A stretch of 60,495 nucleotides of DNA from Sphingomonas sp. CCH10-B3. Its GTDB lineage: Bacteria > Pseudomonadota > Alphaproteobacteria > Sphingomonadales > Sphingomonadaceae. Shown piece after piece: positions 1 through 60,495 of this stretch. How positions within the stretch are numbered: the stretch's first letter is position 1; each line of letters opens with the position of its first letter. Position numbers and translations under genes: made by a program. The stretch is from contig NZ_LSIJ01000096.1 in NCBI RefSeq assembly GCF_001556185.1, positions 1-60,495 on the forward strand. The letters run 5' to 3'. The notes below the pieces were generated by a model that saw nothing but the letters and a program-made list of their open reading frames with translations, did not search any database and had not been told where the DNA came from.

Positions 1-30
1 GAAAATGCAGCCCGCTGGCCACACCCAATT

Positions 31-1587
31 CTACACCACATTGACGGACGCGACCCTGACGAGGGCTGCCAGACTTTGTGGTGTTGCCCTGAACCTACTG
101 AAGATCAGCATCTTGGGCGATTGCGTCATCTTCGCCCATGGGCCTGAAGGCGTCCACCAGGTCAGCGATGGCAACACCCAAGGGAGCGCAAGCACCTCTG
201 TCGGTACAAGGCTATTGAGGGCTCGCAGCTTGGCGCTCCCCCAGCCATCTTTTGGCGGCTTGAAGCAATTGGTGACCCCGAGGCGGGGAACGCTGCGTGT
301 GGCGGGAAAGTCTATATTGCGAGAAATCTGATAACGGTCCCCCAGCGCCTGCGCAGGGAGCGGGACTGAAAGCCAATAGCTGACTGCGCTGCCGGCAAGC
401 TTGGGCGATACGTGGTCGGTAAAATGGCGATAGACGTCGAGATCGTGGGGCTCGATCCTTACGGAGGGCGGCGCAGGCTCTCCGGCATGGTCGGAAACCG
501 GGCGCTCGGTCCGCGACATGAGCGGTGTGAGGAGCCTCTCCAGATGATGCTTGAGTGCTTGGGCCTCTTCGATCGCCGCCTGCCGACTGTCGGCCGGCAG
601 ATGACCGATCAAATGCAAGAGATCACCAAACCGACGAAATTGGGTTTCGGCCTCTGCGCGTGCAGCCGACCCGCCCAGAAACTCGATAATCTTGAAAAAT
701 TCGACATGGGGAGCGGCTCCGACGCCATTTTCCCAGCGCTCCGCATAGAAGCGGTAGGGCGTGGCTGACAGGAGGAGGATCGGCGGCGGCGTTCCATTGT
801 TACCCGCCAGCAGTTGGCGCGCTAAAGGGTTATCCGTGCCTGCGTCGAGCAACTCGCGATAGCATTGGAACTCGTCGAAAATCACGAGGTCGGGCGGGGC
901 GGAATCCAAAGCGGCTTGAGCGAGCGCCTTTCGCATCCGGCCTAGGCTCTGACCATATTTGCTCGTCTCGATCGCACGCAGAATGTTCTCGCGGGCAGGC
1001 TTGCCAAATTCCGTACGTAGCGCTCGGCCATAGGCCGTCTTGAAGAGGGCGGAGACGTTGTCGAATTTGCCCTGAGCCTCCTCGCACGCCCATGGCCAGC
1101 CGGAGGTCGCGCCATATTCGATATAGCCTTCAGGAAAGGCATCGGTCAGGCCGGGGTACAGCTCATCCAACAGCAGCTTGATGAACGCACGCTCGACAGC
1201 CTTTCCGCCGTAGAGGCGCTGCGAACTGGAAAATGATGTGGTGGGCGTAAAGGCGTAGAGCCGTATCTTTTCCTTGCGCCGTTCCTCAAACGGAATGAGG
1301 CCGACGCGGTCGATGGTGGAGAGTGCGTCCTTGGCTTCGTTCTTGTCGAGGAAGCGGAGCAGCTCGACCTTGTTCTGGTCCGCGACCTTGAGCCCGCTCG
1401 TAATATAATAGACCGTGAACTTGCGCGCTTTGCTTGCCAGGGCTGCCAGCGTGTCACGGGCAACGACGGTTTTGCCGAGGCCGACCTCGTCCGCGACCAG
1501 GAACCGGCGTAGCGGGTTGCCTCCTGACAGCGCAGCGGTTGCAGCCCTGACCGTTGCGGACTGGAAGGGTTTCGATCTGGCGCTCAT
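31..1587 (-). CDS. SF2/SNF2-type helicase, C-terminally truncated or frameshifted
   Basis: Predicted ATP-dependent DNA helicase or translocase. Visible motifs are Walker A (DEVGLGKT, about residues 33-40), a Walker B variant DEFQ near residue 236, and SATPY near residue 274. A motif IV-like LIFSRFRATPQ occurs close to the end. The second RecA lobe (motifs V and VI) is missing because a TAG at 31-33 ends the frame. Another frame stays open from there to the window edge, so a frameshift or a broken gene is likely, but only outside sequence can show it. The start codon overlaps the upstream PLD gene (ATGA), which makes this the last visible gene of the six-gene leftward operon. Helicase assignment is firm; role in DNA defence is inferred from neighbours. 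Confidence 0.75.
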   Translation of the reverse strand: MSARSKPFQSATVRAATAALSGGNPLRRFLVADEVGLGKTVVARDTLAALASKARKFTVYYITSGLKVADQNKVELLRFLDKNEAKDALSTIDRVGLIPFEERRKEKIRLYAFTPTTSFSSSQRLYGGKAVERAFIKLLLDELYPGLTDAFPEGYIEYGATSGWPWACEEAQGKFDNVSALFKTAYGRALRTEFGKPARENILRAIETSKYGQSLGRMRKALAQAALDSAPPDLVIFDEFQCYRELLDAGTDNPLARQLLAGNNGTPPPILLLSATPYRFYAERWENGVGAAPHVEFFKIIEFLGGSAARAEAETQFRRFGDLLHLIGHLPADSRQAAIEEAQALKHHLERLLTPLMSRTERPVSDHAGEPAPPSVRIEPHDLDVYRHFTDHVSPKLAGSAVSYWLSVPLPAQALGDRYQISRNIDFPATRSVPRLGVTNCFKPPKDGWGSAKLRALNSLVPTEVLALPWVLPSLTWWTPSGPWAKMTQSPKMLIFSRFRATPQSLAALVRVASVNVV

Positions 1588-3389
1588 GAGGCAAGCCGCG
1601 TCCGCGCGATGGCCCAGATCTGCACAAGTTCGTTCAAGTCAGCTTTTTCCCTTTCGCTCAGATTCTCACCGTGGGCGAGAAGGGCGTCGACATAGGGCGC
1701 AAAATGACGATCGGCCCGACCGAACGCCTTGCGGTCGCGTGCCCAAGCCGTGAGGATATCCTCGAGCGTGAGGCGGTCGTATCCCAAGCTCTGGGGGCGG
1801 TTGCTCTGCACCCCGGCGTCTTCATCCCATGCGCCACCGCCGACGGGCAGTGTGTCGCCGCTGAGAATCGCGCGCATCCAGTCATGAAATGCACGAAGCC
1901 CCATGTGGCTGGCCAGCGCGGCCAGATCACGCTGTTCTTCGAGCGGCGGATCGACGGTGACACGCTGCATCCATCGCAAAGCGCCGTCCGGTCCGCTGAT
2001 CCGAGCCTGAATGAAGGCGGACTGGAGTGACAAGGGGATCGTGCCAAGATCGAGGCGGACGGCGTCCGTCTGCCAAGCCAGTAGGTCGCCATTTGCAGGT
2101 CCGGCGTGCAGCACGTGCTCGGGATAGGCAAGCAAGGGAACTGCCCCCGCATCGATCGAGAAGCGTTCCCCGTCTCGACGCAGAACCGGGTTCCAGGATG
2201 CCATCAGCACTTTGCGCGACTCTTCCAGGGCATCGGCCGCGCTCGTGCTGGGCGGATCGGCGACGGCGAGTTCCTCGATGGTGACCGGCGTCGCTTTACC
2301 GATCAGGAATGCCAGGCCGGAGCCGAACGCTTCGCCGGCCTCGAGTTCGACCATGATTTCCGCGTTGCGCCCCGACCAGGCCCTCTCGGTCGCATTGGCG
2401 CTCCCCACTCTCAAGATGGTCTTCTCGCCCGAGTGGAAGCAAAAAATCTTGGCATGCAGAGCAAGGGGGGCCGGCTCCGCATCATCCTCGGACGCGGGCT
2501 CGACGCCTGGCAGCGCGAGCGGAGCTTCGTCAACGAGCACGTCTGGCGCAGTATAGGCGAGGATTTTGGAGAATCCGTCCAGCGGCTTGCCGGGCCGCCT
2601 CGCCATGTCCGTGAGGGCCGGCATCGACGAAATCAGCGTTCTGGATCCAGCCTTGCCCCAGCCACCTGCCTTCTTCACAAAATCGGGCGACAAGAACGGA
2701 CTGATGATGGTTATGCCATCGACCGCGCCGGCTGGTGGTTCCGATGGCAGAGCAACGCCTTCATCCAGTCCATTGAGCAGGCTGCGCAACTGAAACCCGT
2801 CTGGGGCGTCCCACCAGACCGCCTCCAGTTGCTCTGCGATGCCATCGGCATCCTCGCGCGACGCGGAGCGCGCGAGGATGGCCCCGAGTGCTCCGATGCC
2901 TGGGAGCCGAACTCGTCCTTTCGCGCGCTTTTCGCTGCCGTCCAGCAAAACGCCCGCGTCGAGATCCTGCGATCGGGTGAGGTTCCGGCTGCCAATCCAG
3001 AGCTTCCAGCGGGTTTCCCCTTTGGGACCGTTGTAGGCGACCAAAGCAATCTTTGGATGCCAGCTGCGCTCTAGTTCATCGTAAGGCTGCTCGACGATGA
3101 ACTGATCGAGGATGCCCGCGATACGGGGAAGCGCTATCGGCCGCGCTATCCGACCGCGCTGGATTATGATCCTGACGCGATCGCGCAGCTTGTCGATCGC
3201 CTCGGCAAAATCGACCGCCGTGCCGCTGCCCTTGTCGTTGTTGCGAGCAATCAGGGCGAGCAACGCCGCCGCGACCGCCGACAGATCGACTGAGTAGGTC
3301 GCAAACAATGCGAGCTTGACCGTCTCCAGTCGCCCAGGCCGCATCTCGTCGAGATAGGGTTGACCGGACCATGCCTGAGGATCGCTCAT
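1584..3389 (-). CDS. Phospholipase D-like protein of a defence-type operon
   Basis: About 601 residues. Two PLD-type half sites can be seen. The first is HPKIALVAY followed by GSRNLT (about residues 111-138); the second is LHAKIF followed by VGSANATE in the middle of the protein. Both are HxK sites without the canonical downstream Asp spacing, as in the divergent PLD nucleases that accompany helicases (DrmC type). I chose the ATG at 3389 because it forms an ATGA overlap with the DUF6361 stop; the longer upstream frame runs through that gene. It sits between DUF6361 and the truncated helicase. It may be a DNA nuclease or a DNA-binding scaffold; catalysis is not proven by the sequence. Confidence 0.7.
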   Translation of the reverse strand: MSDPQAWSGQPYLDEMRPGRLETVKLALFATYSVDLSAVAAALLALIARNNDKGSGTAVDFAEAIDKLRDRVRIIIQRGRIARPIALPRIAGILDQFIVEQPYDELERSWHPKIALVAYNGPKGETRWKLWIGSRNLTRSQDLDAGVLLDGSEKRAKGRVRLPGIGALGAILARSASREDADGIAEQLEAVWWDAPDGFQLRSLLNGLDEGVALPSEPPAGAVDGITIISPFLSPDFVKKAGGWGKAGSRTLISSMPALTDMARRPGKPLDGFSKILAYTAPDVLVDEAPLALPGVEPASEDDAEPAPLALHAKIFCFHSGEKTILRVGSANATERAWSGRNAEIMVELEAGEAFGSGLAFLIGKATPVTIEELAVADPPSTSAADALEESRKVLMASWNPVLRRDGERFSIDAGAVPLLAYPEHVLHAGPANGDLLAWQTDAVRLDLGTIPLSLQSAFIQARISGPDGALRWMQRVTVDPPLEEQRDLAALASHMGLRAFHDWMRAILSGDTLPVGGGAWDEDAGVQSNRPQSLGYDRLTLEDILTAWARDRKAFGRADRHFAPYVDALLAHGENLSEREKADLNELVQIWAIARTRLAS

Positions 3390-4639
3390 GCGACGTCTTC
3401 CAGATCGCGCAGGAGCCGCTTCACATTCCCCCAGCGATAATGGAGCGGCTCGGCGCGGCCATGGTGCTCGCCTTGCCATTCCATACGCCGATCGACCCCG
3501 AACTGATTGCTGGCGAGACGCGCGCGATTGTCTTTCCTGCTGACTTCCGCCCGCGCGTACACCTCGAGAAGCTGCATGGGGTCCTTGCCATTCGCCCTGA
3601 CCCAGGCCGAAGTTTCTTTCAACACACCCTCCACCGCAGGCGGGAGGTGGCCGATTTCGGCGAGAAACAGGTCCATATCCAGCCGAGCGGCCTGCTTGCC
3701 CCATTGCTCGATCGCGTCGTTCAGTTCGGCGCGGTGCAAATTTGGCTGTGGCCGCTTGTCGCGGGTTTCCTTGAGCGTCTCGACCTGAGCCGCATAGATC
3801 GCCCTGCCGATGGCCGAAAGCGCGGCAGCCTGGCCGGCCCGCTTCAGCATGGCGGCTTCCCTGCCGGCGAGGGCTAGGATTTCGTTGTCCCAGCAGTGAT
3901 CCGCCCCGCCGAGTGGTTTTCCAACCAATTTCGACAAGAGCGACGGCTCACTTGGATCGGTCGGCGAGCGAACGGCGCGGAGTTTGGTCGCGAGATAGAT
4001 CTGCTCTGGGGGTAAAAGGTCGAGCGCTAGTTTTCCTTGGTCATCCTGGGAATACCGGTCATTCCAGTCACCCCAAGAATCCCAGTCCCTGGGTGCATCG
4101 ATCAGCCCCGAGATGGGCCAGGCGACTGTTTCTAGGGGCTTTCCGTCATCGTCATGGTGCGCGCGCTTGCTGGACGCTGCCAGGAGCTTCGCCATGTCCG
4201 GGCGGCTCCACGGCCGGCCATCGGGGCGGGCGCCGATCAGTCCCCATTTGGTGAGCGCCGTCCAATAGACATAGGCTGGCGGCTGACTGATCGTGCGGGG
4301 GAAGACCTCCCCTCCGATCACGCCATCCTTCTCGCCGCCCACGCCCTCGACATATTTGAGCCGGCCGGTCAGCTCATGTTCGAGATCAGAAAAGGCTTGG
4401 CCAAAATCCTTGGGAACAGGGCGTTTCGTCCGCAGGCTTTGGTAAAGCCAGGGGATGAGAAGCGCGTAGCGCAGCCGTGTGTGCAGAACCGATGTGCCGG
4501 GGAAGAAGTGATCTGCGTAGCGCTGGTGGACGATGAGGAAACCAACCTCATCGCGCACGCCCGCCGCGCCGCCGAACATCATCTGTTCGGCCTGGCCCAG
4601 CGCTTTGCGCGATAAAAAAGTGAACCCAAAAGTTGACAC
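3386..4639 (-). CDS. DUF6361 family protein
   Basis: About 417 residues. It resembles the DUF6361 family in its N-terminal STFGF start and in an FFPGTSVLHTRLRYALLIPW block around residues 50-70. The function of this family is unknown. Members tend to sit beside helicases and PLD proteins, which is the context here. A GTG at 4639 is chosen as the start because it gives the family-like N-terminus; a TTG at 4654 would add five residues. It begins 63 bases after the helicase stop at 4703 and ends in an ATGA overlap with the PLD gene, so translation of the pair is probably coupled. No catalytic motif was recognised. Confidence 0.6.
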   Translation of the reverse strand: MSTFGFTFLSRKALGQAEQMMFGGAAGVRDEVGFLIVHQRYADHFFPGTSVLHTRLRYALLIPWLYQSLRTKRPVPKDFGQAFSDLEHELTGRLKYVEGVGGEKDGVIGGEVFPRTISQPPAYVYWTALTKWGLIGARPDGRPWSRPDMAKLLAASSKRAHHDDDGKPLETVAWPISGLIDAPRDWDSWGDWNDRYSQDDQGKLALDLLPPEQIYLATKLRAVRSPTDPSEPSLLSKLVGKPLGGADHCWDNEILALAGREAAMLKRAGQAAALSAIGRAIYAAQVETLKETRDKRPQPNLHRAELNDAIEQWGKQAARLDMDLFLAEIGHLPPAVEGVLKETSAWVRANGKDPMQLLEVYARAEVSRKDNRARLASNQFGVDRRMEWQGEHHGRAEPLHYRWGNVKRLLRDLEDVA

Positions 4640-4702
4640 GAAGCCTGCCCCCAAGGCTTGAGAAAATTCACAGCATAAGAAGATTTCCGATGCCCCTAGG
4701 CA

Positions 4703-7700
4703 TCATTCATTTCCAATAACTTTCAGCCTCATGGCGCGGGTTTCGAGTAGGTAGGTTTCGACGCCGGCGAGCAGATGCAGGCCTTCTTCGCCGATGGCTT
4801 GTCGGGATAGCCCCGGCTGCACAATGCGGACGTCGAACTCGAAGCGGTGATCTTGCCACCCGACCTTGAGCTTCTTGATCGCGGCGGCTGAGCCCTGCTC
4901 GATTCGCGAGCTGAGACCACGGTCGCGGCGCATCTTTTCGCGTCGCAGCATGTGTTGAAGCATGCGGTTTGGCCGGTCGCGCCACCGAGCGGATTTCTGA
5001 GCCTGTCCGCAAACCTCATAAAGGTCTCCGAGGCGCGCACCTGGCGTATCCGCCCCTGAATATTTGCAGTGGTACAGGGTCACGGAAACGACGCTGTCAG
5101 TTATGCGCAGCGCCACGACATCGGCGATTTCGCCTTTGCCATCATCGTCGAAGATCACGTCATAGGGATCTGGGTCGGCCAACAGGGTGTCGATGACCAG
5201 ACGCTGGACAGAGTCAGCGCGCTTGTCCGTGCCCTGGGATTCGACGCGAATATTGGCCTTTGACCAATCCCATGCCTCGATCTTGTCTGACGGGTACGGC
5301 TCGATCGTTTCGCCCTCGGGCAGGGTGTAGAGATGGCTGTAGATGAGAAGCGAGCCATCACCGAAGTCGATCTGAGGTGAGTCCTCGCCGAAGGATTCCG
5401 AGAGCGTCTGGACCTTGCCGCCGATCTTGATCGTCGCCTTGGGGCCGGCGCGTTGGGGGTAACGGGCGTGGCCGTCGCTGAAGACGATCTCGAACTCGGC
5501 CGCGTGGTCGTCGCTTCGCACGGCGAAGCGCAGCGGCCCGGTGCGCGCGTTATCGAGCAACTCGATATCGCATTCGGCGAAGGTTACCGGCACATCGCCA
5601 AACGAGATCTCAATCCGCTCCTCGAACTGCGTGATCAGAGATTCAGGCCAATGGATCGCCACGGGCGGAACAGCCGGTCGTTGGCTGATCTGGTGGGGGC
5701 GCATCGCGCTCTTGAAGACGCCGTCGGTCGTGATGCTGGGATCGTTCACGGTGCGGCCGACATCCTGGCACCAGTCCACCCAGTCGGTCAGGTCATGGAC
5801 TTTGGCGCTGGACCAGAACTTGCCCTTGGCCGAGCATCCCCGTGAAGCAGGAAGGCCTTCGAGGAAGCCGGTGGCGAAGATGTTGTTCTTGATCCTCGAC
5901 TGGGACTTCGCGCTGTCGAGGCCATCGGCGACATCCACGCCCATATACATCGAATAGCGGACGCCTCGTCCCTGATGGTGGGTGAGGCCGAGATTGCGCA
6001 GGATGAGCCGCTTGAACCCGTGGAGGCTGCGGAACACTTCCTCGCCTTCCACGCGGCGCGTCGTATCGCCACAAACCGCCTTTGCGAGCCGGTCAAACGG
6101 CCCCTTTGCAGAACTGCTGATATAGAGCACGCCGCATGCCTGATCCCAGTGAAGCATGTGCAGGTCCCAGGTGACGTTCACCGCCTGCTGCGCGGAGGTC
6201 CAGCGTGCCTGCTCCTCCGCCCGCGTCACGAAGATCGCGACCCGTTGATGCGGGTTGAGCTTCATGCCGAGATAGACGCCGGGGTCGTAGAGTTCTTCAG
6301 CGCGAACGGGATCCCAAGCGTCGCAAGAGGTCCGGTACAGGACCGCGTTCATTTTCGGTTCCAGGGTCTGGAGCGGAATGTCGCTCAGATCTCCCGAAAA
6401 GCCCTTGAACATTTCCGCGCGGCGAACCTGGCGTTCGATCTTTGCGGAACTGAGCGCCTCCACCAACGCATTCCAGTCGGCGTCTTCAGCGTAGAGCTTG
6501 GCCAGCGCGCGATCGACATCGTCGATGCCGGTATTGGCGATCACCGTAGCATCACCCAGCCTCGGGTCCTGGCGGGTGAAGCGGCCGACGAACTGGATCG
6601 TCACCGCAACGCTCTTGTGATGATCGTGCAATGCAGCGATCTTCAGCTCGGGCAGGTCGAAGCCCTCGCCGAGCATATCGACGCAAACGATGATCCGGCT
6701 CTCAAAACGGCGTAGCGCGGCAAGATTTTCGCGCCGTTCCTTCAGTGATTGCTGGCTGTGGACTATGACTGGCCGAAAGTCTGGATAGATCGCCGCATAG
6801 AGCCTGTGCAGGTGCTTGGCGCGTTCGATCGTGTTGCAGCGGGCCATCGCAAGATGATTGAGGCCAGCATCCAGGTCGGTGGCGAGCACTTCGCCGAGCT
6901 TGTCGATGATGGCCTGGTCCGCGTCAGGCTGGTCCAGACCGAAGACTGCTTCGAAGCGGATCGGCTTGAAATAGCCCTCCTGCTGCGCCTTTTTTAGCGG
7001 GTAGGTGTAAATGAACTCGCCATCGACGCGGCCTCCGTCCTCGCGAAACGGCGTAGCGGTGAACTGGATCACTGGGATTGGTGGCTCGTGCTCGACGAAG
7101 AGCCCGCGGAAGGACTTCCACGTCCGTGCCCCGATATGATGCGCCTCGTCGATAAAGAGCGCTGAGGCGCGGGCCGCCATCCGCTCCTGCACCGGTGCCT
7201 CGGCGCGGCCAGCGATCTGCATCGTGGTGACAATGACATTGGCGCTGTCGAAGATTTCGTCGACTTCGGCCTGGCTGGTCGGAATATGCGAGAGCCGCAT
7301 GACCAAAGGGAAGGCTGCGGTCTCATCGAGGCATTTCTGCTGCTTCAGGACGCCGAAGGTCTCGAATTTGCTCGCGATCTGCTCGCGTAGCGCGTCGGTC
7401 GGCACCACCACCAGCAGGCGTTCGAACCGCTGGTTGGCATTGAGCGCCAGCATTGTCTCGGTCTTGCCCGTGCCCGTCGGCATGACGATGGTGGCCGGAT
7501 CGGTCGATCGCGTCGCGTGGGCAAGCGCGGCATGAAGCGCGCCGACCTGTGGACGCCGCAAGCCAGGCTGCGCCGGCTGGCCGTCCGCCGCGGCTCGCCC
7601 CTCGCGCAGATGAATCGCGTCGATCCAGGAAGCGGAGACAGCCTTCAGGCGCTCGCTGCGCGCGGAACGATCCAGCGTGTCGATGCTGGTGGGCGGTACA

Positions 7701-8044
7701 TTCATCCACCGGCCTTCACCCAGTTCGAGCGCCGCAGCGATCCGTTCCGGCTCCGTTGCGCCGGGCACAAGGAGAATGAGATCGGCTTCCAATGGCGTGG
7801 TCGTCTTCGCGCTGATGATCTTCAGAATCTCGCCGGATTCCAGGGTCGTCTCGTGACCATTGACACGGCGGATGGCGAAGGGACGCAGTCGGCACCGCAC
7901 ACGCTTCGCCGGAACAGCCAACTGACGCACAGGGCTTCCCAGCACCTTGCCGTCAACGGCAAGCCGAGCCGGCAGCAGGAGTTCGATCTCGGGGTTGAAG
8001 AGATCGTCCTGGTTGGAGCCGGTGGGGCGCTTGCGGGAGGCCAT
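4703..8044 (-). CDS. DEAD/DEAH-box helicase with C-terminal nuclease-like domain
   Basis: Protein of 1113 residues with a restriction-type SF2 helicase core. Visible motifs are Walker A (PTGTGKT, about 189-196), FIDEAHH near 295, FTATPFRED near 325 and QFVGRFTRQ (motif VI) near 490. A specific accessory N-terminal region precedes the core. The C-terminus contains IADVVALRI...VTLYHCKYS, which looks like a PD-(D/E)XK fold with the usual E-x-K replaced by H-C-K; that reading is tentative. The start at 8044 has a good ribosome site (GGAGGGAG) and lies 12 bases after the UvrD gene. It probably unwinds or translocates on DNA with the other operon products. Confidence 0.8.
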   Translation of the reverse strand: MASRKRPTGSNQDDLFNPEIELLLPARLAVDGKVLGSPVRQLAVPAKRVRCRLRPFAIRRVNGHETTLESGEILKIISAKTTTPLEADLILLVPGATEPERIAAALELGEGRWMNVPPTSIDTLDRSARSERLKAVSASWIDAIHLREGRAAADGQPAQPGLRRPQVGALHAALAHATRSTDPATIVMPTGTGKTETMLALNANQRFERLLVVVPTDALREQIASKFETFGVLKQQKCLDETAAFPLVMRLSHIPTSQAEVDEIFDSANVIVTTMQIAGRAEAPVQERMAARASALFIDEAHHIGARTWKSFRGLFVEHEPPIPVIQFTATPFREDGGRVDGEFIYTYPLKKAQQEGYFKPIRFEAVFGLDQPDADQAIIDKLGEVLATDLDAGLNHLAMARCNTIERAKHLHRLYAAIYPDFRPVIVHSQQSLKERRENLAALRRFESRIIVCVDMLGEGFDLPELKIAALHDHHKSVAVTIQFVGRFTRQDPRLGDATVIANTGIDDVDRALAKLYAEDADWNALVEALSSAKIERQVRRAEMFKGFSGDLSDIPLQTLEPKMNAVLYRTSCDAWDPVRAEELYDPGVYLGMKLNPHQRVAIFVTRAEEQARWTSAQQAVNVTWDLHMLHWDQACGVLYISSSAKGPFDRLAKAVCGDTTRRVEGEEVFRSLHGFKRLILRNLGLTHHQGRGVRYSMYMGVDVADGLDSAKSQSRIKNNIFATGFLEGLPASRGCSAKGKFWSSAKVHDLTDWVDWCQDVGRTVNDPSITTDGVFKSAMRPHQISQRPAVPPVAIHWPESLITQFEERIEISFGDVPVTFAECDIELLDNARTGPLRFAVRSDDHAAEFEIVFSDGHARYPQRAGPKATIKIGGKVQTLSESFGEDSPQIDFGDGSLLIYSHLYTLPEGETIEPYPSDKIEAWDWSKANIRVESQGTDKRADSVQRLVIDTLLADPDPYDVIFDDDGKGEIADVVALRITDSVVSVTLYHCKYSGADTPGARLGDLYEVCGQAQKSARWRDRPNRMLQHMLRREKMRRDRGLSSRIEQGSAAAIKKLKVGWQDHRFEFDVRIVQPGLSRQAIGEEGLHLLAGVETYLLETRAMRLKVIGNE

Positions 8045-8058
8045 CGTTTCTCCCTCCG

Positions 8059-11000
8059 TCAGGCTGCCACGGTCTGTGGCGAGGGCGAGACGACGATGAC
8101 CGTTCCCTTCGTCATCAGGACGATGAGCCCGCGCTCGGCGCTGGTCATGTCGAGATAGGCCCGTACCTGAGCCCGATAGTGTTCGAGCGCCTTGTCGTCA
8201 GGGTTCACGTCGCTTTTCCAGTCCACCACCACGACCGGCCGGCCGTCGACGTCGACGGTCAGGGCGTCGGCGATCCCGGCCGTCACGGTCTCCACGCCGT
8301 CGGCCTCTTCTGCGGCATAGACAGGAAGCTCGGCCAGAAGATCGGGCCGTAGAGCTGCGATCTCGGGCAGCGCCAGGGTCCGGGCCACACAGGTCGCCAG
8401 CTCCTGCGCCGACAGTCCCGTTGCCGGATCGGCGACCGGGGATTGGCCGAGGGCGCGGATGAGGTGGCCAGCCCGTTCGACCAGGGCAGCTTCCGCTTCC
8501 GGGGTTTCGCCGGTCAGCACCTCTTCCATCAGTTTATGCAGGATAAGCCCGCGCTCGCGGCCGCCCTGCACGAGGGCGGCGGCTTCGAGCTCGGGCAGCT
8601 CGTCGTCGGCCGCCCCCGGCCAGAGCGCGACTTCCTCCTCTCGCAGCACGGTCCCGGTGGCGTCCTCGTCGCGGCTGGGGGCGAGCCAGGTCAGCCGGGT
8701 CTGTGCGGCGGCGATGCTTTCGGCTTCGGCGGCGAAGCTCGCCCGCGTCTGGCTGTTGCCCGCGCCGGCGCTGCTCGGCGTGAGGTCGGCCGGCAGATGG
8801 GAGAGGTCGATGCCCGGCAGATCGGCGAGCGACAGATCGACGAGACCGATCCATGCGGATTTGGCGGGGGTGGTGTCGAGTCGGGGCAATACCAGCAGTT
8901 CGCGCGCGCGGGTGGCCGCAACATACCAGAGCCGGACGCGCTCGCGGTCCAGCTCGTTCTTTTCGGCCTCGCGCGCGGCTTCGTAACCCTCGGGCTGCAC
9001 GCCGAGGACCGGGCAATAGAAGGTTTCGGTCTGCCGATCGATGACCGCGCTCTCGGGCGCCATGACGCCGGTCATGGTGTTGACCGGAATGACGATCGGC
9101 CATTCGAGCCCCTTGGCCGCGTGCATGGTGAAGAGCGCGACCGCCTCCTCCTGCGCGTCCGGTCGGCCCTCGACGGCGCGCGCCTCGTCCGACCAGGCAG
9201 CCGTCATGGCTTCTGCGAAGGCACGCAGGCCGCGCACGGCATAGCCGGTCGACAGGCTGAGATAGAGATCAACATTGGCGAGCGCTCGCTCGGCTTGGCC
9301 GCGATGGCGCTCAAAGAGAAGCGGGCGGACGCGCATGACATCCACTGCCTGCGACAGCAGTTCGTGCGGCGTCGTGCTGTTGCCACGCCGGGAGAGCGAT
9401 TGCAGCCGCTCGATGACCTCGCGGGCGAGCGGATGGGCGATCACGGCGGGGTCGATGCTGAGATCCAGACGCGGAATCCGATCCGGCTGTTCTTCCGAGC
9501 GCGGCAGGCTCCAGATGATGTCCAGCAACTCTTCTTCGGTCAGGCCGACCAGAGGTCCGCGCAGCAACGCGCCGAGCGCCAGGGTGTCGCGGCGATCGGC
9601 CAGGGCGCGGGTCAACGCGATCAGGTCCTGGATTTCCTGGCGGCGGAACAGACCCTTGCCGGCCTGGGTCGCCACGGGGATGCCGCGGCGCTCCAGGGCT
9701 TCCTCGTAGCGCCACAGTTCCGCGCCGGTGGGCGCCAGCAGGGCGATGTCGCCTGGCAGACAAGGCCGCTTGGCACCGCTGCGACGGTCAACGATCGGAT
9801 GGCTTTCGATCAGCCGGGCGCACAGCTCGGCGATGGCGTCGGCTTCGGCGTCCCGCTGTTGCTCGGCGCTGGCCTTGCCGTTTTCATCGGCTACGGCGAT
9901 GTCGAGGGCCGCCACGCAGACTCCGCCGCGATCGTCATGGAATGGGTCCAGTGCGGTGAAACCCGGCTGTCCATCGGCCGAGAGCACGGCCTCGAAGCGC
10001 TCGTTGACGAAAGTCAGGATCGAGGCGCAGGAGCGGAAATTGGTCGAGATCGACAGCAGGCTGTCGGGGGCCTGGGCGCGAAAGGCGTCGCGCGCCTGGA
10101 CATAGGCGCCGACGTCGGCGCCGCGAAAGCGATAGATCGCCTGCTTGGGATCGCCGACCAGGAACAGCGCGCCAGGCCGGATGTGAAAGCCCGTCCAGTC
10201 ATTGGCGTCGTCGACGGGCTCACCGCACAGACGCCAGAAGATCTCGGTCTGCAAGGGATCGGTGTCCTGGAACTCGTCGACGAGGACATGGGCGAAACGC
10301 TGCCCGAGTGCGCGACGAACAGCATCATGGTCGCGCAGCAGATCGCGGGCGGCGAAGATGAGGTCGTCGAAGTCCAGTTGGGCGCTGGCCCGTTTGTGAT
10401 CACGGTAGCGCTGCAGGATCGGGCGAGCCTCCTCGATCAGCGCCGCCAGAGCGTGGCCGGCGGTGGCCTGCATGAGCGCCCCCCAGGCATTGCAGGAGGT
10501 GGTGTAATGCGCTTCGGCCGCGTCGTTCAGCCGATCGCCGTCGGCCTTGGAGAGGCCCGCTTGTTTGGCTGCTGTCGCCCATTTGCCCTTCTTGCGGTAG
10601 GAAGCGAACGCGCCAGCCTTGGTGCAAAGGTCAGGATGGGGCCGCGAAGTCAGGAGCCGGACGAGGCCGGCGGGCGTCGCGGAATCAGGCGCGTTCGCAA
10701 GGGCCGTCGCCATTTCGGCCAGACGCTTCACGATCGTCACCGTTTCCGGTTCAGCCGCCGCCGTGCCGTTCATGAAGTCCGCAAAATCGGCCGTCGCTTG
10801 CCGGAACGCTGTCATGTGGCCGTCAAGGGGAGAGATTGGCGGGGCTTGGAGCGTGCGGCGGCGGCGCAGATTCTCGGCGATCTTGTGGATGAGCGCCACG
10901 GTCTCGCCGGGGCTGTGCAGCACCATTTCGGCCAGGAGGCCGCCCTGGCCGCCGGACAGGCGCTCGCGCAGCCAGCCATCGACGATCTCGAGGAAGGTGA

Positions 11001-11454
11001 GGTCGGCCTGGTTGCGATCCATGACGCCCGCGCCGGGGTCAATGTCGGCCTCCGCCGGATAGGGCTTGATCAGGCGTTGGCAAAAGCCGTGGATGGTCGA
11101 GCAGGTGATTTCGTCAATCGCGGCGCTGGCGGCGGCGAGATTGGTCAAATGAGTCTCCGACAGCCCATCGGGCAGCGCCACCCGCAGTTCGGTCGCGATC
11201 TTGCCGGCCGAGAGGTCGGCGACGAACTCGCGGACACGGGACAACAGCTCGCTCGCGGCAAGCTCGGTGAAGGTGACGGCGGCGATGGAACGCGGCGCGA
11301 CGCCTTGCGCCAGCATGGCGGCGATGCGGCCGGCCATGACAGCGGTTTTGCCCGAACCGGCGCCGGCCTCGACCAGGATCGAGCGGTCGTGCAGGCTGAT
11401 GGCATCGCGGCGGGCACCGTCATCCTTCAGCATCTTGGATACGTTGCTCATCAT
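8059..11454 (-). CDS. UvrD/RecB-like helicase with RecB-type nuclease domain
   Basis: About 1131 residues with SF1A helicase motifs in order: EAGAGSGKT (about 29-36), AVTFTELAASEL, VDEFQDTDP, GDPKQAIYRFRGAD, STNFRS, FTMHAAKGLEWP and YVAATRARELL. The C-terminus has VVVVDWKSD followed by YRAQVRAYLDM, the D-x-K and Q-x3-Y signature of RecB/AddA nuclease domains. The start ATGATG at 11454-11449 contains the stop of the upstream AddB-like gene, so the two are translationally coupled. The pair resembles AddA plus AddB, which process broken or linear DNA ends. The gene is the second in the leftward operon. A defence role is inferred from context; a repair role is the alternative. Confidence 0.9.
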   Translation of the reverse strand: MMSNVSKMLKDDGARRDAISLHDRSILVEAGAGSGKTAVMAGRIAAMLAQGVAPRSIAAVTFTELAASELLSRVREFVADLSAGKIATELRVALPDGLSETHLTNLAAASAAIDEITCSTIHGFCQRLIKPYPAEADIDPGAGVMDRNQADLTFLEIVDGWLRERLSGGQGGLLAEMVLHSPGETVALIHKIAENLRRRRTLQAPPISPLDGHMTAFRQATADFADFMNGTAAAEPETVTIVKRLAEMATALANAPDSATPAGLVRLLTSRPHPDLCTKAGAFASYRKKGKWATAAKQAGLSKADGDRLNDAAEAHYTTSCNAWGALMQATAGHALAALIEEARPILQRYRDHKRASAQLDFDDLIFAARDLLRDHDAVRRALGQRFAHVLVDEFQDTDPLQTEIFWRLCGEPVDDANDWTGFHIRPGALFLVGDPKQAIYRFRGADVGAYVQARDAFRAQAPDSLLSISTNFRSCASILTFVNERFEAVLSADGQPGFTALDPFHDDRGGVCVAALDIAVADENGKASAEQQRDAEADAIAELCARLIESHPIVDRRSGAKRPCLPGDIALLAPTGAELWRYEEALERRGIPVATQAGKGLFRRQEIQDLIALTRALADRRDTLALGALLRGPLVGLTEEELLDIIWSLPRSEEQPDRIPRLDLSIDPAVIAHPLAREVIERLQSLSRRGNSTTPHELLSQAVDVMRVRPLLFERHRGQAERALANVDLYLSLSTGYAVRGLRAFAEAMTAAWSDEARAVEGRPDAQEEAVALFTMHAAKGLEWPIVIPVNTMTGVMAPESAVIDRQTETFYCPVLGVQPEGYEAAREAEKNELDRERVRLWYVAATRARELLVLPRLDTTPAKSAWIGLVDLSLADLPGIDLSHLPADLTPSSAGAGNSQTRASFAAEAESIAAAQTRLTWLAPSRDEDATGTVLREEEVALWPGAADDELPELEAAALVQGGRERGLILHKLMEEVLTGETPEAEAALVERAGHLIRALGQSPVADPATGLSAQELATCVARTLALPEIAALRPDLLAELPVYAAEEADGVETVTAGIADALTVDVDGRPVVVVDWKSDVNPDDKALEHYRAQVRAYLDMTSAERGLIVLMTKGTVIVVSPSPQTVAA

Positions 11455-14105
11455 TCCGCCTCCCAGACCTGAGCGACTTCGCCCAGCCGCTCCGTCGCGG
11501 CCGGCATCTTGCGTTTGCAATAGGTGGCGCCGGCATTGGCCGGCAGGGCGAAGGCGAGATCGTCGTAGTCGCCGCCCGTATCGGGACCAGGCAGGGCTGC
11601 GCCGCCGGCGAGACTGGTTCTCGCGGCGCGCAGATAGCCAGTGATCTCGGTGAGCACAGCCTCGGGATCGTCGAGCTGGAGGTCGACCGGCTCGCGCGGA
11701 TAGAGCAGTGAGGCGCTGATGGCGACGTCGTCGCCGAGGAGCGCCTTCACCGCGAACGCGTAGAGGCAGCGCTGAAGCTCGCGTCCGCCGTTCAGGCGGA
11801 TGTCGCCGCGCGGCGGCCGGCCCGTCTTGTAATCACGGACGAGGGCGCGCTTGCCGTCGCCCGAGATGTCGAGTCGGTCGATATAGCCGGCGATGTTGAA
11901 GCCGGTGTCAGGAATCGTGACCGGCAGGCTCACATCCCAGGGTACGTCAGCGTTGGTCTTCGGCTCCGAGCCGCCGAAGGGCACCTCGCCATAAGCGCGC
12001 GCGCCGGGCAGTGCATCGTCGCCATAGATGAGGGCGCGGCCTGCCAGCACGCGGGCATCATCGAGGGTGCGCCCCCAGATGACGGCCGGTGGAACCGGAC
12101 GTTCGCTTTCCCAGTCGGTGGCGACGGCTTGGGCCGCCCGGCCCACAGCCGCCTCGATGGCTTCAGTGGCGGCGCTGGCCAGCCCGCCTGCGGCTTCGAG
12201 ATCGCGCAGGGCTCGGTCGAGTACCATGTGGACAAGATCGCCGATTCCCAGCGCATCGAGCACGAGGGGTTCGGCGCTGCTCTGCGGCTCGCGCCACCCG
12301 AACCCGTAGACCCACACGAAACTGAGCGGGTTGCGTAGCAGGCGGCGCAGTGAGCTGGCCGACTGGGTGCGGCCAAGAATGGCGAGCATGAGCGGATGAT
12401 CCGCGCGCACCAGCCCGTCATGGGCGGTAATTTCCGCCTGCCGCCAGTCGCGCCAGCAGCCGATCGCGCTAGTCGCCTGTGGATCGGCGGCGAACTCCTG
12501 GGGCCGCGCCATCAGCCGGTCGCTCTCACTGAAGGCGTGGGCCGGAGTCGCGTTGCGGCGCAGATAGGTTTCGTCGCCGTGCCCGGCGAGGAGGGGACTG
12601 CGTCCGAGGAGACGGCCATCGCTGTCGCGCCGGGCGCGCGAGAGAACGACGGCATCGCCTGTGGTGGCGAGGATGGTCTCGAAGTCACGGCGGTCGGCGA
12701 GGTTCACCGGCAGGGGATCGAGAATCGGTGTCGGAATGATGTGATCCGGGATCAGCCGGTCCTCGGCGATGCCGCGCGGCCAACGCGAGGAGTTGAGCCC
12801 GAGGAGGCGCACGAAGCGACGGGGCGAGGCCGCGAGCGCGCTCGCCGGCATCCAGGCGACACAGGCGCACGCCTCTAGGCCGTCATCCTGTTTCATGGTC
12901 TCCAGCGTCGCGTCGACCGAGGCGGCGGGGCCGGCGAGCAGCGCCTTGCGCCAGATCGCAAGCGCGCGGCCCTTGAGGAAGGTCTCGCCGATTTCGCTGG
13001 CAGCTTCGGGGCCTTTTGCCAGCATCTCGATCGCCGCGCGTAGCGCCGGAGTGTGATCGGCGGCTTCAGGCCAGTCTTCCGGCGCCAGCCGGGCAAACAG
13101 GCGGTTCCAGGCGGCCAGCGTCGAAAGGGGCGCATCGGTCGGCAAAACCCGCAGCCAGCCTTCAGGCAGAGCCTGGAATGCCCCACCGTCGCGGCAGAGT
13201 GTCGCCAGGCGCCGCAGACGCGATTGCGACAGGCCGCGCACGACGATGTCGGCCAGCGCAGCTGCCGCCTGTCCCTCGCGAGTGGTGACGGTGCGGACGC
13301 CGTGGACGAAGTGCAGGTCGATATTGGCGTCGGCGCGCAGGGCCAGGAAATGATCGTCATAGTCGGCGGGCGAGGCGGTCGCGATAGCGATCTTTGAGGC
13401 CGAGACGCCCGAGGCGAGCAGGTGTCGCGCCCAGCGCATCGCCTCGATAGCCTCGTGATAGGCCGTCGCCGCGCTGACGGCGCCGACCTCCGGCGCTTGC
13501 CCCGGTGTGCGCACGATCGCGACGCCTGTGCCGTCGAGCCATGCGGGAACACTCCTTGGGCCGGCGGCCCACCGCACGGGGATGTAGGCCGTGAGGGCCT
13601 GAAGTAGCGGCCGCCAGCACGGCGAAAGCTCGGTAAGGCCGGCGATCTCCATGGGGCCAAGGACGGCGGTGGCATGATTGATGCGGGCGGTCGCAGTCGC
13701 GACGATGTCGACAGGACGCATCATGCCAGCCGGAAGCCGCTCGATGACCGCCGCTTCCAGGCGCGCGATGGCGGCAAGGCGCGGATGGTCGGCCGCGCGC
13801 ATGGCCAGATCGATACCCGCGCGCCAGGCTTTGTGCAGCGTGTCGACGGCTGCGTCGATCATGCCAGGAAGATCCTTGATGCTCTCCAGCTCGCCCATCG
13901 GCGTCGCCGGCAGGGCCGCCTGGATCGCCGTGCGCAAGCTTTCGTCGTCGATGGGACGGACGAAGCCGCCGGCCAGTCGCACGGCGGCTTGCTCGAAGGA
14001 CATGATCTGAAGGCCTTGGCGCTTCTCCCGTCCAGCCGCCAGACGGGCCTCCCGCATGGCGAGGCGGCCATGAACGACCAGGGTGGATCGATGTGCGATG
14101 GTCAT
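11451..14105 (-). CDS. AddB-like PD-(D/E)XK nuclease family protein
   Basis: Protein of 884 residues. The C-terminal nuclease core is visible as YIDRLD, then VRDYKTG (about residue 758), then ELQRCLYAFA, the RecB/AddB-type active-site arrangement. No Walker A is present, as expected for the inactivated helicase half of AddB-like proteins. A terminal YCKRK segment has a single Cys, so an iron-sulfur cluster as in true AddB is not supported. The ATG at 14105 has a strong ribosome site (GGAAGGAGAG). It is the first large gene of the leftward operon and is divergent from the WYL regulator. Confidence 0.85.
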   Translation of the reverse strand: MTIAHRSTLVVHGRLAMREARLAAGREKRQGLQIMSFEQAAVRLAGGFVRPIDDESLRTAIQAALPATPMGELESIKDLPGMIDAAVDTLHKAWRAGIDLAMRAADHPRLAAIARLEAAVIERLPAGMMRPVDIVATATARINHATAVLGPMEIAGLTELSPCWRPLLQALTAYIPVRWAAGPRSVPAWLDGTGVAIVRTPGQAPEVGAVSAATAYHEAIEAMRWARHLLASGVSASKIAIATASPADYDDHFLALRADANIDLHFVHGVRTVTTREGQAAAALADIVVRGLSQSRLRRLATLCRDGGAFQALPEGWLRVLPTDAPLSTLAAWNRLFARLAPEDWPEAADHTPALRAAIEMLAKGPEAASEIGETFLKGRALAIWRKALLAGPAASVDATLETMKQDDGLEACACVAWMPASALAASPRRFVRLLGLNSSRWPRGIAEDRLIPDHIIPTPILDPLPVNLADRRDFETILATTGDAVVLSRARRDSDGRLLGRSPLLAGHGDETYLRRNATPAHAFSESDRLMARPQEFAADPQATSAIGCWRDWRQAEITAHDGLVRADHPLMLAILGRTQSASSLRRLLRNPLSFVWVYGFGWREPQSSAEPLVLDALGIGDLVHMVLDRALRDLEAAGGLASAATEAIEAAVGRAAQAVATDWESERPVPPAVIWGRTLDDARVLAGRALIYGDDALPGARAYGEVPFGGSEPKTNADVPWDVSLPVTIPDTGFNIAGYIDRLDISGDGKRALVRDYKTGRPPRGDIRLNGGRELQRCLYAFAVKALLGDDVAISASLLYPREPVDLQLDDPEAVLTEITGYLRAARTSLAGGAALPGPDTGGDYDDLAFALPANAGATYCKRKMPAATERLGEVAQVWEAE

Positions 14106-14129
14106 GGACGCTCTCCTTCCGGGCGCTGC

Positions 14130-14243
14130 TTAGGCTTGCGGCGCCGCGCCAGCGGCGGTGACCGCCGTCCGCGTGCCGCTGATTTGAGGTTCCGGCCGGC
14201 GCGATTGCGCATCCTGCCCCTCCGAGTGCATCTGATTATCCAT
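14130..14243 (-). CDS. Possible small leader ORF (37 aa) before the leftward operon
   Basis: An ATG at 14243 preceded by GAGG at suitable spacing opens a frame that ends 24 bases before the AddB-like gene. The predicted peptide is hydrophilic and Ala/Gly-rich at its end, with no recognisable motif. Position and ribosome site make translation plausible. The gene lies across the shared control region, so it may simply be a chance frame in a leader. Confidence 0.25.
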   Translation of the reverse strand: MDNQMHSEGQDAQSRRPEPQISGTRTAVTAAGAAPQA

Positions 14244-14271
14244 TGACGAAACCTCGCAGTGTGAATAATAA
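14243..14271 (+). promoter_or_regulatory. Sigma70-like promoter of the WYL-methylase operon
   Basis: TTGACG at 14243-14248, a 17-base spacer and TAATAA at 14266-14271 form a near-consensus promoter. Transcription would start near 14279, directly at the inverted repeat and about 55 bases before the WYL start codon. This is the clearest promoter in the island and lies in its lowest-GC intergenic stretch. Confidence 0.7.
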
Positions 14272-14279
14272 TTACACGG

Positions 14280-14303
14280 ACTAGATCGGGTTGTCCATCT
14301 AGT
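14280..14303. promoter_or_regulatory. Candidate operator, 7-10-7 inverted repeat
   Basis: Perfect inverted repeat ACTAGAT, ten bases, ATCTAGT, covering the predicted +1 of the rightward promoter. An arm spacing of this kind fits a dimeric winged-helix repressor such as BrxR or CapW binding its own promoter. A second weaker palindrome with GTGT and ACAC ends overlaps the -10 box (14259-14277). Confidence 0.6.
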
Positions 14304-14333
14304 TTTTATGCTCATCTACACGAGGCTGAGGCA

Positions 14334-15218
14334 ATGGCAGAGGCCGCGACGGCATTGAAATGGGGGGTGGGGCGCCGGCTCGAGTTCATCGAGTTCCGGC
14401 TTTTTTGGGAGGGGTCGATCAACCGCGCCGACCTCGTGGAGGTATTTGGCGTGTCGGTTCCGCAGGCGTCGAAGGACCTGACGCTCTATCAGGAGCGGGC
14501 GCCCGGCAACATGGAGTACGACACCCGCGCCAAGCGCTATGTCGCCGCCGAGCACTTCGTCCTGCGCTTTCTCGAGCCGGACCCCTATGTCTATCTCGCG
14601 CAGCTTCGCTCGGTCGCCGAGGGCGCTCTTCCCGCCCATGATTCGTGGATTGCGGCTCTGCCCAGCGCCGATGTGGCGCTGACCCCCAGGCGGGACATCG
14701 ACATCAAGGTTCTGCGTAAAATCCTCGACGCCACCCGCGAGGGCGTTTCCGTCGACATCTTCTATCAGTCAATGAACAAGGTGCGGCCGGACCCTATCTG
14801 GCGGCGCATCACGCCTCATGCCTTCGGCTATGATGGCTTTCGCTGGCACGCGCGGGCTTATTGCCACCTGGAGCATAAGTTCAAGGACTTCCTGCTGCCG
14901 CGCATCCTCGATGTCGGCGCGAAAGGCGAGCCGGGGGAATCGGGCGACCGGGACTGGCTCTGGAACAACTATTTCGATGTCGTCATCGGGCCGCACCCTG
15001 CGCTGACGGCGAGCCAGAAGAAGGTTGTCGCCAAGGATTATGGGCTCGATCAGGGTAATGGCGTGCTCGCAGTCCGCTATGCGATGCTCTTTTATGTTTT
15101 GAAGCGTCTGGGTTTGCTGGGTGACGCCACGAAGCAGAGCGCCCATACGCAGCATATCGTAACAATAAACCGCAAAGAAACTGAAGCTGCGCTTGAGCGA
15201 GCGGAGCTTCAGCTATGA
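14334..15218 (+). CDS. WYL-domain transcriptional regulator, BrxR/CapW-like
   Basis: Protein of 294 residues. The N-terminus (RLEFIEFRLFWEGSINRADL..., about 15-45) is the winged helix-turn-helix found in BrxR/CapW repressors, and the middle (about 125-190) is a WYL-type sensor domain ending in an RILDV segment. Relatives repress BREX, CBASS and other defence operons and are thought to sense nucleic acid ligands. It is the first gene of the rightward operon and lies next to a promoter with a perfect inverted repeat, so autorepression and control of both operons are likely. The start has a GAGG site; the stop lies 22 bases before the SNF2 gene. Confidence 0.82.
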   Translation: MAEAATALKWGVGRRLEFIEFRLFWEGSINRADLVEVFGVSVPQASKDLTLYQERAPGNMEYDTRAKRYVAAEHFVLRFLEPDPYVYLAQLRSVAEGALPAHDSWIAALPSADVALTPRRDIDIKVLRKILDATREGVSVDIFYQSMNKVRPDPIWRRITPHAFGYDGFRWHARAYCHLEHKFKDFLLPRILDVGAKGEPGESGDRDWLWNNYFDVVIGPHPALTASQKKVVAKDYGLDQGNGVLAVRYAMLFYVLKRLGLLGDATKQSAHTQHIVTINRKETEAALERAELQL

Positions 15219-15240
15219 AAGACCTGGGGAGCGCCGGCTG

Positions 15241-18200
15241 ATGGCGGTACGGCTTGAAGACATAAAGAATGGCGCATCGGTGCGGGGCGTGGCCTCGGCT
15301 CAGGCTGTGCATGTGATCTCGGTGGACTGGATCGGCGATCAGGCGATCAGCGTCGTTTACCGCGACCACAACGGCTCGGTGGCCGAGGCCGTTCTTTATC
15401 GGGATGACGAGCACCGGCTTGAGGTCGAGCAGAGCGGGCGGGCCTGGTCGTTCGACGCTGACGGCGCGTTGCTGCGGCTGGTGACGGAAGCCAACCGCAT
15501 CAAGCTGGCGCACTATTTCGATCCGTATCTGGCGATCCACACGAGTCTGGTCGATCCGCTGCCGCACCAGATTTCGGCAGTCTATGGCGAAATGCTGCCG
15601 CGACAGCCGCTGCGCTTCCTGCTCGCCGACGATCCCGGCGCCGGCAAGACGATTATGGCCGGGCTGCTGATGAAGGAACTGATCGCCCGTAGCGACCTGG
15701 AGCGCTGCCTCGTGGTCGCGCCCGGCAGCCTGGTTGAACAATGGCAGGACGAACTCGGCCAGAAATTCAATCTCGAGTTCGACATCCTTTCCCGCGACAT
15801 GATCGAGAATTCGCGGTCGGGCAATCCGTTCAGCGACCGGGACCGGCTGATCGTCCGTCTCGATGTGCTGGCGCGCAACGAGGAGCTTCAGGAGAAGCTC
15901 ATGAGCGCGCGCGAATGGGACCTCATCATCTGTGACGAAGCCCATCGCATGTCGGCCACTTATTTTGGCGGAGAGGTGAAATACACCCGCCGCTATCAGG
16001 TCGGCCAGAAGCTCGGCCAGGTCTGCCGGCATCTGCTGTTGATGTCGGCCACACCGCACAATGGCAAGGAAGAGGATTTCCAGCTCTTCATGGCGCTGCT
16101 CGACGGCGATCGGTTCGAGGGTCGGTTCCGCGATGGTGTCCACTACGCCGACACCGAAGACATGATGCGGCGGCTGACCAAGGAGGAACTGCTCAAATTC
16201 GACGGTCGGCCGCTCTTCCCTGAGCGGCGGGCGCGCACGGTCAAATATCAGCTCTCGGAGGGGGAGGCCGCGCTCTACACCGCCGTCACTGAATATGTGC
16301 GCACGGAGATGAACCGCGTGCAGCGCTTCGCGGAGGGCGACGGTAAGAAGCGTAACAATGTCGGCTTCGCATTGCAGATCCTCCAGCGCCGGCTCGCTTC
16401 GTCACCGGCCGCAATTTACCAGTCCCTTAAGCGTCGCCGCGAGCGGCTGGAAAACGAACTGGGCGAAGCTCGCCTTGCCGCCAAGGGCCGCCGGGCAGGT
16501 ACGAGCGAGCCGACGATCAATGCCGACATGCTCGGCAACATCGAGGAATATGGTCAGGAGGAGATCGACGAGCTTGAGGACCTGATCTCGACGGGCGCGA
16601 CGACGGCCGAGACGGTCGAGCAACTTGCCCTGGAAGTCGAGACTCTGAAGGGCTTGGAGACTATGGCGCTCGGTGTTCTCCGTTCTGGCGTGGATACAAA
16701 GTGGAGTCAGCTCAACCGTATCCTCGATGACGATTTGATGGTTGACGCCGCTGGCAATCGCCGCAAGCTGATCATCTTCACCGAGCCCAAGGACACGCTG
16801 CACTACCTGCTCGACAAGGTCAGGGCGCGGCTCGGCAATCCCGAGGCGGTCGAGGTGATCCACGGCGGCGTGTCGCGCGAAGAGCGGCGTAAGGTCGTCG
16901 AGCGCTTCATGCAGGACAAGGACATGCTGGTCCTGATCGCCAACGACGCGGCCGGTGAAGGCGTGAACCTTCAGCGCGGCCACCTGATGGTCAATTACGA
17001 CCTGCCGTGGAACCCGAACAAGATCGAGCAACGGTTCGGCCGCATCCATCGCATCGGTCAGACAGAGGTGTGCCACCTGTGGAATCTCGTCGCGGCTGAT
17101 ACGCGCGAGGGCGAGGTCTACGCCCGGCTGCTCGAAAAGCTGGAAGCTGCGCGCGAGGCGCTGGGCGGCCGCGTCTATGACGTGCTCGGGGAATTGTTCG
17201 ACGGCGTGGCGCTCAAGGATCTGCTGTTCGAGGCGATTCAGTATGGCGAGCGGGAAGAGGTCAAGGCCCGCCTGTTCCAGCAGGTCGATGGCGCCGTCGA
17301 CCAGGCGAACCTGCTTGAGCTTCTGCGCCGCCGCGCCCTGACCAACGACACGATGCCGGAGGCCAAGGTCGAGGAACTGCGGCTCGAAATGGAGCGCGCC
17401 GACGCGTTGCGCCTGCAACCGCATCACATCCAGAGCTTCTTCGTCGAGGCGTTCCAGCATCTGGGGGGCCGGATCAAGCGCCGCGAGGAAGGGCGCTGGG
17501 AGATTGCCCATGTGCCGGTGCGTATCCGAGAGCGGGATCGTCAGATCGGTAATGGCGCACCGCTCCAGACGCAATATGAGCGGATCTGCTTCGAGAAGGA
17601 CAAAATCAACCAGCAGCCGGTCGCAGCTTTCGTCTGCCCGGGCCATCCGCTGCTCGAAGCTGTAATCAGCCTGATCCGCGAGCAGTATGAGCAAATCATG
17701 CGGCAGGGCGCGATCCTGGTAGACGACACCGATGCTGGAGACGCGCTGTCGGCGATTTTCCTGCTGGAACACACCGTCCAGGACGGTCGCGTCACCAGCG
17801 CCGGCAAGCCGCATGTGATTTCGCAGCGGCTCCAGTTCGCCGCCATCGACAAGGCCGGAAACACCGTCAACGCCGGCATCGCGCCGCATTTGAACCTGCG
17901 GCCTGCCAAGCCGGAAGAGATCGCCAGCGTGCGTGATCTTCTGGAGGAGAGCTGGCTGACTACCGATCTGGAAAAGGCCGCGATCCGGTTCGCGACGGTC
18001 GAGCTGGCGCAGGGCCATGTCGCCGAGGTTAAAGCGCGGCGCTTGCCCGAGATCGAAAAGGTCGAGCAGGAGGTTCGCGCCCGGCTCAAGAAGGAGATCA
18101 ATTACTGGGACTCGCGCGCCTTCGAGCTGAAGGAAGAGGAGCGGGCCGGCAAGAAGACTCGGGTGAACTGGCAGAACGCGCAGCGCCGGGCCGAGGATCT

Positions 18201-18744
18201 GGCGGATCGGCAAAAGCGCCGTATGGACCAGCTTGAACGGGAGCGGTTTATCTCCTCGCAGCCGCCGCGCGTGCGGGGCGGCATGGTCGTCATCCCGCGT
18301 GGGCTACTGGAAGAGCGTCAGGCGCCAAGCGTCCCGAACCATTTCGCGGAAGACCCCGTTGCGCGCCGGGTGATCGAGCTTGCTGCGATGGAAGCTGTCA
18401 TGGAGGCCGAGCGGGCGCTGGGCAACGAGCCGGCCGACGTCTCCGCCCAGAAGATCGGCTATGACATCGCCTCGCACGATCCGAAGTCGGGACATCTGCG
18501 CTTCATCGAGGTCAAGGGGCGCATCGACGGAGCCGACAGCGTGATGGTTACGCGGCAGGAAGTCATCACATCGCTGCACGAGCCGGAGAAGTTCATTCTC
18601 GCTATTGTGCCGGTTACGGCCGGCTTCGCCCATGCGCCGCGCTATGTGCGTGGCCCGTTGGTCGAGCGGGAGCCGTCGTTCCTTGAAACCGCAATTCAGT
18701 TTGATCTTCGCCGATTGTTGGAACGGGCGGAGGCCGCACACTGA
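15241..18744 (+). CDS. SNF2-family helicase with C-terminal DUF3883 domain
   Basis: About 1167 residues. Swi2/Snf2-type ATPase motifs: DDPGAGKT near residue 135, ICDEAHRMS, LMSATPHNGKEEDF, NDAAGEGVNLQ and QRFGRIHRIGQ. The C-terminus contains IGYDIASHDPKSGHLRFIEVKG, a DUF3883 domain of Mrr-like PD-(D/E)XK fold with E-V-K. The ATG at 15241 is preferred over a non-ATG start inside the WYL gene and has GGGGAG upstream. DrmD of class 1 DISARM is an SNF2 protein too, so this may be a DNA translocase of the defence complex. Its stop overlaps the next ATG by one base. Confidence 0.88.
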   Translation: MAVRLEDIKNGASVRGVASAQAVHVISVDWIGDQAISVVYRDHNGSVAEAVLYRDDEHRLEVEQSGRAWSFDADGALLRLVTEANRIKLAHYFDPYLAIHTSLVDPLPHQISAVYGEMLPRQPLRFLLADDPGAGKTIMAGLLMKELIARSDLERCLVVAPGSLVEQWQDELGQKFNLEFDILSRDMIENSRSGNPFSDRDRLIVRLDVLARNEELQEKLMSAREWDLIICDEAHRMSATYFGGEVKYTRRYQVGQKLGQVCRHLLLMSATPHNGKEEDFQLFMALLDGDRFEGRFRDGVHYADTEDMMRRLTKEELLKFDGRPLFPERRARTVKYQLSEGEAALYTAVTEYVRTEMNRVQRFAEGDGKKRNNVGFALQILQRRLASSPAAIYQSLKRRRERLENELGEARLAAKGRRAGTSEPTINADMLGNIEEYGQEEIDELEDLISTGATTAETVEQLALEVETLKGLETMALGVLRSGVDTKWSQLNRILDDDLMVDAAGNRRKLIIFTEPKDTLHYLLDKVRARLGNPEAVEVIHGGVSREERRKVVERFMQDKDMLVLIANDAAGEGVNLQRGHLMVNYDLPWNPNKIEQRFGRIHRIGQTEVCHLWNLVAADTREGEVYARLLEKLEAAREALGGRVYDVLGELFDGVALKDLLFEAIQYGEREEVKARLFQQVDGAVDQANLLELLRRRALTNDTMPEAKVEELRLEMERADALRLQPHHIQSFFVEAFQHLGGRIKRREEGRWEIAHVPVRIRERDRQIGNGAPLQTQYERICFEKDKINQQPVAAFVCPGHPLLEAVISLIREQYEQIMRQGAILVDDTDAGDALSAIFLLEHTVQDGRVTSAGKPHVISQRLQFAAIDKAGNTVNAGIAPHLNLRPAKPEEIASVRDLLEESWLTTDLEKAAIRFATVELAQGHVAEVKARRLPEIEKVEQEVRARLKKEINYWDSRAFELKEEERAGKKTRVNWQNAQRRAEDLADRQKRRMDQLERERFISSQPPRVRGGMVVIPRGLLEERQAPSVPNHFAEDPVARRVIELAAMEAVMEAERALGNEPADVSAQKIGYDIASHDPKSGHLRFIEVKGRIDGADSVMVTRQEVITSLHEPEKFILAIVPVTAGFAHAPRYVRGPLVEREPSFLETAIQFDLRRLLERAEAAH

Positions 18745-20015
18745 TGGTCTTGCCGCTTGTAAATATGTCTAGTTGGGGAGCCGCCTCCAGGCAGGTCGTT
18801 CGTGCACTTCGCGGACGCAGTTGCCTGCCTCTCCATGAATTGACGAAAGCCAAGGTAGAGAAGCCCCACGGTCGAACACGGCCGCTGCCTAAGGCATCGG
18901 GGAGCGTTGAATTCAGCGCTTGGCGCTTAGCTCATGCGGTCAAGAAGGCCGATTGCTTGCGATGGCCGACCACCCCGATTCGATGGCTGGGGGCTACCGG
19001 GTTTCTGCTCGAAAATGGCCACTTGTTTGATTGGACGGCGAACGAGTGGTGCCTGCTAGACGGCATGTCGAGTTTCTACGCCGACTTCTCAGGGTCGGGC
19101 TTTGCGGGGCGGATCGCACAAGGCATGGCTCTGCTGTTCCTGGAGGACAAAGGCTACGCCTACGTCGGTCGCTTTGAAACCGAGTGGACGCAACGCGCCG
19201 CCACGCAGAACCGACAATGGCCGGCGGACAAGTCCAAGGCGCCTGATTTTATCGCCGAAAATAGCCAAAGAGAATGGGTCCTCGCTGAGTCGAAGGGCGG
19301 ATTTTCCTCCCCGGGCAAGATGCCACCCATCAAAGGCGCTTTGAAAGATGGACTGAGCCAACTCGACGGTTGGGACAAGTATATCAATCCCCAGCCAATC
19401 AAGAGTTTTGCGATCGGCACCTTCCTGCGGGAGGCCAACGATACCTCTGGCGAGACATCGCTCATCGCCTTCGTCGACCCCGAGCCGGAGACCCCAGAAA
19501 GTCCGGTCGAGTTTCCCCCGGACGTGGTTCGCCGGGCAAACTATGCCTCATGGCTGTCGGCTATGGGCTTGGACGAAGCGGCTGCTCGGCTTCGTGCGGG
19601 CGACGGAGAGCCGCAGCGGTACGAGCTTCCTGTTATCTCCGTTGCCGGGCGTCGGTACGCCGTCAGCATAGCCTCAGTGATGCCAAGGCACCCCGAACTA
19701 TCCAGCCGTGAATTCTGGCGTGATTTTAGGGACTGGCCCTTCTGGCCTCTCCCCTGGTTACGGGATGGCGTCGACATCGAGCTAGTCGGTCTCGATCTCA
19801 AAGTCCTCAACGCACTGAGCTCGGCGACACAATCTGCCGCCGCTTCAGAGTTGATGGCACTTGAGCCTTCCGAGTGGCGAGACACGCCTGCTGACCTGGA
19901 TGGTGGGGCGTTTTACGGCAGTGTTTTTTCGGATGGTTCCTTACTGGGCGAGCTGAGATTGCAGCGTCCCAGCCAGCCATTTCCGGATTTTGAATGGATC
20001 GAGGTGGAACTGTGA
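18744..20015 (+). CDS. Hypothetical protein with PD-(D/E)XK-like motif
   Basis: 423 residues, no family recognised. A candidate nuclease motif is visible around residues 166-184: PDFIAEN, ten residues, then VLAESKGGF, that is PD...ESK. Tryptophan-rich segments follow in the C-terminal half (FWRDFRDWPFWPLPWL). It is embedded in the operon: its ATG shares the A of the SNF2 stop and its TGA overlaps the GTG of the methyltransferase. Base composition is lower in GC than the helicase gene before it. It may be the restriction endonuclease partner of the methyltransferase. Function is inferred from the motif and position only. Confidence 0.6.
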   Translation: MVLPLVNMSSWGAASRQVVRALRGRSCLPLHELTKAKVEKPHGRTRPLPKASGSVEFSAWRLAHAVKKADCLRWPTTPIRWLGATGFLLENGHLFDWTANEWCLLDGMSSFYADFSGSGFAGRIAQGMALLFLEDKGYAYVGRFETEWTQRAATQNRQWPADKSKAPDFIAENSQREWVLAESKGGFSSPGKMPPIKGALKDGLSQLDGWDKYINPQPIKSFAIGTFLREANDTSGETSLIAFVDPEPETPESPVEFPPDVVRRANYASWLSAMGLDEAAARLRAGDGEPQRYELPVISVAGRRYAVSIASVMPRHPELSSREFWRDFRDWPFWPLPWLRDGVDIELVGLDLKVLNALSSATQSAAASELMALEPSEWRDTPADLDGGAFYGSVFSDGSLLGELRLQRPSQPFPDFEWIEVEL

Positions 20016-22804
20016 CAAAATACAAGAAAAAGCTCATCGAAGTCGCGATTCCTCTTGAGAAGATCAATGAGGCCTCAGCGCGCGAAAAATCGATCCGGCA
20101 CGGGCATCCGTCCACGCTGCATTTATGGTGGGCGCGGCGGCCGTTGGCGGCGTGCCGCGCCGTGCTGTTCGCCCAGCTTGTCGATGATCCGTCGAGCGAC
20201 CTCGAAAAATTCCCCACGCATGAAGCGCAGGAGGCCGAGCGCAAGCGCCTGTTTGGCATCATTGAGGAATTGGTGAAGTGGGAGAACTCGACCAACGAGG
20301 AGGTGCTGGAACGTGCCCGCGCCGAAATCCGCAAGAGCTGTGGCGGCGATCTGCCGCCGGTCTATGACCCGTTCTCGGGCGGTGGATCGATTCCACTGGA
20401 GGCGCAGCGTCTCGGTTTTCCGGCCTATGGGTCTGATCTGAATCCGGTCGCGGTGATGATCGGCAAGGCGATGATCGAGATCCCGCCGAAGTTCAAGAAC
20501 GAGGAACCGATTCATCCAGGCCCAAAGGACCGGCAGTTTTACCGCAACGCCGAGGGCATTGCGGAGGACGTCAAATACTATGGCGAGTGGGTGCGTGAGA
20601 AGGCGTGGGAGCGCATCGGGCATCTTTATCCACAAGTGGATCTACCGAAGGAGTACGGCGGTGGCAAAGGGACGGTGATCGCTTGGATTTGGGCAAGAAC
20701 AGTACCCAGCCCCGACCCTGCCTTTTCCAGCGTGCAGGTTCCTATCGCATCGAGTTTCCTGCTCAGCACTAAGGCCGGGAAGGAAACGTGGGTAGAGCCG
20801 ATTGTCGACAAGCAAGCCAAGGCCATCTCTTATCGGATCAGGCAAGGTGGCACGAAAGCCGAACTCGCTGCGGCCAAAGAAGGGACGAAGGCCGGTCGCG
20901 GTGCAAATTTCCGTTGCCTTATGTCGGATACGGCGATCACACCTGACTATGTGAAAAGCAATGGCCGCGCCGGCAACATGGGTCAAACCCTGATTGCGAT
21001 CGTGGCGGAAGGCAATCGTGGCCGGGCGTATGTCGCACCTGCGGAGGCGCACGAGCATCTCGCTTTTTCGGCAAAACCCGACTGGAAACCAGGAACCAGT
21101 TTGCCGAATGATCCACGGAATTTCTGGACCGTGGACTACGGTTTGGCGACCTTCGGTGATTTGTTTACCGACCGACAGTTGGTAGCGCTGAACACCTTCA
21201 GCGAGTTAGTCCAAGAGGCGCGAACACAGATTCAGACTGACGCATTGGTTGCCGGGCTCGCTTCTGATCCGACCCCACTGCGCGATGGCGGCAAAGGTGC
21301 CAAAGCCTACGCCGAAGCTGTCAGCGTGTATTTGTCGTTTGCGATTGACCGGCTTGCGGATGCTGGCAGTTCGATCGCCACATGGTCGTCATCGGAGTTC
21401 ATCCGTTTCACGTTTGCTCGGCAGGCGATCCCGATGACTTGGGATTTCGCTGAATGCAATGTCTTCAGCGATAGTACTGGAAACTATCTCGGTGCCGTCG
21501 ATTGGGTCTGGAAGGCTCTCTCTGGGCTGAGTCCAAACGCGGCCGGCACTGAGATCCAGCACGATGCGCAGAATGTACGTTTGCCGAATGGAGCAGTCGT
21601 TTCGACTGATCCGCCATACTACGACAATATAGGATACGCGGATCTATCAGATTATTTTTATGTATGGCTCAGGCGTAATATCAAGGATGTTTATCCTGAT
21701 CTTGGAAGCACTATTTCCGTTCCTAAAGAAGAGGAGCTGGTCGCGACGCCTTATCGGCACGGCGGGAAAGCGAATGCTGAGGAGCATTTTTTGACGGGTA
21801 TGACGGCGGCTATATCTAGCCTCGCCCGCCAATCATCTTCATCATTTCCCGCGACAATCTACTATGCCTTTAAGCAAAGCGAGGTCGAGCAAGACGGCCT
21901 GAGTTCAACCGGCTGGGCAACCTTCTTACAAGCTGTGATTGAAGCAGGTTACGCGATTGTTGGAACGTGGCCTGTTCGAACGGAGCGTTCAGCCCGGACA
22001 ATTGCGACTGGAACCAACGCTCTCGCAAATTCGGTCGTCTTGGTGTGCCGGAAAAAGGAGATCACAGCCGAGGTCGTTACCCGTGCCGAATTTATCCGTG
22101 CCCTGAAACGTGAATTGCCGCCGGCGATCTCAGAGCTTCAGGCTGCTACCATTGCACCAGCAGATATGCCGCAATCTGCGATTGGACCCGGCATGGGGGT
22201 ATTCTCGCGTTATAAGGCTGTACTGGAGTCGGACGACAATCCGATGAGTGTGAAGACCGCACTACAGCTGATCAACAAGGAACTGGACGAATACCTGGGC
22301 GGTATCCAGGGGGAGTTCGACCCAGACACGCGCTTCGCTATCACCTGGTTCGAGCAGAATGGGCTGAAGACCGGCGAGTACGGGACGGCCAACAGCATCG
22401 CCACGGCGCGCGGCATCTCGGTCGAAAGCGTCAAGCATGCCGGGATCGTGGACAGCGCGGCCGGCAAGGTCCGCATCCTCGCCCGTGATGAACTCGACGA
22501 GGATTGGGACCCGGAGGAGGACCGACACCTGACGGTGTGGGAGTGCCTCCAGCATCTGGTCAGGCGGCACGAGAAGGACGGCATCTCCCACGACACCGCT
22601 GTCCTGTTGAAGAAAATCAACACCCAGGCCGAGGCGGTGAAGGATCTCGCCTACTGCCTTTACGACATCAGCGCCAACAAGCGGAAGGATGCGAAGGAGG
22701 CCACGGCCTACAACGCCCTGATCGCCGATTGGACCGAGCTGACAAAGGCTGCGGCAGCCATCCACGACACAAGCGGCGATCGTCAGATCCGGCTGGACAT
22801 TTAA
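20012..22804 (+). CDS. DUF1156 DNA methyltransferase
   Basis: About 930 residues from a GTG start that forms a GTGA overlap with the preceding stop; GAGGTGG is the ribosome site. The N-terminal DUF1156 block (HPSTLHLWWARRPLAACRA, about 31-50) is followed by an AdoMet-binding motif I, DPFSGGGS (119-126), and a catalytic DPPYY near 533. DPPY is typical of N6-adenine or N4-cytosine amino methylases. About 400 residues separate the two motifs and probably hold the target recognition domain. That stretch is visibly lower in GC than both flanks, suggesting exchange of specificity. DUF1156 and DUF499 genes are known neighbours in defence loci. Confidence 0.85.
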   Translation: MTKYKKKLIEVAIPLEKINEASAREKSIRHGHPSTLHLWWARRPLAACRAVLFAQLVDDPSSDLEKFPTHEAQEAERKRLFGIIEELVKWENSTNEEVLERARAEIRKSCGGDLPPVYDPFSGGGSIPLEAQRLGFPAYGSDLNPVAVMIGKAMIEIPPKFKNEEPIHPGPKDRQFYRNAEGIAEDVKYYGEWVREKAWERIGHLYPQVDLPKEYGGGKGTVIAWIWARTVPSPDPAFSSVQVPIASSFLLSTKAGKETWVEPIVDKQAKAISYRIRQGGTKAELAAAKEGTKAGRGANFRCLMSDTAITPDYVKSNGRAGNMGQTLIAIVAEGNRGRAYVAPAEAHEHLAFSAKPDWKPGTSLPNDPRNFWTVDYGLATFGDLFTDRQLVALNTFSELVQEARTQIQTDALVAGLASDPTPLRDGGKGAKAYAEAVSVYLSFAIDRLADAGSSIATWSSSEFIRFTFARQAIPMTWDFAECNVFSDSTGNYLGAVDWVWKALSGLSPNAAGTEIQHDAQNVRLPNGAVVSTDPPYYDNIGYADLSDYFYVWLRRNIKDVYPDLGSTISVPKEEELVATPYRHGGKANAEEHFLTGMTAAISSLARQSSSSFPATIYYAFKQSEVEQDGLSSTGWATFLQAVIEAGYAIVGTWPVRTERSARTIATGTNALANSVVLVCRKKEITAEVVTRAEFIRALKRELPPAISELQAATIAPADMPQSAIGPGMGVFSRYKAVLESDDNPMSVKTALQLINKELDEYLGGIQGEFDPDTRFAITWFEQNGLKTGEYGTANSIATARGISVESVKHAGIVDSAAGKVRILARDELDEDWDPEEDRHLTVWECLQHLVRRHEKDGISHDTAVLLKKINTQAEAVKDLAYCLYDISANKRKDAKEATAYNALIADWTELTKAAAAIHDTSGDRQIRLDI

Positions 22805-22818
22805 GGGGGGAACGGACC

Positions 22819-25800
22819 GTGGCAAAAAGTACGCGCCAATATGTGTTTGAAGGGATGGAACTGCTGCCGGCGGCGCTGATTCCCTTCGTCGAAAAGCGGC
22901 TCGAAACCTCGCTCAAGGGGCACTGGCAGGTCCAGGTTCTTGAGAAGCTGCCGGGCCTGCGCCCAAACAGCAATGGCGAGGTCGGTTGGGATCAGGCCGC
23001 GCTCTTCAATGCGATGGATCGTTTCTGGAGCGAGGCGTTCAAGGCGGTTCTCGGCCGCGCCGAACGCTCGTTGGTCAACGAACTGGGCGACGTCCGCAAC
23101 AAACTCTCGCACAACGAGACCTTCACCTACGACGATGCCGAGCGCGCGCTCGATTCTATGCGTCGTCTAATGGAGGCGATCAGCGCCGGCGAGACGGCCG
23201 AGCTCCTTGGCAAGATGCGCGATACCATCCTCCGCACGAAATTCACTGAACTTCAGCGCAATGAGGAGCGGCGGAAAACCCAGCGCCTCGAGATCTCGGT
23301 AGAAACGGTGGCGGGGCTTTTGCCGTGGCGCGAGGTGGTCGAGCCGCACCAGGATGTCGCTACCGGCGAGTTCCAGCAGGCTGAGTTCGCGGCCGACCTC
23401 GCCAAAGTCCACTCGGGCAGCGCGCCGCCGGAGTACCGCGATCCGCGCCAGTTCTTCAGCCGTACGTATCTTACCGAAGGTTTGAGCGCACTTCTGGTCG
23501 GGGCCGCGAAGCGGCTGTCAGGCACCGGCGGCGATCCGGTCGTCGAGCTTCAAACCAACTTTGGCGGCGGCAAGACGCACTCGATGCTGGCCCTCTATCA
23601 CATGGCGGGACCGACGCCGGTCCAGGACCTGTCCGGCCTGGACCAGTTGCTCGAGAAGCAGGGGCTCAGCGTGCCGAAGGCCATCAACCGGGCCGTGCTC
23701 GTCGGCACGTCACGGGGGCCGCAGGACTTGCTCCTTGCGGAGGGCGACCGCAAGATTCGCACGACCTGGGGTGAACTTGCTTGGCAGCTCGGCGGCGCTG
23801 ACGCTTACGCGATGGTGGCGGAAAACGACGCCAGCGGCATCGCGCCGGGCTCACACCTCCTAGAGGCGCTCTTCAAGAAATACGCGCCGTGCCTGATCCT
23901 GATCGATGAATGGGTCGCTTACCTGCGGCAGATCTACAAGGTCGAGGGGCTGCCTTCGGGATCGTTCGACGCGAACCTGTCCTTCGTCCAGTCGCTGACC
24001 GAGGCGGTCAAGGCCAGCCCTGGCACACTACTCGTCGCGTCCTTGCCGGCCTCGCAGATCGAGGTCGGCGGCGAAGGCGGTCAAGAGGCGCTTGCGCGTC
24101 TCAAGCAGACCTTCAGCCGCGTGGAATCCTCGTGGAGACCGGCTAGTCAGGAAGAGAGTTATGAGATCGTCCGGCGGCGGCTGTTCAAGGACATCCCGGG
24201 AGACAAATTCCACCACCGCGACAACACGCTGAAGCAGTTCGCCAAGCTCTACCGCGAGAACGCCAACGATTTCCCGCAAGGCTGCGCGGATGAGGATTAC
24301 CGGCGCAAGCTGGAAAAGGCTTATCCGATCCATCCCGAACTGTTCGACCAGCTCTACACAAGTTGGGGATCCCTCGAAAAATTTCAGCGCACGCGCGGCG
24401 TGCTGCGCCTGATGGCGCAGGCCATTCACGAGCTTTGGATGAATGCCGATCCGTCGGTGATGATTATGCCCGGCAGCGTGGCGGTGAGTTCGCCGCGTGT
24501 GGAGCCGGAATTGCTCCACTATCTCGACGTGAGCTGGCAGTCGATCATCGCCGGCGATGTCGATGGCACTGCGTCGACTCCCTACAAAGTCGATCAGTCG
24601 GCGCCGAACCTGAACCGGTACTCGGCGACCCGCCGCGTTGCCCGCGCGATTTTCATGGGAACGGCGCCCACTGCCCAGCAACAGAACACCGGCCTCGACG
24701 ATAAGCAGATCAATCTCGGCGTCGTGCAGCCGGGCGAGCGCCCTGCGATCTTCGGCGATGCGCTGCGCCGGCTGACCAACCAGGCTAAGTTCATGCACGC
24801 CGATCTTGGTCGGTACTGGTATTCGATGTCGGCGAGCCTCAATCGCATCGCCGCGGACAAGGCTGCGCAGATCGAGGCGGCGCTTGTCGACGTGACGATC
24901 GACGCCGAACTCGGAAAATATGTGAACGGCCTCGCCGACCGCGGGCATTTCGATGCCGTGCAGGTGGCACCCGCGTCATCAGCTGAAGTTCCCGACGAGG
25001 CGGGCGGCGTGCGCGCCGTCGTGCTGGGCGTCAAATATCCCCACAACGGGCGCGATGGCTCGGATGCACTGGTCGAAGCGAAGGACATCCTCACTCAGCG
25101 GGGCAGTACGCCGCGCGTCTATCGCAACATGCTGGTGTTCATCGCAGCGGAAGCCCGGCAACTCGACCATCTGCGGGATGCCGTTCGCGCGTCCCTGGCT
25201 TGGGGCGAAATCGTCCGCGACAAGGAGCGCCTTGAACTCCGGCCGAGCGACCAGAAGCTCGCCGAGGCGAAGCAAGCCGAAGCGAGAGAAACGATGAAGA
25301 CCCGCCTCAAAGAGGCGTGGTGCTATCTGCACTATCCGGCCCAGGAGAGTGCCCAGGCCGATTGGGAGTGGGTGTCGGGCAAGATTCCGGCGCAGGACGG
25401 GCTGCTGGCTCGGGCTAGCAAGAAGCTGGTGGCTGAAGAGGGCTTGCTGATGGAGTTGGGGCCGTCGCGCCTCGACCGCGATCTCCAGAAATACATCTGG
25501 AACGACAAGCCGAGACTGTCGCTCAAGGATCTGCGGGAATATCTGAACCGCTACATCTATTTGCCGCGCCTGAAAGGGCAGGATGTGCTGGTCAAGGCGG
25601 TGCATGCGGCGATCAGCGGCATCCTGCCCGGTCCTTTCGCCTATGCCGAGCGGTGGGACGAGAAGACGGACACCTATGCGGGGCTTGCTATCGAGCGGGC
25701 GGGCAATACGCCAGTGGTCATCGACAGCGACAGTGTCATCATTAAACCGGATGTCGCCGACGCACACCGTCCGGCGCCAGTACAAACCGATGCTGGCGGC

Positions 25801-26115
25801 ACGCTAGGGGGCGCTGGCGGTACTCTGCCGACGCCGGGCGAACCTGTCATCGGTGGCGGACCTACCACGTCGCCGACAGAAAAGAAGCCGACGCGATTTA
25901 TTGGCGCGGTGATGATCTCACCTGAGCGGCCAGCGCGGGACATCCATCAGATTGTCGAGGCGATCGTCGAGCAGCTCACAACGCTTCCGAATAGCGCCGT
26001 GAAACTTCGTTTGGAAATCGACGCTGATGTTCCATCAGGCCTAGATCGAGCAAAAGTGAGAACGTTGATTGAGAACGCGAACACCCTCGGGTTCATCGAG
26101 AAGTCAGTCGAATGA
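22819..26115 (+). CDS. Swt1-HEPN / DUF499 AAA-type ATPase
   Basis: About 1098 residues from a GTG at 22819 with a GGGGGG ribosome site, 14 bases after the methyltransferase. The N-terminal 110 residues look like a Swt1-type HEPN domain and contain RNKLSH (93-98), which fits the R-x4-6-H active site of HEPN RNases. A P-loop follows (GGGKTH, 249-254) with a Walker B at LILIDEW near 358, as in DUF499 ATPases. The C-terminal part has a Gly/Thr/Pro-rich linker and ends with a small domain (about 1030-1098). It is the last gene of the rightward operon and probably a core effector or motor of the system. Confidence 0.82.
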   Translation: MAKSTRQYVFEGMELLPAALIPFVEKRLETSLKGHWQVQVLEKLPGLRPNSNGEVGWDQAALFNAMDRFWSEAFKAVLGRAERSLVNELGDVRNKLSHNETFTYDDAERALDSMRRLMEAISAGETAELLGKMRDTILRTKFTELQRNEERRKTQRLEISVETVAGLLPWREVVEPHQDVATGEFQQAEFAADLAKVHSGSAPPEYRDPRQFFSRTYLTEGLSALLVGAAKRLSGTGGDPVVELQTNFGGGKTHSMLALYHMAGPTPVQDLSGLDQLLEKQGLSVPKAINRAVLVGTSRGPQDLLLAEGDRKIRTTWGELAWQLGGADAYAMVAENDASGIAPGSHLLEALFKKYAPCLILIDEWVAYLRQIYKVEGLPSGSFDANLSFVQSLTEAVKASPGTLLVASLPASQIEVGGEGGQEALARLKQTFSRVESSWRPASQEESYEIVRRRLFKDIPGDKFHHRDNTLKQFAKLYRENANDFPQGCADEDYRRKLEKAYPIHPELFDQLYTSWGSLEKFQRTRGVLRLMAQAIHELWMNADPSVMIMPGSVAVSSPRVEPELLHYLDVSWQSIIAGDVDGTASTPYKVDQSAPNLNRYSATRRVARAIFMGTAPTAQQQNTGLDDKQINLGVVQPGERPAIFGDALRRLTNQAKFMHADLGRYWYSMSASLNRIAADKAAQIEAALVDVTIDAELGKYVNGLADRGHFDAVQVAPASSAEVPDEAGGVRAVVLGVKYPHNGRDGSDALVEAKDILTQRGSTPRVYRNMLVFIAAEARQLDHLRDAVRASLAWGEIVRDKERLELRPSDQKLAEAKQAEARETMKTRLKEAWCYLHYPAQESAQADWEWVSGKIPAQDGLLARASKKLVAEEGLLMELGPSRLDRDLQKYIWNDKPRLSLKDLREYLNRYIYLPRLKGQDVLVKAVHAAISGILPGPFAYAERWDEKTDTYAGLAIERAGNTPVVIDSDSVIIKPDVADAHRPAPVQTDAGGTLGGAGGTLPTPGEPVIGGGPTTSPTEKKPTRFIGAVMISPERPARDIHQIVEAIVEQLTTLPNSAVKLRLEIDADVPSGLDRAKVRTLIENANTLGFIEKSVE

Positions 26116-26188
26116 AAGTAGAGTTACCTAATTCCTCAAACTGCAGACGGCGATTGGCCCGAATCGGAGAAGAGGCGGAGTTGCTGCG

Positions 26189-27154
26189 TTGCCCTTTGAA
26201 ATTCGGCACATTCGTTATGTGATTGCCGCTGCCGATCACGGTAGCTTTCGCCGAGCAGCTGCCGCACTGGGCATACAGGAATCAGCTATCAGCCGCCGAA
26301 TTCGTGATCTGGAAGATCGGCTTGGCGCCCCCTTGTTCACGCGATCGGCAGGTGGCGTGCAACTCACCCAAGCAGGCAGGCAATTCGTTCAACGCGGTCG
26401 AAAGGCACTGTCGCAAATCGGGATGGCGCGAGCGGAAGTGTCTGCGATCGGCCGCGGGGAAGATGGCGAAGTTCGAATCGGCATCTTTTCGTCGCTGGCC
26501 TCTGGCTTTCTGGCTGACCTCTTCCAAGCCTTCGGGCAGCGCTACAAAGCGGTGAAGTTGAGCTTTGCCGATGGTAATCCCGCTGAACACGTCGCCGCCG
26601 TGCGGCAGCGTCAACTCGACGTTGCGTTCTTGACTGGGCTCACGAGCTGGCCGGATTGCCAGAGCCAGCACCTTTGGACGGAACGCATCTTCGCGGTGTT
26701 GCCTTTGCATCACCCTCATGCCGACGACATGGAAGTCACCTTCGGCGATCTGGCTGGCGAGCCCTTCATAGTCAGCGAGAGCGCGCCCGGCGAAGAAATC
26801 CACGACTATCTCGTCCAGCGTCTCGCCGACCTCGGACACCATCCCGAGATCCAGCAGCAGGCGGTAGGACGAGATAATCTGATGCAGCTTGTGGCGCTCG
26901 GACGCGGACTCACCGTGACCAGCGAGGCCACGACGGGCACGCAGTTTCCCGGCGTGGTGTTTCGCCCGATCGTCGGCGAGATATTGCCATTTCGCGCCGT
27001 CTGGGCGTCGCGCAATGATAATCCGGCATTCCTGCGACTGCTCGATCTCGCGCGTTCAATGGCGCGAGTGGATCAGTCTTTCGGGATCAACGGTTCCGCG
27101 AAGTCGGCAGCATTGCACGCCGGGCCTTCACAAACTCCCGATCCGTCGCGATGA
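26189..27154 (+). CDS. LysR-family transcriptional regulator at the trb backbone edge
   Basis: About 321 residues from a TTG start with GGCGGAG eight bases upstream. The N-terminal helix-turn-helix is complete (GSFRRAAAALGIQESAISRRIRDLEDRLG, about 16-45 as two adjoining pieces) and is followed by a periplasmic-binding-type effector domain. A LysR gene convergent with DUF2274 and trbI is a usual edge gene of this ICE backbone, so the junction between cargo and backbone probably lies at 26116-26188. The 3' end overlaps the convergent DUF2274 gene by 68 bases. Confidence 0.85.
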   Translation: MPFEIRHIRYVIAAADHGSFRRAAAALGIQESAISRRIRDLEDRLGAPLFTRSAGGVQLTQAGRQFVQRGRKALSQIGMARAEVSAIGRGEDGEVRIGIFSSLASGFLADLFQAFGQRYKAVKLSFADGNPAEHVAAVRQRQLDVAFLTGLTSWPDCQSQHLWTERIFAVLPLHHPHADDMEVTFGDLAGEPFIVSESAPGEEIHDYLVQRLADLGHHPEIQQQAVGRDNLMQLVALGRGLTVTSEATTGTQFPGVVFRPIVGEILPFRAVWASRNDNPAFLRLLDLARSMARVDQSFGINGSAKSAALHAGPSQTPDPSR

Positions 27155-27326
27155 AGCGCTGCAGCATTGGCACGATCAGACGAACAGGATCGCCAACAGC
27201 CTGCCCGGCGTCGCTGGCGAGGATGTCTGCATAGGCAACAAGTTCGCGGTGCAGACCGGCCGGCAGTTCCAGCGTGACTTTGACCGGCTTGTCGTCGGTT
27301 ATGGGGCCGAGTTTCAGCTTCGCCAT
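27087..27326 (-). CDS. DUF2274 protein of the trb operon
   Basis: 79 residues starting MAKLKLGPI. The family is found as the last gene of Tn4371-like and sphingomonad trb operons, directly after trbI; its function is unknown. The ATG at 27326 is chosen because it fits the family start; the longer frame runs into trbI. The start codon lies two bases from the trbI stop, and its 3' end overlaps the LysR gene. Confidence 0.8.
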   Translation of the reverse strand: MAKLKLGPITDDKPVKVTLELPAGLHRELVAYADILASDAGQAVGDPVRLIVPMLQRFIATDREFVKARRAMLPTSRNR

Positions 27327-27327
27327 G

Positions 27328-28584
27328 TCAGCCTCCGTAGGGTTCGAGTACAAGATCGCGCGTGACGATCACGCGGACGGGGAAGCCCGGCCGGATGGTG
27401 AGCGTTGGTGCGATATTGAGCTGGCGCTGGACGATCTGCTGGCCGGTCTGGCTGATGCTGTTCGATGCGCCGTTACGCAGGGCCCGCACAATGTCGCTTT
27501 CGCCGCTCGACGAACCAGATTCTGCGCCGACGCTGAGCAGCGTGGACAAGGCCGCGGCCTTGAACAGTTCGCCCCAATGGTAATCGACGCCATCCTCCAG
27601 CCCGGCATAGCCCTCGGCGTCGGCGCCGGGTTGGCGTTCCAGTACGATCGAGTGGCCATTCGGGAAGATTAGCCGGCTCCAGACGAGCAGGATGCGGCGC
27701 TGTCCGAACCCGACGCCGCTATCATACTGGCCGATGACGCGGGTGCCCTGCGGCACGAGTAGGATCTTACCCGTCGGGCTGTCATAGACATTCTCCGTCA
27801 CCTGCGCCGTGATCTGGCCTGGCAGATCGGAGTGGATGCCGGTGATGAGCGCGGCGGCGATCACCGCGCCAGCCTGAAGCACATTCTTCGACGCGGGCGC
27901 TACAACGCGATCCGGGGAGACGGTGCGCTTGTCGGGCGTCTGGTTGAGGAAGGCGAGTTGCCGATCCTGCGCCGAGGGTGTGGCTGGCTGCGGCGCGAGG
28001 CCGAGACTGGCGAGATCGGGTTGCGGTACGGTCGCGGTAGTCGGCGTTGTGGCGGTGTTCCCCGGCCTCGTTTCGGTGTTGGCGAACAGCCTTGCGGTCC
28101 GCGCCGATTCCAGTTCCTGCGCCCGGCGTTGTTCCTCCGGTGTTGGTCCGACAGGCCCCAAAGGGGTGGCAATCCCCGGCGTCGGTACGGGCTGACCGGC
28201 ATTCTGTGCGTTGAGGATCGGACGGCCGAGATCGCCGGGCAGCGGCGGGCCGAGTTTGGGGACGCCGCTATAGTCCTTGGGTAGTCCGGCGAGGCCATCC
28301 GGCGTGGTGCGGTTATCGGTTGAGATCAGTTCCTGGCCTTGTTCGCCGCCATGACGGGTCTGGAGCGCATAGATCAGCGCGCCGCCGACGCCGACGCTGG
28401 CGGCAAGACCGAGACCTGCGAGCACCTTGCGCGACAGGCGGGTGATGCGCGGCGGCTCGGGCCGCAGCCGCATCGGCGCGACCGGCTCGCCGGTCAGCGG
28501 GCGTGCATTATCTTCAGTGGGCTCGACAGGACGCCCAACCTCTGGCTCGCGCCCTTCTTTCTTGTCGGGATCATCCTGTTTCAC
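27328..28584 (-). CDS. trbI: TrbI, type IV secretion outer-membrane channel protein (VirB10-like)
   Basis: About 418 residues. A charged cytoplasmic N-terminus is followed by one membrane segment (VLAGLGLAASVGVGGALIYAL), a Pro-rich periplasmic linker and a C-terminal TrbI/VirB10 domain containing GTRVIGQYDSGVGFGQRRI and VWSRLIFPNG. It spans the envelope and links the inner-membrane ATPases to the outer-membrane pore. The GTG at 28584 forms a GTGA overlap with trbG and has GGGAGG upstream; the longer upstream frame is inside trbG. Confidence 0.92.
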   Translation of the reverse strand: MKQDDPDKKEGREPEVGRPVEPTEDNARPLTGEPVAPMRLRPEPPRITRLSRKVLAGLGLAASVGVGGALIYALQTRHGGEQGQELISTDNRTTPDGLAGLPKDYSGVPKLGPPLPGDLGRPILNAQNAGQPVPTPGIATPLGPVGPTPEEQRRAQELESARTARLFANTETRPGNTATTPTTATVPQPDLASLGLAPQPATPSAQDRQLAFLNQTPDKRTVSPDRVVAPASKNVLQAGAVIAAALITGIHSDLPGQITAQVTENVYDSPTGKILLVPQGTRVIGQYDSGVGFGQRRILLVWSRLIFPNGHSIVLERQPGADAEGYAGLEDGVDYHWGELFKAAALSTLLSVGAESGSSSGESDIVRALRNGASNSISQTGQQIVQRQLNIAPTLTIRPGFPVRVIVTRDLVLEPYGG

Positions 28585-29609
28585 GACGCTGGCCTCCCAT
28601 CGGTGCGGGAGATGCGGACGCGCTTCTGGTTCTTGTCGGCTCCGAAGCGAAGCTCGGCGGCGGCGAACAGCCGATCGACGATCATGTAGTTGCCGCGCAC
28701 GCGGTAGTTCACGAGTTCGGATGTCGCGCCCTCCGGCCCGACGACGAACAGCGGCGGCATCTCGCCCTGGCCGATGCCGCGCGGAAACTCGATGAACACC
28801 TGCCGGCCGTCGTCGAATGCGCGGAGCGGCCGCCACGGCGCGCGGTCGCCCAACACCTCGTAGCGGAAATTTACACGGGAGAGATCGATGCCGTTCGCGA
28901 TCGGTTGCTGGGCCTCGGCTTGGCTGTTCTGGCGACGCAGCGCGATGAGCTGGTCCTGCGGATATTGCCAAGACACTGACGCCATATAGGTCGAAGGCGT
29001 CGAGCGCAGTTCCATATGGTAGGTGCGACGATCAGTGTTGATAACCAGGTTGGTCATCAGCTCGGCGCGCGTGGGCTTCACCAGGATATGCACGACCTTC
29101 GCCGCGCCTGTGCCGCTCTCGGTATCGCCGATTATCCAGCGCACCGTGTCGCCAGCGGCGACCGGGCCGGAGCCGACGAGCTGTTCTCCGGGCTGGAGCG
29201 AAATGTCGGTGATCTGCCCCGGCGAGGCATAGACCTGATAGAGCGCGCCATCGACGAAGGGATAGACCTGCATCGAATTGATGAAGCCGTTACGCACCGG
29301 CTGCATCCGCGCGGCGGCATTGGCCTGGTTGACGCGCACGGTCGGATCGGCGGCTTCTGGCTCGGGCTTGCCGTCCTTGCTGACCGGTTTCAACTGGCCG
29401 GGAAGCGGCAGCGGCCTGGGCAGCTCGACGACCTGCACGGGCTTGGGCGGATCGGCGGCGATGACGGCCGGAGCCGCATCGTCATAGGAAATCTCCGGCG
29501 GTGGGGTGTGCCCCGCACAGCCCGTGAGGGCGCAAGCGGAAAGCAGGAAAGCCGCGAGTGAGGCATTGCGGAAAGCCGGCCTCCCAGCTTTGCGGAAGGT
29601 CGGTGTCAT
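28581..29609 (-). CDS. trbG: TrbG, VirB9-like mating channel protein
   Basis: 342 residues with an N-terminal lipoprotein-type signal (SACALTGCAG). The conjugal transfer TrbG/VirB9/CagX domain is visible from NGFINSMQVYPFVDGALYQVY to the C-terminal NYMIVDRLF. It forms the outer-membrane core complex with TrbI and the lipoprotein partner. It overlaps trbF by ATGA at the start and trbI by GTGA at the end. Confidence 0.92.
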   Translation of the reverse strand: MTPTFRKAGRPAFRNASLAAFLLSACALTGCAGHTPPPEISYDDAAPAVIAADPPKPVQVVELPRPLPLPGQLKPVSKDGKPEPEAADPTVRVNQANAAARMQPVRNGFINSMQVYPFVDGALYQVYASPGQITDISLQPGEQLVGSGPVAAGDTVRWIIGDTESGTGAAKVVHILVKPTRAELMTNLVINTDRRTYHMELRSTPSTYMASVSWQYPQDQLIALRRQNSQAEAQQPIANGIDLSRVNFRYEVLGDRAPWRPLRAFDDGRQVFIEFPRGIGQGEMPPLFVVGPEGATSELVNYRVRGNYMIVDRLFAAAELRFGADKNQKRVRISRTDGRPAS

Positions 29610-30289
29610 TGTCCAAGCTCCTTCGACCAGTTGATGGCGTTGATGTAGATTCCCAGCGGGTTCTTCCGCAGCGTGTCGGCATCGCGGGGCGGCTGTACGG
29701 CGACGGTGAGGATCGCGGACCAGCGTTCGGAGCTGGCGAGCGAACCGTCCTGATAGCGGCGCTCGATCCAGGCGACGCGGAAGCTCGATGGCGAGGCGCG
29801 GATCACACTCGACACCTCGACCGCGACCTGCTGCCTGCCGACCTTGGCGAACGGATCGTTCGAGCGCGCATAGTCGTTGAGCGCCAGCGCGCCGGCCTGC
29901 GTGGTGAAGTCATAGGCGCGCAGCCAGTTCTGCCGCACGATGATGGCGTCGGCCGGAATGCCCCGGACCTGCTCGATGAACCGCGCGAGGTAGAAGGCGA
30001 TCTGCGCGTCGTTCGGCTGATAGTCGGCGGTCGCGGGCGCAATCGCCTGCGCCTGTCCAAGCCGATCGACCTGCACCACCCATGGCACGATCGAACCGTT
30101 CATCGACTGCCAGAACACTCCGGCCGAGAGAGCGGCGGAGAGCGCCAGCGAGCCGAAGGCCATCAGCCGCCAGTTCTTCGCCTGTACACGGGCCGAGCCG
30201 ATGCGGTCGTCCCAGACCTGGGCGGCGCGCTGATAGGGCGTCTCGGGTTCGGGGGATTTGCCGTAGTGGGTGGAAGGTCGCTTGAACAT
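29606..30289 (-). CDS. trbF: TrbF, VirB8-like scaffold protein
   Basis: 227 residues. One membrane segment (LMAFGSLALSAALSAGVFW, about 42-60) precedes a periplasmic VirB8-like domain (WLRAYDFTTQAGALALNDY ... WIERRY). It is an inner-membrane scaffold that contacts TrbG and TrbI. The gene sits two bases after trbL. Confidence 0.92.
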   Translation of the reverse strand: MFKRPSTHYGKSPEPETPYQRAAQVWDDRIGSARVQAKNWRLMAFGSLALSAALSAGVFWQSMNGSIVPWVVQVDRLGQAQAIAPATADYQPNDAQIAFYLARFIEQVRGIPADAIIVRQNWLRAYDFTTQAGALALNDYARSNDPFAKVGRQQVAVEVSSVIRASPSSFRVAWIERRYQDGSLASSERWSAILTVAVQPPRDADTLRKNPLGIYINAINWSKELGQ

Positions 30290-30291
30290 GG

Positions 30292-31644
30292 TCAGTCGCT
30301 TTCGGAGAGGTTGACGGAAGAGCCGCCGCCATGGGCATCGCCGGATTTGACGGCGTGGGCAGCGGCCTGGACGCCATGCGTCATCTGCTGGCCGCGCTTC
30401 ATGCGTTTGGCCCAGGCGGGCGGGCGGTCGGCGGACGATGGCGTGGCGGAGGCGGCGGGTGCAGATGCGGCGGAGCTGGCATCTGCCTCGGCCGCGCCCG
30501 CATCACCGGATACGGCGCGGCCACCCGCTTCAAAGCTCTCGCGCATCGAGGCGGCGGCACGCCGGAATGGGCTGGCGATGGCAGAGCCGGCTTTCGATGC
30601 GCCGGTCGATGCGACATTGCCAAGACCGGAGGCAACGCCGGATGCGCCGGACTGGCCGGCCGCGCCAAGGCTGTAGGCGGTGGACGCGCCACCCGCGAGT
30701 GTGGCCCCGCCACGGGCGGCAGCGGCAGCGCCTCCGGCAAGGGCAGCTCCACCAGATGCCACGGCGCCGACCGTCGCTGCACCCGCCGCGACCATGCCAC
30801 CGGCGGCGAGACCCGTGCCGACCGCCGCGCCCGCACCAAGCTGCGGGCCGCCGGAAACGAGACCGTTGGCGATGCCGGGGCCGAAGATGCCCAAGCCCAG
30901 CAGTGCCAGGGCCGCGAGCACGATGGTCATGGCGTCGTCGATCGAGGGCGTCGCGCCGTTGAAGCCGGCGGTGAACTCGGAGAACAGGGTCGAGCCGATG
31001 CCGATGATGACGGCGAGCACCAGGACTTTGATGCCCGACGAGATGACGTTGCCGAGGACGCGCTCGGCCATGAAGGCGGATTTACCGAACAGGCCGAACG
31101 GGATCAGCACGAAGCCGGCGAGCGTCGTCAGCTTGAACTCGATCAGGGTGACGAAGAGCTGGACGGCGAGGATGAAGAAGGCGAGCAGGATCAGCGCCCA
31201 GGCGAACATCAGGCAGGCGATCTGGATGAAGTTCTCGAAGAACGAGACCCAGCCCATCAGGTCGGAGATGGAATCGAGCAGCGGCCGGGCGGCGTCGAGG
31301 CCGGTCTGCGCGACCTTGCCGGGGCGCAGGAGATCGGCGGTGGTGAACCCCGTGCCTGACGCCTTCAGCCCGAGACCGGCGAAGCTCTCGAAGACGATGC
31401 GGGCGAGGTTGTTCCAGTTGCCGATGATGTAGGCGAACACGCCGACAAACAACGTCTTCTTGACCAGCCGCGCGATGATGTCCTCATCGGCGCCCCACGA
31501 CCAGAACAGCGCCGCCAGCGTCACGTCGATGACGATCAGCGTGGTCGCGATGAACGCCACTTCGGGGCGCAGCAGGCCGAAGCCGCTGTCGATATAGCGG
31601 GTGAAGACATCCAGGAAATGGTCGATGACGCCGGCGCCCTGCAT
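30292..31644 (-). CDS. trbL: TrbL, polytopic inner-membrane channel protein (VirB6-like)
   Basis: About 450 residues. Five to six membrane helices occupy the first 270 residues. The C-terminal tail is rich in Gly, Ala and Ser (GGAAAAARGGATLAGG and similar) and is hydrophilic, as is usual for TrbL. The start MQGAGVID at 31644 is chosen because it follows the TrbK stop by one base; the longer frame would overlap trbK. Confidence 0.92.
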   Translation of the reverse strand: MQGAGVIDHFLDVFTRYIDSGFGLLRPEVAFIATTLIVIDVTLAALFWSWGADEDIIARLVKKTLFVGVFAYIIGNWNNLARIVFESFAGLGLKASGTGFTTADLLRPGKVAQTGLDAARPLLDSISDLMGWVSFFENFIQIACLMFAWALILLAFFILAVQLFVTLIEFKLTTLAGFVLIPFGLFGKSAFMAERVLGNVISSGIKVLVLAVIIGIGSTLFSEFTAGFNGATPSIDDAMTIVLAALALLGLGIFGPGIANGLVSGGPQLGAGAAVGTGLAAGGMVAAGAATVGAVASGGAALAGGAAAAARGGATLAGGASTAYSLGAAGQSGASGVASGLGNVASTGASKAGSAIASPFRRAAASMRESFEAGGRAVSGDAGAAEADASSAASAPAASATPSSADRPPAWAKRMKRGQQMTHGVQAAAHAVKSGDAHGGGSSVNLSESD

Positions 31645-31645
31645 C

Positions 31646-31969
31646 TCAGCGGCTCCCGTTCTGGTCTGGTATGGACGGGGTTGGAGCGGTCGGCTCCGGG
31701 GACGCGACCGGCGCGGGCTGGCCCAGGAAGCGGCGACGGTTTTCGGCCCAGGCGTGAAGGCAGGACGGATCGCGCCCACCGGCTTCGCCCATTGCGCCAC
31801 ACCGCGCGAGTTCCACGCGCAGCGGATCTCGCGCCGGTGCCGGTCGCACCTGCGCGACCGGATCGTCCGCCCGCTCGGCGGGCCGGTTTATCTCGATTGC
31901 GGTGGCGGTGATCGCCAGCGCGACGAAGACGATGGCGCCGATACGCGCGAGGGTCTTGCCGTCCATCAC
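31646..31969 (-). CDS. TrbK-alt, putative entry exclusion protein
   Basis: 107 residues with one N-terminal membrane anchor (IGAIVFVALAITATAIEI) and a short polar domain containing RCGAMG...DPSCLHAWAENRRRFL. This matches the TrbK-alt proteins found between trbJ and trbL in alphaproteobacterial ICEs. A role in blocking mating between donors is assumed from the family name and position. Confidence 0.8.
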   Translation of the reverse strand: MMDGKTLARIGAIVFVALAITATAIEINRPAERADDPVAQVRPAPARDPLRVELARCGAMGEAGGRDPSCLHAWAENRRRFLGQPAPVASPEPTAPTPSIPDQNGSR

Positions 31970-31977
31970 GCCCCCGC

Positions 31978-32739
31978 TCAGTTGTTACCGTGGAACATCT
32001 GCGCGTTGCCGGGCTGGTAGCCCGATCCCGGCGTCAGGAAGCGGCGGCGCTGTTCCTGTCCCTGTGCGGCGGCGGCAGCGCGTTCGGCATCCGTCAGCGC
32101 CTGCGCCCGGCCGTTGGCGGCAACGAGCGCGGTGAGGTCGGCGAGTTGCTGGGCCTGGAGCGCGAGAAGCTGGTTACCGGCCTGCGTCGCCTGCAACGCG
32201 CCGGTCGCCGACTGGCTCGACCCGACCAGCGCCGACATCTGCGTGCGGTTGGTGTCGATGTTGCCGACCACGGTGGCCTGCACGCGCATCGCGTCCTGCA
32301 AGCCGCCGACCGTGTTCTGCCAGCGCGATTTCGCGTCGGCGACGAGCTGCGCGTCCGACGCCGACATGGAAGCGGTCGAGTATTTCTGGCTGAAGACCTG
32401 ATCGATCTTCTGGACGTCATAGGCGATGTTCTGCGCCTGGCTGAGCAGTTGCTGGGTGCGCTGCACCGACTGCTGCAACTGCTGGAGTGACGAGTAAGGC
32501 AGGCTCGCCAGATTGCGCGCCTGATTGATGAGCGACTGCGCTTCGTTCTGGAGCGAGGTGATCTGGTTGGTGATCTGCTGAAGCGAGCGCGCGGCGGTCA
32601 GCACGTTCTGCGCATAGTTGGACGGATCAAACACGACCCATTGCGCCTGCGCTGGTGTCGTGATGATCGGCGACAGGGCCAGCGGGACGGACAGGATGGA
32701 CGCGGCAAGCAACGCCGCGCGTGAACGGCGCAGTTTCAT
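31978..32739 (-). CDS. trbJ: TrbJ, VirB5-like transfer protein
   Basis: 253 residues with a cleavable signal peptide ending near TPAQAQ. The mature protein is mostly helical and Gln-rich (SLQQITNQITSLQNEAQSLI), like VirB5/TrbJ proteins that associate with the pilus tip. It overlaps trbE by ATGA. Confidence 0.92.
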   Translation of the reverse strand: MKLRRSRAALLAASILSVPLALSPIITTPAQAQWVVFDPSNYAQNVLTAARSLQQITNQITSLQNEAQSLINQARNLASLPYSSLQQLQQSVQRTQQLLSQAQNIAYDVQKIDQVFSQKYSTASMSASDAQLVADAKSRWQNTVGGLQDAMRVQATVVGNIDTNRTQMSALVGSSQSATGALQATQAGNQLLALQAQQLADLTALVAANGRAQALTDAERAAAAAQGQEQRRRFLTPGSGYQPGNAQMFHGNN

Positions 32740-35174
32740 TGGGACTTCTCCTTGTTGGTGAGGTTGGGAATGAGATCGGCGGCCCAGCCGACGCCGCGAT
32801 GGCGCAGCCAGGCGTCGAGGAATCCGTCCGTGCCATGCTCGGCGGTGACGCGGGCGATGGCGGCCTGATCGGTCTTCGAGGATGCGGCGCAGAGCGCTAG
32901 CGCCACCTCCGACAGGCCCAGCTCGAACAGCCGGTTGCCGCGCCGCGACTGGCAGTAATAGTCACGCTTGGGCATGGCCCGCGCGATGATCTCGATCTGC
33001 CGGTCGTTGAGACCGAAGCGGCGATAGATGGCGGTGATCTGCGGCTCGATCGCGCGCTCGTTGGGAAGCAGCAACCGGGTCTGGCAGCTTTCGATGATGG
33101 CGGGCGCGATGGCGCTGCCGTCGATGTCCGACAGCGACTGCGTGGCGAAGATGACGCTGGCGTTCTTCTTCCTGAGCGTCTTCAGCCATTCGCGGAGCTG
33201 GCCGGCGAAGCCCTCGTCGTCGAGCGCGAGCCAGCCCTCATCGACGATGATGAGGGTCGGCGATCCGTCGAGCCGGTCTTCGATGCGATGGAACAGATAG
33301 GCCAACACGGCGGGCGCGGCTTCGGTGCCGATCAGCCCCTCGGTCTCGAACGCCTGCACCGTCGCCGTGCCGAGATGTTCGGCCTCGGCATCGAGCAACC
33401 GGCCCCACGCCCCGCCAATGCAATAGGGACGCAGCGCCTGCTTGAGGTCGTTGGACTGCAAGAGGACGCAGAGGCCGGTGATCGTGCGTTCCTCGATCGG
33501 CGCGGAGGCCAGCGAGGTCAGCGCTGTCCAGAGATGCTCTTTCACCTCCGGCGTGATGGCGACGCTTTCGCGGGCGAGGATCGCGCCGAGCCAGTCGGCC
33601 GCCCATGCCCGTTCGGCGGCGTCATCGACGCGGGCGAGCGGTTGCAGCGATACGCTGTCGGCGCTGCCCTCGGTCAGCCCGCCGCCGAGATCGTGCCAGT
33701 CGCCGCGCATGGAGAGCGCCGCCGCGCGGATCGAGCCGCCGAAGTCGAAGGCGAAGACCTGCGCGCCGGCATAGCGCCGGAACTGCAAGGCCATCAGCGC
33801 CAGCAGCACCGACTTGCCCGCGCCGGTCGGGCCGACGATCAGCGTATGGCCGACATCGCCGACATGAAGGGAAAACCGGAACGGGGTCGAGCCTTCGGTC
33901 TTGCCGAACAGCAGCGGGGGGGCTGCGAAGTGCTCGTCCCGTTCCGGCCCCGCCCACACCGCTGACAGGGGAATCATGTGGGCGAGATTGAGCGTGGAGA
34001 TCGGCGGCTGCCGGACATTGGCGTAGACATGGCCGGGCAATGATCCCAGCCAGGCGTCCACGGCGTTGATGGTCTCGGCCATCGCGGTGAAGTCGCGGCC
34101 CTGAATGACCTTCTCGACCAGCCGCAGCTTCTCGTCGGCGATGCGCGGATCGGCGTCCCACACCGTCACCGTCGCGGTGACATAGGCGATGCCGGCATAG
34201 TCGGCGCCGAGTTCCTGAAGCGCGAGATCGGCGTCCGCTGCCTTGTTCGAGGCGTCGGTATCGACCAGCGCCGACGCCTCGTTGGTCATCACCTCCTTCA
34301 GGATCGCGGCGATCGACTTGCGCTTGGCGAACCATTGCCGCCTAATCTTCGTCAGCAGCTTCGTCGCGTCCGTCTTGTCGAGCAGGATCGCGCGGGTGGA
34401 CCAGCGATAGGGAAAGGCCAGCCGGTTCAGCTCGTCGAGCAGGCCCGGCGTCGTGGCGGTCGGGAAGCCGGTGATGGTCAGCACGCGCAGATGCGCCGAC
34501 CCCAGGCGCGGTTCCAACCCGCCGGTGAGCGGCTGATTGGCGAGCAGCGCGTCGAGATAGACCGGCGTCTCGGGGACGCGGACGCGATGGCGGTGTGTCG
34601 AGACGCAGCCATGCAGATAAGTCAGCGTTTCGCCGTCATCGAGCCAGCGGCATTCCGGCATGAAGGCTTCGACCAGGCGCAGCAGCCGGTCGGTGCGGTC
34701 GGCGAAGCCAGCCATCACCTCATGGGGATCGATACCGGTCTTCTCGCGGCCCTCATAGAGCCAGGTCTCGGCGCGCGCCGCGTCCTCGGCCGGCGGCAGA
34801 TAGGTGAAGGTGAGGAAATAGCCCGACTCGAAATGCGATCCGGCTTCCTCGAAATCGGCTTTCCGTTCCGCATCGACCAGCGCCGACGCCGAATCCGGGA
34901 AGGTGCTGTTCGGATAGGTCGCGGCGGCATGGCGCTGCGCCTCGACGAAGATCGCCCAGCCCGAACCCAAACGGCGGAAGGCGTTATTGAGGCGGCCGGC
35001 GACGGCCACCAGCTCGGCCGGCACGGCCGAATCCAGATCGGGACCGCGAAACCGCGCGGTGCGCTGGAAGCTGCCGTCCTTGTTGAGCACGATGCCGGGA
35101 GCCGCCAGCGCCACCCAGGGCAGGAAATCGGCGAGCCGGGCTTGTCTGTCGCGATATTCGGCGAGGTTCATCAT
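32736..35174 (-). CDS. trbE: TrbE, VirB4-like conjugation ATPase
   Basis: 812 residues. Walker A IVGPTGAGKSVLL and Walker B LIIVDEGWLALDD are both present, with the CagE/TrbE/VirB4 N-terminal domain before them. It is the large cytoplasmic ATPase that powers pilus assembly and substrate transfer. The length is normal for the family. It starts 12 bases after trbD. Confidence 0.95.
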   Translation of the reverse strand: MMNLAEYRDRQARLADFLPWVALAAPGIVLNKDGSFQRTARFRGPDLDSAVPAELVAVAGRLNNAFRRLGSGWAIFVEAQRHAAATYPNSTFPDSASALVDAERKADFEEAGSHFESGYFLTFTYLPPAEDAARAETWLYEGREKTGIDPHEVMAGFADRTDRLLRLVEAFMPECRWLDDGETLTYLHGCVSTHRHRVRVPETPVYLDALLANQPLTGGLEPRLGSAHLRVLTITGFPTATTPGLLDELNRLAFPYRWSTRAILLDKTDATKLLTKIRRQWFAKRKSIAAILKEVMTNEASALVDTDASNKAADADLALQELGADYAGIAYVTATVTVWDADPRIADEKLRLVEKVIQGRDFTAMAETINAVDAWLGSLPGHVYANVRQPPISTLNLAHMIPLSAVWAGPERDEHFAAPPLLFGKTEGSTPFRFSLHVGDVGHTLIVGPTGAGKSVLLALMALQFRRYAGAQVFAFDFGGSIRAAALSMRGDWHDLGGGLTEGSADSVSLQPLARVDDAAERAWAADWLGAILARESVAITPEVKEHLWTALTSLASAPIEERTITGLCVLLQSNDLKQALRPYCIGGAWGRLLDAEAEHLGTATVQAFETEGLIGTEAAPAVLAYLFHRIEDRLDGSPTLIIVDEGWLALDDEGFAGQLREWLKTLRKKNASVIFATQSLSDIDGSAIAPAIIESCQTRLLLPNERAIEPQITAIYRRFGLNDRQIEIIARAMPKRDYYCQSRRGNRLFELGLSEVALALCAASSKTDQAAIARVTAEHGTDGFLDAWLRHRGVGWAADLIPNLTNKEKSQ

Positions 35175-35186
35175 GGCCGCGCCCCC

Positions 35187-35465
35187 TCAGACCGAAAGGT
35201 GCGCGGGGATGCGTAGATGGCGGCGGCCGACCTCGACGAAGAGCGGATCGCGCTTCGCCGCCCACACCGCCGCGAAATGCCCGATCGCCCAGATGAGGAT
35301 GCCGGCCAGCCAGAGCCGCAGGCCGAGCCCGACCGCGCCGGCCAGCGTACCGTTCATGATGGCGATGGCGCGCGGCGCGCCGCCGAGCAGGATGGGTTCG
35401 CTGAGCGCCCGGTGCAGCGGGACGGTGTAGCCCGGCACCTCTCCGCCCTGATCGACGACGCCCAT
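35187..35465 (-). CDS. trbD: TrbD, VirB3-like inner-membrane protein
   Basis: 92 residues starting MGVVDQGGEVPGYTVPLHRAL, followed by a hydrophobic pair of helices and AKRDPLFVEV, which is the VirB3/TrbD signature. The ATG shares a base with the trbC stop (TGATG). The longer reading frame upstream lies inside trbC and is not used. Confidence 0.9.
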   Translation of the reverse strand: MGVVDQGGEVPGYTVPLHRALSEPILLGGAPRAIAIMNGTLAGAVGLGLRLWLAGILIWAIGHFAAVWAAKRDPLFVEVGRRHLRIPAHLSV

Positions 35466-35806
35466 CAGACCAGCGCCCCGCCGCCGAACGAGAAGAACGA
35501 CAGGAAGAAACTCGACGCGGCGAACGCGATCGACAGGCCGAAGACGATCTGGATCAGTCGGCGGAACCCACCGTTGGTATCGCCGAAGGCCAGCGTCAGG
35601 CCGGTGGTGATAATGATGATGACGGCGATGATCTTGGCGACGGGTCCTTCGATCGACTGGAGGATGGATTGCAGCGGCGCTTCCCACGGCATCGATGAGC
35701 CGGAAGCATGGGCGGGCGCCGCCACCATCACGCTGAGCGTGGCGACCGAAACGGTCATGGCGAGGCGCCGGCGCGACAGGCGCAGGCGGTGGACAACAGG
35801 CATCAT
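35465..35806 (-). CDS. trbC: TrbC, VirB2-like pilin
   Basis: 113 residues. A long signal peptide ends near APAHA, and the mature part has two hydrophobic helices (IIAVIIIITTGLTLAFG and LIQIVFGLSIAFAASSFFLSF) around a short polar loop, as in conjugative pilins. ATGA overlap with trbB. Confidence 0.92.
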   Translation of the reverse strand: MMPVVHRLRLSRRRLAMTVSVATLSVMVAAPAHASGSSMPWEAPLQSILQSIEGPVAKIIAVIIIITTGLTLAFGDTNGGFRRLIQIVFGLSIAFAASSFFLSFFSFGGGALV

Positions 35807-36792
35807 TGGGAGGCTCCTTCAGGCTGGGGGTGATGGTTGACGGGCGCGATGCGGTAATCCCCGTCCGGGCCGAGGCCCGCGACGCGGGCGAGTTCGGACA
35901 CGCGCCGCGCGGAACCGCGGCCGGACAGCACGGCCACCAGGTCGATCGTCTCGGCGATCAGCGCGCGGGGTACGGTGACGACGGCTTCCTGAATGAGCTG
36001 TTCCATCCGCCGCAAAGCGCCAATGGCGCTGCCGGCGTGGATCGTGCCGACACCGCCGGGATGGCCGGTGCCCCATGCCTTCAGGAGGTCGAGAGCTTCC
36101 GCGCCGCGCACCTCACCGATGGGGATGCGGTCGGGGCGCAGGCGTAAGCTGGAGCGGACGAGATCGGAGAGCGAGGCGACGCCATCCTTGGTCCGCATGG
36201 CGACGAGGTTGGGTGCAGCGCATTGCAGTTCGCGGGTATCCTCGATGATGACGACGCGATCGGAGGTCTTCGCCACTTCGGCCAACAGCGCATTGGTTAG
36301 TGTGGTCTTGCCGGTCGATGTACCGCCGGCGACGAGGATGTTGGCGCGGGACGCGACACCCTCGCGCAGCGCATCGGCCTGGGCCGCCGACATGATCCCC
36401 GCCGCGACATAATCGTCCAGCGTGAACACGGCGACGGCGGGCTTGCGGATGGCGAAGGCCGGGGCCGCGACCACGGGTGGCAACAGCCCCTCGAACCGCT
36501 CTCCGGTTTCGGGCAGCTCGGCCGAGACGCGCGGGGCGCCGGCATGGACCTCGGCGCCGACATGGTGGGCGACCAGGCGGACGATCCGCTCGCCATCGGC
36601 GGGCGACAGCCGCTCGCCCGTGTCGGACAGTCCTTCGGAAGGCCGGTCGACCCAGATGCGCCCGTCCGGGTTCAGCATCACCTCGACGACGGACGCATCT
36701 TCCAGAAACCGGGCAATCGCTGGCCCTAGCGCCGTGCGCAGCATCCGCGCGCCGCGTGCGAAACCTTCTCGATTGTGTTGTGAAGCCTTCAT
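35803..36792 (-). CDS. trbB: TrbB, VirB11-like ATPase
   Basis: 329 residues. Walker [10 protein letters not shown], Asp box and [11 protein letters not shown] with the His box are present, typical of VirB11/TrbB secretion ATPases. It is the first gene of the trb operon. Upstream it has lost the usual direct junction with the copG-like gene because 8 kb of cargo lies between them. Two small GC hairpins sit in its leader just before the start codon. Confidence 0.95.
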
Positions 36793-36835
36793 GTCACCCC
36801 GAGTTCAGCGGGGATCGACAGACCTTCCCCTTGCG
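36793..36835 (-). promoter_or_regulatory. Hairpin leader of trbB that may cover the ribosome site
   Basis: On the minus strand CCCCG and CGGGG (loop of seven) form a stem whose 3' arm is the only Shine-Dalgarno-like sequence, four bases before the trbB ATG. A second hairpin with CCCC-GCAA-GGGG precedes it. Stem formation would hide the ribosome site, so translational control of the trb operon is possible. Confidence 0.35.
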
Positions 36836-37026
36836 GGGTTGATTAAAAGAGCCGGATTTTGGGCGGTTACAACAAGTATTCAGCGTCGTAGTAGTGTAGC
36901 GTGCAAATACAGGAGAACGGCGGAACGCCATGTCCTATTGCTGACAACAGCTTCGAGGTTGACGAAGAACGCGGTGATGCGCCGTCGGCGATTCGCTGAG
37001 CAGACATAGTGCCTCAATCGAGGCTC

Positions 37027-37078
37027 TTGACGCCGTAGGACAATCGACCTAGAAAATTAGGTCAAATGTCCTACGGCG
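37027..37078. promoter_or_regulatory. Promoter with concentric double inverted repeat (TetR operator candidate)
   Basis: Outer arms CGCCGTAGGAC (37031-37041) and GTCCTACGGCG (37068-37078) and inner arms GACCTA (37046-37051) and TAGGTC (37058-37063) share exactly one centre at 37054.5. TTGACG (37027-37032), a 17-base spacer and TAGAAA (37050-37055) form a promoter reading toward tetR, so the -10 box lies at the centre of symmetry. A bound regulator would block it. Confidence 0.65.
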
Positions 37079-37124
37079 CGGGTCAGGTTGGCTTGTCTCT
37101 GCGCCCTGATCGTGGAAGCCGTAT

Positions 37125-37724
37125 ATGAGTGCGAGCAATACACGCCGGCAGATCGTCGATGTCGCCGACCGTCTCTTTTACGAGCATGGCTTCGAGGCGT
37201 CGTCGTTTGCCGACATCGCCAGGGATGTCGGCCTGTCACGCGGCAACTTCTATTATCACTTCAAGACCAAGGACGAGATCCTCGCCGCGGTGATCGCGCA
37301 GCGCATCTCGAACACCCGCGCCATGCTGGAAACGTGGGAGCAGGATACGGAATCGCCTTCGGATCGCATCCTGAGCTTCGTGCATATCCTGATCGCCAAC
37401 CGCACGAAGATCATGGCGTATGGTTGCCCGGTTGGAACGCTGTGCAACGAGCTGGCCAAGCTCGATCATGTGGCAAAGGATGAGGCCGCTGGCTTGCTCA
37501 CGTTGTTCCGCAACTGGCTCGCGGGCCAGTTCGCGGCGCTCGGGCGTGATGCGGATGCGGATGCGCTGGCCCTTCATCTCTTGATGCGAAGCCAGGGCGT
37601 CGCAACACTCGCCACTGCCTTTCGGGACGAACAGTTTATCCGCCGCGAGGTCGCGGACATTGAGGCGTGGCTGCGTACAGAATGTTCGGCCGCCTTAGCC
37701 GCCGATTCCCGCCACCCCGCTTGA
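37125..37724 (+). CDS. TetR/AcrR-family transcriptional regulator
   Basis: 199 residues. The N-terminal helix-turn-helix is typical (DVADRLFYEHGFEASSFADI, then GLSRGNFYYHFKTKDEIL, residues about 11-48) and an effector-binding C-terminal domain follows. GGAAG lies seven bases before the start. The promoter upstream carries a concentric inverted repeat, so autoregulation is likely. It leads a three-gene operon with a YciI-like protein and a 3-methyladenine glycosylase, pointing to a response to alkylating or electrophilic stress. Confidence 0.88.
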   Translation: MSASNTRRQIVDVADRLFYEHGFEASSFADIARDVGLSRGNFYYHFKTKDEILAAVIAQRISNTRAMLETWEQDTESPSDRILSFVHILIANRTKIMAYGCPVGTLCNELAKLDHVAKDEAAGLLTLFRNWLAGQFAALGRDADADALALHLLMRSQGVATLATAFRDEQFIRREVADIEAWLRTECSAALAADSRHPA

Positions 37725-37734
37725 GGATGCCAGC

Positions 37735-38019
37735 ATGTTCATCATCACCCTTCGCTTCGCCGACAAGACCAAGGCTCCGCAGTTCATGGACGGGCATAAT
37801 GCCTGGATCAGGCAGGGCTTCGACGATGGCGTCTTCCTGCTGGTTGGAAGTCTCCTGCCGAACATGGGCGGCGCGATCATCGCGCACAACGCTTCGGCCG
37901 AAGAGATCGAAACGCGGGTGCGCGACGATCCCTTCGTTGCCGAAGGCGTGGTCAGCGCCGATATCCTCGCCGTCACGCCCGGCCGCACCGATGACCGGCT
38001 CGCCTTCCTCAAGGTTTGA
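37735..38019 (+). CDS. YciI-like protein
   Basis: 94 residues with the YCII-domain layout: MFIITLRFADK start, GHNAWIRQGFDDGVFLLVGSL in the middle and DDPFVAEGVVSADILAV near the end, which includes the conserved DPF. YciI proteins adopt a ferredoxin-like fold and some act as hydrolase-like or dehalogenase-like enzymes; the substrate here is unknown. GAGG precedes the ATG and the next gene starts three bases after its stop. Confidence 0.8.
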   Translation: MFIITLRFADKTKAPQFMDGHNAWIRQGFDDGVFLLVGSLLPNMGGAIIAHNASAEEIETRVRDDPFVAEGVVSADILAVTPGRTDDRLAFLKV

Positions 38020-38022
38020 GCT

Positions 38023-38628
38023 ATGAACGCAACCATTCCCGGTCCCGACGATCGCCCGCGCTGTCGCTGGTGCGCGGCGGCGCCCGAGTTCCTGCACTAT
38101 CATGACACCGAATGGGGCTTCCCGGTCGCTGATGATCGCCGTCTATTCGAGAAGTTGTGCCTCGAAGGGTTCCAATCGGGTCTGAGCTGGCGGACCATCC
38201 TTGCGAAGCGCGAGAATTTCCGTGCCGCGTTTCACGGGTTCGATTTCAACCGCATCGCACGCTTCACCGATGCGGATGTCGAACGCCTCCTCGCCGACGC
38301 CGGCATTGTCCGACATCGTGGCAAGATCGCCGCTGTCATCAACAATGCCAAGCGGGCGCAAGAGATGGTGAAGCGGGAAGGCTCGATCGCCGCCTATATC
38401 TGGCGCTTCGAGCCGAAGGCGGACGAACTGGCTGCGCCGCAAACGGCGTCGACCACGGCCGCTTCCATCGCATTGTCGAAAGACCTCAAGAAACGCGGCT
38501 GGGCCTTTGTCGGCCCGACCACCGTCTATGCATTCATGCAGGCGATGGGCCTCATCAACGATCACGTCGTTGGATGTGTGATCCGCGAAGAGGCGGAACT
38601 CATGCGAGCAAGGTTCAAGCGTCCGTGA
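38023..38628 (+). CDS. tag: DNA-3-methyladenine glycosylase I
   Basis: 201 residues. The family hallmarks are visible: RCRWC near the N-terminus, YHDTEWGFPVADD, CLEGFQSGLSWRTIL and the C-terminal NDHVVGC, whose His and Cys with the N-terminal Cys and His form the zinc site. It removes 3-methyladenine from alkylated DNA in base excision repair. As operon partner of a TetR regulator it is probably inducible rather than constitutive. Confidence 0.92.
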   Translation: MNATIPGPDDRPRCRWCAAAPEFLHYHDTEWGFPVADDRRLFEKLCLEGFQSGLSWRTILAKRENFRAAFHGFDFNRIARFTDADVERLLADAGIVRHRGKIAAVINNAKRAQEMVKREGSIAAYIWRFEPKADELAAPQTASTTAASIALSKDLKKRGWAFVGPTTVYAFMQAMGLINDHVVGCVIREEAELMRARFKRP

Positions 38629-38637
38629 CGCTATGTG

Positions 38638-38812
38638 ACCTGATACCTACCCAGACTCGTTTGACGGCACGTCCTCCGAGATTTCCTGCCGCAGATTCGG
38701 TCCTTTGGCGAGACGGCGGCCGAGCGCGGTGACGAACTGATCGTAGCGCTCGCCGGCCGTGGCGCGTGCCGCAAGCGGATCGGCGCGGCTGCGACGGTTG
38801 GCGGCACTCGGT
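38638..38812 (-). pseudogene. 3' remnant of a second copG/RHH gene
   Basis: On the minus strand the frame reads ARATAGERYDQFVTALGRR and then LAKGPNLRQEISED up to a stop at 38644-38646. This is the C-terminal end of the intact RHH gene at 44955-45386 with a few changes. Over about 92 bases (38671-38762 against 44979-45070) I count about six mismatches. The frame runs into a stop upstream and has no RHH domain or start, so it is a fragment. It separates the two cargo modules between trbB and copG. Confidence 0.75.
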
Positions 38813-38832
38813 TCACGCACGTTGCGCGTTGC

Positions 38833-39288
38833 TTAGGAGCCGGGGTCAAGGATCATGACGCTGACGCAGACCAGCAGAAAGACTGGGATCAAGTTAGCGA
38901 CGCTGATCGCCAATGCGCATCGTCTCGCGCCACGCGCCCGAACGATGCCGATAGCAGCAATGAAACAAAGAAGGACCACGGCCGCATACTGGCCGAATAT
39001 CATCCGTTCCCGGATGTGCGTGCCGACCGCATGATGGTCTATCACGAAAGGACCCAAGAAAATCGTGAGACCCCACGGTATGATCATGAACAATAAGGCA
39101 TTCAGACGACGCCGTACCTCCGGTGCCTTCGGAAAGGAGCGGACGACGATCACAACGGATCCGATCCACGCGAGAAGCAAGACCCAAATAAACATAGGGA
39201 GTTGTCGCCTTCCTGTCCTGGCGATCGTCCATAGACCACCAGGTATCGGCCTTTTAGCGATGTGGGCAATCAGATGATTGCTGCTCAC
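38833..39288 (-). CDS. Hypothetical four-helix membrane protein
   Basis: 151 residues; no family recognised. Four hydrophobic segments are visible: FIWVLLLAWIGSVVIVV, FMIIPWGLTIFLGPFVI, YAAVVLLCFIAAIGIV and LIPVFLLVCVSVMIL. A GTG at 39288 forms a GTGA overlap with the stop of the lipoprotein gene before it, so the two are probably co-translated. An internal ATG at 39195 is an alternative start without a clear ribosome site. Confidence 0.6.
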   Translation of the reverse strand: MSSNHLIAHIAKRPIPGGLWTIARTGRRQLPMFIWVLLLAWIGSVVIVVRSFPKAPEVRRRLNALLFMIIPWGLTIFLGPFVIDHHAVGTHIRERMIFGQYAAVVLLCFIAAIGIVRARGARRCALAISVANLIPVFLLVCVSVMILDPGS

Positions 39289-40055
39289 CGCTTCGCATAC
39301 ATTGCTCTTAGTGCGTCAAAAAGCCGTCCGAGAGCCTCGCGGTTGGCGACAGGCTCGCTGTCGTCGCGGCGAATGTAGGTGGTCAGCAGCAACCGCTTCG
39401 TGCTGTTGGCGGTCATGGTGCAGATGCCCTCGCGTGACACCTTTATCGGAAACGCGATGCACCACGCCGCGGGGCCTTTGCCCGTGCTGCTCGTGCGCGC
39501 CAGTTCTCCGATCGGCATGTCGATGAGCCGGTCGGATTTCCACGCCAGCATCGACGCCGCATCTTCGGGCGCGGCGTTGGCGGGAACAACCGGGTCATCG
39601 AACAGATAGACTTCGATCGGCCTTGCACCCGCATAGACGACCCGTGACCGCGCGATCCATTTGGCATCCCGGGGCGGATCGAGATTGACCTCGTGCTGCA
39701 CCACGCGTTCGGGTCCATCACCGCTGCCGACTGGCGGGAGGGTGCTGGCGAGCGCGCGTGCGGTGAACTCCCGCTCGCCCTCGGACATTCCGGGCGTTTC
39801 CTTCCTGACGCCCGAGGCACCGGAGAGATTGCCAAGCGCGAGCGCATCCTTCGCAAGCTCGACCGTGCGGTTGTAGCTGTCGATATCGGCGCGGGCGTCG
39901 AAGCCGCCTGCAAGGGCATTGGTCGCGGCAAAAGGTTCGGTCGTTTCCTGCGATCGGTTCTCCCCTTCCAACTGCGTCGCGGTGTTCGAGCTGTCCGATG
40001 GCCGATTGCATCCCGACAGCAACGCGATGGTCAGCAGCGCTAGACGCATATTCAT
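39285..40055 (-). CDS. Hypothetical lipoprotein
   Basis: About 256 residues starting MNMRLALLTIALLSGC, a lipobox signal peptide with the lipidated Cys in LLSGC. GGGGACGAG upstream supports this start; the longer frame reaches back through the promoter. The mature domain is unrecognised and probably sits in the periplasm on the outer membrane. Its promoter region is shared with the divergent MerR operon and contains the 25-bp palindrome-like site. Confidence 0.65.
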   Translation of the reverse strand: MNMRLALLTIALLSGCNRPSDSSNTATQLEGENRSQETTEPFAATNALAGGFDARADIDSYNRTVELAKDALALGNLSGASGVRKETPGMSEGEREFTARALASTLPPVGSGDGPERVVQHEVNLDPPRDAKWIARSRVVYAGARPIEVYLFDDPVVPANAAPEDAASMLAWKSDRLIDMPIGELARTSSTGKGPAAWCIAFPIKVSREGICTMTANSTKRLLLTTYIRRDDSEPVANREALGRLFDALRAMYAKR

Positions 40056-40149
40056 CCGACTCGTCCCCTGTCTCTTTTGACAAGAATATTGTCGCAAGAA
40101 GCGAGATATACGGCAAGGGAGAATGTGCGCACCGTCACCGACCGAATTG

Positions 40150-40174
40150 CTTTTCACAAATCATGTGTTAAAAG
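40150..40174. promoter_or_regulatory. 25-bp palindrome-like operator, copy 1
   Basis: The half-sites CTTTTnACA and TGTnAAAAG form a near-palindrome in which 20 of 25 positions are symmetric. The same site with conserved CTTTT, CA, TG and AAAAG occurs at 44479-44503. It lies between the divergent lipoprotein gene (39285-40055) and the MerR/VIT operon. Confidence 0.55.
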
Positions 40175-40186
40175 GGAGCAACGGCG

Positions 40187-40240
40187 ATGCTGGAATTCCT
40201 GGGTCGCCCACGGACAGGTCGATATGCTGATATCCCATGA
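40187..40240 (+). CDS. 17-residue leader peptide coupled to the MerR gene
   Basis: ATG at 40187 with GGGAG about nine bases upstream encodes MLEFLGRPRTGRYADIP and stops in an ATGA overlap with the MerR-type gene. The MerR gene has no ribosome site of its own, so translation is probably coupled through this peptide. Confidence 0.5.
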   Translation: MLEFLGRPRTGRYADIP

Positions 40241-40620
40241 AACTCGATGACCTGGCCGCCGCGACAGGCGCGACGGTTCGCCAGATCCGGTTCCTGATCG
40301 GCGAGGGCTTCGTTCCTTCGCCGGATGGCGGGCGGACCTATGCCCGCTACGGTGACGCGCATGTCAAGGTGATCCGGCGGTTCCAGCGCCTCAAGGATCT
40401 TGGCTTTCCCAACGCGGCGATCCGGTTGCTTCTCGACGCCCGCGAAGGCGTACCCGTTCCGGTCGTGGATGGCGTGACGCTGGTCATCGCGCCCGAGCTT
40501 CTGGGCAGTGATGCGGCGGTCGATCAGATCGTCGAGCGGACGGAGGCGCGGTTGCGGTCCGCCCTGTCCAGCGGGGCATCGAAGCCGCGCCGGCGCGCAG
40601 CGGCCGGGGGGGCGGGATGA
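40237..40620 (+). CDS. MerR-type helix-turn-helix regulator
   Basis: 127 residues. The MerR wing-helix is visible at the N-terminus (MKLDDLAAATGATVRQIRFLI and then a YARYGDAHVKVIRRFQRLKDLGF segment), and an Arg/Ala-rich tail follows. No metal-binding cysteines are present, so metal sensing is unlikely. It overlaps the VIT gene start by four bases. It may bind the 25-bp palindrome found here and at 44.48 kb. Confidence 0.75.
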   Translation: MKLDDLAAATGATVRQIRFLIGEGFVPSPDGGRTYARYGDAHVKVIRRFQRLKDLGFPNAAIRLLLDAREGVPVPVVDGVTLVIAPELLGSDAAVDQIVERTEARLRSALSSGASKPRRRAAAGGAG

Positions 40621-42065
40621 TCGAGCCGACCGGCCCCGGGCTGACCGATCCGCTGCTGCCGCTGTTGCGGCCCGCGGCGACACCCCGCCCGCCGTTGCTG
40701 CTCGATACCACCGACATCCGGCTCCGCATTGTGCCGCCGATCGCCCGGCTGATCCTCGTGCGCACGTTTACCAATCGAGAACACGTGCCGATCGAGGTGG
40801 TGTTGACGATGCCACCAGCGCTGGCCGGGGCCGTCGTCCACGACATGGCGGTCAGCATCGGCGACCAGCGCTGGAGCGCGCGCGCGCGCGCGCGTCGTCG
40901 CGCCGAAGGGACCTATGACGGCGGTGCGATCGACGGGAACCGAGCGATCCTTCTGGAAGAACTGAAGCAGGGCTGGCAGGCGCTGTCGGTCGCCGGCGTC
41001 CGGCCGGGAGAGTCGGTCACGCTGCGTTTCGAAAGCGTGATCGGTATCGGGGAGACCGGCGCGATGCTGCGGCTGTGCCCGGGCGTGGATCCGGACCGCG
41101 CCGTTCCGGCGTTGCCCGATCATTTGCTGCCGCGCCACAGCGGCGTGTCGCATCCGGTCACGCTGACCATTGAGGGCGCCGACGCGATCCGGGTGCTCGC
41201 CGCCGGACGCGATCTGCCGCCGAAGCAGCGGATCGACGGGTCGCCGATAATGCTGGAGGTCGTCGTCCCAGCCGGCTTCAAGGGGGCGCTGACCGATCGC
41301 TCGGCCGACGACGTGCGCGCGGAAATGGCGCTGCATTGCGCGACCGAAATCGCGGCGCTGCTCACGGCCGGCGGCAAAGTCGATCGCGCGCGGGTGCGCG
41401 ACCTGGCGGTGAAGGGCAATCTGCTGACGACGGAAACCAGCCTCGTCTTCGTCGGCCCGGAGGGAGAGGCGTCCGGCGTCCTGCCCGCGATGCGCAAGCT
41501 CGCGCTGGTCGATGCGCGGGCGGCCGAGGTCCAGCCCGTCCCCGCCGCGATGCCGCCGGTCGCGGAACCCGTCTCACCGGTCATTGAAGCGCCGCCACTG
41601 GATGATGGTGGCGACATCCAGCCCGGCCGGCGAGGCAGGACATTGCCGAGGCTTCCGACCCCCAACGCCCGCGCGCCGTGGACCGTCCGGCTTGGCAACT
41701 GGCTGCGCGATCATCTGCTGCCACGGACACGGCCGCTCAACCTGCCGCTGCTCGGCCGCCGTCTGCGGTCGGCGGCCGGACAGGTGCTGTGGCGTCAGGA
41801 CGGGATGCTGTCGCTGCGCTCCGGCGATCCCGCGCACCTGCCGCCGGCGGCGGCGGCGCTGGTGCGCGAGGTCGCCGCCGTGCCCGTCGTTCGCGATACG
41901 GCAGCCGCGTTGCATCTGACGCCGGATCACCTCGCCATCGCGCTGCTCGCGCGGGCGGCGGCGCGCGATCCGGCGACACCGCCGGAACTGCTCGATCAAC
42001 TGTTCCCCGATGCGGTGCCGCAGCCGTTCGAGCGGCTAATGACGATGATGGAGCTTGGTGCGTGA
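40617..42065 (+). CDS. VIT-domain protein
   Basis: 482 residues. The first 170 residues look like a VIT domain (IRLRIVPPIARLILVRTFTN, then RRAEGTYDGGAIDGNRAILLEEL and SVTLRFESVIGIGETG). The usual von Willebrand A domain is not seen after it; instead there is a long Ala/Pro-rich region and a C-terminal RDTAAALHLTPDHLAIALLARAA segment. VIT proteins are usually cell-surface or trafficking proteins, but here no signal peptide is visible. Its stop overlaps the GTG of the next gene. Confidence 0.6.
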   Translation: MIEPTGPGLTDPLLPLLRPAATPRPPLLLDTTDIRLRIVPPIARLILVRTFTNREHVPIEVVLTMPPALAGAVVHDMAVSIGDQRWSARARARRRAEGTYDGGAIDGNRAILLEELKQGWQALSVAGVRPGESVTLRFESVIGIGETGAMLRLCPGVDPDRAVPALPDHLLPRHSGVSHPVTLTIEGADAIRVLAAGRDLPPKQRIDGSPIMLEVVVPAGFKGALTDRSADDVRAEMALHCATEIAALLTAGGKVDRARVRDLAVKGNLLTTETSLVFVGPEGEASGVLPAMRKLALVDARAAEVQPVPAAMPPVAEPVSPVIEAPPLDDGGDIQPGRRGRTLPRLPTPNARAPWTVRLGNWLRDHLLPRTRPLNLPLLGRRLRSAAGQVLWRQDGMLSLRSGDPAHLPPAAAALVREVAAVPVVRDTAAALHLTPDHLAIALLARAAARDPATPPELLDQLFPDAVPQPFERLMTMMELGA

Positions 42066-42637
42066 GGTATCTGCTCCCGGTGGCGCTTCTGCTCGCCTCA
42101 CCACGGCCGCTGCTTGCGCCGTGGGGCGCCGAACGCGCCGAGCGTTTCGCGTCCGACGATACGCGCGGCCCCTGGGCGCGGCGCTGGGTCGGACGCAGCG
42201 ACGGCGCGCGCATGATGCTGACCTTCTACCGATCCGCAGAGGATGCGCGGCGGGTGGCGCTGCTGTCGCGCGGCCTGGGCGATGGACCGCAAGGCGATGA
42301 CGATCGCGCGTTCCTGCGCGGCTTCCTGCCGTCGGGCTGGCTGGCGAGGGTCGGTCCGATCCGGTCGGTCGCCTATAGCGACGTCGCGCGCGGCCTGTGT
42401 GTGGTGGTCAAGATACGGAACGAGGCATCGCGGCTTTGCATGGCGAGCCGTCCGGACAGCGCCGTGGTCGCGACGGTGATGACCGGGATGCGACGCGATA
42501 CCGCGCAGGCGGCGGCGATGCTGCTCGCCCGCCATGCCGCGCGCCATCCGCTGCGCATGGCGCGCGTCACCGCTGAACGTTCGAGCGATTCATCTCTTGC
42601 AGGCGCCGGTCCAACAGGTCGCGCGCCTCGGGGCTGA
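42062..42637 (+). CDS. Hypothetical exported protein
   Basis: 191 residues from a GTG that overlaps the VIT stop (GTGA). A short signal peptide is visible (RYLLPVALLLASPRPLLA). No family recognised. The gene is the last of the MerR-VIT operon and its 3' end overlaps the convergent 42567-43127 gene by about 70 bases. Confidence 0.5.
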   Translation: MRYLLPVALLLASPRPLLAPWGAERAERFASDDTRGPWARRWVGRSDGARMMLTFYRSAEDARRVALLSRGLGDGPQGDDDRAFLRGFLPSGWLARVGPIRSVAYSDVARGLCVVVKIRNEASRLCMASRPDSAVVATVMTGMRRDTAQAAAMLLARHAARHPLRMARVTAERSSDSSLAGAGPTGRAPRG

Positions 42638-43127
42638 GACCCTGATCCTCGTCGCCAGTGGCGGTGGTCGGTGTGGCGCCCGGCGTCGCGGCCCGGTTGC
42701 CGGAATGCTCGGCCAGGTAGCGATCGAGATAGCGATGCCCGACCGGCGAGCTGGTTATGGCGTCGAGCGGGTTGTGCCCGTTTTTCACTACGCCACCGAC
42801 GCCGGGAAACGCCTCGCTCCGAAACGCCTCGCTCCCCCTCCAAACGTCGTCGGAGATATCGACCGTGACCTTGCCCTGCATGATGCCGATGACGCCCGGT
42901 TTGCACGGGATCGGTTCGGCGCGCGTGCCGTTGATCCAGTGAAGCGGCCAGTCCCACCCGGTCGCGATCCAGTCGAAGAAACCGAACGCCTCTTCCTGGG
43001 TCGCCTTCACCGGATAGCAGTGACGGTCGCCCGCCTGCCGGCGCGCGCCCCAGACCCAAACTACCAACAGGACCATCAGTCCGACCTTGAGCAGATTGCC
43101 CGCCACGCTCGATACTTTCCCCATCAT
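42567..43127 (-). CDS. Hypothetical membrane-anchored protein
   Basis: 186 residues with one N-terminal membrane helix (VGLMVLLVVWVWGA) and a soluble domain with two Cys (DRHCYPV and PIPCKPG). No family recognised. It follows the lipoprotein gene at 43167-44435 by 39 bases and is probably in the same transcript. Confidence 0.5.
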   Translation of the reverse strand: MMGKVSSVAGNLLKVGLMVLLVVWVWGARRQAGDRHCYPVKATQEEAFGFFDWIATGWDWPLHWINGTRAEPIPCKPGVIGIMQGKVTVDISDDVWRGSEAFRSEAFPGVGGVVKNGHNPLDAITSSPVGHRYLDRYLAEHSGNRAATPGATPTTATGDEDQGLSPEARDLLDRRLQEMNRSNVQR

Positions 43128-43166
43128 CGCCTTTCCCGCACCACGGTTCCAACGTCCCGGTTGACT

Positions 43167-44435
43167 TCATTGCACCACGGTCTTCGGTCCGCCGTCCCAG
43201 CATTGATCACCGGGCGCGAATCCGCCCCGCGCACACGGGGGTAGGAACCAGCCGTTCGCTTCCCCTTCTTGCAGCGGAGACGGCGCAGGCGGTCGCGCAC
43301 GTGCGCGTCTGACTTGGGCAGCGCGCCGTTCGTAATCGGCGACATCATCGCCGAACAGCGCCCGGCAGTCCCGCGTCGTGCCCTGCTTCACATCATAGCA
43401 AATGTCGCCGCGACCACTCGCGGTCATCGGGCGCCCGAACACCCACCACAGTCGCGCGGCGTCTCCGTCTCCCCACCAGCGCAAGACAGCAGGGCCGTCG
43501 TCGCGACCGCCGCCCGCGACCGCCGGCAGGCCTGTCGCCGCGGCCGGGATGGCGTGCGCCGTGCCGGTCGCATCGCCCGGATAGGTCCGGCCGGACGGCA
43601 GTTGCCCCTTGGCGGGATCGAACAGCATGACCATCGTCACGTTCTTCTGCGGCGAATAGAAGGACGGGACGATGACCGGGTTCGTGAAATCGCCATCGTG
43701 CGGTCGCGCCTCCAGCGCGCGCAGTTCGGCGTCGGGCGACCAGGTGTGCGCGACGGCCAACGCCAGCGCGACGTTGGAGGCCATGTCCTTGCCCGTCGTC
43801 GCCACGCTGTCCGCCACGGTCCGTACCTGTCGGCCGGCAATCGGCCCGATCGGTTGAAACAGCAGGATGCGCTGTAGCATCATCGCGACCATGCCACCGC
43901 CCTTGACCGGCAACCATTGTCCCTCGTCGTTCCAGCCCTGATCGGAAACGAAGCGCAGACCGCGCTCGCTCGCCGCCAGTTGCCCGCGATCGATGTGGAA
44001 CTCGTAGCCATCGTCCGCCAGCCCGTCACGGACCAGCGCGAAATAGCTGCCGTCAGGCATCACCGTCAGACCGATGGTCCCCGAACGACTATCGGCATCG
44101 GGCTGACGCACCGTTACCAGCCAACTGCCGCAGAAATGCCCGATGCCGGACCGGTCGCCGGCGTCGGCGGGTCGCGCGACGCCGCGGCGCATCCGATCGA
44201 CCCAGAAATCGAAGCGCTGCCAGCGTATATCGTCGAGCGCGATGCTCTCGGCTTCTGCCACCGGGGAAACGATGCAATCGCCCGACTGTGCGGGCTTCCC
44301 GGCCGATGCCTGCACCTGCTCGGCATTCGTATCTGGTTTGGCGCTCTCATGCTGAGTGCTTGCATTGGAGCCGCAAGCCGCTGGCAAAAACGACAGGAGA
44401 GCGATCACCGCCGTCTTCCATCCGAATCGCCGCAT
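43167..44435 (-). CDS. Hypothetical lipoprotein
   Basis: 422 residues starting MRRFGWKTAVIALLSFLPAACG, a clear lipobox signal. The mature domain contains WQRFDFWVDRMRRG and GHFCGSWLVTVRQ and several conserved-looking Trp and Cys residues; no family recognised. Its promoter lies between this gene and the divergent 44542-44913 gene, with the second palindrome-like site. Probably periplasmic. Confidence 0.6.
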   Translation of the reverse strand: MRRFGWKTAVIALLSFLPAACGSNASTQHESAKPDTNAEQVQASAGKPAQSGDCIVSPVAEAESIALDDIRWQRFDFWVDRMRRGVARPADAGDRSGIGHFCGSWLVTVRQPDADSRSGTIGLTVMPDGSYFALVRDGLADDGYEFHIDRGQLAASERGLRFVSDQGWNDEGQWLPVKGGGMVAMMLQRILLFQPIGPIAGRQVRTVADSVATTGKDMASNVALALAVAHTWSPDAELRALEARPHDGDFTNPVIVPSFYSPQKNVTMVMLFDPAKGQLPSGRTYPGDATGTAHAIPAAATGLPAVAGGGRDDGPAVLRWWGDGDAARLWWVFGRPMTASGRGDICYDVKQGTTRDCRALFGDDVADYERRAAQVRRARARPPAPSPLQEGEANGWFLPPCARGGFAPGDQCWDGGPKTVVQ

Positions 44436-44478
44436 CGCCGAGCGCCCCTTTCCGAACTTCCTCTATCAGGACAGCTTT

Positions 44479-44503
44479 CTTTTGCCAAGACATCTGTTAA
44501 AAG
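44479..44503. promoter_or_regulatory. 25-bp palindrome-like operator, copy 2
   Basis: CTTTTGCCA at the left and CTGTTAAAAG at the right, aligning base for base with copy 1 at 40150-40174 in CTTTT, CAA, CAT and TGTTAAAAG. As with copy 1 it sits between divergent genes, here the 43167-44435 lipoprotein and the 44542-44913 gene. Confidence 0.55.
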
Positions 44504-44541
44504 ATTGGAGCGTCACGACGTGACTGCGCCAGGAGGCAGCG

Positions 44542-44913
44542 ATGGGCGATTACGGACACACTGACGAAACGAAGGTCTACTTCGTTCGCATCAAGGATAC
44601 CGGCGCGGGCGTCGGCATCTTCTGGGCGGACTGGAGTGGCCTTGATCTTCTGATCCAAAATCGGGTTGATCCATGGAAATGCGAAGCCGCCGAGATCGGC
44701 CGGTGGGTCCAGCCGTCCGGGGGGATCCTGTTTGCCCATGGTCCGGTTCTGCACGAAGGCATCGTCGAGAATCCCGGTCCGCATCTCTGCATGTTGACGA
44801 GCGGACTGGCCCAGTTGCTTTTCGAGAACGGTCAAGGCGATGACCCGACACCGCTGGACTTCGAGCCGCTTCATGTTTCAACCCCGATACGGGTCAGTAA
44901 GTCAGGCGATTAG
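44542..44913 (+). CDS. Hypothetical protein
   Basis: 123 residues starting MGDYGHTDETKVYFVRI; AGGAGG precedes the ATG at good spacing. No signal peptide or membrane segment is seen and no family recognised. It is divergent from the 43167 lipoprotein gene and shares its palindrome-bearing promoter region. Confidence 0.55.
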   Translation: MGDYGHTDETKVYFVRIKDTGAGVGIFWADWSGLDLLIQNRVDPWKCEAAEIGRWVQPSGGILFAHGPVLHEGIVENPGPHLCMLTSGLAQLLFENGQGDDPTPLDFEPLHVSTPIRVSKSGD

Positions 44914-44954
44914 ACACCTTGTGCCGCGAGGGCTAACGTCGTGCGTAGGAAGAC

Positions 44955-45386
44955 TTAATCTGACCCGTTTCCCATTATGTCCTCCGAGATTTCCTGCCGC
45001 AGCTTCGGTCCTTTGGCGAGACGGCGGCCGAGCGCCGTGACGAACTGATCGTAGCGTTCGCCCGCCTTGGCGCGGGCCGCCTGGGCGGCTGGCTCCGGCA
45101 AGGTCGGCGTGGTCGAGACCCAGTATTTGATGAAGACGGCAAGGCTCTCCACGGCGATGCCGACATCGCGCTCCAGCCTCGTCATGCGTCGATCGAGCTG
45201 GTCGAGGCGCTTGGCGATGACGGCCTCCTGCCGTTCGGCGGCATCGGGCGAGAGGAAGGATTCGATCGCCGCTTCCGCCACCAGCGAGCGCGAATGGTCG
45301 CGGCGCGCGGCATGTTCCGCCAGGCGGCTCATGATGGAGGGATCGAGATAGACGGAGAGGCGCTGCTTACGGGGCGGTTTCGTCAT
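44955..45386 (-). CDS. CopG/ribbon-helix-helix regulator between traG and trbB
   Basis: 143 residues. The N-terminal RHH fold is visible (RKQRLSVYLDPSIMSRLAEHAARR), followed by a coiled-coil-like stretch (VIAKRLDQLDRRMTRLERDV). Members of this family lie between traG and trbB in related ICEs and may control the trb operon. The ATG at 45386 has GAGGG upstream within the traG 3' end. Here the link to trbB is broken by cargo. Confidence 0.82.
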   Translation of the reverse strand: MTKPPRKQRLSVYLDPSIMSRLAEHAARRDHSRSLVAEAAIESFLSPDAAERQEAVIAKRLDQLDRRMTRLERDVGIAVESLAVFIKYWVSTTPTLPEPAAQAARAKAGERYDQFVTALGRRLAKGPKLRQEISEDIMGNGSD

Positions 45387-45393
45387 CGGTCCC

Positions 45394-47382
45394 TCACAGT
45401 TCCATTCCATCACCGGGATCGAGCGAGACCTGGCGCGCCACGCCCTGCATCAACCGGCTCATCCTGCTGTTGCGCGCTGCATCGTCCTCCGTCTCGTCGC
45501 GGTCGGCGTCGATCTCGAACGGATTGTCGATCGGCATCTTCTTCTCGGGCGACAGTACCCGGTTGAGTTCCGGCTGCTGGCGGCGTTCGGATTCGGTGGG
45601 ATCGTCATCCCCGGTTTCAGCGGCTGCCGTCCCCTCGGCGATCTGCGGGCCGGGTGGCAATGGCAAGGCGGTCCAATCGTCAGGCCGGGCAATTTTGGGC
45701 GCGGCAAGTGCCGGCGGCGGCAGGATGCGTTCCTTGAACCTGGCGTCCTCATAGTAGCGCGCCTTCTTCGCCCGGATCGGGGCAAGGCCGGCGACCATGA
45801 CGATCTCGTCGGTCGGCGGGAGCTGCATCACCTCGCCGGGCGTGAGCAGCGGTCGGGCGGTTTCCGAGCGCGACACCATCAGATGGCCGAGCCAGGGCGA
45901 AAGCCGGTGCCCGGCATAGTTCCGCATTGCCTTCATTTCGGTGGCGGTGCCGAGGGCGTCCGACACCCGCTTGGCGGTGCGCTCGTCATTGGTGGCGAAG
46001 CTGACGCGGACATGGCAGTTGTCGAGGATCGAATTGTTGGCGCCATACGCCTTCTCGATCTGGTTCAGCGACTGGGCGATCAGGAAGCTCTTGAGGCCGT
46101 AACCGGCCATGAAGGCCAGCGCGCTCTCGAAGAAGTCGAGCCGTCCGAGCGCCGGGAACTCGTCCAACATCAAGAGCAGGCGATGGCGGCCGCCTTTCGC
46201 CTGCAGATCCTCGGTCAGGCGGCGGCCGATCTGATTGAGGATCAGGCGGATCAGCGGCTTGGTGCGGTTGATGTCGGAGGGCGGCACGACAAGGTAAAGC
46301 GTGGCGGAATGCTTCCCACCCACGATATCGCCGATCCGCCAGTCGCAGCGGCGCGTGACCTCGGCGACGACGGGATCGCGGTAGAGGCCGAGGAACGACA
46401 TGGCGGTTGAGAGCACGCCCGATCGTTCGTTCTCCGATTTGTTCAACAGCTCGCGGGCGGCGCTGGCGATGACGGGGTGTGGCCCTGCTTCGCCCAGATG
46501 CGCGGTCTTCATCATCGCCGCGAGCGTGGATTCGATCGGCCGCTTTGGATCGGACAGGAAGGCGGCGACGCCAGCCAGCGTCTTGTCGGATTCGGCATAG
46601 AGGACATGCAGGATCGCGCCGACCAGCAGGGCATGGCTGGTTTTCTCCCAGTGGTTTCGCTTCTCAAGACTGCCTTCGGGATCGACCAGGATGTCGGCGA
46701 TGTTCTGGACGTCGCGCACTTCCCATTCGCCGCGGCGCACTTCCAGCAGCGGATTATAGGCCGAGGATTTGGCGTTGGTCGGATCGAACAGCAGCACGCG
46801 GCCATGCTTCGACCGGAAGCCGGCGGTGAGCTGCCAGTTCTCGCCCTTGATGTCGTGGACAATAGCCGATCCCGGCCAGGTCAGCAGCGAGGGCACGACC
46901 AGACCGACGCCCTTGCCGGAGCGGGTCGGCGCGAAGCACAGCACATGCTCCGGCCCGTCATGGCGAAGATAGTCGCGATCATAGCGGCCGAGCACCACGC
47001 CATCGGCGCCGAGCAGGCCGGCGCCCTGAACCTCCCCCTTCTCGGCCCAGCGCGCGGACCCATAAGTCTCGACATTCTTGGCCTCGCGCGCCCGCCAGAC
47101 CGACATGAGAATCGCGACGGCGGCGCCGATCAATCCACCCGAAGCGGCGATATAGGCGCCCTCAATGAAGACCTGTGGCGCATAGGCATCATAAGCGTAC
47201 CACCACCAGAAGAAGGACGGCGGCAGGTAGAAGGGAAAACCGAGCAGCCGGAACCACGGTGCGCCCAATTCGGGCTGGAAGGCGAGACGCCAGGCGACCC
47301 ATTCGGTCGCGCCCCAGACGCAGGTCAGGACAATGGCGGCGACGACAAGAATCTGGCCCCAGAGTATTTTGGTAGCGGACAT
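45394..47382 (-). CDS. traG: TraG, type IV coupling protein (VirD4-like)
   Basis: About 662 residues. Two or three N-terminal membrane helices precede Walker A (APTRSGKGVGLVVP) and Walker B (LLLMLDEFPALGRLD). It links the relaxosome to the mating channel and pumps DNA. The start at 47382 (MSATKILWG) has AGAAAG upstream; an in-frame ATG at 47400 is the alternative. The Pro-rich frame that extends further upstream lies inside the relaxase gene and is not used. Confidence 0.93.
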   Translation of the reverse strand: MSATKILWGQILVVAAIVLTCVWGATEWVAWRLAFQPELGAPWFRLLGFPFYLPPSFFWWWYAYDAYAPQVFIEGAYIAASGGLIGAAVAILMSVWRAREAKNVETYGSARWAEKGEVQGAGLLGADGVVLGRYDRDYLRHDGPEHVLCFAPTRSGKGVGLVVPSLLTWPGSAIVHDIKGENWQLTAGFRSKHGRVLLFDPTNAKSSAYNPLLEVRRGEWEVRDVQNIADILVDPEGSLEKRNHWEKTSHALLVGAILHVLYAESDKTLAGVAAFLSDPKRPIESTLAAMMKTAHLGEAGPHPVIASAARELLNKSENERSGVLSTAMSFLGLYRDPVVAEVTRRCDWRIGDIVGGKHSATLYLVVPPSDINRTKPLIRLILNQIGRRLTEDLQAKGGRHRLLLMLDEFPALGRLDFFESALAFMAGYGLKSFLIAQSLNQIEKAYGANNSILDNCHVRVSFATNDERTAKRVSDALGTATEMKAMRNYAGHRLSPWLGHLMVSRSETARPLLTPGEVMQLPPTDEIVMVAGLAPIRAKKARYYEDARFKERILPPPALAAPKIARPDDWTALPLPPGPQIAEGTAAAETGDDDPTESERRQQPELNRVLSPEKKMPIDNPFEIDADRDETEDDAARNSRMSRLMQGVARQVSLDPGDGMEL

Positions 47383-47404
47383 CGTCGGGTCTTTCTGCAT
47401 GGGA

Positions 47405-49144
47405 TCAAAGGCCGAGGCCGCGCTTGCGGCCGAAGCTCCAGTCGATGCCGCCATCGCTGCGGGCGATGCCCGAGACATGGCGGCCCAGGTGCTTTTCGAG
47501 GGAGGGCGTCCAGGGCACGAGTTGGAAGCCAAGGCCGTCGTCCAGCATGGCGAAGCGGCCGGAGGCGAGCGTGAAGCGCTGGCGATAGGAGCCGGCGACA
47601 TATTCGCCGCTGGCGGCGCGGTTGAAGGACTGGCCGGTCTCGGCCGCCAGCTTCTCCCCCAGCGCCTCCAGCTCCCGGGCACGCAGCGTGTCGATCAGGT
47701 TCCGGGTGAAGATGACGCGCTGGCCGCCGCGTTCGGCGAAACCCTGCTCGACCAGATGCTCGGCTCGGCGGTCGAGCGCCTGGCGGACCTCGGCCCCGAA
47801 CCCGCCATCGGACAGCGCGACCGGTTCGCGCGCGATGTTCTGCCGGTCGAGCCAGGTCGCACCCGATGCTGTGATCTGGCGATCGATGTCGAGATCAGAG
47901 CGGATGGCGATGGCGACCCGGCGCTGTCCCTTGGCGTCATCGAACCGACGCAGCTCGACGATCGACCCGGGCGCGCTGTCGCCGGCGGCATCGAGATCGG
48001 GCATCTTGATATGGTGGGTGCGCCCGTCCACACCATCGACCACGGCGTAAGCGGTGCCGCTCAGCTCGTCGTCGAGACCGCGCGTCACCAGCCGGCCTAT
48101 GATGGGCACGTCAAGGCTCTCGGCGGCCAGCACATAGCTCGCCGATCCACGCTCGATGCCGCGCTCGGTCAGTGCGCGGTGCATCCGCTTGATGATGTCA
48201 CCGCGCTCACCCAGTTCTCGAAGCACCGCCTCGGCCTTGTCGTCGATCGTCCATTGGCCGGGACCGACTTCGGCGGCGAGACCCAGCCCTTCGAGTTTGC
48301 GCAGCCGTCCGACCTTCTGGGCGTGATACGCATCCGGTTGCTCGCCCGGTCGTGGGGCCAGATCGATGACACCGGAGTCTCGTGCGTCGCGGACAAGCTG
48401 GCGATCGAGCTGCGTCCAGCGCTCCGCATCGACCTGGCGTTCCAGCCCGCGGCGGATGTCGAGATCGGTTCTCGGCCCCAGCTCCTGAGTGATGAGATCG
48501 CGGGCGCGGTCGTGCATTCCGTCCTTGATGTAATCGCGGGAGATGACGAGATCCTGGCCGTCGTCGCGGACGCCGCGCACGATCAGATGGACGTGCGGAT
48601 GCTCGGTGTTCCAGTGATCGACGGCCACCCAGTCCAGACGGGTGCCAAGATCCTTCTCCATCTGACCGACGAGATCGCGGGCGAAGGATTTGAGGTCCGT
48701 CATCTCCGTCGCGTCGTCCGGGGACACGATGAACCGGAAATGGTGGCGATCACCTTCGCAGCGTCCGGCGAACGCTTTGGGATCGACGTCCTCCCCGCCG
48801 GGGCCGAACAGCCGGGCCTTCTCCCCGTCCCGGGTCACGCCCTCGCGGCGCAGATAGGTGAGATGGGCGGCGAGCGGCGCCGACCGGGCGCTATGACGCA
48901 CCACCCGCGCCTTGATAACCGCGCCGCGTGTACGGGCCGTAATCAGCCGATTTGCCTGGACGCTGGCGCGCTGTCCCCGGCCGAAGCGGGAGCGATGACC
49001 GGAGACGATCCGCCCTGAGCGGGAGACGCCGGCCCCGGCCTTTTTGGCGGCGGCGAGCGCCTGGGCGATGAAGGGCCGTGCGCGCTGCGCGCCGGATGAG
49101 CGAATGCGGCCGGGACGGATGCGGAAATTGATCTCGTCTGTCAT
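47405..49144 (-). CDS. Relaxase/mobilization nuclease with DUF3363 domain (RlxS-like)
   Basis: 579 residues. The relaxase histidine motif DHWNTEHPHVHLIV (about 176-189) is visible with an upstream VRHSARSAPLAAHLTYL segment. The C-terminal two thirds match the DUF3363 type of alphaproteobacterial ICE relaxases (ESLDVPIIGRLV ... QRFTLASGRFAMLDDGLGFQLVPW). It nicks one strand at oriT and leads it into the recipient. The start at 49144 gives the family-like MTDEINFRIRPGR. The candidate oriT lies just upstream. Confidence 0.9.
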   Translation of the reverse strand: MTDEINFRIRPGRIRSSGAQRARPFIAQALAAAKKAGAGVSRSGRIVSGHRSRFGRGQRASVQANRLITARTRGAVIKARVVRHSARSAPLAAHLTYLRREGVTRDGEKARLFGPGGEDVDPKAFAGRCEGDRHHFRFIVSPDDATEMTDLKSFARDLVGQMEKDLGTRLDWVAVDHWNTEHPHVHLIVRGVRDDGQDLVISRDYIKDGMHDRARDLITQELGPRTDLDIRRGLERQVDAERWTQLDRQLVRDARDSGVIDLAPRPGEQPDAYHAQKVGRLRKLEGLGLAAEVGPGQWTIDDKAEAVLRELGERGDIIKRMHRALTERGIERGSASYVLAAESLDVPIIGRLVTRGLDDELSGTAYAVVDGVDGRTHHIKMPDLDAAGDSAPGSIVELRRFDDAKGQRRVAIAIRSDLDIDRQITASGATWLDRQNIAREPVALSDGGFGAEVRQALDRRAEHLVEQGFAERGGQRVIFTRNLIDTLRARELEALGEKLAAETGQSFNRAASGEYVAGSYRQRFTLASGRFAMLDDGLGFQLVPWTPSLEKHLGRHVSGIARSDGGIDWSFGRKRGLGL

Positions 49145-49256
49145 GGCTGAGGCTCCGCACATCTCGCCAAGCCCCGGAACAGATGAGAAAATCGGCATGG
49201 CCGCGAGGTGCGCAGCAACGCCGCACATCGCGAAAACGCCTCATAAGTCCTTGAAA

Positions 49257-49318
49257 CAACACGACCGGCCAAAGCCGCACATTGCGGCCTTTTATCCTGC
49301 CATCCTTCGGTCGTGTTG
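49257..49318 (+). other. Candidate oriT with nested inverted repeats and IncP-type nic motif
   Basis: Outer arms CAACACGACCG (49257-49267) and CGGTCGTGTTG (49308-49318) enclose GCCGCA-CAT-TGCGGC (49274-49288). Between the inner repeat and the right outer arm is TATCCTGC (49293-49300), which fits the YATCCTG/Y nic consensus of IncP-type MOBP origins, with the cut expected between 49299 and 49300. The site lies 113 bases upstream of the relaxase start, in a gene-free stretch. Confidence 0.65.
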
Positions 49319-49388
49319 CCTGTGCTCCACCTCTGCGCTCTCCGGAATACGCCAGCGCCCGCTATCGTGCGATCGGGAACTACGGTGC

Positions 49389-50105
49389 TCATCGCATCGT
49401 CCCCGTATCAGCGCGGGCGACGAACAGCCCGCCGGATTGCGGCACGATGGCAGAAACGTCGCGCACTGCTGGCGTCTGTCCCGTATCGGTCGAGGAGCGC
49501 TCGGCCTGCACAGGATCGGCAGCGGGGCGGCGATCCGGCTGTCCGATGAACAGCGGCGCACGGGTCCACGCCAGCGGATCGACGGCCGCCACGACGGTAG
49601 GTCTGGTCGCACCGTTGCCGTCCAGCGCTGGTGCCACATTGGCGAGATAGGCGCGGGTTTCGGATGGCAACGGACGGCCGCTCAGCGACGCCTCATAGCG
49701 ACCGGGACCGGCATTGTAGGCGGCGATCCAGCCAGGCGAGCCGTAGCGGTCGAACAGCTCGCGGATATAGGCCGCGCCCGCGATGATGTTGTCGTGCGGG
49801 TCGTATGGGTCCGCGCCGAGACGGTGACGGACGCGCAGGCCCACCCAGGTCTGTGGCATGATCTGCATCAGGCCGATCGCCCCCTTGGGCGAGACGGCGC
49901 GCGGATCGCCATTGCTTTCCGCGCGCAGCACCGCCCAGATCCATGCAGCCGGAAGCTCGAAGCGCTGTGCCGCTTCCGCGACATGATCGGCGTAAGGATC
50001 GCGCGGCGTTGGCCGGGCGGTCGCGACGGGATCGGCGAGCGACGGCACGGATTGAACGCAAGCAAGCGCGAGGCCGGAAAGGAGGAGGAGGACGGTGCTG
50101 CGCAT
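49389..50105 (-). CDS. Lytic transglycosylase of the transfer region
   Basis: 238 residues with an N-terminal signal (STVLLLLSGLALACVQSV). The SLT/goose-lysozyme type catalytic core is visible: VLRAESNGDPRAVSPKGAIGLMQ with Glu63 as the acid, and AAYNAGPGRY. It locally opens peptidoglycan for the mating channel. The start at 50105 is chosen for the signal peptide; the gene follows the DUF736 gene by four bases. Confidence 0.9.
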   Translation of the reverse strand: MRSTVLLLLSGLALACVQSVPSLADPVATARPTPRDPYADHVAEAAQRFELPAAWIWAVLRAESNGDPRAVSPKGAIGLMQIMPQTWVGLRVRHRLGADPYDPHDNIIAGAAYIRELFDRYGSPGWIAAYNAGPGRYEASLSGRPLPSETRAYLANVAPALDGNGATRPTVVAAVDPLAWTRAPLFIGQPDRRPAADPVQAERSSTDTGQTPAVRDVSAIVPQSGGLFVARADTGTMR

Positions 50106-50109
50106 GGCG

Positions 50110-50463
50110 TCAGTCCTTCGCGTCGCGCTTGGCGGGACGGCTCCAATGCAATGACCAGTCCTTGCCGGCATCGTCGTTGCGGAACAGGTTGGCGCGGACC
50201 GGCTGCGGCAGTGCCGGATCGTCGATCACCACAGCAATGTATCCGCCCGCGCGCTCCCCGGTGCGCTTCCAGCCGGCGCCGATCTCCGCGCCCGCTTCTC
50301 CGGTCTCGCCATCGACGATATGGACGCGGTACTGGGGCGCGTTCTCGGCGTCTGATGGCTCGGCCGGGACGATGAGAATGTCCTGAGCCAGCATCAGTGT
50401 TGTCAGATGTCCGACGAAGCCAATGCCGTCTTCGTCGTGCGTAAATGTCCCGATCTGTGGCAT
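50110..50463 (-). CDS. DUF736 protein, copy 1
   Basis: 117 residues starting MPQIGTFTHDEDGIGFVGHL, with the family pattern of a short beta-rich domain and a C-terminal WSLHWSRP. Function unknown; members occur in ICE transfer regions of Rhizobiales and Sphingomonadales. A second member is at 55780-56106. The longer frame upstream overlaps traF and is not used. Confidence 0.82.
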   Translation of the reverse strand: MPQIGTFTHDEDGIGFVGHLTTLMLAQDILIVPAEPSDAENAPQYRVHIVDGETGEAGAEIGAGWKRTGERAGGYIAVVIDDPALPQPVRANLFRNDDAGKDWSLHWSRPAKRDAKD

Positions 50464-50531
50464 GGTGGTTTCCTTAGCGGTGGCGTTGGAAGACCCATCG
50501 GCGAGCACCGCTCCCGCCGATGGGAAGCGGG

Positions 50532-51089
50532 TCAGTGCGTGGTCGTTGAGGTTTGGGCCCGCCAAACGAAACGGCTATCGCCGGCCTCGTCGGTGTAGAT
50601 CGGCGTCGCCTTGCCGATGACGGTGCGTGCCGGCATCGGGCCGAAATAGCGGCCATCAAGGCTGTCGGGGACGGACGGATTCATCAGGAAGATGTCGCCA
50701 TCCGCGATGCGGCGGCAGCCCTGCCAGACCGGCAGCGGACGGCCATGTCTATCACGGTCGAGCGCGCCGCCGATCGGCACGGTATCGACCGTCACGGCAT
50801 CGCCGGTGCGGCAGACCTGTTGACCGGGAAGTGCGGCGACACGCTTCATCAGCGGCAAGCCGCGCCCGATATAGCCGCGCTCGACCATGAAATCGGCGAG
50901 CGGCTTGTCCGGCATGACGGCGACCAGATCGCCGACCGCCAGATGGCGGGGCGGATCGAGGTCATAGAGGCCGATTGGCACGCTGGCCGAGGCGTTCCAC
51001 ACGAGGCGTAGCGGCGTCGGAACGAACGACGCGATGGCGACGCCCATGATAGAGAAATACGTCACCATGACATAGCCGAAGCGGGTCAT
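50532..51089 (-). CDS. traF: TraF, S26-family conjugal transfer peptidase
   Basis: 185 residues with an N-terminal membrane anchor. The S26 signal peptidase catalytic pair is visible: Ser near 36 in NASASVPIGLY and Lys near 82 in LMKRVAALPG. TraF matures the pilin encoded by trbC. The ATG at 51089 overlaps the DUF2840 stop (ATGA). Confidence 0.88.
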   Translation of the reverse strand: MTRFGYVMVTYFSIMGVAIASFVPTPLRLVWNASASVPIGLYDLDPPRHLAVGDLVAVMPDKPLADFMVERGYIGRGLPLMKRVAALPGQQVCRTGDAVTVDTVPIGGALDRDRHGRPLPVWQGCRRIADGDIFLMNPSVPDSLDGRYFGPMPARTVIGKATPIYTDEAGDSRFVWRAQTSTTTH

Positions 51090-51607
51090 CGCTCGATCTC
51101 CCGCCGCTTGAGCCACGCCTGATGGCGCTCGGCCGTGTAGGGACGCGGCTCATGTCCGGCGCTCAGACGGTTGGCGACATGGCGCCAGTGATCGGCGCCG
51201 ACCTCGCAAGGGTCGATCCCAGCGGCTTCCACCGCATCGATATGGCGGAGCACCCGTTGGACATTCGGCCAGCCCTCGATCTTGAGCAGGATGTCGCCGC
51301 CAGGGCGCACGAAGGGCAGCGTCTGATAGGCATCGCCGGGTCTGACGGCGCACACGATGTCGATGCGCGAGATGATCGTGCCGAAGTCATTGGACGCCCA
51401 ACGGACGAAGGCGAAGGTGCTGCCGGGCCGGAACGACAGCACGCGGCGGCGGCGGTCGAGGATGGTTTCTCGCGCCTCGCGGCCGAACCTGATCCAGTTC
51501 TCGATTCTTTTTTCCACCCAGGTCAATTCGACATGGGTGAGGTCGTCGGATGCGTGTGCGATCGGCACGGAGCCGCCGAGCACGCGAGGAGCCGCGTTGC
51601 CGGTCAT
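51086..51607 (-). CDS. DUF2840 protein
   Basis: 173 residues with THVELTWVEKRIENWIRFG near the N-terminus and PYTAERHQAWLKRREI at the end, matching DUF2840. Function unknown; it lies between the RHH gene and traF in this backbone and overlaps both by ATGA. Confidence 0.85.
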   Translation of the reverse strand: MTGNAAPRVLGGSVPIAHASDDLTHVELTWVEKRIENWIRFGREARETILDRRRRVLSFRPGSTFAFVRWASNDFGTIISRIDIVCAVRPGDAYQTLPFVRPGGDILLKIEGWPNVQRVLRHIDAVEAAGIDPCEVGADHWRHVANRLSAGHEPRPYTAERHQAWLKRREIER

Positions 51608-51858
51608 GGATGGTCTCCATCGGGGTCAAGGGGAAATTCACGCGCGAGCAGCTCGCGCAGCATGTCGGCGACGGTGACGCCGCGCCGGAAGGCGGCGATC
51701 TTGATCCGGCCGCGCAGCTCTGGCGTCACGTCGATGGTGAGCCGTGCGTAAAAACTGCCGGCGTCGCTGTCGCGCGGCGCACTATCTGCCGCCTTGATCC
51801 ACTGCTCCGGATCGGCTGGGCGTGAGGCGAATCCGCGACGGGTCGGGCGTTCGCTCAT
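51604..51858 (-). CDS. Small ribbon-helix-helix protein next to parA
   Basis: 84 residues. The C-terminal part (FYARLTIDVTPELRGRIKIAAFRRGVTVADMLRELL, read as two pieces) is an RHH fold. With the ParA before it this probably forms a partition pair in which the RHH protein binds the centromere or acts as a repressor. ATGA overlaps at both ends. Confidence 0.75.
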   Translation of the reverse strand: MSERPTRRGFASRPADPEQWIKAADSAPRDSDAGSFYARLTIDVTPELRGRIKIAAFRRGVTVADMLRELLAREFPLDPDGDHP

Positions 51859-52508
51859 GGCGTCGTCCTTCCTGTGTCGAGTGCATCGATCGCCGCTACC
51901 AGCACCGCGATCTCGCGCGCGGCGGGCGTTTCGTCGTCCAGTTCGGACACCAGCCGTCCCGATTGCGCGGCGACCGCGAAGGCGACGCGCTGACTGATGG
52001 TGGCGGTGAGCACCGGCGGATCGTGATCGGCCAGCGTCTCGGCCGTTTCGCGGGCGAGCACAGTGCGCGCGCCGCAGCGGTTCAGCACGAAGCGGGCGGT
52101 GAGATCCGGTCGGTAGATGCGCGCTTCCGCAAGAAGCGTCAGCATCTCGGCGGAAGCCCAGCCATCGAGTGGCGACGGCTGCACCGGAATCAGCACCAGG
52201 TCGGCGGCGAGGAGCGCCGAGCGCATCAGCGCTGCGACACGCGGCGGACCATCGATCACGATCACGTCGGCGGTGCGCCCCAGTTCCGGCGCTTCCCGGT
52301 GTAATGTGTCGCGCGCCAGGCCGACGACGCCGAACAGACGCGGCAGTCCTTCGCGCGCCCGCTGCTGCGACCAGTCCAGCGCCGATCCCTGCGGGTCGGC
52401 GTCGATTAAAGTGACCCGCTTGCCTTGCCGTGCCCATTCGCCGGCGAGATTCAGGGCCAGGGTCGTCTTGCCGACGCCGCCCTTCTGGTTGAGGAGCGCG
52501 ACGATCAT
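51855..52508 (-). CDS. parA: ParA-family partition ATPase
   Basis: 217 residues with a deviant Walker A NQKGGVGKTT at the N-terminus, the Walker A' DADPQGSALDW and VIDGPPR. Small ParA type, without a DNA-binding N-terminus. It overlaps repA upstream and the RHH gene downstream by four bases each. Confidence 0.92.
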   Translation of the reverse strand: MIVALLNQKGGVGKTTLALNLAGEWARQGKRVTLIDADPQGSALDWSQQRAREGLPRLFGVVGLARDTLHREAPELGRTADVIVIDGPPRVAALMRSALLAADLVLIPVQPSPLDGWASAEMLTLLAEARIYRPDLTARFVLNRCGARTVLARETAETLADHDPPVLTATISQRVAFAVAAQSGRLVSELDDETPAAREIAVLVAAIDALDTGRTTP

Positions 52509-53635
52509 GGCTTCTTCCCCGGTGACGGAAGGGGAAGCAACGGCGCGACCAGGGTTTCGGCGGTTGGCGCTGTCGGCCGCTTGCGAGCACCGCGAAGGGC
52601 CTTTGCGGCGCCGCGGATGAGATTTTCCACCTCACGCGTCCGCTCTACAGAGTTAGATTCTCTGTTAGACTCTAAGTTAGGGGAGCAAATTCCGCTTTTC
52701 GTGCCGAGGGTTAGGCCTTGTTTAGGTTCCCGATGGCACGAGGGGGTGGTTCCCGATAGCACGCGCCTGCCGGTTCCCGATGGCACGACGCTATCCACAG
52801 TCTGTCCACAGGCCGGAATCGGCTCGAAGGCGAGCAGCATCCGCCCGCCGATTTCGGCTTCGAGAAACAGCGTGTAGCCGGGCAGTGGCTGGCGTCGAAT
52901 GATGTCGCGCAGCTCGAAGGCAAAGCGCTTGAAGGGCGACAGGCTACCCGACTTCTGGTGCAGATGACGGAAGTCGAAACGCCAACCATTGCGTTGCCGG
53001 CCGCCATGCTTGCGCACGATGCGGTATAGCCAGCGATCGAGGCCGCCGGTGAGATCGAAATAAGCGCGGTCGATGGTCAGCACGAGCGCGTCGTCGAGCA
53101 CGGCCTGGTAGAACCAGTCGGGAACGATCAGTTCGATCCCGTCAGGCCGCCCGTTGCGATCGGTGCGTTCCTTCCACTCGTTGATCCACGAGAAGCGATG
53201 CCGTCGGCCCTCGGCGCGCTGGCGGATCGTGGTCGAAATGGTGGTGGACTGGAGCCGATCGAGCGCCGCCTTCAGGCGTTGATAATCGCGCAGGCTCGTG
53301 CCGCGGCCGATGAACCGGAGAATTTCATACGGGGTGGCGGCCATCAGCCGTGAGGTGCGAAGCCTCGCGTCGCGGGCTTCGACGATCTGACTCGCCGCCC
53401 AGATCAGGATGTCGGCGTCCCATATGGTCGCCATGCCGTGATCGGGGACAGCCTCGACCCGGATCGCGATCTTGCCGGCGCAAAAGTCGATCGGCGCGAC
53501 GCGATGGGATTTGGAGAGGGAGAAGAACGGATAGGCCATGAGATCCTGCGCGTCTCGTGGCGCGAAATCGCCGGGGAGCGCCCGGAACAGGTCGAGCTGT
53601 CCGCGCTCCGAGAGGGACTGATGCCGCGCCGCCAT
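52505..53635 (-). CDS. repA: RepA-type replication initiator
   Basis: 376 residues. The replication initiator A domain is visible (LMAYPFFSLSK, TPYEILRFIGRGTSLRDYQRL, GIELIVPDWFYQAVLD, GLDRWLYRIVRKHGG). The Ser/Arg-rich C-terminus, encoded by about 52640-52810, looks unstructured and its DNA carries a candidate replication origin. The start at 53635 (MAARHQSLSERGQLDLF) is chosen as family-like. Such genes allow ICEs or plasmids of this family to replicate after excision. Confidence 0.88.
   Translation of the reverse strand: MAARHQSLSERGQLDLFRALPGDFAPRDAQDLMAYPFFSLSKSHRVAPIDFCAGKIAIRVEAVPDHGMATIWDADILIWAASQIVEARDARLRTSRLMAATPYEILRFIGRGTSLRDYQRLKAALDRLQSTTISTTIRQRAEGRRHRFSWINEWKERTDRNGRPDGIELIVPDWFYQAVLDDALVLTIDRAYFDLTGGLDRWLYRIVRKHGGRQRNGWRFDFRHLHQKSGSLSPFKRFAFELRDIIRRQPLPGYTLFLEAEIGGRMLLAFEPIPACGQTVDSVVPSGTGRRVLSGTTPSCHREPKQGLTLGTKSGICSPNLESNRESNSVERTREVENLIRGAAKALRGARKRPTAPTAETLVAPLLPLPSPGKKP
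52652..52810. other. Candidate replication origin (oriV) within the repA 3' coding region
   Basis: Three parts lie in order. GTTAG repeats at 52652, 52664 and 52676 (exact 12-bp period) and 52710 sit in an AT-richer stretch that could unwind. Three 16-bp iterons follow at 52725-52787. Two DnaA-box-like sites end the region: CTATCCACA (52791-52799) and CTGTCCACA (52802-52810), one and two mismatches from TTATCCACA and 11 bases apart. Origins inside rep genes are known from repABC plasmids. Confidence 0.65.
52725..52787. repeat. Three 16-bp iterons inside repA
   Basis: GGTTCCCGATRGCACG occurs at 52725-52740, 52748-52763 and 52772-52787. Only one base varies between the copies. The starts are 23 and 24 bases apart, about two helical turns. 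They lie in two different reading frames of repA, so the repeat is kept at the DNA level and not as a protein repeat. Confidence 0.8.
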
Positions 53636-53648
53636 TCTGAAACCGCGA

Positions 53649-53930
53649 TCAGCGTGCGAAGCGGCCAGGCTGCGCCACAAGCGGCTGCACCTGACGCTTG
53701 GCAGGCAGCACGTTGCCCCGCGGATCGGAGGTCGAGGTCACCGCGCCACGCGCGGCCCAAGCTTCGAGATCGTCTACCGAATAGACGACGCGCCCGCCGA
53801 GCTTGCGATAGGCCGGGCCAGTCCCGTAGGTGCGATGTTTCTCCAGCGTGCGGGCGGAAAGGCTGAGGAATTCAGCCGCTTCCTTGGTGCGCAGAAAGCG
53901 CGGCGGCAAAACGGCGAGGTCGGGTCGCAT
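53649..53930 (-). CDS. AlpA-like helix-turn-helix protein
   Basis: 93 residues with an excisionase/AlpA type winged helix (RFLRTKEAAEFLSLSARTLEKHRTYGTGPAYRKLGGRVVY, about 12-50, in two pieces). In this backbone it lies just before repA and may control it. The longer frame upstream is not family-like. Confidence 0.82.
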   Translation of the reverse strand: MRPDLAVLPPRFLRTKEAAEFLSLSARTLEKHRTYGTGPAYRKLGGRVVYSVDDLEAWAARGAVTSTSDPRGNVLPAKRQVQPLVAQPGRFAR

Positions 53931-53958
53931 GGATCGGCCTTTCGTGATCTTCGGTGGG

Positions 53959-53977
53959 GCCGCCGATGATCGGCGGC
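53959..53977 (-). promoter_or_regulatory. Perfect 8-bp hairpin in the leader of the AlpA-like gene
   Basis: GCCGCCGA, loop TGA, TCGGCGGC (plus-strand reading) forms a perfect stem 29 bases upstream of the start codon at 53930. It lacks a T-run, so it looks like a leader structure or protein site and not a terminator. Confidence 0.5.
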
Positions 53978-54068
53978 GGACGAAGGTCACGATGGCGAAG
54001 GGCGAGTGTCGGGATGGAGGGCGAAGTTGGGGGGTATCGAAATCGCCCACCGGGCGAGCCATCTACGC

Positions 54069-54828
54069 CTAAAAAGCGCGGCGATGCCGAAGCAGTTTGC
54101 GATAGCCACCCGCGATCATAGTTCGGGCATCGCGGATCAGCGCCTTGACGGCATACCGCACTGAAGAAGTTTGCCATTCGCTGCGGTCCAGTGCGCCGGT
54201 TCTGAACATGACCTGCGCGATCTCGCGCCCGGTCGCGCCGGCCCGATGACCGTCGAAAGCTTGCAGCATTCGGCGCATTCGTGCCCGTTGCTGGGCAGTC
54301 AAACGTGTGTCGGGAGGAACCGCACGGCCATGCAGAGCAGCCAGAAGCCGATAAACGGCTTCGAGGCGATCGAACCCATCCACACCGAGCGGAATGATTG
54401 CTGCTGTAGCTGCAAGACCCTGGTGAATGAGTTGAAGTTGTTGGCCGCTGCCGAGGTCAAACAGCAAGTAAGCAGTGTTGTTTTCGGTCACTGAGACCGC
54501 TGCATCGATAACCGGTGGCGGATCGACTGGGCCCAACTCGGCTGGCGAAGCTCCGAGCACCAGGATGCTGGTGTCATGCTGCGGTAGCCAAAAGACGGGG
54601 GCGTTTGGTGGGGCGCGCAGAGGATCGACAGGGAAATCGTAACCCCCATTGCTGACGGATCTTACCTGTCAGCTCTTGTCGATCGACATGCGCGTCATCA
54701 AACGCTTCGTAGTCATGGTCATAAGCATCGTTTCGGCGCAGCCACTCCCAGGCAAGGTCGGATGCGGTGAGATCATCGATGGGATCGTAGTGCGCGGGCG
54801 AGCGCCACAGGGATGCGTCCGGCGTCAT
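54069..54828 (-). pseudogene. DUF6499-DUF2285 regulator, split by a frameshift
   Basis: The N-terminal piece (54574-54828) is a DUF6499-type domain: WRSPAHYDPIDDLTASDLAWEW and then a NDAYDHDYE segment. Its frame runs to a stop at 54574. The rest of the gene continues in another frame: FPVDPLRAPPNAPVFWLPQ leads into a complete DUF2285 part (54069-54560, ending DARTMIAGGYRKLLRHRRAF). One extra base in the G-run or T-run at 54631-54647 explains the break. Whether it is a true mutation or a sequencing error cannot be told here. The family is a transcriptional regulator of ICE functions. Confidence 0.8.
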
Positions 54829-54941
54829 CGCGTTCCTCCCATCGATTGACCAAATTGCGGGAGCGATATGATTTCCCGGAAAGGTTGATTGAGGGAAGAG
54901 GTCTTGACGGCAGAGAGCGATGCCGGGGCGGCATCACTCCG

Positions 54942-55214
54942 TCAGTGCCTTTGACTGTCGCGGACCAGATTTCGATAGCCGCGGTCGGACATCCAGCGCG
55001 CACGGGCAAGATGCGAGTCGTGGATCAGGCGACAACGTCTTGGATCGAGTTCGGGATCGAGACCGAACAGAATCCGTACAGCCTCGCGCCAGTCGGCACC
55101 ATCGCGAGCGGCGTCGAGCAAGCGGAGATACAAAGTCATGTGCTTTCGGTCATAGGGCGTCAGACCCTGGCCGGGAGGTGGTTCGTCAAGAAACTGCGGG
55201 GCTGATCGTGTCAC
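54942..55214 (-). CDS. Small DUF2285-type protein
   Basis: 90 residues: MTRSAPQFLDEPPPGQGLTP, then LYLRLLDAARDGADWREAVRILFGLDPELD and ARARWMSDRGYRNLV. It has the DUF2285 C-terminal pattern also seen in the split regulator next to it. Function unknown, conserved in this ICE backbone. Confidence 0.75.
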   Translation of the reverse strand: MTRSAPQFLDEPPPGQGLTPYDRKHMTLYLRLLDAARDGADWREAVRILFGLDPELDPRRCRLIHDSHLARARWMSDRGYRNLVRDSQRH

Positions 55215-55329
55215 CGGGCCATCCTATTCGCCTGACGCGATCCTGTTAACCAAATCCGCCGCCGTCATTGACGCAGGACATGCGGACCGTGGAAAAACAG
55301 GCAGGATCGCCGCCGCGTGGGCGCGACGG

Positions 55330-55584
55330 CTAGGATGGGGATCGTCGCTGGTGTTCGTCATGAAGCCGCAGCACTCCTTCGCCCTTGTCGGTGGACAGAA
55401 GGACGACGCCAGCGGCTTCCAGTGCCCGCCTGACTTGATCGCGCGTCGTCTCATACACATCAAGCCCGCTTTCGGATTCGAGGCGTTTGAGAGCGGTCAG
55501 CGATACTCGGGCCTTGTCAGCGAGCGTCTCCTGCGTCCAACCCAGCAACGCGCGTGCGGCCCGTGATTGTCGGGCGGTGATCAT
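55330..55584 (-). CDS. XRE-family helix-turn-helix regulator
   Basis: 84 residues with a standard XRE fold: RALLGWTQETLADKARVSLTALKRLE, then an ARAALE-like helix (VRRALEAAGVVLL). Single-domain repressor of the ICE control region. An adjacent 195-base gap to the DUF736 gene holds no gene I can support. Confidence 0.82.
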   Translation of the reverse strand: MITARQSRAARALLGWTQETLADKARVSLTALKRLESESGLDVYETTRDQVRRALEAAGVVLLSTDKGEGVLRLHDEHQRRSPS

Positions 55585-55779
55585 GCATGATCACCTCCCA
55601 CCGGCCGAAACGCACTTGCCAGAACTACGGCTATTTTAGTCGTTCTTGGAGTGAGCGCCACCACAATTCGGTGTTTGTGGTGCTCAACTTCTGGCCCGTC
55701 GCCGCTCTACGTGCCGAACTGATTCGGTTTTGGCGGGTAAGCGGCCCCGGCCTTTCGACCGGGGCCTTGCTCCGGGGGC

Positions 55780-56106
55780 TCAGTCGCCCCGGCGCCCGTT
55801 GGGACGGGACCAGATCAGCGAGTAACCTTCGCCATCCTCATCGTCGAAGAGATTGGCGTAGATCGGGGCGTTGAAGCTCGGATCGTCGAGCTTGAGGCCC
55901 AGATAGTCGCGGCCTTCGTTGGAACGCTTGGACCAGGCGGCGCCGATCTCGGCGCGGCCGACCAGAACGCGGTGGCTGGGGGCGTTTTCGCCGGTGGCGC
56001 GCAGGTCGGGAACGATGCGCACGCCCTTGGCCTGGACGCTGAGAGTGACGATTTCGCCGGTGAATTCGTTCGAGCCGGTCTTCTTGAAGGTGCCGATGGT
56101 CGCCAT
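55780..56106 (-). CDS. DUF736 protein, copy 2
   Basis: 108 residues starting MATIGTFKKTGSNEFTGEI with the family end GYSLIWSRPNG. It is a diverged paralogue of 50110-50463. A ribosome site (AAAAGGAGA) lies just before the start. Its leader shares a conserved element with the leader of the DUF2493 gene. Confidence 0.85.
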   Translation of the reverse strand: MATIGTFKKTGSNEFTGEIVTLSVQAKGVRIVPDLRATGENAPSHRVLVGRAEIGAAWSKRSNEGRDYLGLKLDDPSFNAPIYANLFDDEDGEGYSLIWSRPNGRRGD

Positions 56107-56198
56107 GGTAAGTCTCCTTTTTTTGCGTTTTCGAGCCCGCACCATGCGGCCTCGATGGCGATCGGTGGGCCGGAGGCGACCGACGACGCATCGCTTGC

Positions 56199-56254
56199 GA
56201 CCGAAGCGGAGCGGAGGACGGCGCAGGCGCGACTTTCTTGTCTCGCGAGGAATG
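56199..56254 (-). repeat. Conserved leader element, copy 1 (93 bases before DUF736)
   Basis: The plus-strand core CCGAAGCGGAGCGGAGGA matches CCGAAGCGCAGCGAAGGA at 59571, and the match continues through GGCG, AGGC, GCGA, TTT and CGCGA over about 55 bases. A nearby GCGGCCT..ATGGCGA is shared as well. Both copies start 93-94 bases from the start codon of the following gene. The rest of the gap 56107-56690 holds no gene I can support. Confidence 0.6.
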
Positions 56255-56690
56255 GGTGAAACCCAGGGGAAGAAAGTTGCGACACGCCGTTGCGGCATAG
56301 GCGGTCGAGGCGAAGCCGGTCTTCGGCCAGATCAGGCCATTGGAGAGGCCGTGAGGTGCGCTCGTTCAACGGGACAGATGAAGGAGACGCACGGCGACAT
56401 CTCGCGATCGGCAAGAGAACAGGACCGGCGGTTCACCGGCATCGTTGCATCTTGCAGGACAGGCAGGTTGTGCTCCCTCCCGTGCCCGGCCACCACAGAA
56501 CAAACCCGTCACCCATGTTCGGGCTTTGCCGCCATTCGTGTGTGCCGCTGATCGAAGCTCCCTCGAGGGTGCGGGCCTTGGGGCGCGGCTCCGATCCGTC
56601 GCTCCTGCCCAACACCCACGCGATCTCTGGCGACAGGGATGGCGTCTATCCCCGCTGTTCGGGCGTTGCCGCCCACGGTGTCGGGGCCGC

Positions 56691-57131
56691 CTAAGCCCGC
56701 GCCAGCCCCTGGTTTACAGGGTCGGGCGCTGCCATGCCCGCAATGCGCAGAAACGCCGTGATGCCCACCGCAATCGAGCCGAGGACCGAGAAGACGATCT
56801 GCCAAGTCTCCGAAGGGATGGTGTGTTTCACGATTCCGTGGACGGCGTGATAACCCGCGATGACGGCGGGCGCGACGAAGATCGCGGCGATCGCAAACTT
56901 GGCCCAGAGCGGACGGACGGTTGCAAGCAAGACCTGGCCGAAGCCGAGCGTCAGCCCGGCCGCGACCGTGCCGATGAGGATTGCGCCCAGCCAGCCTGCG
57001 CCAGTGTGATAGGCCCAGCCGCCAGCGGTGACACCTGCGAAGAAAGGCAGCGCGAAGACGGCGAGCGTAAACAGCAGCCAGCAGAAGAAGCCGATGGCTG
57101 CGATGGACAAGATGATGCCAAAAATGAACAT
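56691..57131 (-). CDS. Hypothetical polytopic membrane protein
   Basis: 146 residues with four or five hydrophobic helices (FIFGIILSIAAIGFFCWLLF, LPFFAGVTAGGWAY, GAILIGTVAAGLTLGFG, FAIAAIFVAPAVIAGY, VFSVLGSIAVGITAFL). No family recognised; such a protein is common in this position of the ICE. An in-frame ATG at 57299 would add a 56-residue soluble N-terminus (MKSTLSPHDRQKITARDAET...) and is a possible alternative start. Confidence 0.6.
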   Translation of the reverse strand: MFIFGIILSIAAIGFFCWLLFTLAVFALPFFAGVTAGGWAYHTGAGWLGAILIGTVAAGLTLGFGQVLLATVRPLWAKFAIAAIFVAPAVIAGYHAVHGIVKHTIPSETWQIVFSVLGSIAVGITAFLRIAGMAAPDPVNQGLARA

Positions 57132-57273
57132 GGTGGTGTCTCCGAGACAGAAAGGTCTGAAGGTCGCGCCTCCACCACCACCGCGGCGCGGCCGGAACCA
57201 TAGCAGAACATCGCCGTCGGCGGGAGCGGAAACCAGCAGGGTTTCGGCATCGCGCGCGGTAATTTTCTGCCGG

Positions 57274-57441
57274 TCATGGGGCGAAAGGGTCGATTTCATC
57301 GACGATGGCCACGCTGTCGCCGTCATATTCGCTGGCGGGCATGACCGAGAGCGTGCCGTCACCGGCGCGGAAGATGACGATGACGGCCATCAGGGTGGTG
57401 GCGAGGCTGAAGGCGAAGGCGTGTGCGTCGTGGAAGGACAT
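57274..57441 (-). CDS. Small hypothetical protein (55 aa)
   Basis: Starts MSFHDAHAFAFSLATTLMAV with one short hydrophobic stretch and ends SVAIVDEIDPFAP. No family recognised. It lies just upstream of the membrane protein and probably shares its transcript. GAGCTGG before the ATG is a weak ribosome site. Confidence 0.45.
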   Translation of the reverse strand: MSFHDAHAFAFSLATTLMAVIVIFRAGDGTLSVMPASEYDGDSVAIVDEIDPFAP

Positions 57442-57801
57442 TGATCCAGCTCCTGTTTCGAGCGGAGGTCCATCCCCCGCTGACAGGCGCCCGATGTGTT
57501 CGGCCGAGGGCCGCAATCACCGCGACAGGCGCAGCCGAAGCGGCGGCACGCGCATGCGTAGTCCGACCCTTTACGGGTTGATGGCGTCAGGCCCTCGGCC
57601 GGACCAAGGATCAGCGCATTTGAAGCGGGGGGTGGCTCTGCTCTGCATGGGCCGCTGATAAGTCCATAGATGTCATGCCCTCCGTCGTGCGAAGTCACTG
57701 TATGTCGGCTATGTTGGCATTGGCTGACTCGGATTCTGCGTCTTCAGCCTTGAGGCAGTCATGGTGACACATGCTTCAGTAAGAGAGCGAGGATCTACCG
57801 C
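57442..57801. promoter_or_regulatory. Divergent intergenic region without a supported gene
   Basis: 360 bases between the small leftward gene and the rightward gene at 57802. It should contain both promoters. I see GC-rich short repeats (CCGAAGCGG, GGCCGAGGGCC) but no convincing -35/-10 pair or RNA gene. Confidence 0.4.
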
Positions 57802-58506
57802 ATGGGAGAAATTAATATCCCTCGCGATCAGCAGACTGCCATCACGGCGATCGACGCCAGAGAATTGGACAGGCTGATCGACCAGGCAATCCGGGAGGAA
57901 CGATCGGGCGAATTGCACCGTCTCCCTCTCGCGGCCTGCGGCTCCCACATCGGAACAAAGCTCCATTCCTTCGACCGGGCGTTGGCGAAACACCGCGAGG
58001 CCAAGGCGCCGCGAAAGCGGGCGGAAACAGGGGATGCCCTTCGACGCGCAGGCCATGATTTGTCCTTTGCCGTTGGGGCTATGAAGCAGCGTTTGGAAAC
58101 CGAACAGAAGGACGCCCAATTCTTCATCGTCGATGACCAGATCGTGCCGCCCTACCGCTTCACCACGCAAATGAGTGTCAGGGTGAGCTATCGGTGGCGG
58201 CGAACCATCGAGGACGAATGGCAATGGGGTAGCATTACCTTTGTCCATCACCACGACCCGCGCCCCAACTACGCGGTGCCGGTGCCCACGCGGAAGCCAA
58301 GCGCCGCCAAACAGGAGCAGGAGCTTCAGAACCGACTTTATCAGACCTGGGAACACCTGATGCGCGGCGCGCTTTATTCGGTGAGAGATTATTTCAGGGA
58401 CGGCGGTGACGGTGCCAAGATTCCAGAGACGTTCCAGGTAACGGTCGATTCCTACAGCCGCGATCTGAACAACTACAGCACGCAATTCTGGCGCCAGCAG
58501 CCCTGA
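57802..58506 (+). CDS. Hypothetical protein
   Basis: 234 residues; no family recognised. The N-terminal half is helical and charged (RELDRLIDQAIREERSGE and RKRAETGDALRRAGHDL), and the C-terminal half has aromatic and His-rich beta strands (YRWRRTIEDEWQWGSITFVHHHD). It is the only rightward gene of the right arm and is convergent with the DUF2493 gene, suggesting later insertion into the backbone. Confidence 0.6.
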   Translation: MGEINIPRDQQTAITAIDARELDRLIDQAIREERSGELHRLPLAACGSHIGTKLHSFDRALAKHREAKAPRKRAETGDALRRAGHDLSFAVGAMKQRLETEQKDAQFFIVDDQIVPPYRFTTQMSVRVSYRWRRTIEDEWQWGSITFVHHHDPRPNYAVPVPTRKPSAAKQEQELQNRLYQTWEHLMRGALYSVRDYFRDGGDGAKIPETFQVTVDSYSRDLNNYSTQFWRQQP

Positions 58507-58515
58507 TCGCCTTCG

Positions 58516-58538
58516 CCCTTACGGAAGTGAAATAAGGG
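58516..58538. terminator. Weak hairpin between convergent genes
   Basis: CCCTTA, eleven bases, TAAGGG lies between the convergent stops at 58506 and 58549. The stem is short and has no T-run, so terminator function is only possible. Confidence 0.3.
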
Positions 58539-58548
58539 ATGGCGGCGC

Positions 58549-59475
58549 TTACGCGCCGCCCGTGCCGAACCGATAGACCGGGATGCCGAGCTTCCTGGCT
58601 TTGTCGGCGAGGTTGTCCTGGATGCCCGTGCCGGGGAAGATAAGGACGCCGATCGGCATCACCGCCAGCATGGCGTCGTTGCGCTTGAACGGGGCGGCCT
58701 TGGCGTGCTTCGTCCAGTCGGGCTTGAAGGCGACCTGCGGCACCTTGCGCGTCTCCGCCCATTTGGCGGCGATCTTTTCGGCCCCTTTCGGGGAACCGCC
58801 GTGCATCAGCACCATGTCGGAGTGCTTGGCGTGAACCTGGTCGAGTTTGGCCCAGATCAGCTTGTGGTCGGCGGTGTCGCCGCCGGAGAAGGCGATCTTC
58901 GGGCCGGCTGGCACGAGCACCTCGGTGTCAGCGCGGCGTTTGGCGGCGATGAAGTCACGGCTGTCGATCATCGCAGCGGTGAGGTGGCGATGGTTGACCC
59001 TCGATCCTGTGCGCTGGGACCAGGGCGAACCGGTGGCGCGGTGGTAGTGGTCTGCGGCGCTGTCGCGGAAGACTTCCAGGCTGTCGCGCCGTTCGATCAA
59101 TGATTGCCCGAGTTCGATGAGACGTTCGAGCTGGACGGATTTGACCTCCGATCCGTCCTGTTCGCGCTGGAGCCGTTTCTGCGCCTGCTCGTTGTCGTCG
59201 AGCTTGCGGTCTGCCCGTTCGACGGCGCGGTGGAACATATTGACGGTGGACCAGAGGAGGTCGTCGAGGTCAGGATCGAGGCTCGTATCGGCCACGGTGG
59301 AGATCAAGGCGTCGAAGATGTCGGCGACGGCGCCTTCGATGATGCGGTCCTCCGGCACGGGCCTGGGATCGGCTTCGTCTTCCGAAGGTCGGTAGCCGTA
59401 GAGCTGAAGCTCTTGTGCGATCTGGTCGGTCGGCGATGCAGCGTGTTCGGGTTCGTAGTCGTCGTGCTCGCTCAT
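58549..59475 (-). CDS. DUF2493 domain protein
   Basis: 308 residues. The C-terminal DUF2493/SLOG-like part is visible: KIAFSGGDTADHKLIWAKLDQV, VLMHGGSPKGAEKIAAKWAE and GVLIFPGTGIQDNLADKA, a Rossmann-like nucleotide-binding pattern. The N-terminal half is acidic and helical. Function unknown, conserved in this ICE family. ATG at 59475 preferred; an in-frame ATG at 59517 lies within the leader. Confidence 0.82.
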   Translation of the reverse strand: MSEHDDYEPEHAASPTDQIAQELQLYGYRPSEDEADPRPVPEDRIIEGAVADIFDALISTVADTSLDPDLDDLLWSTVNMFHRAVERADRKLDDNEQAQKRLQREQDGSEVKSVQLERLIELGQSLIERRDSLEVFRDSAADHYHRATGSPWSQRTGSRVNHRHLTAAMIDSRDFIAAKRRADTEVLVPAGPKIAFSGGDTADHKLIWAKLDQVHAKHSDMVLMHGGSPKGAEKIAAKWAETRKVPQVAFKPDWTKHAKAAPFKRNDAMLAVMPIGVLIFPGTGIQDNLADKARKLGIPVYRFGTGGA

Positions 59476-59568
59476 GGGATGCTCCGTCGGTTGGACCGCG
59501 ACCGTCGCGGCCTTCATGGCGACGAAGCCGTCGGGCGGGACGGACCTGCACCCGGAGCGAAGCGAGAG

Positions 59569-59624
59569 GGCCGAAGCGCAGCGAAGGATGGCGAAGGCCG
59601 GCGATTTTGCTTCGCGATGGAAAG
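59569..59624 (-). repeat. Conserved leader element, copy 2 (94 bases before DUF2493)
   Basis: Counterpart of the element at 56199-56254, at the same distance from its gene. The sequence is rich in CGAAGCG/CGCTTCG-like units and could fold in the transcript. Confidence 0.6.
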
Positions 59625-59654
59625 CGGCCCCCCTTTCTCTTCTTTGGGGGCCGC
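59624..59654 (-). promoter_or_regulatory. 9-bp GC hairpin in the DUF2493 leader
   Basis: GCGGCCCCC and GGGGGCCGC enclose a 13-base pyrimidine loop (purine-rich AAGAAGAG in the minus-strand transcript). It lies next to the conserved leader element. The rest of the 326-base gap to 59801 has no supported gene. Confidence 0.5.
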
Positions 59655-59801
59655 GCCGGAAAATCGTTGGCCGCAGCCATTGCCGATCCGGCTCGGCTGA
59701 CGGCCGATCGCCCTCTCGAAGGCCGAGGCGCGGCCCTCTCCGAGGGTTGGACGCATCCGGGCGGGCATGATGATTGCGGCCCTGACACTCCTTGCCGGCG
59801 A

Positions 59802-60495
59802 CTATCCCGCTTCGAGCCAGAAACGGGCGACGTCTGCCGGTGCGAGCTGCACCCGCAGATTGGCGCGGAGCGCGTCGATGCCGAGGCGTCGGAGATCCTC
59901 GTTGAAGTCCTCCAACACCGGCGAGAGCACGATGGCCTCGATCCCGGCCGTGTTCGCCCGTTCGACCAGGCTATCCCGCGCGCTGTCGCCCGCCGGGTCA
60001 TTGTCGCGGACGATGTAGAGCCGGCGCAGGGGCTCGGGGAACAGGAAGGCGGCCAGGTGGGCAGCGGAGAGCGCCGCCGCCATCGCCATGTGCGGTATCG
60101 CCTGACGTGCTGACAGGACGCTTTCGATTCCTTCGCCTGCCGCCATCACCTCGCCGGCGATCCCGAAACGGACGGCGTGACCGAGCAGGTCGCCCATTGC
60201 TTTACGCTGCGTGTCGATCGGCGCCTTGTCGGAGCCGTCAGGAGCGATCCAGGTCCGATGCGCGCCGGTGATCGTACCCCTGAGATCGGTGACGGCGGCG
60301 ATCATCGCCGGCCAGGTTTCGGTCTGGCCATGATCGTCGGGCCGGTAGTAGCAGCGTGGATGGAAACGGAGGTTTCCGGTTCCGTGCAAAGCCGCAATGC
60401 CGCGATGACGGAGATACGCCTCTACGGGGGTACAACCGATCGAGACCGTTGAAAAAGGCTTGCGCGAAATCGGCGTGGCGGATGGCTGGTGACGC
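59802..60495 (-). CDS. Toprim-domain protein, 5' end outside the window
   Basis: At least 230 residues; the frame is open to the right edge (CTPVEAYLRHRGIAALHGTG is encoded upstream of the TTG at 60389, so that TTG is not the true start). The toprim metal site is visible as AAGEGIESVLSA and YIVRDNDPAGDSA. The N-terminal RFHPRCYY segment fits DUF7146/primase-like proteins of ICEs. It probably acts as a primase-type enzyme for transferred or replicating DNA. Confidence 0.85.
   Translation of the reverse strand, partial: RHQPSATPISRKPFSTVSIGCTPVEAYLRHRGIAALHGTGNLRFHPRCYYRPDDHGQTETWPAMIAAVTDLRGTITGAHRTWIAPDGSDKAPIDTQRKAMGDLLGHAVRFGIAGEVMAAGEGIESVLSARQAIPHMAMAAALSAAHLAAFLFPEPLRRLYIVRDNDPAGDSARDSLVERANTAGIEAIVLSPVLEDFNEDLRRLGIDALRANLRVQLAPADVARFWLEAG

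Follow-up and report, generated by a model that had tools for sequence, protein, structure and literature searches.

We describe a segment that is probably a two-armed, cassette-built defence array on an integrative conjugative element, located in a 60,495-nucleotide stretch of DNA from Sphingomonas sp. CCH10-B3 (the window). As its sequence shows, the array is built on a chassis of a WYL regulator, a short element with two facing promoter-like sites and an AddB-AddA pair (AddBA). Hma occupies the WYL side, its slot filled by a nuclease cassette, and the AddA side carries a ResIII helicase and Azaca. In relatives, other defence systems take up the equivalent places, and the breakpoints fall at the same borders between modules. 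The original prediction had presented the locus as an eleven-gene island; its defence island, divergent operons and nuclease candidate stand, but its view of the genes as an unnamed set and as one system is not supported. What seemed unclassified resolves into two named systems and a constant part that has no name in PADLOC-DB, the 2023 release of which was our source of profiles.

Gene content of the two arms

An ORF check placed eleven ORFs in the segment, six on the minus strand and the WYL gene with four others on the plus strand, in agreement with the predicted coordinates and strands. The features are as follows.

31..1587, minus strand: ZacC, putative SF2-type helicase, N-terminal half in the window (PDLC03830, 433.7 bits)
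1584..3704, minus strand: ZacB, PLD-domain protein (PDLC03829, 376.8 bits over residues 106-703; PLDc_2; start probably 3389)
3386..4654, minus strand: ZacA, DUF6361 protein (PDLC03828, 298.4 bits; DUF6361)
4703..8044, minus strand: ResIII/DEAD helicase, here Hel (nearest NCBIfam family RadD, 56 bits against a cut-off of 720)
8059..11520, minus strand: AddA-like UvrD helicase-nuclease (addA_alphas, 297.7 bits; start probably 11454)
11451..14105, minus strand: AddB-like protein with a RecB-type nuclease domain (PDDEXK_1, 61.4 bits)
14243..14305, no strand: shared control element, two facing promoter-like sites and two conserved blocks
14334..15218, plus strand: WYL-domain regulator (WYL PF13280, 30.7 bits; PADLOC WYL, 50 bits; BrxR/CapW-like by domain only)
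15193..18744, plus strand: HmaA, SNF2 helicase with C-terminal NOV_C (PDLC00659, 1587 bits; true start probably 15241)
18744..20015, plus strand: 423-aa PD-(D/E)XK nuclease candidate, lying between HmaA and HmaB in a slot open to exchange
19994..22804, plus strand: HmaB, DUF1156 methyltransferase with a variable middle (PDLC00660, 1255 bits; start probably GTG 20012)
22504..26115, plus strand: HmaC, HEPN_Swt1 fused to a DUF499 AAA+ ATPase (PDLC00662, 936 bits; start probably just after 22804)

The domain calls made earlier for individual proteins each held against family profiles, which recovered UvrD/AddA plus PDDEXK, AddB-like PDDEXK, ResIII/DEAD, PLD, DUF6361, DUF1156, HEPN_Swt1-DUF499, WYL and SNF2 plus NOV_C. 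Several mechanical ORF starts are too early (ZacB homology begins at residue 106, and in HmaC the HEPN domain begins at 117). The predicted tight couplings were found at four junctions, as ATGA overlaps at ZacB/ZacC (1584-1587), ZacA/ZacB (3386-3389) and AddB/AddA (11451-11454) and a GTGA overlap at 20012-20015 in the plus arm. Searches of the window for tRNAs and against Rfam returned no match.

The plus arm (WYL, HmaA, HmaB and the HEPN-DUF499 protein HmaC) is, by its profile matches, the Hma or 'Type-1 BREX-Related' system. HmaA, a predicted SNF2 helicase with a C-terminal nuclease-like domain, is covered by PDLC00659 over residues 19-1182, with NOV_C at 1061-1142, and this profile lies 1193 bits ahead of the second-best, DrmD (394 bits). 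HmaB carries the DUF1156 domain of the Hma N6-methyltransferase (113 bits) and a DPPY motif, and its middle part is hypervariable, with an identity dip at residues 321-520; HmaC joins the DUF499 ATPase to HEPN_Swt1 (92 bits), a domain often found with it in Hma. The gene order, helicase to methylase to ATPase, agrees with that of Hma (Payne 2021), or Type-1 DUF499-centred BREX-Related (BR) loci, but here a PD-(D/E)XK gene is inserted between HmaA and HmaB, and the upstream WYL gene and control region are held in common with AddBA. The inserted gene bears out the predicted new nuclease candidate: P167, D168, E182 and K184, which make up the PD-X(n)-(D/E)XK motif of the superfamily, are invariant (43/43), and a Foldseek search with the predicted model returned no row at E <= 0.001. 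Two other assignments were rejected: DISARM, because no DrmB (DUF1998) appeared for the 11 proteins among the matches listed and HmaA outscores DrmD, and, for the window, BREX, because neither PglZ nor BrxC appeared for these proteins among the matches listed.

The last three genes of the minus arm are, again by profile, ZacA, ZacB and ZacC, all three components occurring together and in order. The Zac of PADLOC's ZacABC we take to stand for Azaca, the system with which the paper Millman 2022 is reportedly associated. ZacC looks short merely because the first 55 bases of the window differ from its genome (bases 1-55 and the last 53 mismatch the genome to which the window maps); a broken gene was therefore rejected, and the left border formerly placed at 31 is an artefact of the window edge. 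In the genome, where alone ZacC is whole, its frame runs on and is open for 1018 codons (about 1001 aa counted from the start at 1587), and a piece of genome frame that takes in its C-terminal part matches ZacC positions 346-1018 of 1019 with 590.6 bits; the motifs DEVGLGKT, DEFQ and SAT are present. The difference from Azaca as known is that the Zac genes here lie downstream of AddB, AddA and the ResIII helicase in one operon-like run. Since Hma and Azaca match PADLOC profiles over their full length, the earlier statement that the locus fits no named system is not supported.

The AddB-AddA pair and the control region

Family and motifs predict helicase and nuclease roles for AddBA. In AddB, H626, D743 and D758-Y-K760 are invariant (22/22); among AddA relatives of at least 1090 aa, the Walker A motif is kept in 65/65, DEFQDTDP in 64/65 and DWK in 65/65. 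The pair thus combines SF1 helicase motifs with two RecB-type nuclease motifs, resembling AddAB, RecBCD and AdnAB in the Walker motifs and DWK nuclease motif of AddA and the DYK of AddB, but it lies below curated cut-offs for AddAB orthologues (AddA 297.7 against 860.75 for addA_alphas; the single NCBIfam match of AddB, TIGR03623, 40 bits against 299.6), and the genome keeps another AddA and AddB. Because these separate genes lie elsewhere in the same genome (the AddA with 33% identity over the main match), AddBA was rejected as the host's own AddAB. The absence of a four-cysteine iron-sulphur site was also considered as a hallmark of this AddB and rejected, as the host AddB has only two cysteines. 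The closest solved relative of AddA is the AddA chain 3u44_A; a sequence search found no solved relative of AddB. Against PADLOC, AddB had no match, and AddA matched generic UvrD profiles only, among the matches listed.

The predicted sharing of one control region and a WYL regulator by two divergent operons is borne out by a block conserved among related loci. Two promoter-like sites that face each other lie in the divergent region (14106-14333), against a mean of 0.1 in shuffles: a plus site, TTGACG-18-AATAAT (14243-14272), and a minus site, TGGACA-18-AATTAT (14297-14268), overlapped by conserved blocks at 14259-14279 and 14292-14305. The element is conserved together with WYL, and a search with the 141-base control region gave two plasmid matches only (E <= 0.01), in records that both also carry this AddB. 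A palindrome search of seven control regions found nothing in common. As in BrxR/CapW-type loci, the WYL gene comes first in an RM-like arm, and this arm is BREX-I itself in 7/69 relatives (best 80 of 106), but the control region here is divergent and faces AddB. By analogy with BrxR, as described in PMC9122589, the WYL protein may bind the element and act as a repressor.

Exchange of partners in related loci

We fetched 80 loci with AddB as the query, the best 80 of 106; this choice means that the set over-represents the clade of the window. Wherever the flank exceeded 300 bases (75 loci), AddB was followed by AddA (75/75), and the partners on both sides changed. On the left, among 69 loci with at least 3.5 kb (best 80 of 106), we found Hma in 27, a ubiquitin-like module in 12, BREX-I in 7, type III RM in 4, Shango in 3, WYL plus other in 7 and other in 9, so that 24/69 have a ubiquitin-like, Shango or 'other' partner. 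The last two of these classes make up 16 loci, and ten proteins scanned from seven of them matched BrxC, ZorA/C/D, a type III methylase with a DrmD-like helicase, Drt1a and TmtA, with weak matches to IetA and ZacB. On the right, 62 loci (best 80 of 106) held Azaca (33), SIR2-HerA (5), a helicase alone (4), Shango (2) or other genes (18); 10 loci with both flanks, from the same best 80 of 106, had no module recognised by labels. Hel formed a clustered ORF in 18/80 loci (best 80 of 106), always directly after AddA, and by coordinates copies at the >=80% level likewise stand right after AddA in each of 7 plasmid records.

Most breaks in DNA homology fall at the borders of modules. Where each side extended over 9 kb (52 loci; best 80 of 106), homology to the window begins at the end of AddA (8013-8113) in 34 loci and at the end of the helicase (4716-4729) in 8, and modules are exchanged at the junction of AddA with the following gene as well as between AddB and WYL. 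With changes at these junctions, a fixed complex of a whole operon is unlikely, contrary to the suggestion that each operon makes a stoichiometric complex. Over 55 labelled rows, the AddB tree requires at least 18 switches of the left partner (shuffled mean 25.5); for the right partner the number is 13 (shuffled mean 21.1). The arms are distributed non-randomly over the tree. The constant part is the AddBA pair together with the shared promoter element.

Both blocks, at one spacing, occur in 29/31 Hma, 7/7 BREX-I and 4/4 type III RM loci, 40/42 in total (best 80 of 106), and in 0/26 loci classed as ubiquitin-like, Shango or 'other' and only 1/7 'WYL plus other' loci (best 80 of 106); co-regulation is therefore not universal. 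Outside the AddBA setting, the seven AddBA-free Hma loci fetched (11.5-20 kb read) gave no hit for Azaca, for WYL or for the element. In four other Azaca loci, from a phylum survey, the 20 kb read contained no relative of AddB, and plasmids of Janthinobacterium, Caballeronia and Halomarina carry DUF6361-PLD-helicase runs within 10 kb of which neither AddA nor AddB is annotated. ZacB-like matches in 19 Cronobacter plasmid records were rejected as proof of AddBA-free Azaca, as they cover 42-47% of the query at ~30% identity.

These comparisons bear on whether the eleven genes form one integrated defence system, in which the complexes of the two operons act together. We regard this as very improbable: the common control element and WYL gene, the translational coupling and the recurrence of the arrangement in L006, L008 and L009, with most genes at 95-100% identity, are what it would predict, but modules on either side exchange independently, AddBA adjoining BREX-I, type III RM, Zorya, Shango, SIR2-HerA or Drt1a in relatives instead, and both Hma and Azaca-like runs occur apart from the pair, as described above. 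The co-occurrence check thus points to independent inheritance of the arms, and a fixed eleven-gene system is, at the level of sequence comparison, already refuted. The arms are inherited independently and yet have one control region in common, because partners swap while the element persists in the Hma, BREX and type III loci and is missing from AddBA-free Hma.

Role of the AddB-AddA pair

In the cassette-built array that we favour, the WYL protein would repress both arms until infection, whereupon they would fire jointly. HmaB methylation in the RM-like arm would mark self DNA, and unmarked DNA would be cut or stalled. AddBA, for which we infer a role in DNA-end degradation, would serve beside host AddAB as a second end-loading helicase-nuclease that degrades broken or linear foreign DNA, with Azaca as a separate, additional layer. 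Such an enzyme would act whatever system made the end, which would explain its fit with many partners.

Two other roles have to be weighed. AddBA might be a self-sufficient defence system merely clustered with others in islands, as its constancy across partners and the loci without a recognised partner (L050, L052, L068 and L073 by label, and L103 and L105 on plasmids) could indicate. We consider this unlikely, as the divergent promoter element is common with RM-like arms and is kept when the arm changes, which suggests joint use; moreover, the pair has no self-marking enzyme of its own, and an end-loading nuclease acting by itself would have only ends or chi-like sites by which to separate phage DNA from broken DNA of the host. 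Less likely still is a repair or transfer function of the element, in conjugation recombination or in mending nuclease self-damage, rather than defence. The AddA and RecB families are repair enzymes, and the pair is carried on conjugative elements beside nuclease-rich islands: 64 plasmid records contain this AddB, and 40 of these are conjugative. Near guaA, a search for direct repeats as attachment sites yielded no match longer than 16 bases. Against a repair or transfer function, 53/69 loci (best 80 of 106) have a labelled module on the left in place of transfer genes, a count that includes 12 ubiquitin-like modules, putative as defence, and AddB is patchy, occurring in 9/385 genomes of the class.

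A broader proposal, which we offer tentatively and hold to be possible rather than probable, is that AddBA, together with the WYL regulator and the facing-promoter element, constitutes an immune chassis of general use, a mobile engine for degrading DNA. This engine would be induced with whichever recognition module is plugged in and would finish off whatever DNA BREX, Hma, type III RM or Zorya had recognised. The available parts of PMC12839542, PMC8565338, PMC9122589, PMC10952713, PMC12948488 and PMC12904381 do not describe this AddBA pair in defence loci, and the main text of PMC12839542 has no AddAB, AddB, RecB or UvrD. The terms 'AddAB-like', 'AddA-like' and 'AddB-like' are absent from PMC papers among the matches listed, and in two papers naming AddAB, among the matches listed, it appears as the repair enzyme of the host. 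No mention of ZacABC or DUF6361 was found in the open PMC literature; a table row of PMC10952713 cites Millman 2022. PMC12904381 cites Mutte 2025, on DNA-repair proteins and immune systems, which may bear on the novelty of our reading of AddBA.

Should a single control region let AddBA serve many recognition modules, systems that are annotated separately would share a degradation machine. Modular exchange, with the same AddBA beside different partners, provides natural experiments on cooperation between systems, and annotation tools gain a family that they lacked, together with a clear rule on boundaries. Were the chassis proposal true, AddBA would supply the degradation step that BREX-like systems were thought to lack, and defence modules would be interchangeable around one nuclease.

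Known systems and an unnamed pair in the array

The strands and couplings of the eleven open reading frames agree with the original prediction; its claim that the set as a whole matches no named system is not supported, most of the genes being assigned via PADLOC and Pfam, Hma and Azaca among them. The plus arm is an Hma system, described by Payne 2021 (PMC8565338) and given the new name Type-1 DUF499-centred BREX-Related system by PMC12839542 (2026).

Plus-arm genes in order (PADLOC, Pfam)
WYL
HmaA, 1587 bits
423-aa protein, a PD-(D/E)XK nuclease candidate; no match in Pfam, PADLOC or NCBIfam
HmaB, 1255 bits
HmaC, 936 bits; HEPN_Swt1 domain at the N-terminus

For such loci, PMC12839542 describes both the HEPN fusion and additional nucleases within the locus. 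In eight full HmaB relatives, identity is 0.41-0.56 at residues 321-520 versus 0.82-0.93 at 41-160, a drop that fits a target-recognition part, which the same paper locates after core strand 2. The HmaA-HmaB gap between best alignments spans 439-4743 bases in 23 AddBA-linked Hma loci with both ends visible, and its occupants form TmtA-like, HEC-05-like and HEC-07-like clusters (one representative scanned each), in addition to a 326-aa occupant without a match on scanning and relatives of the 423-aa protein in loci L030 and L080. Among Hma loci free of AddBA the gap is 18-54 bases in four of seven, and another AddBA-free locus, L124, carries a 423-aa relative in the slot. At ~1100-8919 (minus strand) of L009, a simple ORF caller returned HmaA and a TmtA-like slot protein as a single frame of 2591 codons, a possible fusion.

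In the minus arm, AddB-like, AddA-like and ResIII-helicase genes precede ZacA, ZacB and ZacC (PADLOC) at the 3' end, which we take to be the Azaca set. The window differs from the mapped genome at 1-55 and 60443-60495 (the last 53 bases) and agrees with it over the remainder of the compared overlaps (1-565, 60065-60495); because of the former difference, the stop at 31 is absent from the mapped genome, where the ZacC frame has 1018 codons. AddB had no PADLOC match, and the PADLOC matches listed for AddA are generic UvrD helicases. A GTDB genome scan with AddB yielded 106 relatives, and the best 80 of these, nearly all alphaproteobacterial by title, were fetched; AddA follows AddB in all 75 of these loci whose right flank exceeds 300 bases. 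Walker A and DWK are each present in 65/65 AddA relatives and the DYK site in 71/72 AddB relatives. Scores far below NCBI cut-offs for both proteins, together with a second AddA and AddB elsewhere in the window's genome, mark AddBA as a separate AddAB-like family, and the pair would unwind and degrade DNA ends.

Exchange of partners around AddBA

Partners were classified in the fetched loci (best 80 of 106) by a PADLOC scan of one representative per cluster, the multiubiquitin/ThiF/DUF6527 module being named from its relatives' plasmid annotation; for the left side, we also scanned 10 proteins from 7 of the 16 loci lacking an assigned partner.

Partners of AddBA
Left (69 loci with at least 3.5 kb): Hma 27; multiubiquitin/ThiF/DUF6527 module 12; BREX-I 7; type III RM with HKD-Snf2 protein 4; Shango 3; WYL plus other 7; other 9
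Right (62 loci with at least 6.9 kb): Azaca 33 (13 with helicase); SIR2-HerA 5; helicase alone 4; Shango 2; other 18
Scanned left loci: L039, BrxC; L048, ZorA/ZorC/ZorD; L062, type III methylase and DrmD-like helicase; L054, Drt1a; L072, TmtA; L077, weak IetA match; L085, weak ZacB match

ResIII-helicase copies of at least 80% occur in seven plasmid records, all immediately after AddA by coordinates. The stretch immediately before AddBA on rhizobial plasmids (7-16 kb in L106 and in L107) carries multiubiquitin, ThiF and DUF6527 together with another UvrD helicase and AbiE-type genes, a bacterial ubiquitin-like module linked to the pair; on a Sphingomonas plasmid (L104, 6779-22023), a run of methyltransferase, helicase, AAA ATPase and restriction endonuclease, another RM-like partner, is followed by AddBA.

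Nucleotide comparison of the window with the 52 loci that extend 9 kb or more to each side placed the start of homology at 8013-8113 (AddA end) in 34, at 4716-4729 (helicase end) in 8, at 1418-1454, where the fetched stretch ends, in 6, and elsewhere in 4 (L038, L052, L068, L084). On the opposite side, homology stops within 14018-14169 (AddB start) or at 18701-18745 (HmaA end), resuming after the latter break at 20018-20237 (HmaB start); the exceptions are L025 (14545) and L030 (21361), the latter bearing a 423-aa relative. A tree built from 73 AddB proteins requires at least 18 changes of the left partner (6 states, 55 labelled rows), against a mean of 25.5 and a minimum of 22 in 200 shuffles, and at least 13 of the right partner (5 states, 43 rows), against 21.1 and 17; partner swaps are therefore frequent, with some linkage remaining. 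Even close relatives differ on the left, for example L040 and L061 (Hma) versus L044 (BREX-I).

A control element shared across arm classes

Upstream of AddB are two blocks that keep a constant 26-base offset (14259-14279 and 14292-14305 in the window). Across the 75 loci, both were found with Hma (29/31), BREX-I (7/7) and type III (4/4) partners, in one of seven 'WYL plus other' loci (the first block in four), and in none of the ubiquitin-like (0/12), Shango (0/4) or other (0/10) loci; of 375 stretches of 420 bases drawn at random from these loci, possibly overlapping the element, 11 contained block 1 and 11 block 2. Within the window, two sigma-70-like sites that face each other overlap the blocks (2 found, 0.1 expected). 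The block counts and these sites therefore support the predicted control region shared between the arms, and this region outlasts arm exchange.

Separate occurrence and mobile context

Among 385 class genomes, AddB occurs in 9, HmaA in 27 with an E-value no higher than 1e-50 (16 of them scoring 500 bits or more), and ZacB in 7. HmaA adjoins AddB in three: G066, G175 and G000, which is the window's own. Of the seven ZacB genomes, six have AddB, in one run in three (G000, G175, G271) and on different contigs in the other three, and the Azaca contig of G060 has no AddB within 13 kb upstream. ZacB occurs in 5 of 398 phylum genomes, and the four loci besides G000 have no AddB relative within the 20 kb examined. 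One of the four, L112, has a 27% AddA-like match (12012-13511) just upstream of Azaca; other UvrD helicases may fill AddA's place there. Three plasmids from other groups carry Azaca-like runs with neither AddA nor AddB in the annotation of the 10 kb around them. The stretches examined of seven Hma loci without AddBA gave no match to WYL, the element, Azaca or AddBA; WYL, the element and AddBA were all present in two AddBA-bearing Hma loci.

Left of the array (10075-17815 of L002, the window's genome region) lie guaA, a tyrosine integrase, a resolvase and two RepB-like genes, and right of it (window 26189-53680) a LysR gene, TrbI-, CagX-, VirB8-, TrbL- and TrbE-type genes, a T2SSE ATPase, a TraG-type coupling protein, a DUF3363 relaxase and RepA. 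We take these genes to belong to an integrative conjugative element next to guaA, for which no attachment repeats were found. To the right of RepA, 58549-59517 encodes a protein with a YspA/cpYpsA-related SLOG domain. AddB was present in 64 of 72,556 plasmid records, 40 of them conjugative.

Hma without AddBA or Azaca, Azaca without AddBA, and the swapping of partners around AddBA speak against a single eleven-gene system. We hypothesize a mechanism of cooperation between parts of the array; the island itself is not one new eleven-gene system, and combines two systems already known with a constant pair that has no PADLOC name, under a common control region.
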